Shown: piece by piece, positions 1-64,000 of the stretch
Numbering within the stretch: position 1 is the first letter of the stretch
Layout of the letters: every line of letters starts with the position of its first letter
Assembly: GCF_004153545.1 (NCBI RefSeq)
Contig: NZ_SDVA01000001.1
Coordinates: 310,001 to 374,000 of the forward strand
Direction: 5' to 3'
Origin: Serinicoccus sediminis
GTDB lineage: Bacteria; Actinomycetota; Actinomycetes; Actinomycetales; Dermatophilaceae
Length of the DNA stretch: 64,000 nucleotides
Notes under the pieces: generated by a model
What the model was told of the DNA's origin: nothing
Databases searched by the model: none
The model's input: only the letters and a program-made list of their open reading frames with translations
Position numbers and translations under genes: made by a program

Positions 1-2
1 CG

Positions 3-338
3 TTCGAGCGCAGCCTGCGGTGGGACATCAACCGGGTCGAGGGGGCCTCGATGCTCTCCGGCGGCCTGTTCAACACGACCTTCACCGGCTCGGGGATGAT
101 CGCCGTGCTGGCCCACGGCGACCCGGTGGTCCTGCAGGTCGACGCGCCCACCTTCGTCGACATGCAGTCGGCCGTCCTGTGGTCCGGCGGCCTGCGCTCC
201 TCGGTCCGCAAGACGGCCCGGCTGGGCGCCGTCGTCGGCCGCGGCTCCGGCGAGGCCTACCAGCTCGCGCTCACCGGGTCGGGCGTCGTCGTCGTCCAGG
301 CGTCCGAGGGCCACCCGCCGCCCTCCAGCAGCAGCTGA
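3..338 (+). CDS. AIM24 family protein, C-terminal part (5' truncated by window edge)
   Basis: The reading frame is open from the window edge, so the start lies outside. The visible 111 residues are a glycine-rich beta fold (SMLSGGLFNTTFTGSG, then [21 protein letters not shown], written here in parts) typical of the C-terminal half of the AIM24/TerD-like 'mitochondrial biogenesis AIM24' family, whose bacterial members have no settled function. The protein ends in a short Pro/Ser tail. Two strong hairpins follow the stop, so the transcript probably ends here. Family assignment is by recognition of the SGGLFN...GxGxIA pattern and is fairly secure; function is unknown. Confidence 0.7.
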   Translation, partial: FERSLRWDINRVEGASMLSGGLFNTTFTGSGMIAVLAHGDPVVLQVDAPTFVDMQSAVLWSGGLRSSVRKTARLGAVVGRGSGEAYQLALTGSGVVVVQASEGHPPPSSSS

Positions 339-372
339 CCCCCCTCGACGTCCCGGGGACACGCCCGCCCGC

Positions 373-408
373 ACCGGCTCATCCGCGCACGTGCGTCGAT
401 GAGCCGGT
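373..408. terminator. Hairpin downstream of the AIM24 gene
   Basis: Inverted repeat with 11-bp arms (ACCGGCTCATC at 373-383 and its complement at 398-408); the loop itself contains the palindrome GCACGTGC. There is no T-run. It is the first of two consecutive hairpins after the stop codon, so it may be a terminator or an mRNA 3' stabiliser. Confidence 0.5.
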
Positions 409-430
409 CGGCCCCGGCGTGTCTGCGGAC

Positions 431-472
431 ATGACGACGGCCCCCACCGCATCCGGTGGGGGCCGTCGTCAT
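431..472. terminator. Strong bidirectional hairpin terminator
   Basis: Perfect inverted repeat with 18-bp arms (431-448 and 455-472) around the 6-nt loop GCATCC. It sits between the AIM24 gene (plus) and tRNA-Arg (minus), so it can serve both convergent units. Confidence 0.8.
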
Positions 473-487
473 CTGTCTCAACCAGAG

Positions 488-560
488 CGCGCCCGAAGGG
501 ATTCGAACCCCTAACCTTCTGATCCGTAGTCAGATGCTCTATCCGTTGAGCTACGGGCGC
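488..560 (-). tRNA. tRNA-Arg (anticodon ACG)
   Basis: 73-nt cloverleaf on the minus strand: acceptor stem GCGCCCG/CGGGCGC, D arm with AGCTCAACGGATAGAGC, anticodon loop CTACGGA giving ACG, and TTCGAATCC in the T arm. CCA is not encoded. The ACG anticodon, read as inosine-CG after deamination, is the usual decoder of CGU/CGC/CGA. Confidence 0.95.
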
Positions 561-621
561 TGGCGAGCAGCCACTCTAACGGATCGGCGCGCACCCGTCC
601 TAATCGCCGCCCTGTGCAGGC

Positions 622-1407
622 TCACACCAGCGCCAGGACCTCCTGGGCCAGGACGAGCACACCCATGACGAGCACGAACCATCCGAAGGCGGCGCGCAGC
701 CGGTCCGGGTGGACCCGCGCGACGAGCCGGCCACCCACCAGCGCCCCGACGACGGCGGCCAGGGTGACGACCCCCGCCGTCCCCCAGTCGATGCTCACCG
801 ACGACAGGTAGCCGGCGAGCCCCGCCCCCGACTTCATCGTGATGACGACCAGCGAGGTGCCGACGGCCACCGGCATCGACAGCCCCCCGAGCAGCACCAG
901 CGCGGGGACCACGAGGAAGCCCCCGCCCGCCCCCACGATGCCGGTGACGAACCCGACCACCAGCCCCTCCGCGACGACGAGTGCCCACGACCCGGAGCCG
1001 TGGCCGCGGCTCGGGTCGGGGCCGCGGCTCGGCTCGGGGCCGGGCCGGCGGCGCAGCATCGCCCATGCCGTCGCGAGCATCATGACCGCGAAGGCGATGA
1101 GCAGCAGCGCGCCGGGGAGGAACTCGGCCACCCGCCCACCCAGGTAGGCGCCCACCATGGCGACGCCGCCGAAGAGCAGACCGGTCCGCCACTGCACGCG
1201 GCCGGCCCGGGCGTGGGCGAGGGTGGCGACCGCGCTGGTGACGCCGACGACGAGCAGGGACGTGGCGATCGCCTCCTTGGCGTCCATGCCGGCGACGTAG
1301 ACCAGCAGCGGGACGGTGAGGATCGAGCCCCCACCCCCGAGCAGGCCGAGCGACAGGCCGACGAGGACGGCGAGGGCGGCGACGAGGACGATCACGGCAC
1401 CCAGCAT
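622..1407 (-). CDS. Sulfite exporter TauE/SafE family membrane protein
   Basis: 261-residue polytopic protein with about eight hydrophobic segments and the family's repeated glycine-rich turns ([17 protein letters not shown] near the N terminus; [16 protein letters not shown] in the second half), the internal duplication typical of TauE/SafE permeases. The family exports sulfite, thiosulfate or other small organosulfur anions; the substrate here is unknown. The ATG at 1407 is chosen because the hydrophobic N terminus starts there and a CsoR/CstR-like palindrome lies directly upstream, overlapping the G-rich ribosome-binding stretch. That operator suggests derepression by reactive sulfur species or metal rather than constitutive expression. 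Confidence 0.85.
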
Positions 1408-1409
1408 AC

Positions 1410-1425
1410 ATACCCCCCGGGGTAT
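1410..1425. promoter_or_regulatory. CsoR/CstR-family operator over the TauE/SafE start
   Basis: Palindrome ATACCCCCCGGGGTAT (7-bp arms ATACCCC/GGGGTAT around CC). This is the G-tract operator form bound by CsoR-family repressors: CsoR for Cu(I), CstR for persulfides, RcnR/FrmR for other inducers. It ends 2 nt before the exporter's ATG and contains its only SD-like sequence, so a bound repressor would block initiation directly. No CsoR-family gene is in the window. TauE next to such an operator resembles the persulfide-responsive cst arrangement. Confidence 0.7.
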
Positions 1426-1574
1426 ATCGTGACGTGCGTCCAACTGTGACCAACGCCGCACGAGGACGGCCGGCGGATCGCTGCCGTGGGCAGCCGGGCG
1501 GCGCTACCGTTGAAGGACCGGGGCGGCGCTGCCCCGGCTACCCGCGACTGGCAACGACGCCAGGAAGGACGGCC

Positions 1575-3404
1575 ATGCCCGACATCACGAGCACCGGTGG
1601 CACCCGCCACGCCGCGCTGGACGCCTGGGTGAGGGAGGTGGCCGCCCACACCCGCCCGGACCGTGTCGTCTGGGTCGACGGGTCCGACGAGGAGCGGCGC
1701 GCCGTCGAGGAGATCCTCGTCGCCGCCGGCACCGCCAGCCCGCTCGCCGAGGACCAGGTCCCGCACTCCTACCTCGCCCTCTCCGACCCCGACGACGTCG
1801 CGCGCGTCGAGGACCGCACCTTCATCTGCTCGGTCGAGGAGAAGGACGCGGGCCACACCAACAACTGGGTGGCGCCGCAGCAGATGAAGGACGAGCTGTG
1901 GCCGAGGTTCGCCGGCGCGATGACCGGCCGGACGATGTACGTCATCCCCTTCGTCATGGGCCACCTGGACGCCGCCGACCCCAAGTTCGGGGTGGAGCTG
2001 ACCGACAGCCCCTACGTCGTGGCGTCCATGCGCATCATGGCGCGGGTGGGCACCCCGGTGCTGGAGCGCATGGAGGAGCTGGAGGCGCCCTACGTCCAGG
2101 GGCTGCACTCCGTGGGGGCGCCGCTGCAGCCCGGCGAGCAGGACGTGCCCTGGCCGTGCAACGAGGACAAGTACATCGTGCACTTCCCGGAGGAGCGCGC
2201 GATCTGGTCCTACGGCTCGGGCTACGGCGGCAACGCCCTGCTCGGCAAGAAGTGCTACGCCCTGCGGATCGCCTCGGCGATCGCCCGGGACGAGGGCTGG
2301 ATGGCCGAGCACATGCTCATCCTCAAGCTCACCGGTCCGGACGGGGCGGTGCACTACGTCGCCGGCGCCTTCCCCTCGGCCTGCGGCAAGACCAACCTGG
2401 CGATGATCCGCCCGACCGTCCCCGGGTGGACCGCCGAGCTCGTCGGCGACGACATCGCCTGGATGCGCTTCGGCGAGGACGGACGGCTGTATGCCGTGAA
2501 CCCGGAGTTCGGGCTGTTCGGCGTGGCTCCCGGCACCAACGCCCGCACCAACCCGGTGGCGATGGAGACGATCGAGGCCGGCAACTCGATCTTCACCAAC
2601 GTCGCCCGCACCCCGCAGGGCGGCGTGTGGTGGGAGGACATGACCGAGGAGGAACCCGCCGAGCTGACCGACTGGCACGGTCAGGCCTGGTCCCCCGGCA
2701 GCGACCGCACGGCCGCGCACCCCAACAGCCGGTTCTGCACCCCCATCACCCAGGTGCCGACGCTGGCGCCCGAGTACCACTCGCCCGAGGGGGTGCCCAT
2801 CTCGGCGATCCTTTTCGGCGGGCGCCGCAAGACGACGGTGCCCCTGGTGACGCAGGCCCGCGACTGGCAGCACGGCACCTTCCTCGGCGCCACCCTCTCC
2901 TCGGAGACCACCGCCGCCGCCAAGGGCGCCGTGGGCGTGGTCCGCCGGGACCCCATGGCCATGCTGCCCTTCATCGGCTACAACGCGGGCGACTACCTGG
3001 GCCACTGGTTGGAGGTCGGCAAGCAGGCCGACGCGTCCACGCTGCCGCAGATCTTCCTGGTCAACTGGTTCCGCCGGGACGACGACGGGGGCTTCCTGTG
3101 GCCCGGCTTCGGGGAGAACTCACGGGTGCTGTCGTGGGTCGTCCAGCGGCTCGAGGGAGAGGTCGAGGTGCAGGACTCCCCCATCGGTCACCACCCCCTG
3201 CCCGAGGACCTCGACGTCTCCGGGCTCGACCTCACGGCGCAGGACGTGGCGGCAGCGCTGGAGTTCGACGCCGGCGAGTGGGAGGCTGAGGTCCCCTTGA
3301 TCAGGGAGTGGTTCGCTGCCTTCACGCCCGGCTCGTTGCCGGCGGCCATGGAGGACGAGCTGGCCATCCTCGAGCAACGACTGCAGGAGGTCGCGCACCC
3401 ATGA
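1575..3404 (+). CDS. pckG: Phosphoenolpyruvate carboxykinase (GTP)
   Basis: 609-residue cytosolic enzyme converting oxaloacetate + GTP to PEP + CO2 + GDP, the gateway to gluconeogenesis. The GTP-class signature [13 protein letters not shown] is at about residues 265-277, with K272 in the kinase-1a loop and the hyper-reactive Cys270. Other conserved blocks are visible (WIGSEE-region equivalent VWVDGSDEE near residue 35, [33 protein letters not shown]). The length matches the family. The start at 1575 is supported by AGGAAGG 7 nt upstream. The stop overlaps the ATG of a small acidic protein gene, so the two are co-transcribed. It supports use of TCA carbon produced by the mutase and acyl-CoA pathways found elsewhere in the window. 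Confidence 0.97.
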
Positions 3405-3685
3405 GCATCACCCCCGGCTCCGAGCCCCGCCCCGAGGGCCAGGAGCCCATGCTGGCCGACGAGCCGCTGCCGCCGGGCGAGCAGGACATCTCCGAGACCG
3501 TGGACCACCTCGCCCAGCAGGCGGGCGAGGAGGGCTCCGACGAGGCGGCCGAGGCGCAGGAGTCCAAGGAGAGCGAGGAGGACCCGGCGACCGAGGACGC
3601 CGAGCAGGACGACGACGCGACCGGCTCGGCCCAGGAGGGCAACGACCCCAACGACCCGGATCAGGACGCGCCGGACGTGTCCTGA
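3401..3685 (+). CDS. Small very acidic hypothetical protein
   Basis: 94 residues, ATGA-overlapping the end of pckG and therefore translationally coupled to it. The composition is dominated by Glu/Asp with Ser, Ala and Pro ([20 protein letters not shown] and similar), with no hydrophobic core, Cys or obvious fold, so it is probably intrinsically disordered. There is no signal peptide. I do not recognise a family. Third-position GC is high and the gene is followed by a strong terminator, which supports its being a real gene. Any functional link with PEP carboxykinase is only contextual. Confidence 0.65.
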
Positions 3686-3704
3686 TCCGTCGCCCCACGA
3701 CGAC

Positions 3705-3735
3705 AGAACCCCCGAGCCACCGGCTCGGGGGTTCT
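3705..3735. terminator. Hairpin terminator after the pckG unit
   Basis: 14-bp perfect stem (AGAACCCCCGAGCC and its complement) with the 3-nt loop ACC. It lies between pckG-acidic protein (plus) and tRNA-Ser (minus). Confidence 0.8.
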
Positions 3736-3755
3736 CGTCGCTCGCGGCGACCGGG

Positions 3756-3847
3756 CGGAGGTGGAGGGATTTGAACCCTCGATCGGGCTATAAACCCGAA
3801 ACCCGCTTAGCAGGCGGGCGCCATAGACCAGACTAGGCGACACCTCC
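3756..3847 (-). tRNA. tRNA-Ser (anticodon GCT)
   Basis: 92-nt class II tRNA on the minus strand: acceptor GGAGGTG/CACCTCC, anticodon loop CTGCTAA giving GCT (AGC/AGU codons), long variable arm (GGGTTTCGGGTTTATAGCCC region) and TTCAAATCC T loop. No encoded CCA. Confidence 0.95.
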
Positions 3848-3963
3848 ACGGCGTGGATCAGGTTACCTGGCATGCTGGACGCGACCAAACGCCTCCCAGG
3901 CCAGCACCAGGCTGGGCTGGTAGATCAATGTGGTTCTCCCTCGACCTGAAAGGCCCGCGCCGC

Positions 3964-5550
3964 ATGACCGACTCCAGGGGCCCCTCCGACCCCGGGCCCG
4001 ACGTGCCCGGGACCCGGTCGACGGAGACGCAGCACCGCCACGGCGACGGAGTCGGTCGCGCGGCGGGCCTGACCACGCTCAGCGCCCTCCTCCCCGGGGT
4101 GGGTCTGCTCGGCACCTCGAGGCGACGCCTCGGCCTGGTGGTCGTGGGGCTGGCCGTGCTCAGCCTGGTCCTCGTGGTCGCCTACGCACTCACCAACGGG
4201 CTGACGACCACCGCCCTGCAGACGGCCGCGGACACCGGGCGGCTGCGGACCATCATGGTGCTGCTCGTCCTGGGCACCGTGGTGTGGGTGGCGGCCATCG
4301 CCCTCACGGCGCTCGCCGCCTCCCCGCGGCACACCTCGCGCGGTCAGCGGGCGGCGCTGTCCACGCTGACCGCCGTGCTCTGCCTCGCGGTGAGCGCGCC
4401 GGCGGCGCTGGGCGTCCGTTACATCTCCGCACACGTGGACGCGGTGGACAAGGTCTTCGACGCCGGCGGGGGGACGGTCGGCGGCGGCACCAGCGGGTCC
4501 ACCCCGACCTCGGTGGTGGGGTCGGACCCCGACGACCCGTGGAAGGACCTGCCGCGGGTCAACGTCCTGCTGCTCGGTTCGGACGCGGCCGAGGCCCGCG
4601 AGGGCACCCGCACCGACACCATGATCGTGGCCAGCATCGACACCCGCACCGGTGACAGCGTGCTCTTCTCGGTCCCCCGCAACCTGCAGAACGTCCCGCT
4701 CCCGCGGGACAACCCGCTGCACCGGGTCTACGGCCCGGTCTACGACTGCGGCGACCAGTGCCTGATGAACAGCATCTGGACCGAGGCGGAGCTGACCGCG
4801 CAGGAGCACCCGGCGTGGTACGCCGACGACCCGACCCCGGGGCAGACGGCGACCCGCGAGGTGCTCTCGGGGATCCTCGGCATCCCCATCCATCACACCG
4901 TCATCGTCAACATGCGCGGCTTCGCCGATCTCGTCGACGCGATGGGGGGCGTGCTCGTCACCGTCCAGGAGCGCATCCCCATCGGGGGCTACACGTACAC
5001 CGACGCCAACGGCACCCTGCAGCTGGACCCCACCTCTGACTACGAGTGGCTGGAGCCGGGCACGCAGCGGCTGGACGGCAGGCAGGCCCTGGCCTACTCC
5101 CGCTCGCGGGTGACGACCGACGACTTCTCCCGCATGCGGCGGCAGCGCTGCATGGTCGCCGCGGTGGTGGACCAGGTCGACCCCATGACCATGCTGCAGC
5201 GCTACCCGCAGATCATCGGGGCGGTGGGCGACAACGTCGTCACCGACCTCCCGCAGGAGGACCTGGACGAGTGGGCCGGCCTCGTGCTCGAGGTCCAGGA
5301 CGGCACGATGCGCAGCCTGCCGTTCACGGGCGCCAACATCGACACCGTCGACCCGAACTACTCGCAGATCCGGGCCCGGGTCTACGAGGCCCTCCACCCG
5401 GCGCCCGAGCTGCCGGCGCCGGAGCCGACCGAGAGCGCGACGGCGACCGACGACGCCGCGCAGACCACCGAGCCGCCGGCCGAGGACGAGCCGACGACGA
5501 CGGAGGAGCCCACGGACGAGCTCGAGGACGTCGGCGCCGTCTGCGACTGA
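3964..5550 (+). CDS. LytR-CpsA-Psr (LCP) family cell-wall polymer ligase
   Basis: 528-residue membrane protein. The N-terminal ~150 residues hold three hydrophobic segments (LGLVVVGLAVLSLVLVVAYA; IMVLLVLGTVVWVAAIALTA; LSTLTAVLCLAVSAPAALGV). The extracellular LCP domain then begins at VNVLLLGSDA, with the conserved TDTMIVASID and SVPRNL blocks and the Arg/Asp pocket residues (TRTDTM, YSRSR, RMRRQR). The tail after ~residue 480 is rich in Pro, Glu and Thr and probably spans the wall. LCP enzymes move glycopolymers from polyprenyl-pyrophosphate carriers to peptidoglycan or arabinogalactan. The ATG at 3964 has GAAAGG upstream; an in-frame ATG at 3928 is the alternative. Confidence 0.92.
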   Translation: MTDSRGPSDPGPDVPGTRSTETQHRHGDGVGRAAGLTTLSALLPGVGLLGTSRRRLGLVVVGLAVLSLVLVVAYALTNGLTTTALQTAADTGRLRTIMVLLVLGTVVWVAAIALTALAASPRHTSRGQRAALSTLTAVLCLAVSAPAALGVRYISAHVDAVDKVFDAGGGTVGGGTSGSTPTSVVGSDPDDPWKDLPRVNVLLLGSDAAEAREGTRTDTMIVASIDTRTGDSVLFSVPRNLQNVPLPRDNPLHRVYGPVYDCGDQCLMNSIWTEAELTAQEHPAWYADDPTPGQTATREVLSGILGIPIHHTVIVNMRGFADLVDAMGGVLVTVQERIPIGGYTYTDANGTLQLDPTSDYEWLEPGTQRLDGRQALAYSRSRVTTDDFSRMRRQRCMVAAVVDQVDPMTMLQRYPQIIGAVGDNVVTDLPQEDLDEWAGLVLEVQDGTMRSLPFTGANIDTVDPNYSQIRARVYEALHPAPELPAPEPTESATATDDAAQTTEPPAEDEPTTTEEPTDELEDVGAVCD

Positions 5551-5566
5551 CGGCCCCGGGTATGCG

Positions 5567-5603
5567 GAAGGCCCCCGCCACCTCGAGGGTGACGGGGGCC
5601 TTC
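5567..5603. terminator. Bidirectional hairpin between LCP and cold-shock genes
   Basis: GAAGGCCCCCG at 5567-5577 pairs with 5593-5603 around a 15-nt loop. It lies between convergent LCP (plus) and csp (minus) genes. Confidence 0.7.
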
Positions 5604-5628
5604 GCGGAAGGTCGTGGAACGGCCTGCC

Positions 5629-5832
5629 TCAGATGGGGCGAACGGTGTCCGCCTGCGGCCCCTTGGGGCTCTGGGTGACGTCGAACTCGACCCGCTGGGC
5701 CTCCTCGAGCGTCCGGTAGCCGTTGGTCTCGATGGCCGAGTAGTGGACGAACACGTCGGGGCCACCGCCATCCTGAGCGATGAAGCCGAAGCCCTTCTCC
5801 GCGTTGAACCACTTCACGGTTCCCTGTGCCAT
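5629..5832 (-). CDS. Cold-shock domain protein (CspA family)
   Basis: 67-residue single cold-shock domain starting [21 protein letters not shown]1 (KGFGFI) and RNP2 (VFVHYS) are intact. It binds single-stranded RNA/DNA and melts mRNA structure. The length is exactly that of stand-alone actinobacterial Csp proteins. The start is supported by a purine-rich AGAAAGAAGA upstream. A divergent gap of about 200 nt separates it from tRNA-Ser(TGA), room for the long structured 5' leader common to csp genes; I could not verify a specific leader fold. Confidence 0.95.
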
Positions 5833-6039
5833 GGGATCTTCTTTCTGATGTGCTGTGCATGTGCAACCCTCCGCAGGATGCGGACGGTGGTGGTGGTGAA
5901 CCCCCCAGCTCACTCGCAAGAAGATACAACGCCAACCAAGACACCACGCTATCAGCAGCGGGCCCCGATGGTCGCATCCGACGACCGTGCCATGATGGTC
6001 AGGACGCCAGGCTCGGCCCTCCGGGGCCGTCCGCGGCCT

Positions 6040-6122
6040 GGAGGGTTCGCATAGTGGCCGAGTGCAGGCGCCTTGAAAGCGCCCGAGGGAAACCTCCGTG
6101 GGTTCGAATCCCACACCCTCCG
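6040..6122 (+). tRNA. tRNA-Ser (anticodon TGA)
   Basis: 83-nt class II tRNA: acceptor GGAGGGT/ACCCTCC, anticodon stem GGCGC/GCGCC with loop CTTGAAA giving TGA (UCN codons), variable arm CGAGGGAAACCTCC, T arm GTGGGTTCGAATCCCAC. No encoded CCA. Confidence 0.95.
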
Positions 6123-6222
6123 CCTCGAGGTCGGCGACCCGCCGCATGGCGTTCCCGACGGACGCCCGCGCCATCGCGCGGTAGGGTCGGGCCGAACGCA
6201 GACCCACGAGAAGGAGTCATCG

Positions 6223-6570
6223 ATGCGCAACAAGCTGCTGCTGCTGGTCGGCGCCGCCGCCGGATACGTCCTCGGCGCCCGCGCCGGCCGCGAACGCTAC
6301 GACCAGATCGCCGACCAGGCCAGCAAGGCCTGGGGCAACCCCAAGGTCCAGGAGACCGTGGAGCAGGTCAAGGCCAAGGCACCCGAGCTGGGCCAGAAGG
6401 TCAGCGAGCAGGCCAAGGCCACCGCTGACGGCGTGAAGTCCAAGGTCAGCGGGCACGAGGACACCGCCGGGGACGGCTCCTACGAGAACGCCACCGGCAG
6501 CCTGGACGGCTCCGGCGAGGCGACCATCGACGCCACCGGGTTCGGCCCGGGCGGGGAGAAGCTCCCCTGA
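6223..6570 (+). CDS. YtxH-like small membrane-anchored protein
   Basis: 115 residues. It begins MRNKLLLLVGAAAGYVLGARAGRERYDQI, a glycine-rich hydrophobic segment followed by the charged GRERYDQI motif characteristic of YtxH-type actinobacterial proteins. Residues ~35-80 form a Lys/Glu/Ala/Gln-rich amphipathic helix, and the rest is Gly/Asp-rich and probably disordered. AAGGAG lies 7 nt before the ATG. It is monocistronic with a strong terminator. Members of this family are general-stress or envelope-associated, but no biochemical role is established. Confidence 0.75.
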   Translation: MRNKLLLLVGAAAGYVLGARAGRERYDQIADQASKAWGNPKVQETVEQVKAKAPELGQKVSEQAKATADGVKSKVSGHEDTAGDGSYENATGSLDGSGEATIDATGFGPGGEKLP

Positions 6571-6584
6571 CGCGTCCCCGGACG

Positions 6585-6629
6585 TGACGAAGGCCCACCC
6601 CCCGGCACCCGGGTGGTGGGCCTTCGTCA
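6585..6629. terminator. Bidirectional hairpin between ytxH-like and cysE genes
   Basis: Perfect 15-bp arms (TGACGAAGGCCCACC, 6585-6599, and its complement, 6615-6629) with a 15-nt loop, between the convergent genes. Confidence 0.8.
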
Positions 6630-6661
6630 TACCCCCGCTCCCGGGGTATGCCGCGGCGCGG

Positions 6662-7285
6662 CTAGATCCAGAGCGCGGGCTCGTCGTAGAGCGCCTCCTG
6701 CGGGTCGCGCCCGAGCTCGGGCCGGCGCACCGTGGCCGGGATGCCGGTGGCGACCGCCATGGCGGGCACGTCCTTGGTGACGACCGCGTTGGCGCCCACC
6801 TGGGCGCCGTGACCGACGACGATGTCGCCAAGGATCTTCGCGCCGGCGCCCACCGTGACACCGTCGCCCAGGGTGGGGTGGCGCTTGATGGTCGGGTCCA
6901 TGGACCGGCCGCCGAGCGTCACGCCGTGGTAGAGCATGACGTCGTCGCCGACCTCCGCGGTCTCGCCGATGACGACACCCATGCCGTGGTCGACGAAGAA
7001 GCGCCTGCCGATGGTCGCGCCGGGGTGGATCTCGACGCCGGTCGCCGCACGGGCCGCCTGCGACAGGAGCCGGGCGGGCAGACGCGACCCGGACACCCAC
7101 AGGGCGTGGCTCGCCCGGTGCGCCCACAGCGCGTGCAGCCCCGGCGAGGCGAGCGCCATCTCGAGCCGGCTGCTCGTCGCCGGGTCACGGTCGACCGCCG
7201 CGTCCAGGTCCTCCCGGACCGCGCTCACGGCGCGACCCAGCAGCCCCGCGCCGCGTCGGGTTCCTCGGATCAGCCAGGCAGCCAC
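6662..7285 (-). CDS. cysE: Serine O-acetyltransferase
   Basis: 207 residues; makes O-acetylserine from serine and acetyl-CoA, the first step of cysteine synthesis. The left-handed beta-helix hexapeptide repeats are clear ([51 protein letters not shown]). Catalytic His/Asp lie in [12 protein letters not shown] and the acetyl-CoA-binding lysine in the [12 protein letters not shown] loop. I chose the GTG at 7285, 2 nt after the cysK stop; extending upstream would only overlap cysK. It is the second gene of a cysK-cysE operon, so product and consumer of O-acetylserine are co-expressed. Confidence 0.95.
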
Positions 7286-7287
7286 GG

Positions 7288-8223
7288 TCAGTCCCGCAGG
7301 TCCTCGAAGAGGACCGTCGAGAGGTAGCGCTCGCCGAAGGACGGGATGACGACCACGATCGTCTTGCCCGCGTTCTCCGGCCGCCTGGCCACCTGCAGCG
7401 CGCCCCACACGTTCGCCCCGGAGCTGATGCCGGCGAGGATGCCCTCGTCGGTCGCCAGGGAGCGGGCGGTGCGCAGGGAGTCGTCGAGGGCGACGTCGAT
7501 GACCTCGTCGTAGAGGTCGGTGTCCAGGATCTCCGGCACGAAGTTGGCCCCGAGGCCCTGGATCTTGTGGGGGCCGGGCTGGCCGCCGTTGAGGATCGGG
7601 CTGTCGGCGGGCTCGACGACCACCAGGCCCACGTCCGGCTTCTGCTCGCGCAGGTAGCGACCGGCGCCGGTGATGGTGCCGCCGGTGCCCACCCCCGCGA
7701 CGAAGATGTCGACCTGGCCGTCGGTGTCCTGCCAGATCTCCGGGCCGGTCGTCTCGTAGTGCACCTTGATGTTGGCCGGGTTGGCGAACTGGCGCGCCCG
7801 GACCGCGCCGCGCTCCTCGGCGATCTCGTCGGCCTTGCCGACGGCCCCCTTCATGCCCTCCGACCCGGGGGTCAGCACGAGCTCGGCACCGTAGGCGCGC
7901 AGCAGGGTGCGCCGCTCCATGCTCATCGTCTCGGGCATCGCGAGGACGACCTTGTAGCCGCGGGCGGCCCCCACCATGGCCAGCGCGATGCCGGTGTTGC
8001 CCGAGGTGCCCTCCACGATGGTGCCGCCGGGCTGCAGCTCGCCGGCCTCGACGGCGGCGTCGATGATGGAGGCGCCGATGCGGTCCTTGACCGACGCGGC
8101 GGGGTTCTGGGACTCCATCTTGAGCAGGACCTGGGCGCCGTCGGCGATGCCCTCGGTGAGACGGTTGAGGCGCACCAGCGGGGTACCGCCGATGGCCTGG
8201 GTGATGTCGTCGTGGACACGCAC
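7288..8223 (-). CDS. cysK: Cysteine synthase A (O-acetylserine sulfhydrylase)
   Basis: 311-residue PLP enzyme replacing the acetoxy group of O-acetylserine with sulfide to give L-cysteine. The PLP lysine is K46 in [11 protein letters not shown]; the asparagine/substrate loop [13 protein letters not shown] and the phosphate-binding [10 protein letters not shown] are intact. The length is typical. The GTG start at 8223 has AAAGG nine bases upstream. It is transcribed ahead of cysE. The 144-nt divergent space to the EtfD-like gene contains an AT-rich stretch with TATAAC (minus strand, about 8270), a reasonable -10 for this operon; no recognisable sulfur-regulator site was identified. Confidence 0.96.
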
Positions 8224-8355
8224 GGGTGGAACCTTTCGTCGCAGGGTCAGCAGCAGGCTGCTCTCACCACGTTATACATCACTCAACACCCTGTTATTCC
8301 AGGTATGGCGCCCGTGCCGCGGCCCGTACCGCTGCGTCCTGCTGGTGCCGACGAC

Positions 8356-8361
8356 TACGCT
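8356..8361 (+). promoter_or_regulatory. -10 element of leaderless etfD-like promoter
   Basis: TACGCT, six bases before the ATG at 8368, places the transcription start on the initiation codon. No SD sequence is present. Confidence 0.55.
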
Positions 8362-8367
8362 GCCCCC

Positions 8368-10686
<2,319 letters not shown>

Positions 10687-10707
<21 letters not shown>

Positions 10708-10771
10708 GCCCGCACCGGACACGCGGTGAGCACGCACAGAACGCGCGTGCGGGGCAGTCCGGACGCGCGTG
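10687..10771. repeat. Family B tandem repeat, locus 1 (four 22-bp units)
   Basis: Four units at an exact 22-bp period: the shared GGAC/GAAC core begins at 10695, 10717, 10739 and 10761. The core is CACCGGACGCGCGG with degenerate flanks. The first unit overlaps the last codons and stop of the EtfD-like gene. The last two units both contain self-complementary ACGCGCGT (10741-10748, 10763-10770), which can pair as a hairpin between the convergent genes and may act as their terminator. Confidence 0.8.
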
Positions 10772-10775
10772 ACGC

Positions 10776-11357
10776 TCAGCGGCCGATGTCGCTGCGGTGG
10801 AAGTTCGACCAGGAGCGGCTGGCGGTGGGTCCCCGCTGCCCCTGGTAGTGGCTTCCCTTCTGCGCGCTGCCGTAGGGCTGCTCGGACGCCGAGCTCAGCC
10901 GGAAGAAGCAGAGCTGGCCGATCTTCATGCCCGGGTGCAGCACGATCGGCAGGGTCGCGACGTTGGACAGCTCCAGGGTCACGTGCCCGGAGAAGCCCGG
11001 GTCGACGAACCCGGCGGTGGCGTGCGTCAGCAGCCCGAGGCGGCCCAGCGAGGACTTGCCCTCCACCCGCGCGGCGATGTCGTCGGGGAGACTGACCTCC
11101 TCGTAGGTCGACCCCAGCACGAACTCCCCCGGGTGCAGCACGAAGCTCTCCCCCGGGTCCACCTCGACGAGCCGGGTCAGGTCGGGCTGCTCCTGGGCAG
11201 GGTCGATGACGGGGTACTTGTGGTTGTCGAACAACCGGAAATAGCGGTCCAGCCGGATGTCGACGCTGGACGGCTGGACCATCGTCGGGTCCCACGGGTC
11301 CAGCCGGACCCGGCCGGCGTCGATCGAGGCGAGGATGTCGCGGTCGGAGAGCAGCAC
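10776..11357 (-). CDS. dcd: dCTP deaminase (dUMP-forming type)
   Basis: 193-residue trimeric dUTPase-fold enzyme. Signature blocks are present: [25 protein letters not shown] (in parts: [22 protein letters not shown]) and VTLELSN with the catalytic glutamate, plus the C-terminal [14 protein letters not shown] lid. Actinobacterial members such as that of M. tuberculosis deaminate dCTP and also hydrolyse dUTP, giving dUMP for thymidylate synthesis and keeping uracil out of DNA. The GTG start at 11357 lies 6 nt after TAGGGT, a leaderless arrangement. Confidence 0.95.
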
Positions 11358-11363
11358 GACGAC

Positions 11364-11369
11364 ACCCTA
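11364..11369 (-). promoter_or_regulatory. -10 element of leaderless dcd promoter
   Basis: TAGGGT on the minus strand, exactly six bases before the GTG start; no ribosome-binding site intervenes. Confidence 0.55.
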
Positions 11370-11437
11370 ACCGGGGGTGGCTTTGGTCGTGGCCGCCCGG
11401 GACGGTTACTATGACTGTCGCCTCGATCCGAGGCCCT

Positions 11438-11508
11438 GCGGGCGTAGTTCAATGGTAGAACATCAGCTTCCCAAGCTGAATACGCGAGTTCGATTCTCGT
11501 CGCCCGCT
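11438..11508 (+). tRNA. tRNA-Gly (anticodon CCC)
   Basis: 71-nt cloverleaf: acceptor GCGGGCG/CGCCCGC, anticodon stem TCAGC/GCTGA with loop TTCCCAA giving CCC (GGG codons), T arm GCGAGTTCGATTCTCGT. No encoded CCA. Confidence 0.95.
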
Positions 11509-11521
11509 CCGAACGGCCCGC

Positions 11522-11887
<366 letters not shown>

Positions 11888-11911
11888 GTCCCCTGCTCCC
11901 TGCGGTCACGG

Positions 11912-13234
11912 TCACGGCGTCACGTCCGCCAGCGCGTCGGCGAGGATCGCCACGCCACGGGAGGCGTCCTCGTCGGTGATCACGCAGGGCGGCACCAGGT
12001 GCACACGGTTGGCCACCACGAGCGGCCACATACCTCGACCCACGCACCCGGCCTGCACCGCCTTCATGATGTCAGCAGAGGCGGGTTCGCGCGAGGCAGG
12101 ATCGGCGACCAGCTCGACCACCCAGAACACCCCGAGCCCACGCACATCCCCGACCAACGGGTTGGTGCCCAGCAGCGCCGTGGCGGCGGGCCCGAGGCTG
12201 TGCTCCCCCACGTGCGCCGCGTGCTCGACGACCCCCTCCTCCCGCATGATGGTGATCGCCGCGACCGCGGACGCGGTGGCGAGCGCGTGACCGGAGTAGG
12301 TCAGGCCACCAGGGAACGGCCGGTCGTCGAAGGTGGCCGCCACCCGGTCGTCGATGACCACCCCGCCGAGCGGCACGTAGCCGGAGTTGACCCCCTTGGC
12401 GAAGGTGATGAGGTCGGGTCGCACACCGAAGTGGTCGAGGGCGAACCACGCCCCGGTCCGCCCGAACCCGGCCATCACCTCGTCGAGGATGAGCAGGATC
12501 CCGAACTCGTCGCACAGCGCCCGCACCCCCGGCAGGTAGCCCGGCGGCGGCACCAGGATGCCGTTGGACCCGACGACGGTCTCGAGGATGACCGCGGCGA
12601 CCTGGTGGGGCCCCTCCGCCTCGAGGGTGTGCCGCAGGTGCAGCAGCGCGCGCTCGCTCTCCTCCTCCTGCGTGGAGGAGTGGAACTCGCTGCGGAACAG
12701 GTGCGGCCCCCAGAAGTGCACGACCCCCGGCATACCGGGCTCGCCGCCCCACCGGCGTGCCTCACCGGTGAGCGTGATCGCCCCGGCGGTCCCGCCGTGG
12801 TAGCTGCGGTAGGACGCGAGGACCTTGTGCCGCCCGGTGTGCGCCCGCGCCATGCGCAGCGCGTTCTCGTTGGCTTCCGCCCCGCCGTTGGTGAAGAAGA
12901 GCTTGCTCATCCCCTCCGGCGCGAGGCCCGAGATCAGCGCGGCGGCCTCGGCGCGGCTCTCCTCGGCGAACGCCGGGGCGACGGTCGTCAGCCGGCCGGC
13001 CGCCTCCGCGACCGCGGCCGACAGCCGCGGGTGCTGGTAGCCGATGTTGACATTGACCAGCTGGGAGGAGAAGTCGAGGAACCGGCGCCCCCGGTGGTCC
13101 CAGAAGTAGGCACCCTCGCCACCGGCCAGCGGCAGCGGGTCGATGGCCCGCTGCGCCGACCAGGAGGTCATCACGTGGGCCCGGGACAGCTCCCGGATCC
13201 GGGCGTCGCGGTCGAGGTCGGGGCTGGTCGTCAT
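11912..13234 (-). CDS. Class III PLP-dependent (omega) aminotransferase
   Basis: 440 residues, fold-type I. Recognised blocks: FLDFSSQLVNVNIGYQHP near the N terminus, FTNGGAEANENALRMAR, SYHGGTAGAITLTG, LILDEVMAGFGRTGAWFA, and the Schiff-base lysine in LITFAKGVNSGYVPLGG. The QLVNVNIG.QHP motif resembles taurine/beta-alanine:pyruvate or 2-oxoglutarate aminotransferases more than GABA or ornithine enzymes; the substrate cannot be fixed from sequence. The ATG at 13234 lies 7 nt after TAGAGT, so it is probably leaderless. cutA follows 24 nt downstream on the same strand. Confidence 0.88.
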   Translation of the reverse strand: MTTSPDLDRDARIRELSRAHVMTSWSAQRAIDPLPLAGGEGAYFWDHRGRRFLDFSSQLVNVNIGYQHPRLSAAVAEAAGRLTTVAPAFAEESRAEAAALISGLAPEGMSKLFFTNGGAEANENALRMARAHTGRHKVLASYRSYHGGTAGAITLTGEARRWGGEPGMPGVVHFWGPHLFRSEFHSSTQEEESERALLHLRHTLEAEGPHQVAAVILETVVGSNGILVPPPGYLPGVRALCDEFGILLILDEVMAGFGRTGAWFALDHFGVRPDLITFAKGVNSGYVPLGGVVIDDRVAATFDDRPFPGGLTYSGHALATASAVAAITIMREEGVVEHAAHVGEHSLGPAATALLGTNPLVGDVRGLGVFWVVELVADPASREPASADIMKAVQAGCVGRGMWPLVVANRVHLVPPCVITDEDASRGVAILADALADVTP

Positions 13235-13241
13235 GGGAGCG

Positions 13242-13247
13242 ACTCTA
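13242..13247 (-). promoter_or_regulatory. -10 element of leaderless aminotransferase promoter
   Basis: TAGAGT on the minus strand, seven bases before the ATG at 13234. Confidence 0.5.
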
Positions 13248-13298
13248 GGCCAGCCCCACCCCTGGTGCCCGCGGCGCGCGGACGGCAGGATGGGGTGC

Positions 13299-14930
13299 AT
13301 GGCTGAGGCGCTGGCGCACACCACCGGGGCGAGCGAGCCCCCCTTGCTGGAGCAGACCATCGGCGACAACCTCGACGAGACCGCGCGCCGGCACGGCGCC
13401 CGGGAGGCGCTCGTCGAGGTCGCCAGCGGTCGTCGGTGGACGTATGCCGAGCTCGTGCACGACGTCGACCGGCTCGCCCGGGCCTTCGTCGCCTCCGGCG
13501 TCCGCCCGGGTGACCGGGTGGGCATCTGGGCGCCGAACTGCGCCGAGTGGACTCTCGTGCAGCTGGCCACCGCCAAGATCGGGGCCATCCTGGTGACGAT
13601 CAACCCGGCCTACCGCACCCACGAGCTGGCCTACGTGCTGCGACAGTCGGGTGTCAGCACCGTCGTCGTCGCCCAGGAGTTCAAGGGCAGCGCCTACCCC
13701 GAGATGGTGGAGCGCGTGCGTGGCGAGTGCCCGGACCTCGCCCAGGTCATCGTCATCGGCGCCGAGAGCTGGGACGAGGTGCTGGCCGGCGCGCACCAGG
13801 TGAGCGCCGAGCGGCTGGCCGAGCTGCAGGCCTCGCTCGACCCCGGCCAGGCGGTCAACATCCAGTACACCTCTGGCACCACCGGGTTCCCCAAGGGCGC
13901 CACGCTCTCCCACCGCAACATCCTCAACAACGGCTTCTTCGTCGGGGAGGGGTGCCGCTACACCGAGCGCGACGTCATCTGCATCCCCGTGCCGTTCTAC
14001 CACTGCTTCGGCATGGTGATGGGCACCCTCGCGGCGACCACCCACGGCGCCTGCATGGTCGTCCCCGGGCCTGGCTTCGACCCGGCCGCCACGCTGCGGG
14101 CGGTGCGCGACGAGCAGTGCACCTCGCTCTACGGCGTGCCGACGATGTTCATCGCCGAGCTCGAGCTCATCGACGCCGAGGAGGGCTACGGCACGGAGGA
14201 CCTGGCGTCCGTGCGGACCGGCATCATGGCCGGCTCGCTGTGCCCGGCGTCGGTCATGCGCCGGCTCATCGACGCGGGCGTGGAGGAGATGACGATCTGC
14301 TACGGGATGACCGAGACGTCGCCGGTCTCGACGCAGACGGCGCCGGACGACCCGTTCGAGAAGAAGGTCGGCACGGTCGGCCGGGTCGGGCCGCACCTGG
14401 AGATCCAGATCGTCGACCCGACCACCCGCGAGGTGCTCCCGCGCGGGGTGCCGGGCGAGCTCTGCACGAAGGGCTACTCGGTGATGCTCGGCTACTGGGA
14501 GGAGCCGGAGCGCACCGCCGAGGTCCTGCGGGACGGCTGGATGGCGACCGGTGACCTGGGGGTCATGGACGACGACGGATATGTCGAGATCACCGGCCGC
14601 ATCAAGGACATGGTCATCCGGGGCGGGGAGAACATCTACCCCCGGGAGGTCGAGGAGTTCCTGCACACCCACCCCGACGTCGTCGACGCGCAGGTCGTGG
14701 GGGTCCCCGACGAGCGCTACGGCGAGGAGCTCATGGCCTGGGTGCGGCTGCGCGAGGGCGCCGAGCCGCTCACCGCGGAGGCGGTCCGGGAGTTCTGCTC
14801 CGGCTCGCTGGCGCGCTACAAGATCCCCCGCCACGTGCAGGTCGTCGACGAGTTCCCGATGACGGTCACCGGCAAGGTCCGCAAGGTGGAGCTGCGCGAG
14901 CGCGGCGAGGCGCTGCTGCGCGAGCCCTGA
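13299..14930 (+). CDS. Fatty-acyl-CoA / medium-chain acyl-CoA ligase (AMP-binding)
   Basis: 543 residues of the ANL superfamily. The ATP loop YTSGTTGFPKGATLSH is at about residues 189-204; the adenylate motif YGMTETSPVSTQ, the hinge GRIKDMVIRGGENIYPREVEE and the C-terminal catalytic lysine in MTVTGKVRKVELR are all intact. It activates a carboxylic acid to the acyl-AMP and then the CoA ester, feeding beta-oxidation. Similarity is to FadD-type medium/long-chain ligases; the chain length is unknown. The ATG at 13299 is preferred over an in-frame ATG nine bases upstream that abuts the purine-rich GGCAGG. Confidence 0.92.
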   Translation: MAEALAHTTGASEPPLLEQTIGDNLDETARRHGAREALVEVASGRRWTYAELVHDVDRLARAFVASGVRPGDRVGIWAPNCAEWTLVQLATAKIGAILVTINPAYRTHELAYVLRQSGVSTVVVAQEFKGSAYPEMVERVRGECPDLAQVIVIGAESWDEVLAGAHQVSAERLAELQASLDPGQAVNIQYTSGTTGFPKGATLSHRNILNNGFFVGEGCRYTERDVICIPVPFYHCFGMVMGTLAATTHGACMVVPGPGFDPAATLRAVRDEQCTSLYGVPTMFIAELELIDAEEGYGTEDLASVRTGIMAGSLCPASVMRRLIDAGVEEMTICYGMTETSPVSTQTAPDDPFEKKVGTVGRVGPHLEIQIVDPTTREVLPRGVPGELCTKGYSVMLGYWEEPERTAEVLRDGWMATGDLGVMDDDGYVEITGRIKDMVIRGGENIYPREVEEFLHTHPDVVDAQVVGVPDERYGEELMAWVRLREGAEPLTAEAVREFCSGSLARYKIPRHVQVVDEFPMTVTGKVRKVELRERGEALLREP

Positions 14931-14934
14931 CACC

Positions 14935-15017
14935 CCACCGGGCGCCGCGCATGGTTGCCCCAGCCCCACCGGACGCCGCGCATGGTTGCCCCCAGCCCCA
15001 CCGGACGCCGCGAATGG
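14935..15017. repeat. Family A tandem repeat, locus 1 (three units, intergenic)
   Basis: Three direct copies of a unit with the core CACCGGRCGCCGCGMATGG, starting (ACCGG) at 14937, 14968 and 15000, so unit lengths are 31 and 32 bp. Read on the minus strand the core is CCATNCGCGGCGYCCGGTG. The array fills most of the gap between the acyl-CoA ligase and the SDR gene. Confidence 0.85.
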
Positions 15018-15036
15018 TGACTGGCAGGATCGGGTC

Positions 15037-15807
15037 ATGAGCCTGGACTACGCACAGATGTTCCGTCTCGACGACCGGCACGCGGTGGTCGTCGGCTGCG
15101 GGGGGATCGGCGCCGAGATCGTCGGCGGTCTCGCCGCGCAGGGTGCCCGGGTCAGCTGCCTCGACAAGGACCCGGACGTCGCGCAGGCGGCGGCCGAGCG
15201 CGCGCCGGGAGGGGCGGCATACCCCGTCGACGTGCTGGACCCGGCTGACCTGGAGCGCTGCGCGACCGGGCTGGGCGACGTCGACGTGCTCGTCCTCACC
15301 CCCGCGATGAACGTCCGGAAGAGGCTGCTGGACTACACGGCCGAGGAGTTCGACCGTGTCGTCGACCTGAACCTGCGCGGCACCTTCCAGGCGGTGCGGG
15401 CGTTCGCGCCGCGGATGGTCGAGCGCGGTCGTGGCTCCGTCGTCGCCCTGACGTCCATCCGCGCGGTGACCGTCGAGCCGGGCCAGGGGGTGTATGCCGC
15501 GACCAAGGCCGGCGTGATGCAGCTGGTCCGCACGTGGGCGGCCGAGCTGGGGCCGGCCGGGGTGCGCATCAACGCGGTCGCTCCGGGCGTCGTGGCCACG
15601 CCGCTGACGCAGCAGATCCGGGACGACGCGGAGTGGGACCGGGCGTATGCCGAGAAGTCCGCGCTGGGGCGGTGGGCGCGGCCCGAGGAGATGGTCGGGG
15701 CGGTGGCCTGGCTGGCCTCGGACGCGGCGAGCTTCGTCACCGGCAGCCAGGTGATGGTGGACGGCGGCTGGACCGCAGTGGACGGCCGGTTCACGCCACC
15801 GGGGTGA
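15037..15807 (+). CDS. Short-chain dehydrogenase/reductase (SDR)
   Basis: 256-residue Rossmann oxidoreductase. The catalytic YxxxK is at Tyr153/Lys157 (VYAATKAG), with the upstream serine in ALTSIRAV; the C-terminal SFVTGSQVMVDGGW is the classical SDR ending. The N-terminal nucleotide loop is unusual: VVVGCGGIGAE in place of TGxxxGIG, one residue short and lacking the threonine. LDKDPD after beta-2 suggests NAD(H) preference. The substrate is unknown. CAGGAT six bases before the ATG may be a leaderless -10. Confidence 0.88.
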   Translation: MSLDYAQMFRLDDRHAVVVGCGGIGAEIVGGLAAQGARVSCLDKDPDVAQAAAERAPGGAAYPVDVLDPADLERCATGLGDVDVLVLTPAMNVRKRLLDYTAEEFDRVVDLNLRGTFQAVRAFAPRMVERGRGSVVALTSIRAVTVEPGQGVYAATKAGVMQLVRTWAAELGPAGVRINAVAPGVVATPLTQQIRDDAEWDRAYAEKSALGRWARPEEMVGAVAWLASDAASFVTGSQVMVDGGWTAVDGRFTPPG

Positions 15808-15933
15808 ACCGGGGCAGACCTCCTGGCGAACCGGGTGGGCACTCTGTGAGGCCGCGGTGAGCCGCGACAGACCTCACCGGGTGGGGTGCGGGGTTGTCGC
15901 TGCCCACGGGGACGTGCGGCAGGATGCACCGTC

Positions 15934-16401
15934 ATGGACGAGACCATCCTGGGCCGCTTCGTCGTCGCCAAGCTCGACGAGATCATCGACGTCGTGGCGG
16001 GCATGGACGACGAGACCGCCAACGCCGTGCCGCCCCTACCGGGCGGCAACTCGGCATACCAGCTGCTGACCCACTGTCTCGGCATGGCGCAGCAGTGGAC
16101 CCGCGAGCACATCGCGGGCGAGCCGACCGGGCGGGACCGCGACGGCGAGTTCCGCGCCAGCGGGGACGTGGAGACACTCGTGCTGCAGGCGCGGGCCTAC
16201 CGCGGCGAGCTGGTCGGCGACCTGGCAGACATCGACTCCGCGCGCCCGCCGGCCGGACGCGCCTGGGGGCGTCAGCCGTTCTGGATCGGCACCGCCGAGG
16301 GCATCCTGCTGCACGTGCTGGAGGAGCTGTGCCAGAACCTCGGCCACCTCGAGATCACCCGCGACCTGGTGGTCTCGGCCAGGCACGCCGACGCGGGCTG
16401 A
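15934..16401 (+). CDS. DinB-superfamily (DUF664-like) protein
   Basis: 155 residues, four-helix DinB/MDMPI-type fold. The putative metal-site histidines lie in SAYQLLTHCLGMAQQW and LLHVLEELCQNLGHLEI. In actinobacteria such proteins are mycothiol- or bacillithiol-dependent transferases/isomerases or orphan DinB proteins; the reaction is unknown here. It is an apparently single gene ending 17 nt before the convergent purU stop. Confidence 0.8.
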   Translation: MDETILGRFVVAKLDEIIDVVAGMDDETANAVPPLPGGNSAYQLLTHCLGMAQQWTREHIAGEPTGRDRDGEFRASGDVETLVLQARAYRGELVGDLADIDSARPPAGRAWGRQPFWIGTAEGILLHVLEELCQNLGHLEITRDLVVSARHADAG

Positions 16402-16418
16402 GGCGGCGGGCGCTCCGG

Positions 16419-17303
16419 TCAGGAGAAGACGATGGTGCGCCCCGAGCGCAGGACGACCCGGTGCTCGGCGTGCCAGCGGATCGCCCGGGAGAAAGCGGCC
16501 GCCTCGACCTCCTGGCCCTGCTGCGCCAGCTGGGCCGGGGTGAGCCGGTGGTCCACCCGGCGGAAGTCCTGCTCGATGATCGGCCCCTCGTCCAGGTCCG
16601 CCGTCACGTAGTGCGCGGTCGCACCGATGACCTTGACGCCGCGGTCGTGCGCCTGGGTGTAGGGCTTCGCGCCCTTGAAGCTGGGGAGCAGCGAGTGGTG
16701 GATGTTGATGATGCGGCCCGAGTAGTCGGCGCACATCGAGGGCGAGAGCACCTGCATGTAGCGGGCGAGCGCGATCGTGTCGACGTCGTGGGTGTCCACG
16801 ATCTCGCGGAGGGCGGCCTCGGCGTCCGCCTTGGTGTCCGGGGTGACCGGCAGGTGGTGGAAGGGGATGTCGTGCCACTCCGCCAGCGCCCGGAAGTCCT
16901 CGTGGTTGGACACGATGGCCGGGATGGTGACCGGCAGCTGCCCGGTGCGGGTGCGGAACAGCAGGTCGTTGAGGCAGTGGCCCATGCGGCTCACCATGAC
17001 GAGCAGCCGGTGCGGCTGCGCCCGGTCGTGCACCTGCCACTGACCGCCGAGACCGTCGGCGACCTCGGCGAGGCCCGCCCGCAGCGTCTCGATCTCGACC
17101 GGCGACCCCTCGCGCGTCGCCTCCATCCGTAGGTGGAACTCGCCGCTGCTCGGGTCGGCGAACTGCTGGCTGTCGGTGATCGTCAGGTCGTGCTCGAGCA
17201 TCGCGCCGGAGACGGCATGGACCACCCCGCGGCGGTCCGGGCAGGACAGGGTGAGGACGACGTCGCGGCCGGTCTCGGCCGGTGCAGAGGTATGCGGTGC
17301 CAC
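16419..17303 (-). CDS. purU: Formyltetrahydrofolate deformylase
   Basis: 294 residues. An N-terminal ACT domain (VVLTLSCPDRRGVVHAVSGAM, QQFADPSSGEFHLRME, seen in parts) is followed by a formyltransferase-fold hydrolase domain with ARYMQVLSP, NIHHSLLPSFKGAKPY (catalytic His) and the aspartate in YVTADLDEGPIIEQDF. It hydrolyses 10-formyl-THF to formate and THF, balancing one-carbon pools. The GTG at 17303 is the natural start. Its upstream region is occupied by three family B repeat units, so its promoter must lie in or next to them. Confidence 0.95.
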   Translation of the reverse strand: MAPHTSAPAETGRDVVLTLSCPDRRGVVHAVSGAMLEHDLTITDSQQFADPSSGEFHLRMEATREGSPVEIETLRAGLAEVADGLGGQWQVHDRAQPHRLLVMVSRMGHCLNDLLFRTRTGQLPVTIPAIVSNHEDFRALAEWHDIPFHHLPVTPDTKADAEAALREIVDTHDVDTIALARYMQVLSPSMCADYSGRIINIHHSLLPSFKGAKPYTQAHDRGVKVIGATAHYVTADLDEGPIIEQDFRRVDHRLTPAQLAQQGQEVEAAAFSRAIRWHAEHRVVLRSGRTIVFS

Positions 17304-17338
17304 GCCGCGCGAGTCTACGTCCTGTCGGCGCGTCTCGG

Positions 17339-17432
17339 GGCGCGTGGCCGCTACGCGTCGGTGCGTGCAGACGGCGCGTCCGGTGCGTGCAGACGGCGCG
17401 TCCGGTGCATCCGGACCACGCGTCCGGTGCGA
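17339..17432. repeat. Family B tandem repeat, locus 2 (three to four 22-bp units)
   Basis: Units begin (GTGC) at 17361, 17383 and 17405, with the next partial at 17427: an exact 22-bp period. On the minus strand the core reads GCACCGGACGCGCCGTC, matching the other family B loci. A degenerate unit (CTACGCGTCG) precedes them. The array is directly upstream of purU. Confidence 0.8.
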
Positions 17433-17443
17433 TCGGGGCCGGG

Positions 17444-17512
<69 letters not shown>

Positions 17513-17516
<4 letters not shown>

Positions 17517-18613
17517 GGGCGGGCGGCGGAGGGGAAGGCGTCGAGGTAGCTGCGCCAGGTGCCGGCCGGCGTGGTGACGGTGCCGGCGGCGAGGACCGCC
17601 CTCACCATGGCGCGGGTCACCACCTCCCCCGACAGGTGCAGCATCCCGTGGAACACCTCCGGGTCCGGTCTCCCGCGGTCGCAGGTCGCGATCCCGAAGA
17701 GGCTGTCACCGTCGAACATCGTGTGGATCGGGTTCACCGCGCGGGCCATGCCGTCGTGACCGCTGGTCGCGAGCCGGGCGCACTGCGCCGGGTCGAGCGC
17801 GGCGTCGGTCGCGACGACCCCGATCGTGGTGGCCAGCGACCGGGGCACGCGGCTGGTGGCGTTGGCCTCCTCGGCGGCGGCCCGGGCCGCCTGCAGCTCC
17901 TCCGCCGTGGGCCGCTGAGGCCACCTGCCGTCAGGCCACTGACCGAGCCCGGTCAGGTCCTCGGGCACCAGGTGCCGGGCCCCCCAGAGCTCCCCGGTGG
18001 CCACGTCGACGGCGGAGCCCACGGCGTTGACGACGACCAGCGCGGCCACCGTCGTGCCGTCGGCCAGCACCCCGCTCGCGGTGCCCACCCCGCCGCGCAA
18101 CCCGCCCACCTGGGTGCCCGTCCCCGCACCGACGTTGCCCAGCGGCACCTCCTGCTCCCCCGTCGAGCCGGCCGCCGCCTCGACCGCCGCACCGAGCGCC
18201 GCCACCCCGAAGCCGGCGTCGGGGAACGCCCCGAAGTCGCCGCCCCTGCCCAGGTCGAAGCAGACCGCGGCCGGGACGATGGGCACCACCTCGCCCGGGC
18301 CACCCATGGGGAAGCCGCGCCCGTCGGCGTACAGCGCGCGCATCACGCCGTCCGCGGCGGCGAGCCCGAAGGCCGAGCCGCCGGAGAGCACGACGGCGTG
18401 AGCGCGCTCGACGAGGTTGCGCGGGTCGAGCAGGTCGGTCTCCCGCGTCCCGGGCGCCCCGCCGCGCACGTCGGCCCCGGCGACGGCGCCGTCGGCCGGG
18501 CAGCGGACCACCGTGGTGCCCGTGAGCCAGCCGTCCCCGACCCGCTGGTGGTGGCCGACCGCGAGGCCGGGCACGTCGAGCAGCGAGTTCGTCGGGCCGG
18601 CGGTGCGCTCCAT
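17513..18613 (-). CDS. P1-family (DmpA/NylC-like) Ntn-hydrolase peptidase
   Basis: 366 residues. The hallmark blocks are all present: GLAVGHHQ, GTTVVRCP, DVRGGAPGTRETDLL, VVLSGGSAFGLAAADGVM, VGAGTGTQVG and VVVNAVGSAVD. Family proenzymes self-cleave before a Ser/Thr that becomes the nucleophile; by alignment with the GSIIVV site of DmpA this is the first Thr of TTIGVVATDAAL, here preceded by Ala. Members are aminopeptidases or amide/oligomer hydrolases. CAGGCT six bases before the ATG may be a leaderless -10. It ends against a G-rich microsatellite. Confidence 0.88.
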
Positions 18614-18625
18614 GGGCTCAGCCTG

Positions 18626-20029
<1,404 letters not shown>

Positions 20030-20075
20030 GGCCGGGTCCTCCGGGTCTGTCGGGTCATCCCGGGCAGGCGGTCGG

Positions 20076-21704
20076 TCACGGCTCCGCCCTTCGGAACATC
20101 CCGAGCATCCGGTGGGTCACGGTGAACCCGCCGAAGATGTTGATGGAGGCCACCGTGATCCCGACCAGCGCGAGCGCGGTGACCCAGGTGCTGTTGCTCC
20201 CCACCTGCAGGATCGCCCCGACGCAGATGATGCCGCTGATGGCGTTGGTGACCGACATGAGCGGGGTGTGCAGCGCGTGGGTGACGTGGGAGATGACGTA
20301 GTAGCCGGCGATGACCGCCAGCGCGAAGACGGTGAGGTGCATGCGCAGCTCGTCGGGCGCGAAGGCGGCGCCCACCCCCGCCAGCACCGCCAGGACGAGC
20401 ACGACCGCGCGGCGGCGGCGGGGGTCGCGCAGCACCTCGTCCGGGGTATGCCGTGCGGTCGCTCCCGCGGCGCTCTCCTCGGGTGCGGTCGGCGGTGGCG
20501 GGGCGGCCCTGACCGAGGCGGGCGGCGGTGGCCACAGCACCCGGCCGTCGTGGGCGACGGTCATGGCGCGGACGACCTGGTCCTCGAGGTCGAGCTCGAG
20601 CGGAGGACCGGTCGGCGCCGGGCCGGGTGGTGTCCCGGCCATCTCCTCCGCGACACCGTCGGCGCCGGGCGCCCCGGACGTCTCGGGGGCCAGCAGCGCG
20701 ACGAGGTTGACCATGTTGGTGCCGTAGAGCTGGCTGGCCTGCGCGGGCATCCTCCCGGCCAGGTCGGTCCAGCCGAGGATCGTCACCCCACCGTCGGTGA
20801 CGACCCGCTCGTCGGCCACCGTGCCCTCGACGTTGCCGCCGTTGGCGGCGGCCAGGTCGACGACGACGGACCCCGGCCGCATGGCACCGACCGTGCCGGC
20901 GTCGATGAGGCGCGGCGCGGGTCGGCCCGGGATCAGCGCGGTGGTGATGACGATGTCGGCCGTCATCGCCTCCTGGGCATAGAGCTCCTGGGTGGCCCGC
21001 TCGGCGTCCTCGGTGAGCTCCCCGGCATACCCGTCGGTGCGGCCACCTCCCACCTCGACCTCGAGCTCGACGAAGGTCGCGCCCATCGACGCGACCTGCT
21101 CGGCCACCTCGGGCCGCACGTCGAAGGCCCGCACCTGCGCACCCAGGGACTGCGCGGCACCGATCGCGGCGAGACCCGCGACGCCGGCGCCGACGACGAA
21201 GACCGTGGCCGGTGGGGTGGTGCCGGCCGCCGTGACCTGGCCGGCGAGCATGCCGCCGTAGTGGTGCGCGGCCTCGATGACGGCGCGGTAGCCGGCGAGG
21301 TTGGCCATCGAGCTGAGCGCGTCGAGGCTCTGCGCCCGCGAGATGCGGGGCACCGCGTCCATGGCCAGACCGGTCACCCCGTGGTCGGCCAGCGCGTCGA
21401 GCAGCTCCGGGGACCGTGCCGGGGCCATCAGCGCGGCCACCGCACCCCCGGGGCGCATGAGGGCCAGCTGCTCGGTCGTGGGCGCGTCGACCTGCAGGAC
21501 GAGGTCCGCGGCCAGCGCCCCCGCCCGGTCGACGAGGCGGGCGCCGGCCTCGGCGTAGGCCACGTCGGGGCAGCTCGCCCGCTCCCCCGCTCCGTGCTCG
21601 ACGAGCACCTCGTGCCCGCGCCGGCGCAGCGCGGTCACCGTGGCGGGCGTGGCGGCGACGATCGCCTGAGCCTCACGGGGCTCGCACGGTATGCCGATCA
21701 GCAC
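20076..21704 (-). CDS. pntA: NAD(P) transhydrogenase subunit alpha (undivided)
   Basis: 542 residues as one polypeptide. The N-terminal NAD(H)-binding domain I resembles alanine dehydrogenase ([59 protein letters not shown], in parts). A variable linker near residue 370 leads to three or four C-terminal membrane helices. Many actinobacteria split this gene into pntAA and pntAB; here it is fused as in E. coli. GTG start at 21704 with GAGAGGGGGAG upstream. Confidence 0.95.
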
Positions 21705-21887
21705 GCCGCTCCCCCTCTCTGCGTCGAGTGTGGTCCAGCGTTGCTGACACTAGCCCTGCCCCCCGACAGACCGGCCGCGGACCCGCCGCACGAGCCCACC
21801 CTGACCCCACCCCGACGGGTGGGCCCAGGGTGTGCGGGGCCTCGGGGCCGCGGCCCCCACCCCGGCGGGTGGGACACGCGCCGGGCC
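21705..21887. other. Intergenic gap between pntA and the ABC importer operon
   Basis: 183 nt holding several GC-rich imperfect inverted repeats (for example GGGGCCGCGGCCCC near 21846-21859 and repeated CCACCCCGRCGGGTGGG at about 21808-21825 and 21858-21874). These look like the terminator region of the upstream minus-strand ABC operon plus the pntA promoter. No gene is seen. Confidence 0.5.
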
Positions 21888-22733
21888 TCAGGACGGCCGG
21901 CCCGCCCCGCGGGCGAGGTCCTGGGCGCTGCGGCCGGCGAGGGCGGCGTGCAGGTCGGGGATGGCCGCGACGAGGGACCGGGTGTAGTCGTGCCCCGGCT
22001 CGGTGAAGAGGCGCTCGGTCTCCCCGGTCTCGACGACCTGCCCGTCCTGCATGACCGCCACCCGGTCGCACACGTGGCGCACCACCGACAGGTCGTGGCT
22101 GACGAAGACGAGCGTGAGGTCGAGGCCGTCGACGATCTCGTCGACCAGGTTGAGCACCTGGGCCCGCACCGACACGTCCAGCGCCGAGACCGGCTCGTCC
22201 ATGACGAGGATGTCCGGGTCGGGGGCGAGGGCCCGGGCGACCGAGATGCGCTGCCGCTGCCCGCCGGAGAACTGGTGCGGGTAGCGCCCGGCCGCCCCCG
22301 GGTCCAGCCCCACCCTGTCCAGCAGCTCCCTGACGCGGGCCTGGTGGTCTCCGTGGATCCCTTGCGCGACAAGGGGCTCGGCGATGATGTCCCGCACCCG
22401 CATCCGCGGGTCGAGGCTGCTCATCGGGTCCTGGAAGACCAGCTGCAACCGGGTCCGCAGCCAGCCCAGACGACGGGCCGGCTGGTCCCCGATCGAGCGG
22501 CCCTCGACCAGCACCTCCCCCGAGGTCGGCCGGTCCAGCCCGCAGACGAGGCGCAGCAGGGTGGACTTGCCCGAGCCGGACTCCCCGACGACACCGAACC
22601 GCTCGCCCCGGCCGACGGTCAGGCTCACGTCGCGCAGGGCCCGCACGACCGGCGGCGCCTCCCGCAGCGACGTGCGCGGCCGACGGAAGTCACGGCATAC
22701 CTCGCGCAGCTCGATGGCTGGAGTGTCAGTCAC
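21888..22733 (-). CDS. Peptide-type ABC transporter ATP-binding protein (DppF/OppF-like)
   Basis: 281 residues. Walker A GESGSGKST at about residues 51-59, Q-loop VFQDPMSSLDP, signature FSGGQRQR, Walker B ILVMDEPVSALD and H-loop VFVSHDLSVV are all intact. Position as the last gene after a DppD-like ATPase, and the DPMSSLDPRM Q-loop, identify the second ATPase of an oligopeptide/dipeptide/nickel-type importer. It is separated from the first ATPase by a family A repeat array of about 90 nt, unlike the other genes of the operon, which overlap. Confidence 0.93.
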   Translation of the reverse strand: MTDTPAIELREVCRDFRRPRTSLREAPPVVRALRDVSLTVGRGERFGVVGESGSGKSTLLRLVCGLDRPTSGEVLVEGRSIGDQPARRLGWLRTRLQLVFQDPMSSLDPRMRVRDIIAEPLVAQGIHGDHQARVRELLDRVGLDPGAAGRYPHQFSGGQRQRISVARALAPDPDILVMDEPVSALDVSVRAQVLNLVDEIVDGLDLTLVFVSHDLSVVRHVCDRVAVMQDGQVVETGETERLFTEPGHDYTRSLVAAIPDLHAALAGRSAQDLARGAGRPS

Positions 22734-22751
22734 GGCAGCTCACTCCTCACG

Positions 22752-22836
22752 AGGCCCGGTGCGGTGGAAGGCAACCACAGGCGACGCCCGGTGCGATGAG
22801 AGGCAACCACAGGCGACGCCCGGTGGGAGGGCGGTG
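22752..22836. repeat. Family A tandem repeat, locus 2 (intergenic, inside ABC operon)
   Basis: A partial unit then two full units with the core AACCACAGGCGACGCCCGGTG (AACCAC at 22773 and 22805, 32-bp period). It sits between the two ATPase genes of the importer and stops 4 nt before the stop codon of the upstream ATPase gene. Confidence 0.8.
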
Positions 22837-22839
22837 CGT

Positions 22840-23892
22840 TCATGCGGCGTCCCCCGCCGGGTGGAAGCAGGCGTACCCCGCGGCACCCTCGTCCTGGGTG
22901 TCCCCACCCGGCGCCCGCCCCGGCCCCTCCACGCGGCCCGCGCCCCGCGGCGTCCACCCCGGCTGGGTCGCGCACTCCGCGGTCTCGTGGGCGCACCGGC
23001 TGCGGAAGACGCAGCCACTCGGGAAGCGCCCTGCCGCCGGCACCGTGCCGGGGATGGTCGGCAGCGCGGCCCGCTGCCGCCGGCCCTGCTCCCCGGTGAG
23101 GTCCGAGGCGCCGATGAGGCCCTGGGTGTAGCGGTGGCGCGGGTCGGCGAAGACCTGCTCGACCGGCCCGGCCTCGACGACGCGCCCGCCGTACATCACC
23201 AGCACCCGCTCGCAGACCGTCGCGACGACCGCGAGGTCGTGGGTGATGAAGAGCATCGCGGCGTCCCGTTCCTGCACCCCGCGCACGACGAGGTCCAGCA
23301 CGGTGGCCTGCACGGTGACGTCGAGCGCCGTCGTGGGCTCGTCGCAGATGAGCAGCGCCGGGTCGTTGGCCAGGGCGATGGCGAGCACGACGCGCTGCCG
23401 CTGCCCGCCGGAGAGCTCGTGCGGGTAGGACCGGGCCAGGTGGGCGACGTCCGGCAGCCCGACCTGGTCGAGCAGCTCGACCGCGCGGGCGCGCGCCCCG
23501 GCCCGGTCCCGGGTGCCGTGGATGCGCATCACCTCGGCGACCTGGGCACCGACCCGCATCGTCGGGTTGAGCGCCGTCATCGGCTCCTGGAAGACCATCG
23601 ACACCGCGTCGCCGCGCAGCCGGGCCATCTCCGCCTCGCCCACCTCGAGCAGGTTGCGGGTGGCCGGGGTCCGGCCGGAGAGCCGCACGTCACCGCGCGC
23701 GTGCAGCCCCTCCCCCAGCAGCCCCATGACGGCCAGCGCCGTGAGGGACTTGCCCGAGCCGGACTCCCCGATGAGCCCGACCCGCTCCCCGCGGGCGATC
23801 GAGAAGCTCACGTCGTGCAGCAACGGGGTGTGCCCCGCCCCCACGTCGAGGCCCTCGACGGCCAGCACCGTCCGGCCGGCGGTGTCGCTCAT
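22840..23892 (-). CDS. Peptide-type ABC transporter ATP-binding protein (DppD/OppD-like)
   Basis: 350 residues. Walker A GESGSGKS, Q-loop VFQEPMTALNP, signature LSGGQRQR, Walker B LLICDEPTTALDV and H-loop LFITHDLAVV are intact. The C-terminal oligopeptide-transporter domain carries a Cys-rich element (CVFRSRCAHETAEC, then YACFHPAG), typical of DppD-class ATPases that hold a 4Fe-4S cluster. ATGA overlap with the permease ahead of it shows translational coupling. It pairs with the DppF-like ATPase as the nucleotide-binding heterodimer. Confidence 0.94.
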   Translation of the reverse strand: MSDTAGRTVLAVEGLDVGAGHTPLLHDVSFSIARGERVGLIGESGSGKSLTALAVMGLLGEGLHARGDVRLSGRTPATRNLLEVGEAEMARLRGDAVSMVFQEPMTALNPTMRVGAQVAEVMRIHGTRDRAGARARAVELLDQVGLPDVAHLARSYPHELSGGQRQRVVLAIALANDPALLICDEPTTALDVTVQATVLDLVVRGVQERDAAMLFITHDLAVVATVCERVLVMYGGRVVEAGPVEQVFADPRHRYTQGLIGASDLTGEQGRRQRAALPTIPGTVPAAGRFPSGCVFRSRCAHETAECATQPGWTPRGAGRVEGPGRAPGGDTQDEGAAGYACFHPAGDAA

Positions 23893-24776
23893 CGCCCCTC
23901 CAGCCTGGGGTCGAGCCAGTCGCGCAGCCCGTCGCCGAAGAGGTTGAACCCGAGCACCGACAGCGCGATGGCGGCGCCGGGGATGAGCGCGAGGTGCGGC
24001 GCCGAGCGCAGCGTGGTCTGCGCCTCGTAGAGCATGCGCCCCCAGCTCGCCTGCCCGGTCGGCGTCCCGAGCCCGAGGTAGGCCAGGGCGGCCTCGGCGA
24101 GGATGGCGATGGCGAAGGACACCGAGGCCTGGACGATGACGAGCCCGGCCACGTTGGGCAGGACGTGCCGCACCGCGATGCCCAGCGGTGAGCGGCCGGC
24201 GGCCCGGGCGGCCACGACATACTCCGTCCGCATCACCCCCAGCGCCCCCGAGCGGGTGATCCGGGCGAAGGCGGGGATGGTCGCGATGCCGATGGCGATC
24301 ATCGCCACCCGGGTCGAGCCGCCGTAGAGCGCGGCGAACATGATGGCCAGCAGCAGGGCGGGGAAGGCCAGGAGCACGTCGTTGCCGCGCATGACGAGCT
24401 GCCCGAGCCAGCCGGGCGACATGGCGGCGAGGATCCCCAGGGGCACCCCGACGACGGCGGCGACGCCGACAGCCACGACCCCGACGAAGAGGGTGGTGCG
24501 GGCGCCGACGAGGATCTGGGTGAGCACGTCGCGGCGCAGCCGGTCGGTGCCGAGCCAGTGCTCGGCGTTCGGGGTCTGGTAGGGCTCGACGGGCAGCACC
24601 CGCATCGGCGCGTAGGGGGTCCACACGTAGGACAGCAGCGCCAGGACGACCACCGCGGCCACGATGGCCCCGCCGAGGACCAGCGAGGCGTTGAGGCGCC
24701 GCCCGGCCGAGCCCCCCGCCGGGGCGCGGCCGGTGTCCGCGACGCCTCCCGCGGGCGCCCCCTGGACCTCGCTCAC
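23889..24776 (-). CDS. Peptide-type ABC transporter permease (DppC/OppC-like)
   Basis: 295 residues: one N-terminal helix, a periplasmic OppC-N loop (PNAEHWLGTDRLRRDVLTQIL), then five helices of the BPD_transp_1 fold with the EAA-type loop VVAARAAGRSPLGIAVRHVLPN that docks on the ATPases. It starts at GTG 24776 in a GTGA overlap with the upstream permease and ends in an ATGA overlap with the first ATPase. Confidence 0.94.
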   Translation of the reverse strand: MSEVQGAPAGGVADTGRAPAGGSAGRRLNASLVLGGAIVAAVVVLALLSYVWTPYAPMRVLPVEPYQTPNAEHWLGTDRLRRDVLTQILVGARTTLFVGVVAVGVAAVVGVPLGILAAMSPGWLGQLVMRGNDVLLAFPALLLAIMFAALYGGSTRVAMIAIGIATIPAFARITRSGALGVMRTEYVVAARAAGRSPLGIAVRHVLPNVAGLVIVQASVSFAIAILAEAALAYLGLGTPTGQASWGRMLYEAQTTLRSAPHLALIPGAAIALSVLGFNLFGDGLRDWLDPRLEGR

Positions 24777-25723
24777 CGCGACCCGGTCCGCAGCCGCGGG
24801 TCGATGACGAGGTAGAGCGCGTCGACGAGGAAGGTGATGAGCAGCGTCGCGACGACGAGCACCATGACCACGGTCTGGACGGTGAGGATCTCGCGCTGGG
24901 CGACCGAGTCGAGCAGCAGCGACCCCAGGCCCGGTATGACGAACACCCGCTCGATCACCACGGCACCGACGAGCAGGGTCGCCAGCTGCAGCCCCAGGAC
25001 GGTGACCACCGGCACGGCCGCGTTGCGCAGGCCGTGCCGCCACAGGGCCTGCACCGGCCGCAGTCCCTTGGCGCGGGCCGTCCGCAGGTAGTCCTCGCGC
25101 AGCACGTCGAGGACGGCCGACCGGACGTAGCGCGCCAGGACGGCGGCCTGCACCCCGGCGAGCGCGATGGAGGGCAGCACGATCCGCTGCAGGAAACCGA
25201 CCGGGTCCTGCGCCGGCACCACCCAGCCCCCGCTGGGCACCCAGCCCAGCCGGACCGCGAACACCGAGATGAGGACGATGCCGGCGAGGAAGGCGGGGAT
25301 GGCCACGCCGACCTGCGAGGCCGCCGACATCAGCACGCCGTCGACGTGCCGGTGCCGCACCGCCATCCAGATGCCGACGGGCACGGCGACGACCACGGCC
25401 AGGAGCATCGAGGCGGCCACGAGGATGAGGGTGACCTGCAGCCGGTCGGCGATCTGCGGGCCGATGGCCGCCTTGGAGATGAACTCGATGCCCGGGTCCA
25501 GGGTGAGCATGCCGCGCATCCAGTCGAGGTACTGCACCACCACCGGCCGGTCCAGCCCGAACTGCTCACGCAGCGCCGCGACCGACTCGTCGGAGGCGTT
25601 GATCCCGAGCGCGACGCGGGCCGGGTCGCCGGGCAGCACCCGCATGAAGGCGAAGACCAGCACCGAGGCCGCGAGCACGCTGAGCACGAAGACCATCGCG
25701 CGGTGCAGGAGCCTCAGGACCAT
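24773..25723 (-). CDS. Peptide-type ABC transporter permease (DppB/OppB-like)
   Basis: 316 residues, six helices, with the DppB hallmark N terminus (VFAFMRVLPGDPARVALG) and EAA loop YLRTARAKGLRPVQALWRHGLRN (in parts). It is the first of four overlapping minus-strand genes. The ATG at 25723 is six bases after TAGAGT, so transcription can start right here, independent of the solute-binding protein gene, from which it is separated by a nested hairpin element. Confidence 0.94.
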   Translation of the reverse strand: MVLRLLHRAMVFVLSVLAASVLVFAFMRVLPGDPARVALGINASDESVAALREQFGLDRPVVVQYLDWMRGMLTLDPGIEFISKAAIGPQIADRLQVTLILVAASMLLAVVVAVPVGIWMAVRHRHVDGVLMSAASQVGVAIPAFLAGIVLISVFAVRLGWVPSGGWVVPAQDPVGFLQRIVLPSIALAGVQAAVLARYVRSAVLDVLREDYLRTARAKGLRPVQALWRHGLRNAAVPVVTVLGLQLATLLVGAVVIERVFVIPGLGSLLLDSVAQREILTVQTVVMVLVVATLLITFLVDALYLVIDPRLRTGSR

Positions 25724-25729
25724 GCGAGC

Positions 25730-25735
25730 ACTCTA
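25730..25735 (-). promoter_or_regulatory. -10 element of leaderless permease-operon promoter
   Basis: TAGAGT on the minus strand, exactly six bases before the permease ATG; it lies just downstream of the nested hairpin at 25748-25797. Confidence 0.5.
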
Positions 25736-25747
25736 GGTCGCCCCTGG

Positions 25748-25797
25748 TTCTGGACAGACGATTCTGGGCCACGGGTCCCAGATTCCTTTGTCCAGAA
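25748..25797. repeat. Family D nested inverted repeat, locus 1
   Basis: TTCTGGACA...TTCTGGG, loop, CCCAGA...TGTCCAGAA: two nested complementary pairs forming a long interrupted hairpin. It lies 8 nt from the stop codon of the solute-binding protein gene. A related element is at 37669-37716. It may act as an intra-operon attenuator or processing site. Confidence 0.75.
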
Positions 25798-25804
25798 GTG
25801 CAGG

Positions 25805-27400
25805 TCACTCCCGGGCGAGGTCGCCGAGGTCGAAGGATTCGGTGATGGCGTTGGTCGGCAGACCGGTGATGTCCGGGTCGGCCACCATGAGGTTGGGCAG
25901 CAGGAAGAGGAAGTCGGCGGCGGCGTCCTCGCTGATGAGCGCGGCCGCCTCCTGCAGCTTCGCGACCTGCTCCTCCTCGGTGCCGGTGTCGGCCTCCTCG
26001 AAGAGGGTCTGGATCTCCTCGGTGCCGTAGGTCGTGTAGTAGTCCGGGCTGCCGAACACGTTGGCCATGTCCCGAGGCTCCACGTGCGCCACGATCGACA
26101 TGTCGAAGTCCTTGTTGGTGAAGACCGTCTCCAGCCAGGCAGCGGGGAACTCCAGCTCGTCGATCGTCACCTCCAGCCCGACCTCCTCGAGCATGGACTC
26201 GACGACCGTGCCGCAGGACACGGCATACGGCAGCGTCGGTATGCGCAGCCGCAGCTCGGTGCCCTCCGCGCCGGCCTCGGCGATGAGCTCCTCGGCGCGG
26301 GCCGGGTCGAAGGGGAAGTCGCCGGTGCGGTCCTCGTACCACGGGTCGGTCGGCGGGACCATCGAGCCGATGAGCTCACCGCGCCCGGCCCAGCAGGTGT
26401 CCAGGAGCGCCTGGTGGTCGATGGCGTGCCGGACCGCCTCGCGCAGGGCGGGATCGGCGAGCGGGTTGCCCTCCTGCTGGTTCATCGACAGCACGACCTC
26501 GCCGTTGGTGGTGCCCTCGATGATCTGGAAGTCGCCCCCCTCGAACTCGGCGAGCGACTCCGGCGCCTGCACCGTCGACACGACGTCGATGGCGTCGGTG
26601 AGCATGGCGTTGTTGAGCGCGTTGGCGTCCTGGAAGTAGCGCATCTCCACGGTCGCGAAGTAGGGCGCGTCCCCGTGGTAGTCGGGGTTGCGCTCCAGGG
26701 TGATCTGCGAGCCGCGGTCCCAGGCCTCGAAGGTGTAGGGGCCGGTCCCGATGGCCTCCTCGGCCAGGTCGTCGACGCCCTCGGTGTCGAACATCGCGCC
26801 CACCCGGGTGGTGAGCGCGTAGAGGAAGGAGTTGGACGGCCGCGACAGGGTGACCTCGAGGGTGGTGTCGTCCACCGCCTCGACCGACTCCACGACGTCC
26901 AGCTGGGACTTCAGGCTCACCGTCCACGCGTCGGAGGACACCCGCTCGAGCGAGAAGGCCGCGTCCTCGGCGGTGAACTCGCTGCCGTCGGAGAAGGTCA
27001 CGCCCTCCTCCAGCGTGAAGGTGTAGGTCAGCCGGTCCTCGCTCACCTCCCAGTCGGTGGCGAGCGCCGGCACGATCTCGCCGGTCTCCTGGTCGACGGT
27101 CACCAGCGTCTCGTAGACGTTGTCCAGCAGCAGCTGCGGGATCGCCGCCCCGTCGGTCGTGGTGAAGTCGAGGCTCGCGGGCTCGGCGACGAGGCCCACC
27201 CGCACCGTCTCGTCCGACCCGCCGGAGGCGCCCCCACCGGTCTCGCCCGCGCTCTCGCCGCCGGCCTCCGAGCCGCCCTCCGCGCCACCCCCGTCAGCGG
27301 TGCCGTCCGGGCTGGTCCCTGCCCCGGCGTTGCAGCCGGCGAGCAGGGCGGTGGCCGCCACGGCGGCGAGCAGGGAGCGAGTTGTCGTCGACGTCCTCAT
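25805..27400 (-). CDS. Peptide-type ABC transporter substrate-binding lipoprotein (family 5)
   Basis: 531 residues from the ATG at 27400 (an upstream ATG pair at 27412 is possible). Signal peptide with lipobox LLAGC (cysteine at about residue 23), then a Gly/Ser/Glu-rich linker, then the SBP_bac_5 fold starting VRVGLVAEPASLDFTTTDG, with EGVTFSDGSEFTAEDAAFSLER (in parts) and GTGPYTFEAWDRGSQ. It captures short peptides or similar solutes for the permeases and ATPases encoded downstream. Its mRNA is divergent from glycerate kinase with a 60-nt gap. Confidence 0.94.
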   Translation of the reverse strand: MRTSTTTRSLLAAVAATALLAGCNAGAGTSPDGTADGGGAEGGSEAGGESAGETGGGASGGSDETVRVGLVAEPASLDFTTTDGAAIPQLLLDNVYETLVTVDQETGEIVPALATDWEVSEDRLTYTFTLEEGVTFSDGSEFTAEDAAFSLERVSSDAWTVSLKSQLDVVESVEAVDDTTLEVTLSRPSNSFLYALTTRVGAMFDTEGVDDLAEEAIGTGPYTFEAWDRGSQITLERNPDYHGDAPYFATVEMRYFQDANALNNAMLTDAIDVVSTVQAPESLAEFEGGDFQIIEGTTNGEVVLSMNQQEGNPLADPALREAVRHAIDHQALLDTCWAGRGELIGSMVPPTDPWYEDRTGDFPFDPARAEELIAEAGAEGTELRLRIPTLPYAVSCGTVVESMLEEVGLEVTIDELEFPAAWLETVFTNKDFDMSIVAHVEPRDMANVFGSPDYYTTYGTEEIQTLFEEADTGTEEEQVAKLQEAAALISEDAAADFLFLLPNLMVADPDITGLPTNAITESFDLGDLARE

Positions 27401-27448
27401 GCGCCCCATCATCGGGTATGCGTCCCGGGCGCGCCACCGCCCCTCGTC

Positions 27449-27454
27449 TAGGCT
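27449..27454 (+). promoter_or_regulatory. -10 element of leaderless glycerate kinase promoter
   Basis: TAGGCT, exactly six bases before the GTG at 27461. Confidence 0.55.
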
Positions 27455-27460
27455 CGCGGC

Positions 27461-28507
27461 GTGAGCAACGACGCCAGCCCCACCCGCCCGGTCGTCCTCG
27501 TCGCGCCGGACAAGTTCCGCGGGTCCCTCACCGCGCCGCAGGTGGTCGAGGCCGCCCGCGCGGGCGCCCGGGAGGCGGGCTGGGAGGTGCTCGGCCTGCC
27601 GATGGCCGACGGCGGCGAGGGGATGCTCGACGCCTTCGGCGGGGCCAACCGCACCTCGACGGTGACCGGGCCGCTGGGCGACCCGGTCGAGGCGCAGTGG
27701 CGGCTCGGGGAGGACGGTCTCGCGGTCGTCGAGTCGGCCGCCGCGAGCGGGCTGGTGCTGGCCGGGGGCCGGGAGGGCAACGACCCGATGGCCGCCACCA
27801 GCGCGGGGACCGGCGAGCTCGTCGCACAGGCCGTGCTGGCCGGCGCCCGGCGGGTCGTCGTCGGGCTGGGCGGCTCAGCCATGAGCGACGGCGGGCGGGG
27901 GGCCGTCGAGGCGGTGCTCGCCGGGCTGGACGGCGACCGGCCGGTCGACCGGGGCGTGGAGCTGCTCGCCGCGTGCGACGTGCAGACGCCGTTCGTCGAG
28001 GCCGCGCAGGTCTTCGGCCCGCAGAAGGGCGCGGGCTCCGACCAGGTCGTCGAGCTCACCGGCCGCCTCTTCGCCCTGCAGGGGGAGTATGTCGAGCGCT
28101 TCGGCGTCGACGTGTCGCAGACCGCCGGGGCGGGCGCCGCCGGCGGGCTCGGGGGCGGCGTGCTCGTCCTGGGCGGCGCGCTGGTGCCGGGGCTGCGGCT
28201 GGTGGCCGACCAGCTCGGGCTGGCGGAGGCGGTGGGCCGGGCCGACGCGATCGTCACCGGCGAGGGGGCGCTGGACGCGGAGTCCTTCAACGGCAAGGTC
28301 GTCGGCGGCGTCGTCGACGCGGCCGAGCCCTACGGCATACCCGTCGTCGTGGTCGCGGGCGTCGTCCGGGAGGACGCGCCGGCCGCCCGGCTGTCCGGGC
28401 TGCGCGTCGTCGACCTCTCCGCGACCTACGGGGCCGCGGCGTCCTGGAACGACACCGCCGCCTGCGTCGAGAGCGCGGTGGCGGAGCAGCTGCGCGCCCT
28501 GTCCTGA
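27461..28507 (+). CDS. glxK: Glycerate kinase (GarK/GlxK family)
   Basis: 348 residues. The family start VLVAPDKFRGSLTAPQVVEAA, the MADGGEGMLDAF loop, GLGGSAMSDGG and ITGEGALDAESFNGKVVGGV (in parts) are all present. It phosphorylates D-glycerate to 2- or 3-phosphoglycerate, linking glyoxylate or serine breakdown to lower glycolysis, downstream of which PEP carboxykinase acts. GTG start, leaderless promoter. Length is slightly below the usual 370-380. Confidence 0.93.
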   Translation: MSNDASPTRPVVLVAPDKFRGSLTAPQVVEAARAGAREAGWEVLGLPMADGGEGMLDAFGGANRTSTVTGPLGDPVEAQWRLGEDGLAVVESAAASGLVLAGGREGNDPMAATSAGTGELVAQAVLAGARRVVVGLGGSAMSDGGRGAVEAVLAGLDGDRPVDRGVELLAACDVQTPFVEAAQVFGPQKGAGSDQVVELTGRLFALQGEYVERFGVDVSQTAGAGAAGGLGGGVLVLGGALVPGLRLVADQLGLAEAVGRADAIVTGEGALDAESFNGKVVGGVVDAAEPYGIPVVVVAGVVREDAPAARLSGLRVVDLSATYGAAASWNDTAACVESAVAEQLRALS

Positions 28508-28553
28508 GGGCTGGGCCGGGGTTACCGGCAGGTATAGACTGTCGGCAAGATCC

Positions 28554-28577
28554 AAGTACCGCCGGTACCGCATACTT
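28554..28577. promoter_or_regulatory. Candidate operator/promoter of the acyl-CoA dehydrogenase gene
   Basis: The palindrome GTACCGCCGGTAC (28556-28568) sits inside a wider inverted repeat (AAGTA at 28554 ... TACTT at 28573-28577), 13 nt before the start codon and just before AGGAGG. A possible -10, TATAGACT, is at 28533-28540. Regulators of fatty-acid genes in this phylum are often TetR-type repressors binding such sites; which one is unknown. Confidence 0.4.
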
Positions 28578-28590
28578 CCAGGAGGCCACC

Positions 28591-30492
28591 GTGGGCCACT
28601 ACCGCAGCAACGTCCGTGACGCGGAGTTCATGCTCTTCGACGTCCTGGGGCGCCACGAGGTGCTCGGGCGCGCGCCCTACGCGGAGGTCGACGTCGACGT
28701 CGCCCGCGAGGCGCTGCGCGCCGTCGCCGACCTCGCCGAGGGCCCCATCGGCGCGTCCTTCACCGAGTCCGACCGCACCCCGCCCGTGCTCGACCCAGCC
28801 ACCGGCCAGGTGAGCATGCCGGACAGCTTCGTGGCGTCGTACCAGACCTGGGTGGAGAACGAGTGGTGGCGCCTGGAGATCGAGGAGGGCCTCGGCGGCA
28901 CCCCCGCTCCCCCGAGCCTCACCTGGGCGCTCTCCGAGCTCGTGCTCGGGGCGAACCCGGGCGTGAAGATGTTCGCCGCCGGCTACACCTTCTCCAACGT
29001 CCTGTACCGCCTCGGCACCCCCGAGCAGCAGCAGCTGGCCCAGCTCATGGTCGACCACGCGTGGGGGGCGACGATGATGCTCACCGAGCCGGACGCCGGC
29101 TCCGACGTCGGCGCCGGGCGGACCAAGGCGGTCAAGGCGGGCGACGGCAGCTGGCACCTCACCGGGACCAAGCGCTTCATCACCAGCGGCGTCGCGCCGT
29201 TCTACGACAACGTCCTGCACTTCGTGCTGGCCCGGCCCGAGGGCGCCGGCCCCGGCACCAAGGGCCTGTCGCTCTTCGTCGTGCCCGACCGGCACGTCCT
29301 CGACCTCGAGACCGGTGAGCTGGGCGACAAGAACGGCGTCCAGGTCACCGCCATCGAGCACAAGATGGGCCTCAAGGTGTCGACGACCTGCGAGGTCGCG
29401 CTCGGCGAGGACGAGTCGCGTCCGGCCGTCGGCTACCTCCTCGGGGAGACGCACGACGGGATCGCGCAGATGTTCCGCGTCATCGAGTACGCCCGGATGC
29501 TCGTCGGGACCAAGGCGATCGCGACGCTGTCGGCGGGCTACCAGGCGGCGCTGGGGTATGCCCGCGAGCGGGTGCAGGGCGCCGACCTCACCCAGATGGC
29601 CGACAAGACCGCGCCCCGCGTGAGGATCACCGCGCACCCCGACGTGCGCCGCTCGCTGCTGCTGCAGAAGTCCTACGCCGAGGGCCTGCGCGCCCTCATG
29701 CTGTGGACCGCGACCTTCCAGGACCAGGTGCACGCCCGCCAGGACCTCGCCGGGGACGACGCGCTGGACGGCGGCGACGACGTCGCCATGGCGGCGCGGG
29801 TCAACGACCTGCTGCTGCCGCTGGTCAAGGGCTGCGGCTCCGAGCGCGCGTTCACCCTGCTCGGCACCGAGTCGCTGCAGACCCTCGGCGGGTCCGGCTT
29901 CCTGCAGGACTACCCGATCGAGCAGTACCTGCGGGACAGCAAGATCGACAGCCTCTACGAGGGCACCACCGCCATCCAGGGCATGGACTTCTTCTTCCGC
30001 AAGATCCTGCGCGACCGCGGGCAGGCGCTGGGGTATGTCGCCGCGCAGGTCCAGCAGACCGCGTCGGCGCAGGTGGACGACGGCCTCGGCGAGGTGCGCG
30101 GCGCGGTGCTGCGGGCGCTCGGCGAGGTGGACGCGATGGTGCAGTTCATGACCGCGCGGGCCACCGAGTCGCAGCAGGAGCCGAGCGCGGTCTACGCCGT
30201 GGGTCTCGGCACCACCCGGCTGCTGCTGGCCGCCGGGGACCTGCTCGTCGGCTGGCTGCTGCTGCGCCAGGCCGAGGTGGCCCAGCAGCTGCTCGACTCC
30301 GGGGAGACCGGGCCCAGCGGGCTGAGCGCGGCCGACGAGGACGCGCGGGCCTACCTGCAGGGCAAGGTCGTCGCCGCCCGCTTCTTCGCGACCGAGGTGC
30401 TGCCGCGCCTGGGCGCCGACCGGCGCACCGTGACCTCCGCCGACGACGACCACGTCGCTGCCGTCATGGGCCTCCCCGACGCCGCCTTCTGA
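28591..30492 (+). CDS. Acyl-CoA dehydrogenase (long, FadE-type with C-terminal extension)
   Basis: 633 residues, longer than the ~385-residue classical enzyme. The N-terminal extension [20 protein letters not shown] is typical of the large FadE5-like clade. FAD/substrate motifs: [28 protein letters not shown], and the catalytic glutamate in [17 protein letters not shown] helical C-terminal domain follows (residues ~490-633). It oxidises acyl-CoA to enoyl-CoA with ETF as acceptor; the EtfD-like reductase in this window is the likely electron sink. GTG start at 28591 with a perfect AGGAGG five bases upstream. Confidence 0.94.
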
Positions 30493-30497
30493 CCCGC

Positions 30498-30636
30498 CCT
30501 CCCGCACAGGACGCGCCGTCCGACCACACCGGACGCGCGACCAGGCCCCACCGGACGCGTCGTCCGACCACACCGGACGCGTCGTCCGAGTACACCGGAC
30601 GCGCGACCAGGCCCCACCGGACGTGCGCTCCTGCCG
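30498..30636. repeat. Family B tandem repeat, locus 3 (six 22-bp units)
   Basis: The GGACGCG core starts at 30509, 30531, 30553, 30575, 30597 and 30619: six units at exactly 22 bp, alternating two flank variants (CGTCGTCCGA and CGCGACCAGG). It lies directly downstream of the acyl-CoA dehydrogenase stop and upstream of a decayed GNAT gene. Confidence 0.9.
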
Positions 30637-30677
30637 AGCGACCGGCATACCTTGGCCCCGGGTGCCAGACCGACGGG

Positions 30678-31112
30678 GTGGCGTTCGAGGTGCATCCCGT
30701 TGCCCCGGACCGGTCCGAGGACCTTGCCGACGTCGTCAACCCGAGCCGGCGCGCGACGCACTGATGGTGCGTGCCACCGGTTCGGCGGCGCCGACATCCC
30801 GGTGCTCGTGCACTCCCGGATGCGGCCGGTCGACGACGTCGCCGTCTGGAGCATCGTCTGCGTCGTCGTGCGCGGCGGGTACCGCAGGCCCGGTCACACG
30901 TCGCGGGTCATCGAAGGAGCCGTCGAGTATGCGGCAGCCCACGGCGCACCGGCGGTGGAGGCCTACCCGGTCGACCCGCCGGGGCGGATGGACACGACGA
31001 TGGCGTTCGTGGAACCCGGGCGATGTTCGAGACGGTCGGTGTCGAGGTGGTGGGGCAGACCGCAGCGCCCGCGAGCCGGCTGCCGCGGCTGGTCTTGCGG
31101 CGTCACCTGTGA
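30678..31112 (+). pseudogene. Decayed GNAT N-acetyltransferase gene
   Basis: Pieces of one GNAT protein appear in different frames. FEVHPVAPDRSEDLADVV is in the first frame, and the acetyl-CoA-binding core VWSIVCVVVRGGYRRPGHTSRVIEGAVEYAA then HGAPAVEAYPVD...MDTTMAFV in a second (in parts). FETVGVEVVGQ...LPRLVLRRHL, reaching the stop at 31112, is in a third. The order matches full-length actinobacterial GNATs (~200 residues), but a central segment is missing and at least two frameshifts occur. It is flanked on both sides by family B repeat arrays. Confidence 0.7.
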
Positions 31113-31119
31113 CGGCGGC

Positions 31120-31206
31120 AGGACCGCACGTCTTGTGTGCGCTGACCACGCGTCCTATGCGGCCTGACCACGCGTCCTGTGCGGCCTGACCACGCGTCCT
31201 GTGCAG
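31120..31206. repeat. Family B tandem repeat, locus 4 (three units plus one degenerate)
   Basis: CGCGTCC at 31149, 31171 and 31193 (exact 22-bp period), with a degenerate CACGTCT unit at 31127. It is inverted relative to locus 3; the minus strand reads CGCACAGGACGCGTGGTCAG. It ends at the stop codon of the GtrA gene. Confidence 0.85.
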
Positions 31207-31207
31207 G

Positions 31208-31627
31208 TCAGGGGTAGCGCTTCAGGCGGAAGACGAAGCTGCGCATCATGAGGTACATGAAGACGGCCTCGCAGGCGCCCGCGACGAGGCGGGCGAGGAG
31301 GTACTGGACGCCGAGCCACTCCAGGGTCGTCGACAGGGCCAGGATGAAGAGCACGTAGTTGGCGAGGACGGTGACGACGTAGCGCCCCGTCTGGCGACCG
31401 AGCGGTCCGTGGCTCTGGAAGTTGAGCCACCGGTTGAGCACGAAGGCCAGCCCGAAGGCGACGACGTAGCCCGCGGTGACCGCGACCGGGTAGGGCCAGC
31501 GCAGGACGTCGAAGAGGACCGCCAGCACGGCGAGGTCGATCGCGTAGGTGGTGCCGCTGATGGCGGCGAAGCCGACCGCGGTCTCCGGGACGAGGCGCGC
31601 GACCGGCTCGGGGAGAGCACCGTGCAC
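31208..31627 (-). CDS. GtrA family small membrane protein
   Basis: 139 residues with four membrane helices (TYAIDLAVLAVLFDVL; VAVTAGYVVAFGLAFVLNRWLNF; YVVTVLANYVLFILAL; LLARLVAGACEAVFMYLMMRSFVF, in parts). The FxxNRxxxF element after helix 2 is the GtrA/DPMS signature. Family members are thought to flip or hold polyprenyl-linked sugars for surface glycosylation. GTG start at 31627. No glycosyltransferase is adjacent; the DUF368 transporter (36667) and the 54-64 kb glycosyltransferase cluster use similar carriers but are not linked. Confidence 0.85.
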   Translation of the reverse strand: MHGALPEPVARLVPETAVGFAAISGTTYAIDLAVLAVLFDVLRWPYPVAVTAGYVVAFGLAFVLNRWLNFQSHGPLGRQTGRYVVTVLANYVLFILALSTTLEWLGVQYLLARLVAGACEAVFMYLMMRSFVFRLKRYP

Positions 31628-31662
31628 CCGGGCCCGCGCCCGGGCGAACGACTCGGCGGCGC

Positions 31663-31896
31663 TCAGTAGCCGTCGCGGCGACGCGCGTCGGCGCCGGCTC
31701 CGCGGTCGACGACCTCACGGTGGGTGGTGTTGGTGCGCTGGGTGTTCATCACCAGGCCGAGCAGCAGCGAGAGCACGCCGGCCGCCATGAAGATGTAGCC
31801 GACCATGTCCAGGTTGACCCCCTCGACGGTGGTCTGGATCGCGAAGGTGAGGACCGCGCCGACGACGAGCAGGAAGATTCCGATGCCGATACCCAT
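31663..31896 (-). CDS. DUF6458-type small membrane protein
   Basis: 77 residues with two hydrophobic segments (GIGIGIFLLVVGAVLTFAI and MVGYIFMAAGVLSLLLGLVM) and an Arg/Asp-rich tail carrying NTQRTNTTHREVVDRG. This two-helix GIGIFLLVVGAVLxFAI pattern is common in actinobacteria (DUF6458); function is unknown. It has its own short upstream gap; GtrA follows 35 nt downstream. Confidence 0.8.
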   Translation of the reverse strand: MGIGIGIFLLVVGAVLTFAIQTTVEGVNLDMVGYIFMAAGVLSLLLGLVMNTQRTNTTHREVVDRGAGADARRRDGY

Positions 31897-31942
31897 GAGA
31901 GACCCTTTCGGTGTGGCTGGGGAACAGCCTAGCCCGCAGCCC

Positions 31943-32773
31943 TCACAGCCGCCGGTCCGACAGGACCGGGAACCCTTCGCGCACCCGGGTCACCTCGCCG
32001 GGGTCGATCTCGACCGACAGCGTCTCCTCGCCTGCCCCGGCCTCGGCCAGCACGACGCCCGAGGGGTCGACGACCGCGCTGGCCCCGCCCATCTCGACCC
32101 CGGCGTGGGTGCCCGCGGTGTTGGCCGCGACCACGTAGCACTGGTTCTCGACCGCCCGGGCCCGCAGCAGCAGCCGCCAGTGCTCCACCCGGGCCATCGG
32201 CCACGCCGACGGGATGACGAACACCTCGGCGCCCCGGTCGAGCTGCAGCCGGTAGAGCTCGGGGAACCGCAGGTCGTAGCAGGTCGACAGGGCTGCCGTC
32301 AGCCCGTCCGCGGGCGCCGGCAGCTCGGTCACGACGAGCTCGGTGCCGGCCTCCATGAGCTTGGGCTCACCCCCGCCGAAGCCGAACCGGTGGATCTTGC
32401 GGTAGGTCGCGCACACCGCGCCCTCCGGGTCGAGGACGACCGAGGTGTTCCACAGGTGCCGCCCCTCCTCCCCCGGCTCGGCCGTGCGCTCCACGTGGGA
32501 CCCGGTATGCACCACGGCCCCGATCGCGCGCGTCGCCTCCGCGACCGGCACCAGGGCGGGCGGCAGGTGACCGTCCTCGAGCCCGGAGAGGTCCTGGCTG
32601 CGCTCCTCCCACTCCTTCGACGCGAAGCCGCCGGCGCTCCACAGCTCGGGCAGCAGCACCAGGTCGTGGCCCGCCCCGGCCCGCGCCACCAGCCCGGCGG
32701 CGCGCTCCGCCCGCGCCTCGACGCTCTCCTCGCTGCCGTCGGCATACCCCAGCTGGATGATGGCGACCTTCAC
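31943..32773 (-). CDS. Carbon-nitrogen hydrolase (nitrilase superfamily)
   Basis: 276 residues with the catalytic triad Glu43 (LLPELW), Lys at about 118 (YRKIHRF) and Cys at about 154 (STCYDLRFPE). The pattern is closest to omega-amidase/Nit2-like or deaminated-glutathione amidase branches; the exact substrate is uncertain. The GTG start overlaps the stop of the CopD-CtaG gene (GTGA), so the two are translationally coupled, an unexplained pairing. Confidence 0.88.
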   Translation of the reverse strand: MKVAIIQLGYADGSEESVEARAERAAGLVARAGAGHDLVLLPELWSAGGFASKEWEERSQDLSGLEDGHLPPALVPVAEATRAIGAVVHTGSHVERTAEPGEEGRHLWNTSVVLDPEGAVCATYRKIHRFGFGGGEPKLMEAGTELVVTELPAPADGLTAALSTCYDLRFPELYRLQLDRGAEVFVIPSAWPMARVEHWRLLLRARAVENQCYVVAANTAGTHAGVEMGGASAVVDPSGVVLAEAGAGEETLSVEIDPGEVTRVREGFPVLSDRRL

Positions 32774-34782
32774 CGTCGGCTCCTCTCGGCCAGTCTCTGC
32801 AGGTGCGCGTTGTAGGCCGTGAGCTCGGCGTCGTCGTCGCGCTCGGCCCGGCGGTCCGAGCGGGCGCTCTCGCGCTCGTCGCGGCGCATCCAGTCCACCA
32901 TGACCATGAGGACGAGGACCACCGTGGGCAGCTCTCCGACCCCCCAGGCGATGGCCCCGCCGACCTGCTGGTCGGCGAGCAGGTCGGGGACCCACGGCAC
33001 CTCGATCGCCTTGTAGAAGCCGGGCGCGAGCAGCCAGCTGCCCTGCATCAGCGCCAGCCCGAAGAAGGCGTGCGCGGCGAGGGTGCCGAGGAGCACGAGG
33101 ATGCGCAGCGGCGCGGGCCACTTCTCCGGCCCCGGGTCCTGGCCGACGAGCGCCCACACGAAGGCGAAGCCGGCCAGGGTGAAGTGGGCGACCATGAGCA
33201 CGTGCCCCACGTGGGTGGTCATCGCGAGCTCGAGCAGGCCGGTCCAGTAGAACCCGATGAGGCTGCCGAAGAAGATGACCCCGGCCACCAGCGGGTTGGC
33301 GACGAACGCCGCCCACCTCGAGTGCACCACGGCGAGGAGGACCTCGCGGGGCCCGAGGGTCTTGTCCCGGCGTGCGGGCAGCGTGCGGTAGGCGAGGGTG
33401 ATGGCCTGGGCGGGGACGAGGAAGATCGGCACCCCCATCATGAGCGCCATGTGCATCATCATGTGCTGGGAGAACATGACCCGGCCGTAGACGGCCGGTG
33501 CGCCGCTGGTGACGTAGACGAACAGCGCCCACCCGAGCACCCACGCCAGCAGCCGCCACCACGGCCAGCGGTCCCCGCGCCGCCAGAGGCGTACGCAGCC
33601 CGCGGCGTAGAGCCCGACCGCCACCAGGGCGACGAGGAGGAAGAGCCAGTTGGTCTGCCACACGTCGAGCAGCCGCGCGGTGGACCACGGCGGCGGCAGG
33701 GGGTAGCCGGTGAGCGCGAAGACCGCGGTGTCGGCGTCGGTGGGCGACTCCACCACGGGCGGCGGGGTGCGCGAGAGCACCGCCCCGAGGGCGACCGCCG
33801 CCCCCATGACGGCCAGCTCCCCGGCCGCGAGCGCGCCGAACAGCCATGGTCGGTCAGCGCCCCGCGCGATGATCTGCCGGCGCTGCACCGCGCCGAAGAC
33901 CCCCAGGACGGCGAGCAGCAGCACCTTGGCCCAGATGAGCGCCCAGTAGGCGGTGGTCAGGTCACCGAGGTCGTCCACGGTGAGCAGGGCGAACAGCAGC
34001 CCGGACAGGCCGATGGCGACGTAGGACCACGTGGCGAGCACCGAGTAGCGGCGCAGCGTCTCGGGGAGCGCCGGGCCGAGCAGCGGGAGCAGCAGCCCGA
34101 GCGCCATGAGCCCGCCCACCCACACGCACATGCCGACGAGGTGCAGGGCCAGGGCGGTCACGGCCGTCTCGTGGCCGTCGGTGCCGCTGGCGTGCCCGCC
34201 GTAGGCGAGCGGCAGCAGCGCGGCGAGCGCCAGCGCCGCCGCCCAGGCGAGCGAGCCGCGGGTGCGCGCGACCGCCGCGAGCGGGACGAGCAGCGCCACC
34301 AGGACCGTCTCGATGAGCCGCAGGCGCATCAGCTCCAGGCCCCACAGGTTGGCCAGCAGGTCGGACAGATAGCCGGGGGTCCCCGGGGGGATGCCGGCCA
34401 GGTCGCCGAACCCGAGCACCAGGATCGCCGCCGAGGACACCGCCCACAGCAGCGCGGACAGGGCGGCCGCCCGCGCCGCGGCCCCCCGGCGGTCGGTGCC
34501 CCGGCCCTCCCGGACCAGGAAGGCCGCCGCCACGAGCAGGCCCACGGTCAGGGCGGCCGCCAGGTGGTGGACCACCGTGAGCAGCACCATCCCCCAGCGC
34601 ACCACCGGGCCGGCGTCGCCGAGCACCAGCGGTGCGGCGGCCCCGCTCAGCGCGGCCGCCGGCACCGCCACCACCAGCGCCGTCAGGAGGGTCGTCGCCG
34701 GCACGGTCCAGCGCAGGGCCGCACCCCCCGGCGCACCCTGCTGCACCGGCGGGACCGGCGGAGAGGCCTGGCGCAACGACAT
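32770..34782 (-). CDS. CopD-CtaG fusion membrane protein (copper/cytochrome oxidase assembly)
   Basis: 670 residues with about 15 membrane helices. The first ~330 residues resemble CopD (copper import across the membrane; HHLAAALTVG, HLVGMCVWVGGLMALGLLLP in parts). After a loop of about 40 residues the CtaG (caa3 assembly) part follows, with FSQHMMMHMALMMGVPIFLV, MTTHVGHVLMVAHF and GLALMQGSWLLA. Met/His clusters suit Cu delivery to cytochrome oxidase. Start at 34782 with both a G-run and a TAGCAT six bases upstream. Confidence 0.92.
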   Translation of the reverse strand: MSLRQASPPVPPVQQGAPGGAALRWTVPATTLLTALVVAVPAAALSGAAAPLVLGDAGPVVRWGMVLLTVVHHLAAALTVGLLVAAAFLVREGRGTDRRGAAARAAALSALLWAVSSAAILVLGFGDLAGIPPGTPGYLSDLLANLWGLELMRLRLIETVLVALLVPLAAVARTRGSLAWAAALALAALLPLAYGGHASGTDGHETAVTALALHLVGMCVWVGGLMALGLLLPLLGPALPETLRRYSVLATWSYVAIGLSGLLFALLTVDDLGDLTTAYWALIWAKVLLLAVLGVFGAVQRRQIIARGADRPWLFGALAAGELAVMGAAVALGAVLSRTPPPVVESPTDADTAVFALTGYPLPPPWSTARLLDVWQTNWLFLLVALVAVGLYAAGCVRLWRRGDRWPWWRLLAWVLGWALFVYVTSGAPAVYGRVMFSQHMMMHMALMMGVPIFLVPAQAITLAYRTLPARRDKTLGPREVLLAVVHSRWAAFVANPLVAGVIFFGSLIGFYWTGLLELAMTTHVGHVLMVAHFTLAGFAFVWALVGQDPGPEKWPAPLRILVLLGTLAAHAFFGLALMQGSWLLAPGFYKAIEVPWVPDLLADQQVGGAIAWGVGELPTVVLVLMVMVDWMRRDERESARSDRRAERDDDAELTAYNAHLQRLAERSRR

Positions 34783-34788
34783 ACCCCC

Positions 34789-34794
34789 ATGCTA
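34789..34794 (-). promoter_or_regulatory. -10 element upstream of CopD-CtaG
   Basis: TAGCAT on the minus strand, six bases before the ATG at 34782; the spacer GGGGGT could double as an SD. Confidence 0.45.
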
Positions 34795-34835
34795 CGGAGC
34801 CGCACCGACAGCCCGCGCCGGCCGCCCAGGGTCGT

Positions 34836-34841
34836 TAGGGT
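34836..34841 (+). promoter_or_regulatory. -10 element of leaderless MDMPI-family gene
   Basis: TAGGGT, seven bases before the ATG at 34849; divergent from the CopD-CtaG promoter. Confidence 0.5.
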
Positions 34842-34848
34842 GGCGGGC

Positions 34849-35742
34849 ATGGTCGTTCATCCCTCCCCGCCCGCCGACGTCCCCGGATACGTGGAGGCCT
34901 ACCGTCAGGTGCTGCTGTCGATGGTCAACACCTGCGACGGCCTGCGCGAGGCGGAGTGGGACCTGCCCACCGACTGCCCCGGCTGGTCGGTGCGCGACCA
35001 CGTGGCCCACACCGTGCACCTGGAGGACTACCTGTCCGGCTCCGAGCACCCGGTCGTCCGGCAGACCATCGAGGTCGGCTCGCCGGAGCACGTGCGGAAC
35101 GAGCGGGGCGTCTGGATCGAGCAGGGGGTGCGCTCACGTGACGCCCTCACCCCGGAGCAGCTGCTCAACGAGCTGCGGGGCCTGGTCGAGATCCGCAGCG
35201 CCGACCTCTACCAGCAGGACCTCGCCATGGACTCCCCGGTCCGCTCGATGCCGGGGCGGGACTCGACCTTCGAGGAGCTGGTCCGGCGGCGCCTCTGCGA
35301 CGTCTGGACCCACGAGCAGGACATCCGGGAGGCCGTGGGCCGGCCCGGGTCCCTGGACGGTGACGGCGCGGCCCAGTGGACCGCCATGGTGCTGGAGGCG
35401 CTCCCCCGCGTGGTGCTGCGCCGCGTCGCCCCCGAGCCGGGCACCGTCGTCATCCTCGAGAGCACGGGCCCGGTGACCGGGCGGTCCGGGGTGCGCATCG
35501 ACGTCGACGAGGACGGCGAGCCGGTGGCGCACGAGCTCTTCAGCGGGCACTCCGCGGAGGAGGGCGAGGAGGTGCCGGTCACCGACTCCGGCGAGGAGGC
35601 GACCACGACCATCTCGATGTCCACCCACGCCCTCGCGCGCCGGACCGCCGGTCGGACCACCACCGAGGACACGGCCTACCACGTGCACGGCGACGAGGAG
35701 CTGGCCCGGACCGTGCTCGACGCCCTCGTCCTGGCGCGCTGA
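34849..35742 (+). CDS. Maleylpyruvate isomerase family mycothiol-dependent enzyme
   Basis: 297 residues. The N-terminal MDMPI/DinB four-helix bundle carries metal-site residues in CPGWSVRDHVAHTVHLE and LCDVWTHEQDIREAVG. The C-terminal SCP2-like alpha/beta domain (residues ~190-297) contains IDVDEDGEPVAHE and ends in HVHGDEELARTVLDAL. The family carries out mycothiol-dependent isomerisation or thiol transfer in actinobacteria; the individual substrate is unknown. Confidence 0.88.
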   Translation: MVVHPSPPADVPGYVEAYRQVLLSMVNTCDGLREAEWDLPTDCPGWSVRDHVAHTVHLEDYLSGSEHPVVRQTIEVGSPEHVRNERGVWIEQGVRSRDALTPEQLLNELRGLVEIRSADLYQQDLAMDSPVRSMPGRDSTFEELVRRRLCDVWTHEQDIREAVGRPGSLDGDGAAQWTAMVLEALPRVVLRRVAPEPGTVVILESTGPVTGRSGVRIDVDEDGEPVAHELFSGHSAEEGEEVPVTDSGEEATTTISMSTHALARRTAGRTTTEDTAYHVHGDEELARTVLDALVLAR

Positions 35743-35745
35743 GGC

Positions 35746-36147
35746 TCAGCGCCTCCGCGCGCCCCGGCTGAAACACCACAGCCCACCGACGAAGAGCGCG
35801 AGCACCGCCAGCACGGTGCCCGCCACCCACAGCCCGGGCCCCCACCCGAGCGTGACGTCGAGGATGACGGCCACGAGCGCGATGGCCAGCCCGCCCTGGG
35901 CGGCCAGCCGGGTGGCGCGGAACTGCGCCAGCGCCTCGGCCCGGTCGGCCTCGCTGCCGGTCACCAGCCGGGCCGCCGGCTCCAGCCGGCGGCTCACCGC
36001 CTGGAGCACGGCATACCCGAGGAAGAACCCGGCCCCCAGCACCGCGACCCGGGTGTTGCCGCGGGACAGCCCGACGACCAGCACCACCACCGCGGCGAGG
36101 GTCGTCAACGCGGTGAAGATGCGGTCCTTGAGGCGGGGCCGGGGCAT
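35746..36147 (-). CDS. Hypothetical membrane protein (four helices)
   Basis: 133 residues starting MPRPRLKDRIFTALTTLAAV. Two helices (LTTLAAVVVLVVGLSRG; VAVLGAGFFLGYAVLQAV), a charged cytosolic loop (SEADRAEALAQFRATRLAAQ), then two more helices (GLAIALVAVILDVTLGW; LWVAGTVLAVLALFVGGLW). It ends in Arg residues. I do not recognise a family. It converges 3 nt from the MDMPI-family gene. Confidence 0.7.
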   Translation of the reverse strand: MPRPRLKDRIFTALTTLAAVVVLVVGLSRGNTRVAVLGAGFFLGYAVLQAVSRRLEPAARLVTGSEADRAEALAQFRATRLAAQGGLAIALVAVILDVTLGWGPGLWVAGTVLAVLALFVGGLWCFSRGARRR

Positions 36148-36291
36148 GGGGCGATGGTATGCCGTGCCCGTCACCCCCTCGCCCGCCCGACGGGCCCAGC
36201 CCCCTCCCCGCCCGTCACGACCCCACGGCGCTGCGGCGGCCGGGGTGCCACAGCGGTGGACGGACCTGCCGGGGCCTGCTACGTTCACAAG

Positions 36292-36598
36292 GTCTTCAAT
36301 CAGCGGGACCAAGGAGCTGATGCACAGGATCAGTCCGGGTCCGCCATCCCGCAGCCGTGACCGAGCGAGACCTCTGTCACCCGGGCTGCGCGACCGTCGT
36401 CGGCGTGGCATGCGCGCGCCGGGCGATGTCGAGCGTTGGCGGACGACGACGATGACGTCCTGTGCCCTCAGAGCCCACCAGACCCGCCGGGCCACGGTGC
36501 GAGACCCACCGGAACCCGGCCTGCGAGGGGCTTGGCCGTCCAGGGACGACGGCAGGGCTCCCTGGGGGTCGGCCGGGCAGGGACACCGGCCGACCCCC
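36292..36598 (+). ncRNA. Candidate small RNA (about 300 nt)
   Basis: TGGACG (36257-36262) and TACGTT (36280-36285) are separated by 17 nt, predicting a start near 36292. A 13-bp hairpin (36564-36576 with 36586-36598, loop GCAGGGACA) would end it. It does not contain the RNase P, SRP, tmRNA or 6S signatures I know. It could equally be a long leader or nothing. Confidence 0.3.
36564..36598. terminator. Strong hairpin in the 36.1-36.7 kb gap
   Basis: GGGGGTCGGCCGG pairs perfectly with its complement (13-bp stem, 9-nt loop). No T-run follows. Confidence 0.65.
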
Positions 36599-36652
36599 AT
36601 AACCGCCTCCGTCGCAGCGTCCCGGACGCGCTGCCGCACCGCTCCCACCACG

Positions 36653-36658
36653 TAGGCT
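36653..36658 (+). promoter_or_regulatory. -10 element of DUF368 gene
   Basis: TAGGCT, eight bases before the GTG at 36667; no SD in between. Confidence 0.5.
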
Positions 36659-36666
36659 GGCCGACT

Positions 36667-37647
36667 GTGACCGACACCTCCCCCGCCACGTCGCAGCACG
36701 CCACCCGCAGCCGGAAGTGGCTCCCGCTGGACCTGCTGCGCGGCTTCCTCATCGGCATGGCCGAGCTCATCCCCGGGGTCTCCGGCGGCACCGTCGCCCT
36801 CGTCACCGGGCTCTACGAGCAGCTCATCGGCAGCGCCTCGCACGTCGTCTCGGCGGCCAAGGCGCTGGTGGTCGGCGGTGAGCACGGCCGGGTCCAGGGA
36901 GCCCTGACCGAGCTGCGCCGCACCAACTGGTGGCTGCTCGTCCCGGTCATGACGGGGATGGCGCTGGCCGTGCTCACCGTCGCCGGGGTGATGAGCCGTT
37001 TCGTCACCGAGTCGCCGGAGCACGCCCGCGGGCTCTTCCTCGGCATGGTCGCGACCAGCGTGGTCGTGCCGCTGCGGATGCTGACCGAGCGGCGTCGACC
37101 GGTCTGGCTGGAGGTCGTGCTGGCGGTGGGAGCGGCCGTGCTGGCCTGGACGCTCATCGGCTTCGCCGGCGGTCAGGCCGTCGCCGACCCCCCGCTGACC
37201 CTCGTCTTCGGTGCCGCCGCGGTGGCCATCTGCGCGCTGGTGGTGCCGGGGGTGTCCGGGTCGTTCTTCCTGCTGGCGGTCGGGCTCTACACCACCACCC
37301 TCGACGCGGTGGACTCCCGCGACCTCGTCTACATCGGCGTCTTCGCCCTGGGGGCGGCCACCGGGCTGGCGTCCTTCGTCCAGCTGCTCAGCTGGCTCCT
37401 GGAGCACCACCGCCGGTCCACGCTCATCGTCATGGCCGGCCTCATGGTCGGCTCGCTGCGCGCCCTGTGGCCCTGGCAGGAGTCGGCCGGTGGCGACGAC
37501 CACGGCCCGGGAGCCCTGGTGGCGCCCTACGCCCCGGTCCTCGGCCCGGTCCTGCTGGCCCTCCTCGGCGCCGCCGTCGTCGCCGTGCTCGTGGTCGTCG
37601 AGGCCCGCAGCAGCGACGGTGACGCGGGGCGGGACAGCGACGGCTGA
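36667..37647 (+). CDS. DUF368 polyprenyl-phosphate transporter (PopT family)
   Basis: 326 residues, about eight helices, with the duplicated hallmark LIPGVSGGTVALVTGLYEQLI at about residues 35-55 and VVPGVSGSFFLLAVGLYTTTL in the second half (in parts). DUF368 proteins recycle undecaprenyl/decaprenyl phosphate across the membrane for wall synthesis. This serves the same lipid carrier used by the LCP ligase at 3964 and by many glycosylation systems. The charged C-terminal tail is Asp/Gly-rich. The start is GTG in a leaderless context; an upstream extension is not supported by codon use. Confidence 0.92.
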   Translation: MTDTSPATSQHATRSRKWLPLDLLRGFLIGMAELIPGVSGGTVALVTGLYEQLIGSASHVVSAAKALVVGGEHGRVQGALTELRRTNWWLLVPVMTGMALAVLTVAGVMSRFVTESPEHARGLFLGMVATSVVVPLRMLTERRRPVWLEVVLAVGAAVLAWTLIGFAGGQAVADPPLTLVFGAAAVAICALVVPGVSGSFFLLAVGLYTTTLDAVDSRDLVYIGVFALGAATGLASFVQLLSWLLEHHRRSTLIVMAGLMVGSLRALWPWQESAGGDDHGPGALVAPYAPVLGPVLLALLGAAVVAVLVVVEARSSDGDAGRDSDG

Positions 37648-37668
37648 GCCGCGCGGCGGCATACCGAT

Positions 37669-37716
37669 CTGGACAGAGGGTTCTGGGACCCGTCGTCCAG
37701 AAACGTATGTCCAGAA
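37669..37716. repeat. Family D nested inverted repeat, locus 2
   Basis: TCTGGACA ... TTCTGGG ... TCCAGAA ... TGTCCAGA, the same arms as at 25748-25797 in the same order. It ends 8 nt from the stop of the E2 gene, between the convergent DUF368 and E2 genes, so it can act as their terminator. Confidence 0.75.
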
Positions 37717-37723
37717 GTCCGGC

Positions 37724-39247
37724 TCAGGCCCAGGCGAGCGCCCGGGCAGGGTCCTCCAGGAGGGTGGCCAGGTCGGAGAGGAACCGCGAGCCCAGCTCGC
37801 CGTCGATGAGCCGGTGGTCGAAGCTCACCGCGAGCTGGGTGACCCAGCGCGGTTCGATCCGCTCGTGCTCGCCCCCGCCGACGACCCACGGCATCCGCCG
37901 GACCGCGCCGAAGCAGACGATCGCGGACTCGCCCGGGTTGATGATCGGGGTGCCGGTGTCGACGCCGAAAACCCCGACGTTGGTGATGGTGATGGTGCCG
38001 CCGGACATGTCGGCCGGCTGCGTGCGCCCGGCCTTGGCGGTCGCCACGAGGTCGGTCATCGCCTCGGCGAGCTGCCGCAGGTCCATGAGGTCGGCGTCCT
38101 TGATGTTCGGGACGACCAGCCCGCGCGGGGTCGCGGCGGCGATGCCGAGGTTGACGTAGTTGCGCTGCACGATCTGCTGCGCGTCCTCGTCCCAGACGGC
38201 GTTCATGCCCGGGTTGCGCCGGACCGCGACCGTCATCGCCTTGGCCAGGACGAGGAGCGGGTTGATCCGCAGGTCACGGAACGCCCGGTCCGCCTTGAGC
38301 CGGTCGATGAGCTCCATCGTCCGGGTGACGTCGACGGTGATGAACTCGGTGACGTGCGGCGCGCTGAAGGCCGACCCGACCATGGCCTGGGCGGTCATCT
38401 TGCGCACGCCCTTGACGTCGGTGCGCTCCTCCCGATCGCCGGAGCGGTCGAACACCGGCCGCTGGTATGCCGACCGCCCGGCCTCGCCGGCCGTCTCACC
38501 CGAGCGACCGCCAGCCTCGGGCGCGGGGGAACCATTCGCGACGCCCGGTGGGGTCGAGGGGGAACCATCCGCGACGCCCGGTGGGGTCGAGGGCGAACCA
38601 TCCGCGGCGCCCGGTGGGGTGGTGGGCGCGGCGCCGGCGCCCTCCAGGTGGGCGTCGATGTCGGAGCGGCGCACGATGCCGGTCGGGCCGGCCGCGGCCA
38701 CCGCGTTGATGTCGACGCCGCGGTCCTTGGCGTACTTGCGCACCGGCGGTGAGGCCTTGGCCTTGCGCTGCGGGGCGGCCGCGGTCTCGGCCTCGGCGCC
38801 GGAGGCCCCCCGGCGGCGCTTGCGGCGGGTGGTCGAGCCCTCGATCGCCCCGTAGCCGACGAGCATCGCCTCGCGGGTGCTGCCGGTGCCGCCCTCGCCG
38901 CCCTCGGGCGGGCTGGGCACCAGGTCGTCGGACGCCGCGGCGTCCTCGTCGGTGACGTCCTCGACGTCCGTGCCGGACTGCTCCCCCGCGCCGTCCTCGC
39001 CCTCACCACCGGTGCCGTCGTCGACGACCACGATGGGCGTGCCGACCTCGACCTCGTCGCCCTCGGCGGCCAGGATCTTGGTCACCGTGCCCTCCCACGG
39101 GATGGGCAGCTCGACGAGCGACTTCGCGGTCTCCACCTCGACCACGATGTCGTTGGTCTTCACGGTGTCGCCCTCGGCGACCTTCCACTGGATGATCGTC
39201 GCCTCGACGAGGCCTTCGCCGGGGTCGGGGAGCTTGAACTCGGGCAC
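37724..39247 (-). CDS. bkdC: Branched-chain 2-oxoacid dehydrogenase E2 (dihydrolipoamide acyltransferase)
   Basis: 507 residues. One lipoyl domain (residues 1-77) with the lipoylated Lys42 in VEVETAKSL; an acidic linker; a peripheral subunit-binding domain (PPVRKYAKDRGVDINAV...TGIVRRSDIDAHL, in parts); a repeat-derived Pro/Gly linker; then the catalytic acyltransferase domain with VTEFITVDVT and the active-site VSFDHRLIDGELG. The flexible linker between the E3-binding and catalytic domains is made of three 11-residue repeats (TPPGVADGSPS type) encoded by family A repeat DNA. Operon order E1a-E1b-E2; no E3 gene follows. Confidence 0.94.
   Translation of the reverse strand: MPEFKLPDPGEGLVEATIIQWKVAEGDTVKTNDIVVEVETAKSLVELPIPWEGTVTKILAAEGDEVEVGTPIVVVDDGTGGEGEDGAGEQSGTDVEDVTDEDAAASDDLVPSPPEGGEGGTGSTREAMLVGYGAIEGSTTRRKRRRGASGAEAETAAAPQRKAKASPPVRKYAKDRGVDINAVAAAGPTGIVRRSDIDAHLEGAGAAPTTPPGAADGSPSTPPGVADGSPSTPPGVANGSPAPEAGGRSGETAGEAGRSAYQRPVFDRSGDREERTDVKGVRKMTAQAMVGSAFSAPHVTEFITVDVTRTMELIDRLKADRAFRDLRINPLLVLAKAMTVAVRRNPGMNAVWDEDAQQIVQRNYVNLGIAAATPRGLVVPNIKDADLMDLRQLAEAMTDLVATAKAGRTQPADMSGGTITITNVGVFGVDTGTPIINPGESAIVCFGAVRRMPWVVGGGEHERIEPRWVTQLAVSFDHRLIDGELGSRFLSDLATLLEDPARALAWA
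38525..38623. repeat. Family A tandem repeat, locus 3 (inside bkdC, 33-bp units)
   Basis: AACCAT starts at 38530, 38563 and 38596: three units of exactly 33 bp = 11 codons, with the core AACCATYCGCGRCGCCCGGT. They encode TPPGAADGSPS, TPPGVADGSPS and TPPGVANGSPA in the interdomain linker of E2, keeping the frame. Confidence 0.9.
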
Positions 39248-39301
39248 GAGGGCCGCCTCCTGGGTGGACTGGCTGAGCTGGTCTGGGCGTGAGCGGGTGG
39301 G

Positions 39302-40327
39302 TCAGTACTCGAGCAGGGTCTCGACGGCGTGCAGGACGCGGTCGAGGTCGGGGAGGAAGACCTCCTCGTGCCGGCTCGGCGGGTAGGGGATGTTGTAGCC
39401 GCCGACCCGCAGGACCGGCGCCTCGAGGTGGTAGAAGCAGTGCTCCTGCACGTGCGCCGCGAGCTCGGAGGTGATGCTGGCGAAGGTCTGCGCCTCGGAC
39501 AGCGCGATGCACCGCCCCGTCTTCCTCACCGACGCCTCGATGACGTCGGTGTCCAGCGGCGACAGCGAGCGCAGGTCGACGACCTCGATCGACGGGCCGT
39601 CCTCCAGCTCGGCGGCCTGGGCGGCGGCGTGCGCCACCTTGACCATCGGGCCGTAGGTGAGCACGGTGACGTCGCTGCCCTCGACCCGGACGACGGCGTC
39701 CTCGAGCGCGTGCGGCGCGTCCTCCAGCGCCCCGCCGTGCTCGCCGAGGTCGAGGACCCCGCGCTCGTGGTAGCGGCGCTTGGGCTCGTAGAACACGACA
39801 GGGTCGTCGCTGGCGATCGCCTGCTGCATCATCCAGTAGGCGTCCTCGGTGCTGGAGCACGTGACGACCCGCAGCCCGGCGGTGTGCGCGAAGTAGGACT
39901 CGTTGGACTCGCTGTGGTGCTCGACCGCCCCGATGCCGCCGCCGTAGGGAATGCGGATGACCATCGGCACCTTGAGCGCACCCAGGCTGCGGTTGTGCAT
40001 CTTGGCGACCTGGCTGACGATCTGGTCGAAGGCGGGGTAGACGAACCCGTCGAACTGGATCTCGACGACCGGGCGGTAGCCGCGCAGCGCCATACCGACC
40101 GCGGCGCCCATGATCCCGGACTCGGCGAGCGGGGTGTCGACGACGCGGTCCTCGCCGAAGTCCTTCTGCAAACCCTCCGTGATGCGGAAGACGCCGCCGA
40201 GCTTGCCGACGTCCTCGCCCATGAGGACGACCTTGGGGTCGCGCTCCATGGCCGCGCGCATGCCGGCGTTGAGCGCCTTGGCGATGGTCATCCGGGTCGC
40301 CGTGCCCGGCGCGGTCTGCGTGCTCAT
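39302..40327 (-). CDS. bkdB: Branched-chain 2-oxoacid dehydrogenase E1 component, beta subunit
   Basis: 341 residues. Transketolase-like pyrimidine-binding domain with VVLMGEDVGKLGGVFRITEGL (in parts), DTPLAESGIMGAAVGMALRGYRPV, EIQFDGFVYPAFDQIVSQ and the HHSESNESYFAHTAGL loop, then the transketolase C domain. It forms the alpha2beta2 TPP-dependent decarboxylase with the upstream alpha subunit. HHSQ/HHSE-type loops fit branched-chain over pyruvate substrates, but pyruvate activity is not excluded. It starts 9 nt after the alpha stop. Confidence 0.93.
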   Translation of the reverse strand: MSTQTAPGTATRMTIAKALNAGMRAAMERDPKVVLMGEDVGKLGGVFRITEGLQKDFGEDRVVDTPLAESGIMGAAVGMALRGYRPVVEIQFDGFVYPAFDQIVSQVAKMHNRSLGALKVPMVIRIPYGGGIGAVEHHSESNESYFAHTAGLRVVTCSSTEDAYWMMQQAIASDDPVVFYEPKRRYHERGVLDLGEHGGALEDAPHALEDAVVRVEGSDVTVLTYGPMVKVAHAAAQAAELEDGPSIEVVDLRSLSPLDTDVIEASVRKTGRCIALSEAQTFASITSELAAHVQEHCFYHLEAPVLRVGGYNIPYPPSRHEEVFLPDLDRVLHAVETLLEY

Positions 40328-40336
40328 CGGTGCCCC

Positions 40337-41518
40337 TCAGTCCTCGAAGTCGGCCTGGTAGTCGGCGAAGACCTGCGCCTCGCGCTCGACCAGCCGGTGC
40401 GGCTCGGCGTACACGTGCGCGAACATCTCCTCGTGCGGCGGGTCGGGCATCGTCTGGCACGCCTTGCGGATCCGGGCGGCGAGCCGGTCGGCCTCGGCCT
40501 GGGTCTCCTCGACCCAGGCGTCGTCGACGGCCCCGGTGCTCGTGAGGTATGCCGTCATCCGGTCGATCGGGTCCTTCGCCTTCCAGGCGTCGACCTCGGC
40601 GGAGATGCGGTACTTCGTCGGGTCGTCGGAGGTCGTGTGGGCCCCCATGCGGTAGGTGAACGCCTCGACGAGGGTCGGGCCCTGCCCGCTGCGGGCGCGG
40701 TCGAGGGCGTAGCGGCTCACGGCATAGCTGGCGAGCACGTCGTTGCCGTCGACCCGGATCCCGGGGAAGCCGAAGCCGTCGGCGCGGCGGTAGGGCGGGA
40801 TGGTGAACTGCCGGTCGTTGGGCTCGGAGATCGCCCAGTGGTTGTTCTGCACGTAGAACACGACGGGCGCGTTGGTCACCGCGGCGAAGACGAGCGACTC
40901 GTTGAAGTCGCCCTGCGCGGTGCCGCCGTCACCGGTGAACGCCATGACGGCGGTGTCCCGCTCGGGGTCGCCGGTGCCGACCGCGCCGTCCCGGTCCACG
41001 CCCATGGCGTAGCCGACGGCGTGCAGCATCTGGTTGCCGATGACGATGGTGTAGAGGTGGAAGTTGTTGTCGTTGGAGTCCCACCCGCCGTGGTTGACCC
41101 CCCGGAACATGCCGAGCAGGTTCTCCGGGTCCACCCCCTTGCACCAGGCCACGCCGTGCTCGCGGTAGCCGGGGAAGGCGTAGTCCTGCGGCCTCATCGC
41201 CCGCCCGGGACCGACCTGGGCGGCCTCCTGGCCGAGCAGGCTGGGCCACAGCCCGAGCTCGCCCTGGCGCTGCAGCGCGAACCCTTCGGCGTCGACGCGA
41301 CGGACCAGGATGAGGTCGCGCAGCAGCCCGCGCAGGTCGTCGTCGTCGAGGTCGTCGAGGTATGCGGCGTACGGCTCGGTCTGCGGGGTCACCTCCAGCC
41401 GGGTGCCGTCCGCGGCGAGGAACTGGACCATGTCCGGCCCGCCGTCGGTGATGTCCCGCTCCGGTGGTGCGTGGCCGGTGGGGGTGGCGCCCTCCGGCGC
41501 GACCTCGTCGTCGCTCAC
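40337..41518 (-). CDS. bkdA: Branched-chain 2-oxoacid dehydrogenase E1 component, alpha subunit
   Basis: 393 residues. The TPP motif GDGGTAQGDFNESLVFAAVTNAPVVFYVQNN (in parts) is intact; phosphate/TPP contacts lie in the MGAHTTSDDPTKYR loop, and FPGYREHGVAWCKG precedes the active site. It begins with a ~70-residue variable N terminus. GTG start at 41518 with AAGGAG and a 7-nt TTTTTGG spacer. The complex converts the oxoacids of Val, Leu and Ile to acyl-CoAs; the propionyl-CoA formed later feeds the mutase operon at 43.7 kb. Confidence 0.92.
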   Translation of the reverse strand: MSDDEVAPEGATPTGHAPPERDITDGGPDMVQFLAADGTRLEVTPQTEPYAAYLDDLDDDDLRGLLRDLILVRRVDAEGFALQRQGELGLWPSLLGQEAAQVGPGRAMRPQDYAFPGYREHGVAWCKGVDPENLLGMFRGVNHGGWDSNDNNFHLYTIVIGNQMLHAVGYAMGVDRDGAVGTGDPERDTAVMAFTGDGGTAQGDFNESLVFAAVTNAPVVFYVQNNHWAISEPNDRQFTIPPYRRADGFGFPGIRVDGNDVLASYAVSRYALDRARSGQGPTLVEAFTYRMGAHTTSDDPTKYRISAEVDAWKAKDPIDRMTAYLTSTGAVDDAWVEETQAEADRLAARIRKACQTMPDPPHEEMFAHVYAEPHRLVEREAQVFADYQADFED

Positions 41519-41651
41519 CCAAAAACTCCTTCTGCCGTTGACCTGGCCGGAACGTTACCGCAGACGTCAACCTGACCTCGGGGCACCGGGCACGCCCCGG
41601 CGCCGGGCGGCCCGGGCCCGGGTGGCACGAGCCTCCGGCGATCCCGTGGGC

Positions 41652-42035
41652 TCAGGCCCGCTCGCGCCCGTCCGGGAGCAGCATGCTCACGAACAGCGAG
41701 ACGATCGAGATGATGATCGACCCGAGGACGGCGTCCCAGAAGAAGTCGTCGACGCTGAAGTTGAGACCGAGGACACCGGACAGCCAGGACGTCAGCAGCA
41801 GCATGAGCGCGTTGATGACGACGAGGAAGAGCCCGAGGGTCAGCACGATGAGCGGCAGCGAGAGCAGCTGGACCAGCGGGCGGACGACGGCGTTGACGAG
41901 GCCGAAGACGAGCGCGACACCGATGATGGTGAGCAGCTGCGACACGCCCTGCCCGCCGAACTCGATGCCGGAGACGATGGCGGAGGCGACCCAGAGGGCG
42001 ACACCGTTGGCGACGATCGTGGCGAGGAGCTTCAT
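41652..42035 (-). CDS. Phage-holin-family-IV-like small membrane protein
   Basis: 127 residues, four helices ([75 protein letters not shown]). The [24 protein letters not shown] pattern (in parts) defines the YvlD/mycobacteriophage-holin-like family, widespread as chromosomal housekeeping genes without phage context. Function unknown. Confidence 0.85.
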
Positions 42036-42064
42036 ACCCGCATCGTCCCACGGGAGGGCGTGGC

Positions 42065-42070
42065 TACGCT
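42065..42070 (+). promoter_or_regulatory. -10 element of leaderless hisC-like promoter
   Basis: TACGCT, exactly six bases before the ATG at 42077, the same hexamer and spacing as the etfD-like promoter. Confidence 0.55.
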
Positions 42071-42076
42071 GACCTC

Positions 42077-43168
42077 ATGACCGAGCAGCCCTGCCCCGTC
42101 CGCCTGCGCTCCGCCCTGGCCGGTGTCCCCGCGTACGTCCCGGGGAAGCCGCCGGCGCCGGTCGAGGGGGTCACCGCCTACAAGATCTCCTCCAACGAGA
42201 ACCCGCACCCCCCGCTGCCCTCGGTGCTGGACGCGATCTCGCGGGCCGCGCAGGACGTCAACCGCTACCCGGACATGGGCGTGGTGGCGCTCACCGAGGC
42301 GCTGGCCGCCGACCTCGGCGTGCCGGCCGGGCACGTCGCCACCGGCACCGGCAGCGTCGCCGTCCTCACCCAGCTCGTCGCGATCACCTGCGACCCGGGC
42401 GACGAGGTGGTCTACGCCTGGCGCAGCTTCGAGGCATACCCGATCGTCGTCGCGCTCTCCGGTGCGACCTCGGTGCAGGTGCCGCTGGACCAGGACGCCC
42501 GGCACGACCTGGACGCGATGGCCGACGCCATCACCGAGCGCACCCGGCTGGTGCTCGTCTGCACCCCCAACAACCCGACCGGCCCGGCGGTCCGCGCCGA
42601 CGAGCTCGAGGCCTTCCTCGACCGGGTGCCCACCGACGTGCTCGTCGTCATCGACGAGGCCTACCTCGAGTTCACCACCGAGGAGTCGGTGCCGGACGCG
42701 CTCGCCGTCGCCGAGGCGCGGGCCAACGTCGTGGTGCTGCGCACCTTCTCCAAGGCCTACGGGCTGGCCGGGCTGCGGGTGGGGTATGCCGTGGCGCACC
42801 CCGAGATCGCGACCGCCCTGCGCAAGGCGGCGACGCCGTTCGGGGTGACCGACCTGGCGCAGCAGGCGGCGATCGCGAGCCTCGAGGCGCGGGACGAGCT
42901 GCTGGCGCGGGTCGAGGAGCTGGTGGCCGAGCGTGACCGGGTCGTTGCGGCCCTGCGCGAGCAGGGGTGGGACGTGCCGCAGGCGCAGGGCAACTTCTGC
43001 TGGCTGCCGCTCGCCGACGACGCCGTGCCCTTCGCCCAGGCGGCCCAGGCCCGCGGGCTCATGGTGCGCCCGTTCGCCGGCGACGGGGTCCGGTGCACCA
43101 TCGGCGAGACCGAGGCCAACGACCGGCTGCTGGACGTGGCGCGGGAGTGGCTGTCGACGCGCGCCTGA
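42077..43168 (+). CDS. Histidinol-phosphate / aromatic amino acid aminotransferase
   Basis: 363 residues, fold-type I PLP enzyme. Key blocks: [41 protein letters not shown] and the Schiff-base lysine in [17 protein letters not shown]. An isolated copy away from a his operon and the sequence style ([17 protein letters not shown]) match the actinobacterial 'Pat' aromatic aminotransferase as well as HisC; sequence alone does not separate them. Confidence 0.9.
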
Positions 43169-43191
43169 AGGGGCGGGTCTGAGGACGCTCC

Positions 43192-43590
43192 TCAGGTGTG
43201 CCGGTTGCCGAGCATCCGCCGGGTGACCGTCGCGACGACGTACGTCATCACCCAGCTGGTGACCGCGACGATCACCGTCGGCACCAGCACCCCCTGGCCC
43301 TGCTGGGCCACCGCGAGGCCGAAGAACCACGGCACGGTCATCCCGAGCGACCCGGCCGTGGCCATCATCCAGCCGCGGCCACGGGGACCGGCGATGAGCT
43401 GGGCGGCGACCGCCATGACGGCGAGGTTGCCGTAGGCCATGAGGACCTGGAAGACCTCGCCGGACCCTCGTTGCACGCTCCAGGACTGGCCGGCCACCCA
43501 GGCGAGGATGCCGCCGAGCAGCATGACCGGGATGCCCTTGCGCAGGGAGCCGGTGGCCACGGCGGTGGAGCCGTGGGGGGAGAGAGTCAT
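43192..43590 (-). CDS. Hypothetical membrane protein (four helices)
   Basis: 132 residues with helices at about 20-38, 48-68, 78-95 and 100-121 (IPVMLLGGILAWVAG; VLMAYGNLAVMAVAAQLIAG; MMATAGSLGMTVPWFFGLAV; VLVPTVIVAVTSWVMTYVV). GGAGG is well placed before the ATG. No family recognised; divergent from mutA, so possibly under the same control region. Confidence 0.7.
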   Translation of the reverse strand: MTLSPHGSTAVATGSLRKGIPVMLLGGILAWVAGQSWSVQRGSGEVFQVLMAYGNLAVMAVAAQLIAGPRGRGWMMATAGSLGMTVPWFFGLAVAQQGQGVLVPTVIVAVTSWVMTYVVATVTRRMLGNRHT

Positions 43591-43696
43591 CGGGCCTCCT
43601 TCGGTCCCTCCACAGTAGTCGGCCGCGCGGCGGGCGGGTCGGGCGCGACGCTACGATCCAGGTGACGTGTCCGTCACTCGAGGGAGAGCGCAACCG

Positions 43697-45592
43697 ATGG
43701 AGGAGCCGATCCAGCCGGCCGAGGACGTCGTCGACGCGATGCCCGAGGTGCTCGACCTGGCCTCCTCCTTCCCCGAGGTGACGCGGGAGCAGTGGGAGGA
43801 GCAGGCCGTCCGGGTGCTCAACCGCAGACGCCCCGCCGACCGCCAGCTCTCCGCCGAGCAGTGCCTCGACGCCCTGCGCACCCGCACCGTCGACGGGCTG
43901 ACGATCGAGCCGCTCTACCCCTCCTCGGAGGGTGACCTGGGGCAGCCGGGCGTCGCGCCGTTCCGCCGGGGCACCACGGTCCGGACCGGGGGCGCGTGGG
44001 ACGTGCGGGCCCTGCACGACGACCCGGACACCACCGCCGGCGCGGACGCGGTGCTGGCCGACCTCGAGCGCGGCGCCACCTCGCTGTGGGTCGAGGTCGG
44101 GGCCGGCGCGGTCGCGCCGAGCGACCTCGGTCGGCTCCTCTCGGGCGTCGAGCTGGGCCTCGCGCCCGTCGTCGTCTCCAGCGAGGACGACCAGGGCACC
44201 GCGGCGCGCGCGCTGCTCGCCGTCTCCGTCGAGCGCGGTGTGCCGCTCGCCCCGGGCAGCAACCTCGGCCTCGACCCGGTGGCGCACGCCGCGATCACCG
44301 GGAGGCCGGTCGACGTCGCGGGGGTCGGTGAGCTGGCCGCCTACGTCCGCACCCGGCACCCCGGGGTCCGGGCGGTGACCGTCGACGGATGCGTCTACCA
44401 CGACGCGGGCGGCTCCGACGTCGACGAGCTGGCGCTGAGCGTGGCCGCCGGGATCGCCCACCTGCGCATCCTGGACGCCGCCGGGGTCGGGCCGGCGCAG
44501 GCCGCCGACCAGGTGGACTTCCGCGTCTCGGCGGGCGCCGACCAGTTCCTCACCATCGCCCGGCTCCGGGCGCTGCGGGTGCTGTGGGCCCGGGTGCTCC
44601 AGGAGTGCGGGGTGCCGGAGCGGCAGCGAGGGGCGCGCCAGCACGCGGTGACCTCGTGGCGGATGCTCACCCGGGACGACCCGTGGGTCAACATGCTGCG
44701 CGCGACGACCGCCACCTTCGCCGCGGCGGTCGGGGGCGCCGAGGCCGTCACTGTGCTGCCCTTCGACCACGTGCACGGCTTCCCCGACGCCTTCTCCCGC
44801 CGGGTGGCCCGCAACACGCAGGTGGTGCTGGCCGAGGAGGCCGGGATCGGCCGGGTCACCGACCCCGCCGGGGGGTCGGGTTACGTCGAGTCGCTCACCG
44901 ACGACCTCGCCGCACGGGCCTGGGAGGTGGTGCAGCGGGTCGAGGCCGAGGGCGGTCTCGTGCACGCGCTCGACCACTCGTCGCTCGTGCAGGACCTGCT
45001 CGCCGCGAGCCGGGAGGAGCGGGCCCGGCGGGTCGCGGACCGCACCGCCCCCATCACCGGTGTCAGCAGCTTCCCCGCGGTCGACGAGACCCCCCTGGTG
45101 CGCGTGCCCCGGCCCGCGCGGGCCACCGGCGGGCTGCCGCGCGTCCGGGACGCCGCTGTCTTCGAGGCCCTGCGCGACCGGTCCTCCGCCCACGCCGAGC
45201 GGCACGGCGCACCCCCGCAGGTGCTGCTCGCCGGGATCGGCGCCCGGCGCGACTTCGGCGCCCGGGAGACCTTCACCACCAGCCTCCTCGCGGCCGCCGG
45301 CATCCGGGGGAACCTTGTAGAGGGCACCGACCCTCAGGTCTTCGCGACCGCGCTGCAGGAGCTCGGCCCGCCCGTGGCGATCCTCACCTCCTCCGCCGAC
45401 CGCTACGCCGAGCACGGCCCCGCCGTCGCCCGCGCCCTCCGGGAGGCCGGCGCGCGCCGGGTGCTCCTCGCCGGCTCCGAGCGCGAGCTGGGCAGCGACG
45501 CCGCGCCCCTCGTCGACGGCACGGTGCGGGCCGGCATGGACGTGGTCGCCTTCCTCGACGGCCTGCTCGACACCCTGGAGGTGGCCCGATGA
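43697..45592 (+). CDS. mutA: Methylmalonyl-CoA mutase small (beta) subunit
   Basis: 631 residues. TIM-barrel mutase fold ([51 protein letters not shown], in parts) followed by a degenerate cobalamin-like domain lacking DxHxxG, as expected for the non-catalytic subunit. It pairs with MutB. TACGAT at 43652-43657 and GGGAGAG before the ATG indicate a leadered transcript. An in-frame upstream GTG exists but lacks an SD. It ends in an ATGA overlap with mutB. Confidence 0.94.
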
Positions 45593-47952
45593 CCATCCCC
45601 GACTTCAGCCAGGTCCCGCTCTCCCCTCACCCCGACCGAGCGTCGCGAATGGTTGCTCCCGAGCCCGACCGAGCGTCGCGAATGGTTGCTCCCGACCCGG
45701 CGTCCGACCCGGCGTCCGACGACCGGGCCGGCGGCACGGCATACCCCGAGCTGCCCGAGCCGTGGCACACCCCCGAGCACATCGAGGTCGCCCCGGTCTA
45801 CGGGCAGGACGACCTGGCGCCGCTGGACTTCCTGCGCACCTGGCCGGGGCTGCCGCCGTTCCTGCGCGGGCCTTACCCGACGATGTACGTCAACCAGCCG
45901 TGGACCATCCGGCAGTACGCCGGCTTCTCCACCGCGCAGGAGTCCAACGCGTTCTACCGGCGCAACCTCGCGGCCGGCCAGAAGGGGCTGTCGGTCGCCT
46001 TCGACCTCGCCACCCACCGCGGTTACGACTCCGACCACCCGCGGGTCGAGGGCGACGTGGGCATGGCCGGGGTGGCGATCGACTCGATCCTCGACATGCG
46101 CCAGCTCTTCGACGGCATCCCGCTGGACCAGATGTCCGTCTCGATGACCATGAACGGCGCCGTGCTGCCGGTGCTCGCGCTGTATGTCGTGGCCGCCGAG
46201 GAGCAAGGGGTGGCACCGGAGCAGCTCTCGGGGACGATCCAGAACGACATCCTCAAGGAGTTCATGGTCCGCAACACCTACATCTACCCGCCGGGGCCGT
46301 CGATGCGGATCATCTCCGACATCTTCGCGTTCACCAGCGCGCGGATGCCGCGGTTCAACTCCATCTCGATCTCCGGCTACCACATCCAGGAGGCCGGGGC
46401 CACGGCCGACCTCGAGCTCGCCTACACCCTGGCGGACGGGGTGGAGTACCTCCGCGCCGGCCAGGCCGCCGGGCTCGACGTCGACGCCTTCGCACCGCGG
46501 CTGTCCTTCTTCTGGGGCATCGGGATGAACTTCGCGATGGAGGTCGCCAAGCTGCGCGCGGCCCGCCTGCTCTGGGCGCGGCTCGTGCAGCGCTTCGGCG
46601 CGCAGGACCCGAAGTCGCTGTCGCTGCGCACGCACAGCCAGACCTCCGGCTGGTCGCTCACCGCGCAGGACGTCTACAACAACGTCACCCGCACCTGCAT
46701 CGAGGCGATGGCGGCGACCCAGGGGCATACCCAGTCGCTGCACACCAACGCCCTCGACGAGGCGATCGCGCTGCCGACCGACTTCAGCGCGCGCATCGCC
46801 CGCAACACCCAGCTGTTCCTGCAGCAGGAGTCGGGCACCACCCGGGTCATCGACCCGTGGGGCGGCAGCGCCTACGTCGAGCGGCTCACCCACGACCTGG
46901 CGCGCGCCGCGTGGGCGCACATCGAGGAGGTCGAGGAGGCCGGGGGTATGGCGTCGGCCATCGAGGCGGGCATCCCCAAGATGCGGGTCGAGGAGGCGGC
47001 GGCGCGCACCCAGGCGCGGATCGACGGCGGCACGCAGCCGCTCGTCGGGGTCAACCGGTATCCCCTGGAGCAGCCCGAGAGCCTCGACGTGCTCAAGATC
47101 GACAACGCGCAGGTCCGGCGCGACCAGCTGGCCAAGCTGGAGCGGCTGCGCGCCGAGCGCGACGAGGACGCCTGCCGGGCGGCGCTGGCGACGCTCACCG
47201 AGGGTGCCCGGGCGGCGGTGGAGGACGGCAGCGAGCCGGACCCGGGCGACCTGTCGCAGAACCTCCTCGCCCTGGCCATCGACGCCGCCCGGGCGCACGC
47301 CACCGTCGGGGAGATCTCGGACGCGATGGAGGAGGTCTTCGGGCGCTACACCGCGCAGGTGCGGACCATCAGCGGTGTCTACGCGAAGGAAGCCATGGGA
47401 TCGAGCGGGACGGGGTCGCTGGAGCGGACGCTGGCGCTGGTGGAGGAGTTCGAGGCGGCCGAGGGCCGGCGGCCGCGGATCCTCGTGGCCAAGATGGGCC
47501 AGGACGGGCACGACCGGGGTCAGAAGGTCATCGCCACCGCCTTCGCCGACCTGGGCTTCGACGTCGACGTCGGCCCGCTCTTCCAGACCCCGGCCGAGGC
47601 CGCCCGGCAGGCGGTCGAGGGCGACGTGCACGTCGTCGGGGTGTCGTCGCTGGCCGCGGGTCACCTCTACCTCGTGCCGGCCCTGCGGCGGGAGCTCGAC
47701 GAGCTGGGCCGGGAGGACATGATGATCGTCGTCGGCGGCGTCATCCCCGAGGGCGACATGGCGCAGCTGCACGAGCTGGGCGCCGACGCGATCTACCCCC
47801 CGGGCACCGTGATCCCCGTCGCCGCCGCCGAGCTGGTGCGGCAGCTGGCCGAGCGGCTCGGGCACGCGGGTGGCACGGACGCCGGCGACATCCCGGACGA
47901 CGACACGTCACACGGCGGCGACGACTCTCAGGGTGGTCGCCCGGGTGCCTAG
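45589..47952 (+). CDS. mutB: Methylmalonyl-CoA mutase large (alpha) subunit
   Basis: 787 residues, adenosylcobalamin-dependent. It converts (R)-methylmalonyl-CoA to succinyl-CoA. TIM barrel with [20 protein letters not shown] (in parts), [16 protein letters not shown] and [13 protein letters not shown]; the C-terminal B12 domain has D639-x-H641-xx-G644 in [10 protein letters not shown]. The first ~40 residues include two tandem 11-mers ([12 protein letters not shown]) that are not part of the fold and are encoded by family A repeat DNA. The stop is overlapped by meaB. Confidence 0.97.
45631..45696. repeat. Family A tandem repeat, locus 4 (inside mutB, 33-bp units)
   Basis: CCCGACCGAG begins at 45631 and 45664: two units of exactly 33 bp encoding [11 protein letters not shown] and [11 protein letters not shown]. 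On the minus strand the unit reads AACCATTCGCGACGCTCGGT, the same core as the loci at 14.9, 22.8 and 38.5 kb but in the opposite coding orientation to that in bkdC. Confidence 0.9.
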
Positions 47953-49021
47953 GCCGGTCGACGTCGACGACCTGGCCCAGGGCGTCGCCTCCGGCTCCCG
48001 CGCGCACCTCGCGCGGGCGATCACGCTGGTCGAGTCCACCCACCCCGACCACCGCGCTGCCGCCCGTGACCTGCTGCGGCGGTTGACGCCGGGCACGGGC
48101 GACACCGCATACCCCCAGGTCGGGAGTGACGCACCCGGGTCCGAGCCCACCCCTCCCACCCCCTCGGTGCGCCTGGGCATCTCGGGGGTGCCGGGTGCGG
48201 GCAAGTCGACGTTCATCAACGCGCTCGGGCTGCGGCTCATCGAGGACGGCCACCGGGTGGCCGTGCTGGCGGTCGACCCGTCCTCGGCGCGTTCGGGCGG
48301 GTCGATCCTCGGCGACCGGACCCGGATGGGCGAGCTGTCCTCCTCCCCCGACGCCTTCGTGCGCCCCTCGCCGACCGGTCTGCACCTCGGCGGTGTCGCC
48401 CGGGCCACGCGGGAGTCGATGATCGTCGTGGAGGCAGCCGGGTTCGACGTCGTCGTCGTCGAGACCGTCGGGGTGGGCCAGTCCGAGGTCGCCGTCGCGG
48501 AGATGGTCGACACGTTCCTGCTGCTGACGCTGGCCCGGGCGGGCGACCAGCTCCAGGGCATCAAGCGCGGCATCCTCGAGATCGCCGACGTCATCGCGGT
48601 CAACAAGGCGGACGGCTCGCACGTCGCGGAGGCCCGGGGCACGGCTCGCGAGCTGTCGATCGCCATGCGGCTGCTGCGGGGCGGTGAGGGCGAGCGACGC
48701 GTGCCGGTCCTCACCTGCAGCGCCCTGACCGACGACGGTCTCGACGAGGTATGGCGCGCCGTCCTCGACCACCGCGCCCACCTCGAGTCCTCGGTCGAGG
48801 GAGGGCTCGCCCGGCGGCGCGGCGAGCAGCAGCTGCAGTGGTTGTGGGCGCTGCTGCAGACCGAGCTGTGGTCGACCTTCCGGGGGACGCCGGCCGTGCG
48901 GGAGGTGGCCGGGCAGGTGGAGCGCGAGATCCGCGAGCAGCGGATCAGCGCGGTGGAGGGGGCCCAGCGGATCCTCGCAGCCTTCGGCCGGTCGGCCGCC
49001 GACCTCCCCTGGTCGCGCTGA
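47945..49021 (+). CDS. meaB: Methylmalonyl-CoA mutase-associated GTPase MeaB
   Basis: 358 residues, SIMIBI-class G protein. Walker [10 protein letters not shown] at 81-89; [38 protein letters not shown] and NKADG are intact. It chaperones cofactor loading and protects the mutase. GTG at 47945 overlaps the mutB stop by 8 nt; a GTG 12 nt upstream is possible. Confidence 0.95.
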
Positions 49022-49164
49022 CGGACGCCGCGGCGGCCCCAGCCTCTCCTCACCCCATACCCTCCTCACCCCCGCACACGCTCCTAGCCCTCGCCCCCAC
49101 ACCCACTCCTCCCTCCCGGCCCCCACGCAGCGGCGTTCCCACGCAGACCTCGAGGTCCCCCTGC
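49022..49164. other. Pyrimidine-rich gap between meaB and DUF389 genes
   Basis: 143 nt, almost entirely C/T on the plus strand between about 49036 and 49130 (CTCCTCACCCC-type runs). It separates convergent genes. No clear hairpin is visible. Such tracts are C-rich Rho-site-like or triplex-prone; nothing firmer can be said. Confidence 0.4.
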
Positions 49165-50187
49165 TCAGTTCGGCACGGTGCCGGCGTCGATGCGCTCGCC
49201 CAACGACGTGTCGACCACGACCTCCACGCCGAGCGGGATGACGTCCCCCAGGCGGGAGACGAGGTCGGCCGTGTCAGGGACATCACCAGGGGTGCGGACC
49301 TCGACGTGCAGCTGCAGGTGCTTCCAGGTGACGTCGGTCACCTCCGAGTCCGGCACCGCGGTGATCCACTCCTCCGCGACGGTCCTGGCGTCCAGGGAGA
49401 GGTTGGCCAGGTAGACGGTGAAGGCGGTGTTGAGCAGCAGGGGCACGCTCACCAAGGTCAGCGAGATCGCCAGGACTGCTGCTGGCCTGCGCATCGTGCC
49501 GTACTTGGTCCGGCCCTCCCGCAGCGCTGCTGCGCGGCCCTCGACGGCATACCCGCAGAAGCTGAAGACCAGGGTGCCGGCGAGGACCAGGGCGACCAGG
49601 TTCGACAGGAAGAGCAGGAGCGCCCCCAGCGCCAGCGCCGTGTAGCCCTCCCCGAGGCAGACGCCGGTCACGGCGAGGGGCGGGACCAACGAGATCGAGA
49701 TCGCGACCCCGGGCAGCACCGCCGCGATGTCCCGGCGGGCCAGCGCCACCGCTCCCGCCGTCCCGGTCGCGACGGCGGCGACCAGGTCGAGCAGTCCCGG
49801 GGACGTCCGCCCCATGATCTGGTCGTTGTGCTCGATGTCGAAGGAGGTGGGCAGGGTGAGGGAGGCCAGCCACCCGATCGCGATGACCAGGGCCACACCG
49901 GACACGACGAAGAGCAGGGCCTTGGTGCGGCGGCGCTCGATGACACCGAGCGCCAGGCCCATGATCGGTTGTGACAGAGGGGCGATGATCATGGCGCCGA
50001 TGACCGTGGCCACCGAGTCCGCGAGGACACCGGCCGTGGCGATCACCCCGGAGAGGAGGAGCAAGGTCCAGAAGGCGGACTGCTTGGAGGCGGTGTCGCC
50101 CCGGTCGAGGTGCAGGTCACCAGCGAGCTCCTCGAGCGAGCGTCGCTGCGCCGGGGGGATCAGACGGTCTCGCACGGCATGAGGCAT
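49165..50187 (-). CDS. DUF389 family membrane protein
   Basis: 340 residues from the ATG at 50187. Hallmark first half: SKQSAFWTLLLLSGVIATAGVLADSVATVIGAMIIAPLSQPIMGLALG (in parts), followed by four more helices and a cytosolic C-terminal domain (residues ~270-340). Bacterial DUF389 proteins include TIGR00341/TIGR00271 membrane proteins of unknown role. An ATG 54 nt upstream is open but its codons are AT-ending, so I prefer 50187. Confidence 0.85.
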   Translation of the reverse strand: MPHAVRDRLIPPAQRRSLEELAGDLHLDRGDTASKQSAFWTLLLLSGVIATAGVLADSVATVIGAMIIAPLSQPIMGLALGVIERRRTKALLFVVSGVALVIAIGWLASLTLPTSFDIEHNDQIMGRTSPGLLDLVAAVATGTAGAVALARRDIAAVLPGVAISISLVPPLAVTGVCLGEGYTALALGALLLFLSNLVALVLAGTLVFSFCGYAVEGRAAALREGRTKYGTMRRPAAVLAISLTLVSVPLLLNTAFTVYLANLSLDARTVAEEWITAVPDSEVTDVTWKHLQLHVEVRTPGDVPDTADLVSRLGDVIPLGVEVVVDTSLGERIDAGTVPN

Positions 50188-50307
50188 GACCCATGTTCCG
50201 CCGGAGGTGACCGTCCTGGCAACAGAGCCGCAGTCACCCATCCCTCGTCCTCACCTCCTGCTCGACCAACGACGTCGTCCACACCTCGGCGCGTCGGCAG
50301 TACACCG

Positions 50308-50323
50308 TCGAACACATGTTCTA
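50308..50323 (+). promoter_or_regulatory. LexA/SOS box upstream of the DUF222-HNH gene
   Basis: TCGAACACATGTTCTA matches the mycobacterial/actinobacterial LexA site TCGAAC-N4-GTTCGA with one mismatch. TATTAT at 50322-50327 (a possible -10) overlaps its right end, so bound LexA would block transcription. In M. tuberculosis several 13E12-family genes carry SOS boxes. Confidence 0.7.
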
Positions 50324-50390
50324 TTATAGAGGTAGATCGACACCGCGGTCGTCACCGGATGTGGCGTCCTCTCGGGAAGGGGGTGCGATC

Positions 50391-52726
50391 GTGGCGACCG
50401 TCAGTCCAGCGGACCAGGCCAGGGCTCAGACCTTCCTGCAGCACGCCCTGGGCATGACCGGGATGAGCCCGGACTCGGTCGCCGTCCTGACGCAGGCGGC
50501 CCTCGCGGTCGGAGCGGTCGAGTCGGGCGCCCCGCTCGAGTCCAGCGTCGTCGCACTGCCCGCCTCCCCTCCCCACCATGGGAAGGCCGCCGGCGGTGCG
50601 GCGCCGACCGCCTCGGTCACCCCCATCTCAGCGGCCGGACCAGCCGGCACCCCCATCTCAGCGGCCCCTTCGACCGGTTCGGCGGGCCCTGCCGCCAGTC
50701 CAGGGTCGACAGCACCACCGCGCGGTGCCCCCGCCGGCGCCTCCGTCGATGACCACCTCGCTCGCGCGCGTTCCCTGCTGACGGTGGTCGAGAGCGTGAC
50801 GCAGGCGGCTGCGCGGCTCGACGCCGCCCTGGTGCTGGCTGCCCGACAGCAGACGGCCGCGATCGGCAGGTCCTTGCTCGCCGAGCGCGACGTCAGCTCA
50901 CCCGACGACCTGAGCGCATCACAGCGGGTCCGGTGGCGGGCTCGCGCCAAGGCGTTGTCGCGTCACGAGATCGAGGCGGCGACCGGGTGGGGGCCCGGCG
51001 AGGTCGTGGACCTGGTCGGCCTGGCCACGGCGCCGCTCGAAGCCTCCGAGCCGGTCATCGAGGCGATGGCGAGCGGGGTCGCACCGTGGCGCCTGGCGAG
51101 GTCGTTCTGGCGAGACTGCGGTTCCCTGGGCGCGGAGGAGGCCGCACACGTGGCGGGTGCACTCTTCGGCACGGACCCGGACACCTGCGCCCCCGAGCGC
51201 CTCGACCCCGACGGAGAGGTGAGCGAGGGGCCGTGGTTCCACCGGGAGTTCCGGGCCGCCCTGCGACGCGAGGTGACCAGGATGCGGAGCACGGACGTCG
51301 CGGCGGCCCGGGCAGCGCGCGAGGCGGCTCTGGCGAGCCGGGCCATGAGCGTCACGGTCGACGAGGACGGCACCGGCGCGTCATCCTCCTCGGCTCAGCC
51401 CTCCAGGTGACCGCGGTCGCGGACCGCATCGACCAGGCGGCCCGTCGCGCGCGCTCCGCGGGGGACGAGCGCACGCTGGCCCAGCTGCGCACCGACATCG
51501 GGCTGACGCTGATGCTGCACGGCACGGTACTGCCGCCGGGCTCTGCGTCGTCGAGCGGGAGCGGCGACCCGCAGCTCACGCTGACCGACACCGGGGTGGA
51601 GTGGGCCCCGGAGCTCGCCCAGGCCCTGTCCGGCATGCCCGCGGCCACCCTGCAGGTCGTCGTCCCCGTGTCCGCCCTGCACGGCACGACACCGACCACG
51701 CCCGCGAGTCAGGCCCCCACCCCACCTGACCACGGTGCGGAGGAGGCCGGCCACGTCGAGCGGCACCAGTCCGAACCCACGGACGGCGCGACCCCAGCCG
51801 ACGATCCTCTGCCGGTCGGCCAGGTGCTGGGGGCGCACTCTGCCTTCGTCTCCCTGGACCAGATCCACGACCTCGCGGTGCTCCCCGGCACCGTCCTGGA
51901 GCGGCTGCTCGTCGACCCCGCCGACGGCCGGTGCGTCGAACGGTCCATCGACCGCTACCGCCCCGATGCCGCCATGCGGACCCAGATCCTCGCGGCCGAC
52001 GTCACCTGCCGAGCACCCGGATGCACGGTGCACGCGGCAGCATGCCAGCTCGACCACGTCATCGAGCACGGCACGCCGGGCGGCGTCACGGCAGAGACCA
52101 ACCTGGCTGCGTTGCACGTCGGGCACCACCACCCCAAGACCCTCAAGGCGTGGGACAGCTCGTTGGCCAGCAACCGGGACATGACGTGGACGAGCCTGCT
52201 CGGCCGTCTGTACCGGACGCGCTCACACGACTACCGCCAGTACGCCACGCTCCTCACCGACGCCGTCGACCGCGCCTACGACAGCACCCTCAGCGATGCC
52301 CAGGACGCCGAACGTCGTGGTGGGCCTGGGAGCGCCGCACCAGGCACGCTGCACCAGATCGACCGGGAGATCCTGCTGGCTCTGGCCTTCCGGGCCGGCG
52401 ACGAGAGCCTCCAGGCGGGCGACGACACGGTCGAACCCGACGCGATGCGCTTCGGTGGGTGGGGCTTCGTCTCCCTGACCCACACGGACGACCGCGGCGT
52501 GCGACGGTCGGGCCCGAGCGGGGCACTTCTCGCCGAGAGAGCCGCCGCGCAGGCTGCCTCGCAGATTCCCTCGGACCGCCCCGCCAGGACCGAGCGCGGC
52601 CCCGGCAGCTCACAGGAAGCGGACCATGCGGCCGGCGCATCACCGGGTCAGGACCGCCTCACGCAGGACCGGGGCCACCGGTCGGCGCAACGCCTCCGTC
52701 GCGATGAGGGCCCGCCACCCTTCTGA
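50391..52726 (+). pseudogene. DUF222/HNH endonuclease (13E12-like) with a frameshift near 51380
   Basis: The first part, 50391-~51380, starts at GTG with AAGGGGG upstream and encodes the DUF222 domain (VRWRARAKALSRHEIEAATGW, seen in part). At ...DGTGA the frame must shift to continue with VILLGSALQVTAVADRIDQ, which runs to 52726. The second part carries the HNH nuclease: CRAPGCTVHAAACQLDHVIEHGTPGGVT (in parts) and NLAALHVGHHHPKTLKAW. One missing base around 51380 (GGCGCG where GGCCGCG would restore DGTGRV) explains the break. No slippery heptamer is visible, so decay or sequencing error is likelier than programmed shifting. SOS box upstream. Confidence 0.8.
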
Positions 52727-52814
52727 CAGCGACAGCCCCTGCTGCACCAGCGCGACGACAACGTGACGACAACGCGACGATCGTCGGCCAGCTCCCCCAG
52801 CGGACAGCGCGGGT

Positions 52815-53321
52815 TCAGCCCTCGTGGACCGGGGAGACCTCTTCGCCCGCGTAGGACACCACCTGGCCGGGCCGGATCTGCGTCCCGCGGCGCATGCTGA
52901 CCTCCCCGTCGACCATGACCTCGCCGTTCTCGATGACCATCCGGGCCATCGCCCCGTCAGGCACCAGCCCGGCCAGCTTCAGCAGCTGCCCCAGCCGGAT
53001 GCTCTGGTCGCGGATCGACACGGTCATCACCTCGGCGGCCGACGCCCCCTCGACGAGGTCGGCGTGCTCGGGGTGCCTCTCGAGGTAGTCCGGGACGAAC
53101 GGACAGGTGGGGCGCACCAGCAGGTCCTCGGCGCGGGCATACTGCAGCGCCTCCTCGACCAGCCGCCCACCGAGACCCTGCCCGCGGGCGGCGGGGTCGA
53201 CCACGGTGTGCTGGAGGTCCAGGACACCGCCGTCGAGCTCGTAGGACAGGTACCCGATCGAGCGGTCACCCTCCTGGGCTTCCCAACGGCTCTGGTCGGC
53301 GAGATGGACGATGTGCGTCAT
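52815..53321 (-). CDS. GNAT-like N-acetyltransferase fused to an S4-like RNA-binding domain
   Basis: 168 residues. Residues 1-~92 form a minimal Atd/YidJ-type GNAT: IGYLSYELDGGVLDLQHTVVDPAARGQGLGGRLVEEAL (in parts; acetyl-CoA loop RGQGLG) and PTCPFVPDYLERHPE. Residues ~98-168 are a YbcJ/YaaA-type S4 fold: TVSIRDQSIRLGQLLKLAGL, MARMVIENGEVMVDGEVSMRRGTQI (in parts). Both families usually occur as separate ~90 and ~70 residue proteins. There is no stop or frameshift between them. Possible RNA- or ribosome-directed acetylation is only inference. Confidence 0.8.
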   Translation of the reverse strand: MTHIVHLADQSRWEAQEGDRSIGYLSYELDGGVLDLQHTVVDPAARGQGLGGRLVEEALQYARAEDLLVRPTCPFVPDYLERHPEHADLVEGASAAEVMTVSIRDQSIRLGQLLKLAGLVPDGAMARMVIENGEVMVDGEVSMRRGTQIRPGQVVSYAGEEVSPVHEG

Positions 53322-53365
53322 GGCTCCAGGGTATGCCGTCGCGCAGGCATGCCGGCGCGCGTCAG

Positions 53366-53458
53366 ACCAGACCGTGGCTCACGTCTGCGCCCGGCCAGAC
53401 CGTGGCCCACGACTGCGCCCAAGCTGGCCGTGGCCCACGGCTACGTCCGAGCCTGACC
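53366..53458. repeat. Family C tandem repeat (28-bp units, intergenic)
   Basis: Three units with the core ACCGTGGCYCACGNCTGCGC, beginning at 53371, 53399 and 53427 (28-bp period; the third is degenerate). It lies between the divergent-side end of the GNAT-S4 gene and the CPBP gene. Not obviously related to families A and B. Confidence 0.7.
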
Positions 53459-53514
53459 CGCAGATCGGCTGGGTCAGCTCGAGGACGAACACCCGCAGCC
53501 GGCTCGGGACCGGC

Positions 53515-54288
53515 TCAGAGCCAACCGACCCGGCCGGCGAGCGCGGCATACCCGACGAAGGCGACGACGTCGAGCAGCGTGTGCGCCACGACCAGGGGCA
53601 TGACGCGGCGGGTCCGTGTGTAGAACCACCCCAGGATCACCCCCATCGCGATGTTGCCGACGAACCCGCCGAACCCCTGGTAGAGGTGGTAGCTGCCGCG
53701 CAGCACGGCCGACGTCAGGATGACCGTCCACACCGACCAGCCCGCCTGCGTCCACCGGGTGAAGAGGTAGCCGACCGCGATGACCTCCTCGACCACCGAG
53801 TTCTGCACCGCGGCCAGGATCAGCACGGGCACGGCCCACCACACGGACGGCAGGTTGGCGGGCGCCACCGTGGTGTTGAAGCCCAGCTCGCGCGCGAGGA
53901 GGTACAGACCGAGACCGGGTATGCCGATCACGGCCGCCAGCATCGCCCCTTGGGCGAGGTCGCGGACGGGCTGGCTGCGGTCCAGTCCCAGAAGACGCCA
54001 CGGACGCGCGACCTCGCGCCCCAGCAGGTGCAGGGCGAGCACGACCGGGACGAGGGCCAGCCCGATGCCGACGAGCTGGTAGGCGAGGTCGATCCACGGC
54101 TGGTCCGGGGCTCTGCTGGTGTTCATGCTGGTGGTCTGGGCTGCCAGCCCCCCGGGGGCGGTCAGCTTGCGGGTGAGGCTGAGGACGGACCAGATGGCGG
54201 AGGCGCCGAGGCTCACCCCCAGGACGAGCAGCGTCTCCACGAGCAGGCTGCGCCGAGGGAGGTGCGTCGGCGGTGGGCGGTAGTCCAC
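53515..54288 (-). CDS. CPBP-family intramembrane protease-like protein
   Basis: 257 residues, about seven helices. The Abi/CPBP core is visible: NSVVEEVIAVGYLF (paired glutamates, but Val in place of the usual Arg of EExxxR), LRGSYHLYQGFGGFVGN (His), and LVVAHTLLDVVAF (His). The family contains Rce1-like proteases and bacteriocin-immunity proteins. I chose the GTG at 54288, six bases after TAGCCT; a GTG six bases upstream overlaps that spacer. Confidence 0.85.
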   Translation of the reverse strand: MDYRPPPTHLPRRSLLVETLLVLGVSLGASAIWSVLSLTRKLTAPGGLAAQTTSMNTSRAPDQPWIDLAYQLVGIGLALVPVVLALHLLGREVARPWRLLGLDRSQPVRDLAQGAMLAAVIGIPGLGLYLLARELGFNTTVAPANLPSVWWAVPVLILAAVQNSVVEEVIAVGYLFTRWTQAGWSVWTVILTSAVLRGSYHLYQGFGGFVGNIAMGVILGWFYTRTRRVMPLVVAHTLLDVVAFVGYAALAGRVGWL

Positions 54289-54294
54289 GCTCAC

Positions 54295-54300
54295 AGGCTA
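54295..54300 (-). promoter_or_regulatory. -10 element of leaderless CPBP gene
   Basis: TAGCCT on the minus strand, exactly six bases before the GTG at 54288; this spacing decides between two adjacent GTG start codons. Confidence 0.5.
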
Positions 54301-54396
54301 GGCGTTCCCGGTGACATGCCTCTGCGCAGACCCCCGGTGACGCGACCCACGGTGGCAGCCAGTCCGGTCGCCGAGCGCCCCGCCCTGCGCTCGACC

Positions 54397-54993
54397 TCAG
54401 TCGTCGTCCCAGTCGTCGTCGTCCGAGCTGTCGTCCCAGTCGTCGTCCGAGCTGTCGTCCCAGTCGTCGTCCGAGCTGCCGTGGCCAGAGGTGTCGTCGT
54501 CGCACTCCTCCCACTCGTCGTCGTCCCAGCACATGACGGGCACGGGCTGCACGGGCGCCGGCTGCACCTGGCCGGGCTGAGCAGGGGCTGGTGGCGCGGG
54601 TGACGGCACCGCTGCCCGCGCGGCCTCCTCGGCGGCCTGTTGGGCCTCCGCCTCCTCCTCGGCCCGGCGCTCGGCCGCGGCCTTCTCCTCCGCCTCCGCC
54701 TTCGCCGCCTTCTCAGCCGCCTTCTTGTCCTTCGCCTCCTGCTCGGCCTCCTCCCGCGCCTGGGCGAAACCCTCGGACAACCGGGACGTCCCCTCCTGGA
54801 CCGCACCCAGCAGCTGCCCCCCGGTGGCCCCCGGGACGCCGGGGGAGCTCGGCGACAGAGCCTCCCCCGGCTCGAGGGCTCCGGGGACGACGATGCCCTC
54901 GGTCTCCTGCGCGTCGGCCGCGGCATCGATCCACAGCCACCCACCGGTGAACCCGATGAGCACCAGGGCGAGAACGGAGGCCACCATCTTCAT
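54397..54993 (-). CDS. Membrane-anchored coiled-coil protein with acidic DDDWDDSS repeat tail
   Basis: 198 residues. A single N-terminal helix (MVASVLALVLIGFTGGWLWI) anchors it, probably with the rest outside. Residues ~75-130 are a Glu/Ala/Lys coiled coil; a Pro/Ala/Gln linker follows; then MCWDDDEWEEC with two Cys and a C-terminal tail of three DDDWDDSS repeats. I do not recognise a family. The tail could bind Ca2+ or other cations. A box with 11-bp direct-repeat period lies 35-60 nt upstream of the ATG, shared with the glycosyltransferase operon; CACACT 7 nt before the ATG is a possible -10. Confidence 0.75.
   Translation of the reverse strand: MKMVASVLALVLIGFTGGWLWIDAAADAQETEGIVVPGALEPGEALSPSSPGVPGATGGQLLGAVQEGTSRLSEGFAQAREEAEQEAKDKKAAEKAAKAEAEEKAAAERRAEEEAEAQQAAEEAARAAVPSPAPPAPAQPGQVQPAPVQPVPVMCWDDDEWEECDDDTSGHGSSDDDWDDSSDDDWDDSSDDDDWDDD
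54400..54480. repeat. 24-bp tandem repeats encoding DDDWDDSS
   Basis: Three copies of a 24-bp unit (TCGTCCCAGTCGTCG core on the plus strand) encode the acidic Asp/Trp/Ser tail of the minus-strand gene. The units are nearly identical at DNA level, which points to recent expansion. Confidence 0.85.
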
Positions 54994-55027
54994 GGCGACC
55001 AGTGTGCCCGCCGCGGAGGAGATGCGG

Positions 55028-55053
55028 GTGAGAACTTCATGAGAGGACTCTCA
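55028..55053 (-). promoter_or_regulatory. Response-regulator-type box, copy 1
   Basis: On the minus strand TGAGAG-TCC-TCTCAT-GAAGT-TCTCAC: an inverted pair plus a TCTCAY direct repeat with 11-bp spacing (55044, 55033). It lies 21 bp upstream of CACACT (55006-55001), the likely -10 of the acidic coiled-coil gene. It matches copy 2 at 63245-63272. Confidence 0.6.
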
Positions 55054-55066
55054 CCCGAGCGACCAC

Positions 55067-57625
55067 TCACACCGACCAGCGTGTCGCGGCGTCCCACTGA
55101 TGCTCGGCCCACCCGAGCACCACCTCCCGCCAGCGCGGCCGGAGGCTGTAGACGGCCGCCAACCGCGCCACGGTCGCCCGGCGTGCCAGCTCCCACCGCT
55201 CCGCAGGGACCCCCGCCGCACGCGCGACCTCGTCCACCGCCTCCTCCACCCGCTCGACAGCGACCCGCGGCCACAGGCCCTGGGCGCTGCGCAGGTCCGC
55301 GTGCACGGCCAGGTTGGCGAGGTCGAGAGCAGGTTCGGCGCGGCATACCGTGTCCAGGTCGACCACCCCGACCCGCTCGCCGTCCCACAGCAGCTGCCCG
55401 TCGTGCAGGTCGCGGTGCGCCGGCACCAGGTCGACGAAGGGCGACCGGTCGAGCTCGCGCGCGGTCCGTTCCAACCGCTGCACCCACGCGGTGCCGACGA
55501 GCAGGTCGAGCGCCCCCACCCGCTGCGCCCACGTCCGGAGCACCGTCGCCTCGTCCGCGGGCGTGTGCGCCGCCAGCCCGGACGACGGCAGCTGCTGCCA
55601 CCGCGCCCACCCGGCAGCCCACGCGGTCCAGGTGTCCGACCAGCTCGCGTCGGACGCGAGCCGCTGCACCGGTATGCCGTGCAGCGTCGCCGTGAGCACC
55701 GCCCCGTCGGTGCAGCCGAGGACGTCGGCAGCCCCGAAGCCGGCCGCGCGCGCCACCGCAGCTCCCTGCACGGACGACTCGACGAGCCCGGTGGACCGGC
55801 CCGGCCGCACGACCTTGACGTAGCCGTCCGCCCGGTGCACGACCGCCCGCCGCCCCGCGCGGTGCACGAGCAGGCTGCCGGCGCGAGCCTCCGTGGTGAG
55901 CTCGGGCAGGCGCGGGTCCGCGCCGTGCGGGAGCAGGGTCAGCCCGCCCGCGGGCGTCAGGAAGCCGGCCCGCAACCGGCCACGCTCGTCCAGACCCTCG
56001 ATCGCCACCCGCGCCTGGCCGTCGTGGACCCCCGCCGGCCAGGCCCGCCCGACGGTGACGGTGACCGGCCCACCGTCGGCACCGTCCTGCTGAGCCTGCC
56101 CGTGGACCTCCCGGGGTACTCGCCACACCGAGCGCGAGGTGGTCGCACCGGCCGGGTCACGGGAGGCTCGCCCCGCGACGGGGGAGACGGCCGCACCCGG
56201 CAAGGAGGCCGGGTCGGACCGGCCCCCGGGCACAGGCTGACCGAGGTCCGCAGCGTCGGCGGGGCCCGCCGTGACCCAGCGGCCCCCCGGCAGCAACGTG
56301 CCCGTGAGGTGGTCGAGCGCCAGCTGGCCCAGCTCCTGGGTCTGCTCCCGCCAGCCCGGGGTCTGCGAGCGCCAGGGCTCGGCCACCCTGGCGAGCAGCG
56401 CGGCGGACACCCATGCGCCGGACAGAGCGGCCCGACCGTACCCGTCGGTGAACGCCCCCCAGGCGGCCGCGCCGTGGGCCCTCGTGTCGTCCGCCTGGGC
56501 CTCGGTGTCGCGGTCAGCGGCCCCTGGCCCGCCCCGGCGGCGCTGCACCTCGTGCACCAGCTGCGCCGCGCAGAGGGAGGCGAGGTCGAGCTCGACGGGC
56601 CCCAGGCATACCCGGTCCAGGTCGGTCAGCCGCACGACGTCGTCGTCACCGAGCAGGAACTGGTCGAGCGACAGGTCGCCGTGGAGCAGCGCACGCTGAC
56701 CGACCCCGGACCCCGTCGCACCGGCGGTCGACGACAGGCCTCGCTCCGCAGCCTCCTCCGGCAGACCCGCCAGCGCGAGTCGCGCGGCGTGGGCCTCCCC
56801 CGGCGCGACGGCCTCGAGCAGCGCCACCGAGCGCCGGGCGGCAGCCACCAGGTCGTGCCAGCCACGCTCCGGCAGGTCCAGCGAGACCGGCGGGGACGAC
56901 CGGTGCAGTCGCGCGGCCAGCTCTCCGGCCGCACGGGCGGATCCCTGGTCAGCATGGGTGAGGTCGCTGCCCTCGACCCACGGCCACACGGTCACCCGAC
57001 GCGACACCCGCACCTCAGGGTGACCGACGCCCCGCCCGAGCCGCCCCCCGCTCCCCTGCGGATCCGCCTGGCCTCCCGCGACGCCCGGGGCGAGCTCCAC
57101 CGGCGCCACCACGGCCAGCCCCCGCTCGGTCAGCGCACGGGCCACCGTCGTCGTCCTCCGCGCGTGCGGCTCCGCGGTGACCCGCACGACCTGGCCGCCC
57201 CGGCGCACCACGAGCCTCCGCAGCGGGTTGTACCGCAGCAGCACCAGGTCCGGCGCCGCGAGGTCGAGCCCGCTGCGCCGCAGCGACCTGCCCAGCTCGG
57301 GGTCGGTCGCGATGCCTCCCCAGACGAGCTCGGCGTCCCACTGCGGCAGGGGCAGGGAGCCGATGAGGGCGCCGTGCCCGTAGCGCTCGGCCCGGGCCCG
57401 TGCCTTGACGGCCTTCGCCCGCGCCGGCCCGACCAGCGCCTGGACCCAGCCGAGCACCCGGTTGTCCGCGCCGACCAGCGCCGCGGCGTGGCTCACCCCC
57501 GGCTTGGCGCGGACCCGCGTGGCCCGCACCTGGGTGCGCAGCAGACCGCTCAGACGCTCGGGGTCGAGGAGCAGCTCGAGCACCGGATCGGGGGTATGCC
57601 GCTCGCGTCCTGTCGTCTCAGCCAC
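55067..57625 (-). CDS. Tandem aminoglycoside-phosphotransferase-like (APH) protein
   Basis: 852 residues made of two kinase-like halves. The first catalytic loop is LLHGDLSLDQFLL at about residue 311 with the metal motif LTDLDRV; the second is PAHRDLHDGQLLW at about 735 with VVDLDTV. An N-terminal ~200-residue region (AGISHAAAL-like start, PLRRLVVRRGGQVVRV) looks like the first N-lobe. Both loops keep HxDLxxxQ and D, so both may be active. The gene starts inside the end of the ABC exporter gene (8-nt overlap), placing it in the glycosyltransferase operon. A phosphorylated sugar or lipid product is plausible; the substrate is unknown. Confidence 0.82.
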   Translation of the reverse strand: MAETTGRERHTPDPVLELLLDPERLSGLLRTQVRATRVRAKPGVSHAAALVGADNRVLGWVQALVGPARAKAVKARARAERYGHGALIGSLPLPQWDAELVWGGIATDPELGRSLRRSGLDLAAPDLVLLRYNPLRRLVVRRGGQVVRVTAEPHARRTTTVARALTERGLAVVAPVELAPGVAGGQADPQGSGGRLGRGVGHPEVRVSRRVTVWPWVEGSDLTHADQGSARAAGELAARLHRSSPPVSLDLPERGWHDLVAAARRSVALLEAVAPGEAHAARLALAGLPEEAAERGLSSTAGATGSGVGQRALLHGDLSLDQFLLGDDDVVRLTDLDRVCLGPVELDLASLCAAQLVHEVQRRRGGPGAADRDTEAQADDTRAHGAAAWGAFTDGYGRAALSGAWVSAALLARVAEPWRSQTPGWREQTQELGQLALDHLTGTLLPGGRWVTAGPADAADLGQPVPGGRSDPASLPGAAVSPVAGRASRDPAGATTSRSVWRVPREVHGQAQQDGADGGPVTVTVGRAWPAGVHDGQARVAIEGLDERGRLRAGFLTPAGGLTLLPHGADPRLPELTTEARAGSLLVHRAGRRAVVHRADGYVKVVRPGRSTGLVESSVQGAAVARAAGFGAADVLGCTDGAVLTATLHGIPVQRLASDASWSDTWTAWAAGWARWQQLPSSGLAAHTPADEATVLRTWAQRVGALDLLVGTAWVQRLERTARELDRSPFVDLVPAHRDLHDGQLLWDGERVGVVDLDTVCRAEPALDLANLAVHADLRSAQGLWPRVAVERVEEAVDEVARAAGVPAERWELARRATVARLAAVYSLRPRWREVVLGWAEHQWDAATRWSV

Positions 57626-59396
57626 GGCTCTCCTCCAGCATCCCGTCCAGCGGCGCGTCCTCGGGCTTCCCCGTCCAGGTCACGCGCCCCTGATCCAGCA
57701 CGACGACCCGGTCGGCCAGGCGGGCGACGTCGAGGTCGTGGGTGATCAGCACGCTCGTGCGGCCGCGGCTCAGCTCGGTGATGGCCTCCCCCACCAGGAC
57801 GACGTTCTCCGGGTCCAGCCCGACCGTCGGCTCGTCGAGCAGCAGCACGGGGGCGTCGCGCAGGAACGCCCGGGCCAGCGAGATGCGCTGGCGCTGGCCC
57901 CCGGAGAGGCTGGTGCCGCGCTCGCTGACCTGCGTCTGCAGGCCCTCGGGCAGCCCGTCGGTGAACTCGGTCACCCGGGCGAGCCGGGCTGCGCGCAGCA
58001 CCTGGTGGTCGCTGGCCTCGGGCCGGCCCTGACGGATGTTGTCCTCGATCGTCCCGGTGAAGAGCACGGCGTCCTGCTGCACCAGGGCGACCTGGCTGCG
58101 CAGGTCGGTCAGGTCCAGCTCGCGCAGGTCGACCCCGTCGAGCCGCACGCTGCCCGAGCCCGGGTCGAGCAGGCGCAGCAGCAGCGCGGCCACGGTCGAC
58201 TTGCCCGAGCCGGACGGTCCGACGACCGCGACCCGCTCCCCCGGCTCGATCCGCAGGTCCACCCCCCGCAGCACGGGCAGGCCGGGCACGAACTCGAGGT
58301 GCACGTCCCGCAGCTCCACCGCGCCCCGGACCACCCCGAGCCGCACCGGGTCCGCCGGAGAGACGATGTCCGGGCGCTCGTCGAGCAGGTCGGCCACGCG
58401 TTCCCCGGAGGCGCTGGCGCGGGCGATGCGGCCGGTGTACTTCGCCAGGTCGCGCAACGGCTTCATCGACGTCTTGAGGTAGGTCAGGAAGATCACCATG
58501 TCCCCCGGCGTCATGGCCCCCTGCAGCACGCGAGCCCCGCCCAGCACCAGCACGGCCGCGGTCGCGACGCCGACGAGGACGTCGGTGCGCCGCTCGAGGG
58601 CCGCGGCGAGCCGCCGCGCGACGACGCCGTCCTTGAGCGAGCGGTCGTTGGAGCCCTGGAAGGTGGCCGCTCGGGCGCGCTCCATGCCGTAGGCCTGGAC
58701 GTGCGTCATCCCGGTCAGCGTCTCCTGGGCGACGTTGGCCAGCTCGCCCTCGCTGCGCCGGGTCTTGCGGGAGGCATGGGTGATCTTGCCCGTCGACATC
58801 CGCGAGGAGAGGACGAAGACGAGGATCGCGACGAGCACGATGAGCGCCAGCACCGGGTCCAGCCAGGTCATCACCCCGAGCATGGCCACGAGGGTGACGA
58901 CGTTGACGACGAGCGGCATACCGGCGGTCACCGCGACCTCCTGCAGCCGTCCCACGTCGGCCACCAGCCGCTGCACGACGTCGCCGGAACGGGCCCGGCC
59001 GTGGTAGCTGCGGGACAGGCCCTGGACGTGGTCGAAGACCGCGGCGCGCAACCGTGTCGCGACCCTGCTGCCGCCCAGCGCGAAGGCGACCGTCGCGCCG
59101 TAGTTGCACACCGCCCGCAGCCCGATGATGGCGATCGTGCCGAGCCCGCACGCCACGAGGAGCTGCACCGACGCCTGCGGGCCGGGCTCGGCGAGGTCGG
59201 CCCCGAGGCTGCGGGTGAGGGCGTCGATGACGAGCTTGGTCGGCCAGGGCTCCAGCACCCGGAAGGCCACCTCGAGCAGCAGCAGCACCCCGCCACCGGC
59301 GAGCAGCGCCCGCTGGCCGTCCAGGTGCGGGAGCACCAGCCCCAGGGTCCGCCGCAGCGGAGACCGCGTCCCTGGTGCGGCCGCGTCGACGGCCAT
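57618..59396 (-). CDS. ABC exporter, fused permease-ATPase (type IV, MsbA-like)
   Basis: 592 residues. Six-helix exporter domain (residues ~20-330; LEPWPTKLVIDAL, YHGRARSGDVVQRLVADV), then the ATPase: Walker A GPSGSGKST at about 392, signature LSGGQRQR, Walker B VLLLDEPTVGLD, H-loop LITHDLDV. Such homodimeric half-size exporters move lipids, glycolipids or peptides outward. Its ATG overlaps the glycosyltransferase stop (TGATG) and its own stop is overlapped by the APH gene, indicating export of whatever these enzymes make. Confidence 0.93.
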   Translation of the reverse strand: MAVDAAAPGTRSPLRRTLGLVLPHLDGQRALLAGGGVLLLLEVAFRVLEPWPTKLVIDALTRSLGADLAEPGPQASVQLLVACGLGTIAIIGLRAVCNYGATVAFALGGSRVATRLRAAVFDHVQGLSRSYHGRARSGDVVQRLVADVGRLQEVAVTAGMPLVVNVVTLVAMLGVMTWLDPVLALIVLVAILVFVLSSRMSTGKITHASRKTRRSEGELANVAQETLTGMTHVQAYGMERARAATFQGSNDRSLKDGVVARRLAAALERRTDVLVGVATAAVLVLGGARVLQGAMTPGDMVIFLTYLKTSMKPLRDLAKYTGRIARASASGERVADLLDERPDIVSPADPVRLGVVRGAVELRDVHLEFVPGLPVLRGVDLRIEPGERVAVVGPSGSGKSTVAALLLRLLDPGSGSVRLDGVDLRELDLTDLRSQVALVQQDAVLFTGTIEDNIRQGRPEASDHQVLRAARLARVTEFTDGLPEGLQTQVSERGTSLSGGQRQRISLARAFLRDAPVLLLDEPTVGLDPENVVLVGEAITELSRGRTSVLITHDLDVARLADRVVVLDQGRVTWTGKPEDAPLDGMLEESRG

Positions 59397-60697
59397 CACC
59401 GACCTCCTGCTGCGGGGGTGGCGGACGGGGTAGGCACGGACGGGGCAGGGACGGACGAGGTATGCCCGGACGCCAGCCGCCCGGTCGACGTCACCGGCGC
59501 GAGGGTCGCCTCGAGGACGTGCTCCCACGAGTGCTCGCGCTGCATGAGCCGGCGCGCGGCGCCTCCCATGCGGCGGGCGGTGGCCGGGTCGGCGACGAGG
59601 GAGTCGACGGCGGCGGCCAGCGCGGCCGGGTCCGAGGGCGGCACGAGCAGACCGGTGACCCCGTGCTGCACGACGGCCGGGATCTGGCCGATCCGGGAGG
59701 CGACCACGGGGAGGGCGGCGGCGCCGTACTCGTAGACCTTGAGCGGGGAGAAGTAGTGGTCGTCGCTGGCCGGGTAGGGCGCGACGGCGACGAGGGCGCC
59801 CGCCAGGGCCGCCGGCACGTCCTCCGGCGCGAGGGCCCCGGTGAGCTCGACGGCCAGCCCGTGCCGGGCGGCGGCCCGCTCGACGGCCTCCCGCTGCGGC
59901 CCGTCGCCGACGATGCGCAGCCGCCAGGGCCGGGCGGCGAGCGCCGCCGCCTCGAGCAGGTCCTCGACGCCGTGCCAGGGCTTGAGCGTGCCGACGAAGA
60001 CGACCACCGGGTCGCCGTCGAGGTCCGGTTTGACGGCGCGGATCCGCCGGGTGTTGACCCCGTTGGGCACGACGACCACGGGCGCACCCCGGTCGGCGCC
60101 GGTCCGCTCCCGCACCCACGCGGCCACCCGCTCGCTCACGCAGGCGACGACGTCGGCGGCAGCGACCTGGGCGCGCAGGGCGTCGACGCTGCCCCGCTCG
60201 TCGACGAGCACCCGGTGCTCACGCTGCTCGTCGATGAGGGGGGCGTTGACCTCCAGGACCGTCCGCACCCGACCGCCCAGCCCTCCCCTCGCGAGGTGCA
60301 GCACGGTGGAGAAGAGCGAGTAGCGCTCGTAGACCACGTCCGGGGCGGCGGCCACCACCCGACGGGCGATCTCCGCCGCGGCCCGGCGCTGGGCCACCTC
60401 GCGCCGGGCGGCAGGACCGACCTCGCGCGGGAGTCCGGCGCCGCAGACGGCATCACCGAGAGCGGCCCGGTCGCCGGGCCGGTGCTCCTCCACCGTCCCG
60501 ACCGGCACGTGGTGGACGACGAGGTCGGCGAGGTCGGCCGGGACGTGGTCGGGGTCGCCGAGGCGGACGGCATACACCTCCACCTCGGCTCCCCGTCGGC
60601 GCCAGGCGCGGACGATCTCCTGGATGTGGACGCTGGCGCCCTTGGTGCCGAAGACGGGGATGCCGGGGTCGGCGCAGACGTAGGCGACGCGGGTCAT
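59396..60697 (-). CDS. Glycosyltransferase, GT4 family
   Basis: 433 residues, GT-B fold. N-terminal domain AYVCADPGIPVFGTKGASVHIQEIVRAW (in parts), central VVVVPNGVNTRRI, donor domain VVFVGTLKPWHGVEDLLEA and the nucleotide-sugar site DDHYFSPLKVYEYGAAALPVVAS (E-x7-E type). The C-terminal Pro/Ser/Thr tail is disordered. Retaining sugar transfer from a nucleotide donor; specificity unknown. ATGA overlap with the preceding glycosyltransferase. Confidence 0.92.
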   Translation of the reverse strand: MTRVAYVCADPGIPVFGTKGASVHIQEIVRAWRRRGAEVEVYAVRLGDPDHVPADLADLVVHHVPVGTVEEHRPGDRAALGDAVCGAGLPREVGPAARREVAQRRAAAEIARRVVAAAPDVVYERYSLFSTVLHLARGGLGGRVRTVLEVNAPLIDEQREHRVLVDERGSVDALRAQVAAADVVACVSERVAAWVRERTGADRGAPVVVVPNGVNTRRIRAVKPDLDGDPVVVFVGTLKPWHGVEDLLEAAALAARPWRLRIVGDGPQREAVERAAARHGLAVELTGALAPEDVPAALAGALVAVAPYPASDDHYFSPLKVYEYGAAALPVVASRIGQIPAVVQHGVTGLLVPPSDPAALAAAVDSLVADPATARRMGGAARRLMQREHSWEHVLEATLAPVTSTGRLASGHTSSVPAPSVPTPSATPAAGGR

Positions 60698-61935
60698 CGG
60701 GTGGCTCCTGCGGTCACGGCGGCGAGGCGGGCCGCCTGGGTGGTCGTGTCGTAGTCGCGCTCGACGAGCGCGCGGGCGGCCCGGGCGACCTCGACCCGGG
60801 GCCAGGAGGGGTCGGCGACGAGACGCAACGCGTCGGCGACCCGACCGGCGAGCCCCGAAGGTTCGCTGGGCAGGAGGATGCCGGTGGCCGCGGTCTCGTC
60901 GCCGCCCGGGCGGACGGCCTCCGGTATGCCGGTGACGTCGGTCGCGACGCACGGCACCCCGCTGGCCATCGCCTCCAGGAGCACCGTGGGCAGCCCGTCG
61001 GCGTTGCCGTCGGCGCCGACCACGCACGGGGCGACGAGCACGTCGGCCCGGTCCAGCTCGGCGACGAGCTCGCTCTGGCTGCGCGACCCGAGGAGGGTGA
61101 CCGCGTCACCGACCCCGGCCCGGCGGACCTGCGCCGCGAGCTCGGTGGCCCGCTCGCCCTCGCCGACGATCCGGACGTCGAGCGGCATACCCTCGGCGCG
61201 CAGCGCGGCGACGGCGTCGACGAGGTGGTCGAAGCCCTTCTTCTCGACGAGGCGCCCGACGGCCAGCACCCGCAGCACGTCACCGACCGGCCGTGGGTCG
61301 CGGTAGTCGAAGCGGCCCAGCTCGAGGCCGTTGCGCACGAGGGCGACCTTGTCGGCCAGCCCGGGGTCGACCTCCTCGAGGAGGAACCGCCGGTTGTAGT
61401 CGCTGATGGCGACGACGGCGGACGCGCGGGCGAGCACCTCACGCAGCACGACCCGGTCGACGTCCTCGTGGAAGAGGTCCTTGGCGTGGGTGGTGACGGT
61501 GAAGGGTATGCCGGTGAGCGCGCTCGCGACGGCGGTGCACCACGACGCCATGCTGGCGAAGTGGACGTGCACCCGGGTGATGCCGTCGCGCCGCAGCCGC
61601 AGCGCCAGGTCGACCCCCTGGGCGACGTCGCACGGGTCGAGGCGCACGAGCAGCGGCATGAGGGCGCCGAGCCGGGCGCCGAAGTCCGGCAGCTCGGCCT
61701 GGGCCTGCGCGAAGACCGCCCACTCCGCGGACAGCTTGTGGGCGCGGGGCAGATGGGTCACCGGGGCCTGCACCTGCGCGAGCTGGGGGTGGAAGCGGGA
61801 GTCGGAGGTCGGCCGCAGGGCGTAGATGGCCAGGTCGTCGCCGGCGGCCTCACGGGCCAGGATCTCGGTGACGACGAAGGTCTCGGAGAAGCGCGGGTAG
61901 ACCTTGAGGACGTAGGCGGTGCGGTCAGACGGCAA
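60694..61935 (-). CDS. Glycosyltransferase, GT4 family (WcaL-like)
   Basis: 413 residues from a TTG start at 61935 (GGAAGGA 7 nt upstream; the start lies inside the previous gene). N terminus VLKVYPRFSETFVVTEI resembles colanic-acid-type GT4 enzymes. HVHFASMASWCTA and VTTHAKDLFHEDV mark the acceptor side; VLAVGRLVEKKGFDHLVDAV and the donor site GADGNADGLPTVLLEAMASGVPCVATDV (in parts) the C-terminal domain. Second of three consecutive glycosyltransferases. Confidence 0.9.
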   Translation of the reverse strand: MPSDRTAYVLKVYPRFSETFVVTEILAREAAGDDLAIYALRPTSDSRFHPQLAQVQAPVTHLPRAHKLSAEWAVFAQAQAELPDFGARLGALMPLLVRLDPCDVAQGVDLALRLRRDGITRVHVHFASMASWCTAVASALTGIPFTVTTHAKDLFHEDVDRVVLREVLARASAVVAISDYNRRFLLEEVDPGLADKVALVRNGLELGRFDYRDPRPVGDVLRVLAVGRLVEKKGFDHLVDAVAALRAEGMPLDVRIVGEGERATELAAQVRRAGVGDAVTLLGSRSQSELVAELDRADVLVAPCVVGADGNADGLPTVLLEAMASGVPCVATDVTGIPEAVRPGGDETAATGILLPSEPSGLAGRVADALRLVADPSWPRVEVARAARALVERDYDTTTQAARLAAVTAGATR

Positions 61936-63175
61936 CGGGGAGTCCTTCCTCGCGGGCGTGGGCGAACGACGGCGTCGGCAGGAGGGCGGGGGAGGTGCGG
62001 ACCAGCCCGGCCGCCGAGGTGGCCACCGTCCGCAGGCCGCCGAGGTCGAGGGCGCCACGGTCGACGCGTCGGCCCACGGCGGCCGCCCACCACCGGGCGA
62101 TCGCGGTCGCGCTCAGGTCGCCCTCGCGCAGCAGGTCGGCGGCGCCCACCCGGGCGAGGGCGCGGGCCCGGATGAGCTGCTCGGTGCGCGGGCGCTCCCG
62201 TGGCACGAGCAGGGCGGGGACGTCGGTGGCCAGCGTCTCGGCGACGGTGTTGTAGCCGGCCATCGACACCGAGGCCGCAGCCCGGCGGATGAGCCCGGCC
62301 GCGTCGTCGACGCTGCGCACCACGCGGGTGCCGCGCACGGCCTCCCGTTCGACGCTGCGGTGGTCGGCGTCGCTCATCTGCGGTCCGGTGACGAGCAGGT
62401 GCCGGTGCCCGGCCGGGACCCGGGCCCGGGCCGCCGCGAGGCACAGCCGGGTGCCGTCGCTGCCGCCGCCCGCGGTGGTGACGAGGTAGGGGCGGTCCGG
62501 CTCGACGTCGGTCGCCTCCTCGGCCCGCCCGTGGGCGAGGAAGCCCTGGTAGCGGACCAGCGGGGCGAGCTCGGGCGGCAGCTCGCCGGAGCGCCGCAGG
62601 TCGTGCACGGCCGGGTCGCCGTAGACCCAGATCTCGTCGTAGATCCGCGCCACCAGGTCGGCCGGGGTCTGCCGCCACTCGGACTCCACCGCCTCGGGGG
62701 CGTCGAGGACGTCGCGGAGCCCCAGGACGAAGCGGGTCTGGGGCAGCTCGCGGCGCATGGCCTGCAGCCCGGCGAGCAGTTCGCCTCCGACGCCCAGGGC
62801 GTGCCGGTCGACGACGACGAGGTCGGGGCGGAAGGCGAGCCCGGTGGCCCGGACGATCTCCCCCCGCACCGACAGCACGGTGTCCATGCCGAGGTCGAGG
62901 TGGCGGGGGCCGTAGCCGCGGTGCCCGGCGGTCTTGCCGATGGCGGGGAGCGTGACGACGTCGAAGCCGGCCGGCAGGCTGCGGGCGGCGGCCCCGGCGA
63001 CCCCGTTGAGCAGCAGCCCGGTGACCGGGGAGCCGGTGAGGACCGGCAGCCGCTGGGCGAGGGTGTGCGCGAGGGCGCGGTTGCGCCGGAAGTGGCCCAG
63101 ACCCTGGGAGTCGTGGGAGTAGAACAGCGCGCGCAGCGGCGCGCCGCCGGGGACGTGGCTGGTGCGGTGGTCCAT
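61925..63175 (-). CDS. Glycosyltransferase, MurG/GT28-like (COG4671 type)
   Basis: 416 residues. Starts LRALFYSHDSQGLGHFRRNRALA, the SHDxxGxGHxxR acceptor motif of COG4671 predicted glycosyltransferases; C-terminal half with PYLVTTAGGGSDGTRL, and SMAGYNTVAETLATDVPALLVPRERPRTEQLIRARAL (in parts) like MurG. First gene of the operon; ATG at 63175 with GAGAGGAC upstream. The RR-type box lies 70-97 nt upstream. Confidence 0.88.
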   Translation of the reverse strand: MDHRTSHVPGGAPLRALFYSHDSQGLGHFRRNRALAHTLAQRLPVLTGSPVTGLLLNGVAGAAARSLPAGFDVVTLPAIGKTAGHRGYGPRHLDLGMDTVLSVRGEIVRATGLAFRPDLVVVDRHALGVGGELLAGLQAMRRELPQTRFVLGLRDVLDAPEAVESEWRQTPADLVARIYDEIWVYGDPAVHDLRRSGELPPELAPLVRYQGFLAHGRAEEATDVEPDRPYLVTTAGGGSDGTRLCLAAARARVPAGHRHLLVTGPQMSDADHRSVEREAVRGTRVVRSVDDAAGLIRRAAASVSMAGYNTVAETLATDVPALLVPRERPRTEQLIRARALARVGAADLLREGDLSATAIARWWAAAVGRRVDRGALDLGGLRTVATSAAGLVRTSPALLPTPSFAHAREEGLPVAV

Positions 63176-63244
63176 GTCGTCCTCTCCCGCCCGACCGGTG
63201 GTCGGTGCGTGGGGACGAGTGAACACGGGCGGGATGAGGGGTGG

Positions 63245-63272
63245 ATGACACGTCCATGAGATTCCTCTCATG
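63245..63272 (-). promoter_or_regulatory. Response-regulator-type box, copy 2
   Basis: Minus strand CATGAGAGGAATCTCATG followed by GACG-TGTCAT: inverted arms plus a TCTCAT/TGTCAT direct repeat at 11-bp spacing (63261, 63250). It lies 21 bp upstream of TTCACT (63223-63218), a possible -10 of the glycosyltransferase operon. The layout matches copy 1 at 55028-55053. Confidence 0.6.
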
Positions 63273-63313
63273 CACCGTGACCAGCCACGACGCGCTGCAG
63301 CCCGGCAGCGACG

Positions 63314-63988
63314 TCAGCGCTCGAAGCGGTAGCCCACCCCCCGCACCGTGCTGATGCGCTCGGCGCCGACCTTGGCGCGCAGGTAGCGGATGTAGACGTC
63401 GACGACGTTGGAGCTGCCGGTGACCTCGAAGCCCCACACGCGGTCGAGCAGCTGGTCCCGGCTGAGCACCTGGCCGGCGTGGTCCATGAGCTCGCGGGCC
63501 AGGGTGAACTCCCGCGCGGACAGCTCGACCGGCTCGCCGTCGACGTGCACGGTGCGGGCGGGGATGTCCAGGCGCACCCCACCCACCTCCAGCACGTCCT
63601 CCGTGCGTCCCCCGGCGAGGGCCTCGGCGTGCTGGCGCAGCCGCAGCTTGACCCGGGCCAGCAGCTCCTCGACCCGGAAGGGCTTGGCGAGGTAGTCCTC
63701 GGCCCCGCTCTCCAGGCCGTGGACCGTGTCCTCGACCGAGTCGCGGGCGGTGCACATGATGACGGGCACCGGCTCGTCCATGGTCCGCAGCATGCGCAGC
63801 ACCGTGAAGCCGTCCATCTTCGGCAGCCCCACGTCGAGGACGACGAGGTCGACGTGCCCACCGCTGGCCGCCTCCAGCGCGGCGATCCCGTCGGTGACGA
63901 CGGTGGTCCGGTGGCCGTCGCCGCGGAGCCCGCGGTCGATGACCCGGGCGATCCCCTCCTCGTCCTCCGCGATCAGGATGTGCGCCAT
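63314..63988 (-). CDS. OmpR-family two-component response regulator
   Basis: 224 residues. Receiver domain with acidic pocket E8/D9, phospho-acceptor Asp52 (VLDVGLPKMDG) and the conserved lysine in YLAKPF; winged-helix DNA-binding domain from about residue 128 (LSAREFTLARELMDHAGQVLSRDQLLDRVWG, YIRYLRAKVG, TVRGVGYRFE, in parts). Its histidine kinase is probably beyond the window edge. It lies just upstream of the glycosyltransferase operon, with one RR-type box in the gap. No SD sequence precedes the ATG. Confidence 0.95.
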   Translation of the reverse strand: MAHILIAEDEEGIARVIDRGLRGDGHRTTVVTDGIAALEAASGGHVDLVVLDVGLPKMDGFTVLRMLRTMDEPVPVIMCTARDSVEDTVHGLESGAEDYLAKPFRVEELLARVKLRLRQHAEALAGGRTEDVLEVGGVRLDIPARTVHVDGEPVELSAREFTLARELMDHAGQVLSRDQLLDRVWGFEVTGSSNVVDVYIRYLRAKVGAERISTVRGVGYRFER

Positions 63989-64000
63989 GGAGGGGAGGCT

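Follow-up and report, generated by a model that had tools for sequence, protein, structure and literature searches.

A dispersed tandem-array element of one Serinicoccus clade with different unit lengths in coding and non-coding DNA

The window analyzed here, a 64,000-nucleotide stretch of the Serinicoccus sediminis genome, contains two families of short tandem repeats. Family A has the core AACCAYNNGCGRCGYYCGGT, and each of its units consists of a conserved core (about GSCAACCANNNNCGRCGCYCGGTSGG) and a freer spacer, together mostly 32 bp long, or about three DNA turns. At up to three mismatches, the window holds ten copies of this core against a mean of 0.16 in shuffles. Family B has a 22-bp unit with the core CACCGGACGCG. 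The arrays and the two array-bearing genes are as follows.

10691..10767, + strand, family B array, with the stop codon (TAG) of the gene before it lying in the first unit
14937..15019, - strand, family A array of three units with steps of 31 and 32 bp, 6 bp past the stop of a + strand ORF ending at 14930
17375..17429, - strand, family B array with 22-bp steps
22750..22825 (TRF bounds), + strand, family A array of a worn edge copy and two units (22773 and 22805, spanning 22773-22824; step 32 bp), 15 bp beyond the stop of the - strand ORF 22840-23892
30505..30625, + strand, family B array with 22-bp steps, 12 bp past the stop at 30492
31127..31203, - strand, family B array with 22-bp steps, 4 bp past the stop of the - strand gene 31208-31627
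37724..39247, - strand, bkdC, with lipoyl, E3-binding and acyltransferase domains (Pfam PF00364, PF02817, PF00198)
38530..38615, + strand, family A array in bkdC, three units of 33 bp in the linker between the E3-binding and catalytic domains
45589..47952, + strand, mutB, methylmalonyl-CoA mutase (PF01642, PF02310), whose start codon overlaps the stop of the preceding gene
45635..45687, - strand, family A array in mutB, two units of 33 bp close to the N terminus of the protein

All four family A arrays had been recognized in an initial annotation of the window, with bounds that shift slightly here and a first copy at 22750..22825 that proves to be worn; the core first stated there fits less well than the one above, having two mismatches in each of the copies at 22773 and 22805, one in each mutB copy and one at 15000. 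The peptide TPPGVADGSPS in the BkdC linker and the 11-residue unit near the MutB N terminus were both read correctly, but the two genes do not read opposite strands of the repeat, as had been stated. With bkdC on the - strand and its array on the +, and mutB on the + strand and its array on the -, both mRNAs read the same repeat strand, in different frames.

Unit number at these sites differs between species, as the orthologue comparison proposed with that annotation reveals. The array at 14937..15019 has two to four units in G139, G168, G167, G104 and G047, while G119 is empty and G150 has one unit with three mismatches. The edge unit of the array at 22750..22825 is common to G168, G139, G167 and G104, and the same four genomes carry two to three units in bkdC and two units at 33 bp in mutB. 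At up to three mismatches, no bkdC units were found in G150, G119 or G158; at four mismatches, G150 has two and G119 one, and G150 also has one mutB unit.

Across the S. sediminis genome, the core matches 156 times versus 9 for a reversed pattern and forms 95 tandem pairs versus none for that control. Tandem pairs occur in 9 of 31 Serinicoccus genomes, the reversed-pattern control giving one match in each of two genomes, and the nine carriers form one clade with support of 99/99 on a bkdC tree that takes in 28 of the 31 (missing are G156, which had no match, G155 and G162). A sample of 140 genomes from the family's other genera gave 0-3 matches per genome, compared with 17-325 in the five carriers sampled, and exact core matches in a contig database comprise 16 single copies outside Serinicoccus versus 31 Serinicoccus stretches. 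Among the titles listed from an open-licence literature library, none concerned such repeats in Serinicoccus, and related papers there offered precedents at most. These sequence comparisons support family A as a dispersed tandem-array element with a single origin in a nine-species Serinicoccus clade. The earlier idea of a spreading element agrees with this clade restriction and with scarcity in coding DNA, which holds 7 of the 39 arrays of the S. sediminis genome although about 89% of reference stretches are coding.

Unit lengths were compared in a step census covering 82 sites, to which 158 arrays of six genomes were assigned once one-unit arrays had been dropped. The relatives' arrays are those among the matches listed, and for G139, G167 and G168 some of them come from tiles that match the first-stated core exactly, so the relatives' site lists are not random samples; array L050, in a script-called CDS, and L125, partly in a CDS, were counted as non-coding. 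Among the matches listed, steps are exclusively 32 bp at 62 of 72 non-coding sites and exclusively 33 bp at none of them, whereas 7 of 10 coding sites are all-33 (Fisher p 3e-8), or 5 of 8 when HisIE and DUF3097, whose starts are uncertain, are left out. Counted by step, again among the matches listed, a length of 32 bp accounts for 357 of 375 non-coding steps and one of 33 bp for 31 of 35 coding steps. The split between 33 bp in genes and 32 bp outside them, first seen in the window, appears in this six-genome census as well, with exceptions on both sides. Between genes, the 31-32 bp of the window gives way to a dominant 32 bp in the census, and the non-coding array L104 of the S. sediminis genome has steps of 33 and 33 bp. 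Exactly 33 bp inside genes holds within the window, but elsewhere the G104 nadE array has steps of 32 and 32 bp, an array in an MFS gene 33 and 32, and one in the G104 ThiF-rhodanese gene 33, 33 and 32 in gene direction. The frame is kept in coding DNA, as had been proposed, and the coding rule is that the net inserted length is a multiple of three, not 33 bp as such. Selection on the reading frame would explain 33 versus 32 bp, because units can be gained or lost freely within a gene only if each is 33 bp long. Placement in disordered segments was also proposed earlier; 8 of the 10 coding sites avoid Pfam domain matches and fall between domains or at an N terminus, and the other two, in the MFS transporter and NadE, fall inside a match. 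An array of family B at 21 bp in a G168 gene was considered as a parallel to the 32/33 rule and set aside because each of its units departs from the consensus core at two positions.

Orthologues of three further genes were compared. For nadE, 13 genomes were searched and the nine carriers compared: an in-frame extension of three 32-bp units is absent from seven other carriers, and the stretch measures 360 bp in G104 and 363 bp in G167 versus 279-285 bp in the seven others, all multiples of three. New sites may be seeded by short arrays arriving as a block, as the three 32-bp units in nadE suggest, because passing through one or two such units would shift the reading frame. Block insertion is read from this one gene. 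The left flank of the G167 nadE copy is similar to that of G104, a resemblance that may reflect transfer between species, and arrays with their flanks might alternatively be brought from another species by recombination, with local unit turnover afterwards. The HisIE N terminus, compared in 19 of the 31 genomes, carries 0-4 units depending on the species. In a model with a mean pLDDT of 54, block means are low over its first 50 residues (32-47) and secondary structure is absent there, which is a weak test of disorder. The peptide is missing from the HisIE of ten non-carrier genomes, as expected of inserted DNA rather than ordinary protein evolution. G119 blurs this picture somewhat, as it has two copies of the peptide DRTPRMSG and at four mismatches their DNA is not recognized as core. 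The ThiF-rhodanese gene was compared in 13 genomes; its linker and that of the E2 protein vary in length anyway. The AlphaFold model of BkdC, run with four sequences (mean pLDDT 33.8), was too poor to use.

Core and spacer were then compared at the 35 sites held by two or more genomes, comprising 111 arrays. At shared sites, spacers track the site, while variable core positions track the species in G104 and G047, the most distinct pair of genomes. The within-genome similarity excess is 0.120 for the core, against a permutation mean of 0.004 (sd 0.008; 0/2000), and 0.008 for the spacer, a small genome signal (21/2000). Between G000 and G047, orthology does not raise core similarity (0.337, versus 0.378 for non-orthologous pairs), whereas it does raise spacer similarity (0.615 versus 0.506). 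The species effect on the core is carried by G104 and G047; within G000, G139, G168 and G167, cores at orthologous sites (0.65-0.72) resemble each other more closely than do cores at different sites within a genome (0.545-0.601), and pairs with G104 or G047 keep a residual core orthology signal of 0.058 (0/1000). At two sites, edge units are common to several species and inner units differ. Spacers are 0.826 alike within one array compared with 0.524 between sites of one genome, and a CRISPR reading was ruled out, as spacers within an array are alike rather than unique. Cores that track species with spacers that track sites are a new pattern, suggesting a trans-acting reader or copying limited to the core. 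The initial annotation had noticed neither this species-by-species core shift nor the placement mainly 3' of genes.

Recognition of the core in trans would account for dispersed cores that change in concert and spacers that do not. The reader may be a fast-evolving protein, either a DNA-binding factor on phased iteron-like sites or a core-copying enzyme, and this is a less secure step than the others; no candidate for either was identified. Taken as a whole, a clade-specific dispersed array element that is seeded in blocks, filtered by reading frame and putatively read through its core in trans is the explanation we consider probable. More tentatively, and at less than even confidence, the arrays are predicted to be targets of an undescribed, fast-evolving, sequence-specific protein of this one clade, reading a variable stretch in an otherwise fixed core, so that arrays across a genome would shift in concert as their spacers and locations pass down separately at each site.

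Purely selfish DNA, rarely copied, homogenized through recombination among its dispersed arrays and lacking any host reader, would reduce frame and position to what selection tolerates. The scarcity and frame filtering in coding DNA, the likely block insertion in nadE, the edge units common across species with differing inner units at two sites, and the small genome signal in spacers all suit such an element. Recombination between arrays should nevertheless move spacers along with cores, which is at odds with a spacer effect of 0.008 beside a core effect of 0.120, and non-coding steps stay at 32 bp in 357 of 375 cases despite differing spacers, so that we judge this account rather unlikely.

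Position offers some grounds for an RNA-level 3' element, such as a terminator, a Rho loading site or an mRNA stabilizer. Positions were taken from 67 sites outside called CDS with both neighbors called (five others lack a called neighbor), including the DUF3097 site, counted as coding elsewhere, and excluding the L125 site, counted as non-coding. Arrays often lie within 30 bp of a stop codon, with a median distance of 12.5 bp to the nearest stop, and among the matches listed 26 of 67 sites are in convergent gaps versus 58 of 273 background gaps (p 0.004, in a test that treats orthologous background gaps of several genomes as independent). Opposed array pairs run - then + in 19 of 19 pairs at the loci examined, and 7 of the 10 coding sites are antisense to the core and 3 sense, which puts the C-rich strand in the mRNA at the antisense sites. 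Against this, the orientation bias is weak (36/54, p 0.02) and in tandem gaps alone amounts to 16 of 28 (p 0.57), a sense:antisense ratio of 12:16; divergent gaps hold 13 of the 67 sites; and a genus-wide listing contains at least one opposed pair in + then - order. Folding of 25 arrays of the S. sediminis genome on both strands, compared with dinucleotide shuffles, gave no mean signal (z range -5.1 to 2.3), and an Rfam scan of the window returned four tRNAs only, with no match on its arrays. An RNA-level role is accordingly improbable. Strand segregation in G104, in which all listed matches are on the + strand, was dropped because BLAST shows arrays on both strands in the same stretch, and it is taken as a listing artefact.

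The same habitat recalls REP elements and BIMEs, described in PMC3733652 as palindromes of 20-40 bp, often dimers, of which GTAG types are associated with RAYT transposases. Its account has GTAG and CGTC REPs in high copy 3' of genes, in convergent and tandem gaps, in opposed pairs, and sometimes inside ORFs or providing a stop codon. Compared with that description, family A is likewise short, of high copy, 3' of genes and in convergent gaps (26/67 versus 58/273), with some arrays in ORFs and some in opposed pairs, but its units run head to tail at 32 bp, mean fold z over the 25 arrays is -0.18 and -0.03 (single arrays reach -5.1), and Y1_Tnp (PF01797) is found in 0 of the 31 genomes, the control being positive in 5 of 14. 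The core has only a partial dyad, ACC N13 GGT, seen by eye, and CGTC is seen inside the antisense core of some copies, with no clear stem that it could tag. A REP/RAYT-type miniature transposon family of this actinobacterium is thus largely refuted and very improbable. Ordinary protein linker evolution with chance low-complexity DNA in a GC-rich genome could draw on the variable E2 and ThiF-rhodanese linkers and on G119 HisIE, with similar peptide copies and no recognizable core, but is refuted for the arrays as a whole by one core DNA that recurs between genes and in unrelated genes, in differing frames and on both strands, far above controls.

Mycobacterial MIRU are dispersed tandem direct repeats between genes, near stop codons and variable in copy number, with longer units; compared by description, family A resembles them in its dispersed tandem direct repeats near stop codons, and we know of no species-specific core in MIRU. 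Iterons are phased, protein-binding direct repeats at one origin, near integral helical phase. Family A shares with them direct repeats at a fixed, near-helical spacing (357 of 375 steps at 32 bp), a conserved core and a freer spacer, but it occupies dozens of sites and has no known binding protein. Rickettsia palindromic elements, as portrayed in PMC10969869, are selfish-looking, palindromic, about 150 bp long and inserted in frame in unrelated genes, adding peptide. Family A is likewise in frame in unrelated genes (ten coding sites, with unit-free nadE and HisIE alleles), but differs from the elements portrayed there in its 32/33-bp head-to-tail arrays, its 11-residue units and a unit length that differs between coding and non-coding DNA. 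The TAACTGA direct repeats of marine Beggiatoaceae form many small intergenic sets, with few in ORFs and then mostly at the protein periphery (PMC4679880), and the same source cites the general rule that coding DNA is the likelier place for units of 3n length. Unlike family A, the unit described there is 7 bp and lies mostly toward start codons, and no 32/33 split or concerted core change is known to us there.

A repeat present in both coding and non-coding DNA provides a natural test of selection on a spreading element, with 32 bp outside genes and 33 bp, or three 32s, within them, and nadE exists in both array-bearing and array-free forms. The places at which BkdC, MutB, HisIE and other proteins carry 11-residue units are ones where insertion is tolerated. 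The split between core and spacer is a testable sign of a trans-acting reader or of an unusual copying mechanism, and, if the predicted protein exists, the arrays across a genome would together form a network of phased binding sites, some of them translated as 11-residue units.

All four places in the window claimed for the repeat were confirmed, and the core read there by the initial annotation has 10 window copies at no more than 3 mismatches, compared to 0.16 expected from shuffles. The arrays of this family (family A) in the window are as follows.

14937-15019, family A array between genes
22750-22825, family A array between genes
38530-38615, family A array inside bkdC, with the core antisense to the gene
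45635-45687, family A array inside mutB, with the core antisense to the gene

The improved core is AACCAYNNGCGRCGYYCGGT, and the conserved part of the unit overruns its edges, to about GSCAACCANNNNCGRCGCYCGGTSGG as read from base counts. Because the core is opposite to the gene in both bkdC and mutB, the two mRNAs read the same repeat strand in different frames, and the earlier reading from opposite strands is wrong for these two genes.

The spread of family A is clade-specific. In the 3.55 Mb genome of the window (G000), 74 + 82 core matches were found, compared to 4 + 5 for a control pattern with the core reversed, and 95 tandem pairs, compared to 0 for the control. A scan of named genome contigs placed the exact core in 31 Serinicoccus stretches, many of them multi-copy, and in 16 stretches of unrelated bacteria, single copy in each. 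Within a family-level sample of 149 genomes, G000 counted in, five Serinicoccus genomes have 17 to 325 core matches, four more of the genus have 0 or 1, and other genera have 0 to 3 per genome (n = 140). Tandem pairs occur in nine of the 31 genus genomes (carriers), from 7 in G119 to 234 in G104, and the reversed control gave a single match in each of two of the 31 genomes scanned. In a tree built from the bkdC sequences of 28 of these 31 genomes, the nine carriers form one clade with 99/99 support, corresponding to one change compared to 7.9 in shuffles.

Step lengths were tabulated for 158 arrays of at least two units from six genomes, yielding 82 sites after grouping by flanking DNA; the 39 arrays of G000 account for the tandem pairs listed in that genome, and the other genomes were sampled partially. 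With gene calls from a codon model that had been trained on the retrieved DNA, and the coding status of ten sites assigned by inspection, the 72 non-coding sites contain steps of 32 bp (357), 33 bp (13) and 31 bp (5), and the ten coding sites contain steps of 33 bp (31) and 32 bp (4). The coding sites are in BkdC, MutB, a second E2 acyltransferase, an AAA ATPase, HisIE, a DUF3097 protein and an MFS transporter, and, in G104, an ABC transporter, a ThiF-rhodanese protein and NadE. The proposal of 31-32 bp between genes and exactly 33 bp inside them holds as a strong bias, as 7/10 coding and 0/72 non-coding sites are all-33 (Fisher p 3e-8; 5/8 coding without HisIE and DUF3097, whose start codons are uncertain) and 62/72 non-coding sites are all-32, but fails as a strict rule, given the four coding steps of 32 bp. 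The count of unit lengths suggested as a check bears out this bias in the arrays tabulated from the six genomes, with 33 bp in 31/35 coding steps and 32 bp in 357/375 non-coding steps. One non-coding array in G000 has steps of 33 and 33 bp, and its G139 counterpart 33 and 31 bp. Only 7/39 arrays in G000 are coding, compared to ~89% coding in reference stretches.

The governing rule is net frame, and it is the NadE exception to 33 bp that explains it. The G104 protein has CN-hydrolase and NAD-synthase domains, and its gene carries three units at 32-bp steps within the CN-hydrolase match. The reading frame differs from unit to unit, and no stop codon arises. The array is absent in seven carriers (G168, G150, G139, G119, G000, G158 and G047), in which this stretch is 279-285 bp long compared to 360 bp in G104 and 363 bp in G167, all multiples of three. 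As one or two 32-bp units would cause a frameshift, the array probably arrived as a block. Transfer of a filled allele is possible, since the left flank of the G167 copy resembles G104, and the same may apply to HisIE in G139. At NadE (loci L269 in G167 and L268 in G104) and HisIE (L155 in G139 and L156 in G104), the array-bearing G167 and G139 alleles are closer to G104 around the array than their nearer relatives are, which suggests recombination between species that carries arrays together with their flanks.

Units are gained and lost between species, with a frame filter inside genes. HisIE has four units in G000, G167 and G104, three in G139, one in G168 and none in G150, G158 or ten non-carriers (19 of the 31 genomes compared), and the difference between G104 and G139 is exactly one 11-residue unit. 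In G119 there are two copies of a similar peptide, but the underlying DNA fails to score as core, and G047 has three copies at 32-bp steps around the start codon. Unit numbers in the AAA ATPase gene are 2, 2, 3 and 5. The G104 copy of this gene (L247) may be frameshifted or misassembled upstream of the array, as the reading frame of that stretch apparently differs from that of the orthologues.

Outside genes, family A is placed toward 3' ends. The 67 sites that lie outside called CDS and have a called gene on either side fall in 26 convergent, 28 tandem and 13 divergent gaps, compared to 58, 147 and 68 among background gaps of at least 40 bp from the window and relatives' stretches, a convergent excess with p 0.004 when orthologous gaps are treated as independent. 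The median distance from array to the stop codon facing the gap is 12.5 bp (at most 30 bp in 40/54), and 36/54 arrays run antisense to the closest gene end (p 0.02; 16/28 in tandem gaps alone). Opposed arrays within one gap follow the order - then + in 19/19 pairs in the stretches examined, some of them orthologous, and at least one + then - pair is in the genus listing (G139, C22:111080 and 111138). Such facing arrays (loci L126, L228, L218, L239, L243, L260 and L214) have centres of 8-9 bp in 5/19 pairs and of 19-21 bp in 7/19, two classes that differ by about one helical turn.

Inside genes, the insertion places are likely disordered, judged by position: 8/10 coding arrays fall where Pfam matches no domain, and those of the MFS transporter and NadE are inside a domain match. 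Structure modelling adds weak evidence, as the first 50 residues of HisIE have block means of 32-47 in pLDDT and form no secondary structure in a model with a mean of 54.

A second family (family B), whose 22-bp unit has the core CACCGGACGCG, is present as four arrays in the window.

10691-10767, family B array at gene end
17375-17429, family B array at gene end
30505-30625, family B array at gene end
31127-31203, family B array at gene end

Its steps are 22 bp in 81/81 cases at the loci examined (18-26 bp allowed), in arrays not fully inside CDS. Tandem pairs occur in 8/31 genus genomes, with 128 in G000 and none in G104 or G047. By eye, CACCGG-CG in mRNA sense is common to both families. The TAG stop of the gene upstream of the 10691 array (10705-10707) comes from its first unit, and this stop offset of -17 recurs at L128 in G139, L119 in G000 and L131 in G168. 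A TCGGGG hexamer-like array (17425-17523) directly adjoins the array at 17375-17429, and a 28-bp unit repeated in tandem roughly three times (53367-53458) lies between called genes 52815-53321 and 53515-54240.

Comparison of 35 sites common to at least two species showed that the family A core has changed in step in two species, G104 and G047, with evidence against a general species effect. Core positions 6-9 at shared sites are mostly TCTG or TGTG in G104, mostly C[AG]NG in G047, where position 12 is A, and mixed in the other four genomes, TTCG being commonest. Over all pairs, core likeness is 0.622 for different sites within one genome compared to 0.578 for orthologous sites between genomes, and spacer likeness 0.524 compared to 0.672. 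Between G000 and G047, orthologous and non-orthologous likeness is 0.337 and 0.378 for cores and 0.615 and 0.506 for spacers. When genome labels were shuffled within sites, the core genome effect (0.120) was reached in 0/2000 shuffles and the spacer effect (0.008) in 21/2000. G104 and G047 thus account for this core effect: among G000, G139, G168 and G167, likeness is higher for orthologous cores (0.65-0.72) than for cores from separate sites within a genome (0.545-0.601). A residual core orthology signal of 0.058 (0/1000) persists even in pairs that include G104 or G047. An edge unit is common to four species at one site and three at another, while inner units differ. Recombination of whole arrays fits the change in step worse, because spacers would have been carried along with the cores.

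Family A resembles REPs in its gene-end habitat and occasional ORF insertion (PMC3733652), RPEs in its in-frame insertion (PMC10969869) and Beggiatoaceae repeats in its intergenic direct-repeat form (PMC4679880), the last paper also citing a general 3n rule for coding repeats. In contrast, the available portions of these three sources describe neither a 32/33 split nor a species-wide core change. MIRU repeats and iterons are further systems with which family A was compared. Folding gave no support on average for a hairpin in the arrays, and a profile search of the 31 genus genomes gave none for a Y1 transposase. A mechanism may be proposed in which new sites would be seeded by arrays arriving as blocks, units would then turn over locally, and a trans factor would read or copy the core.
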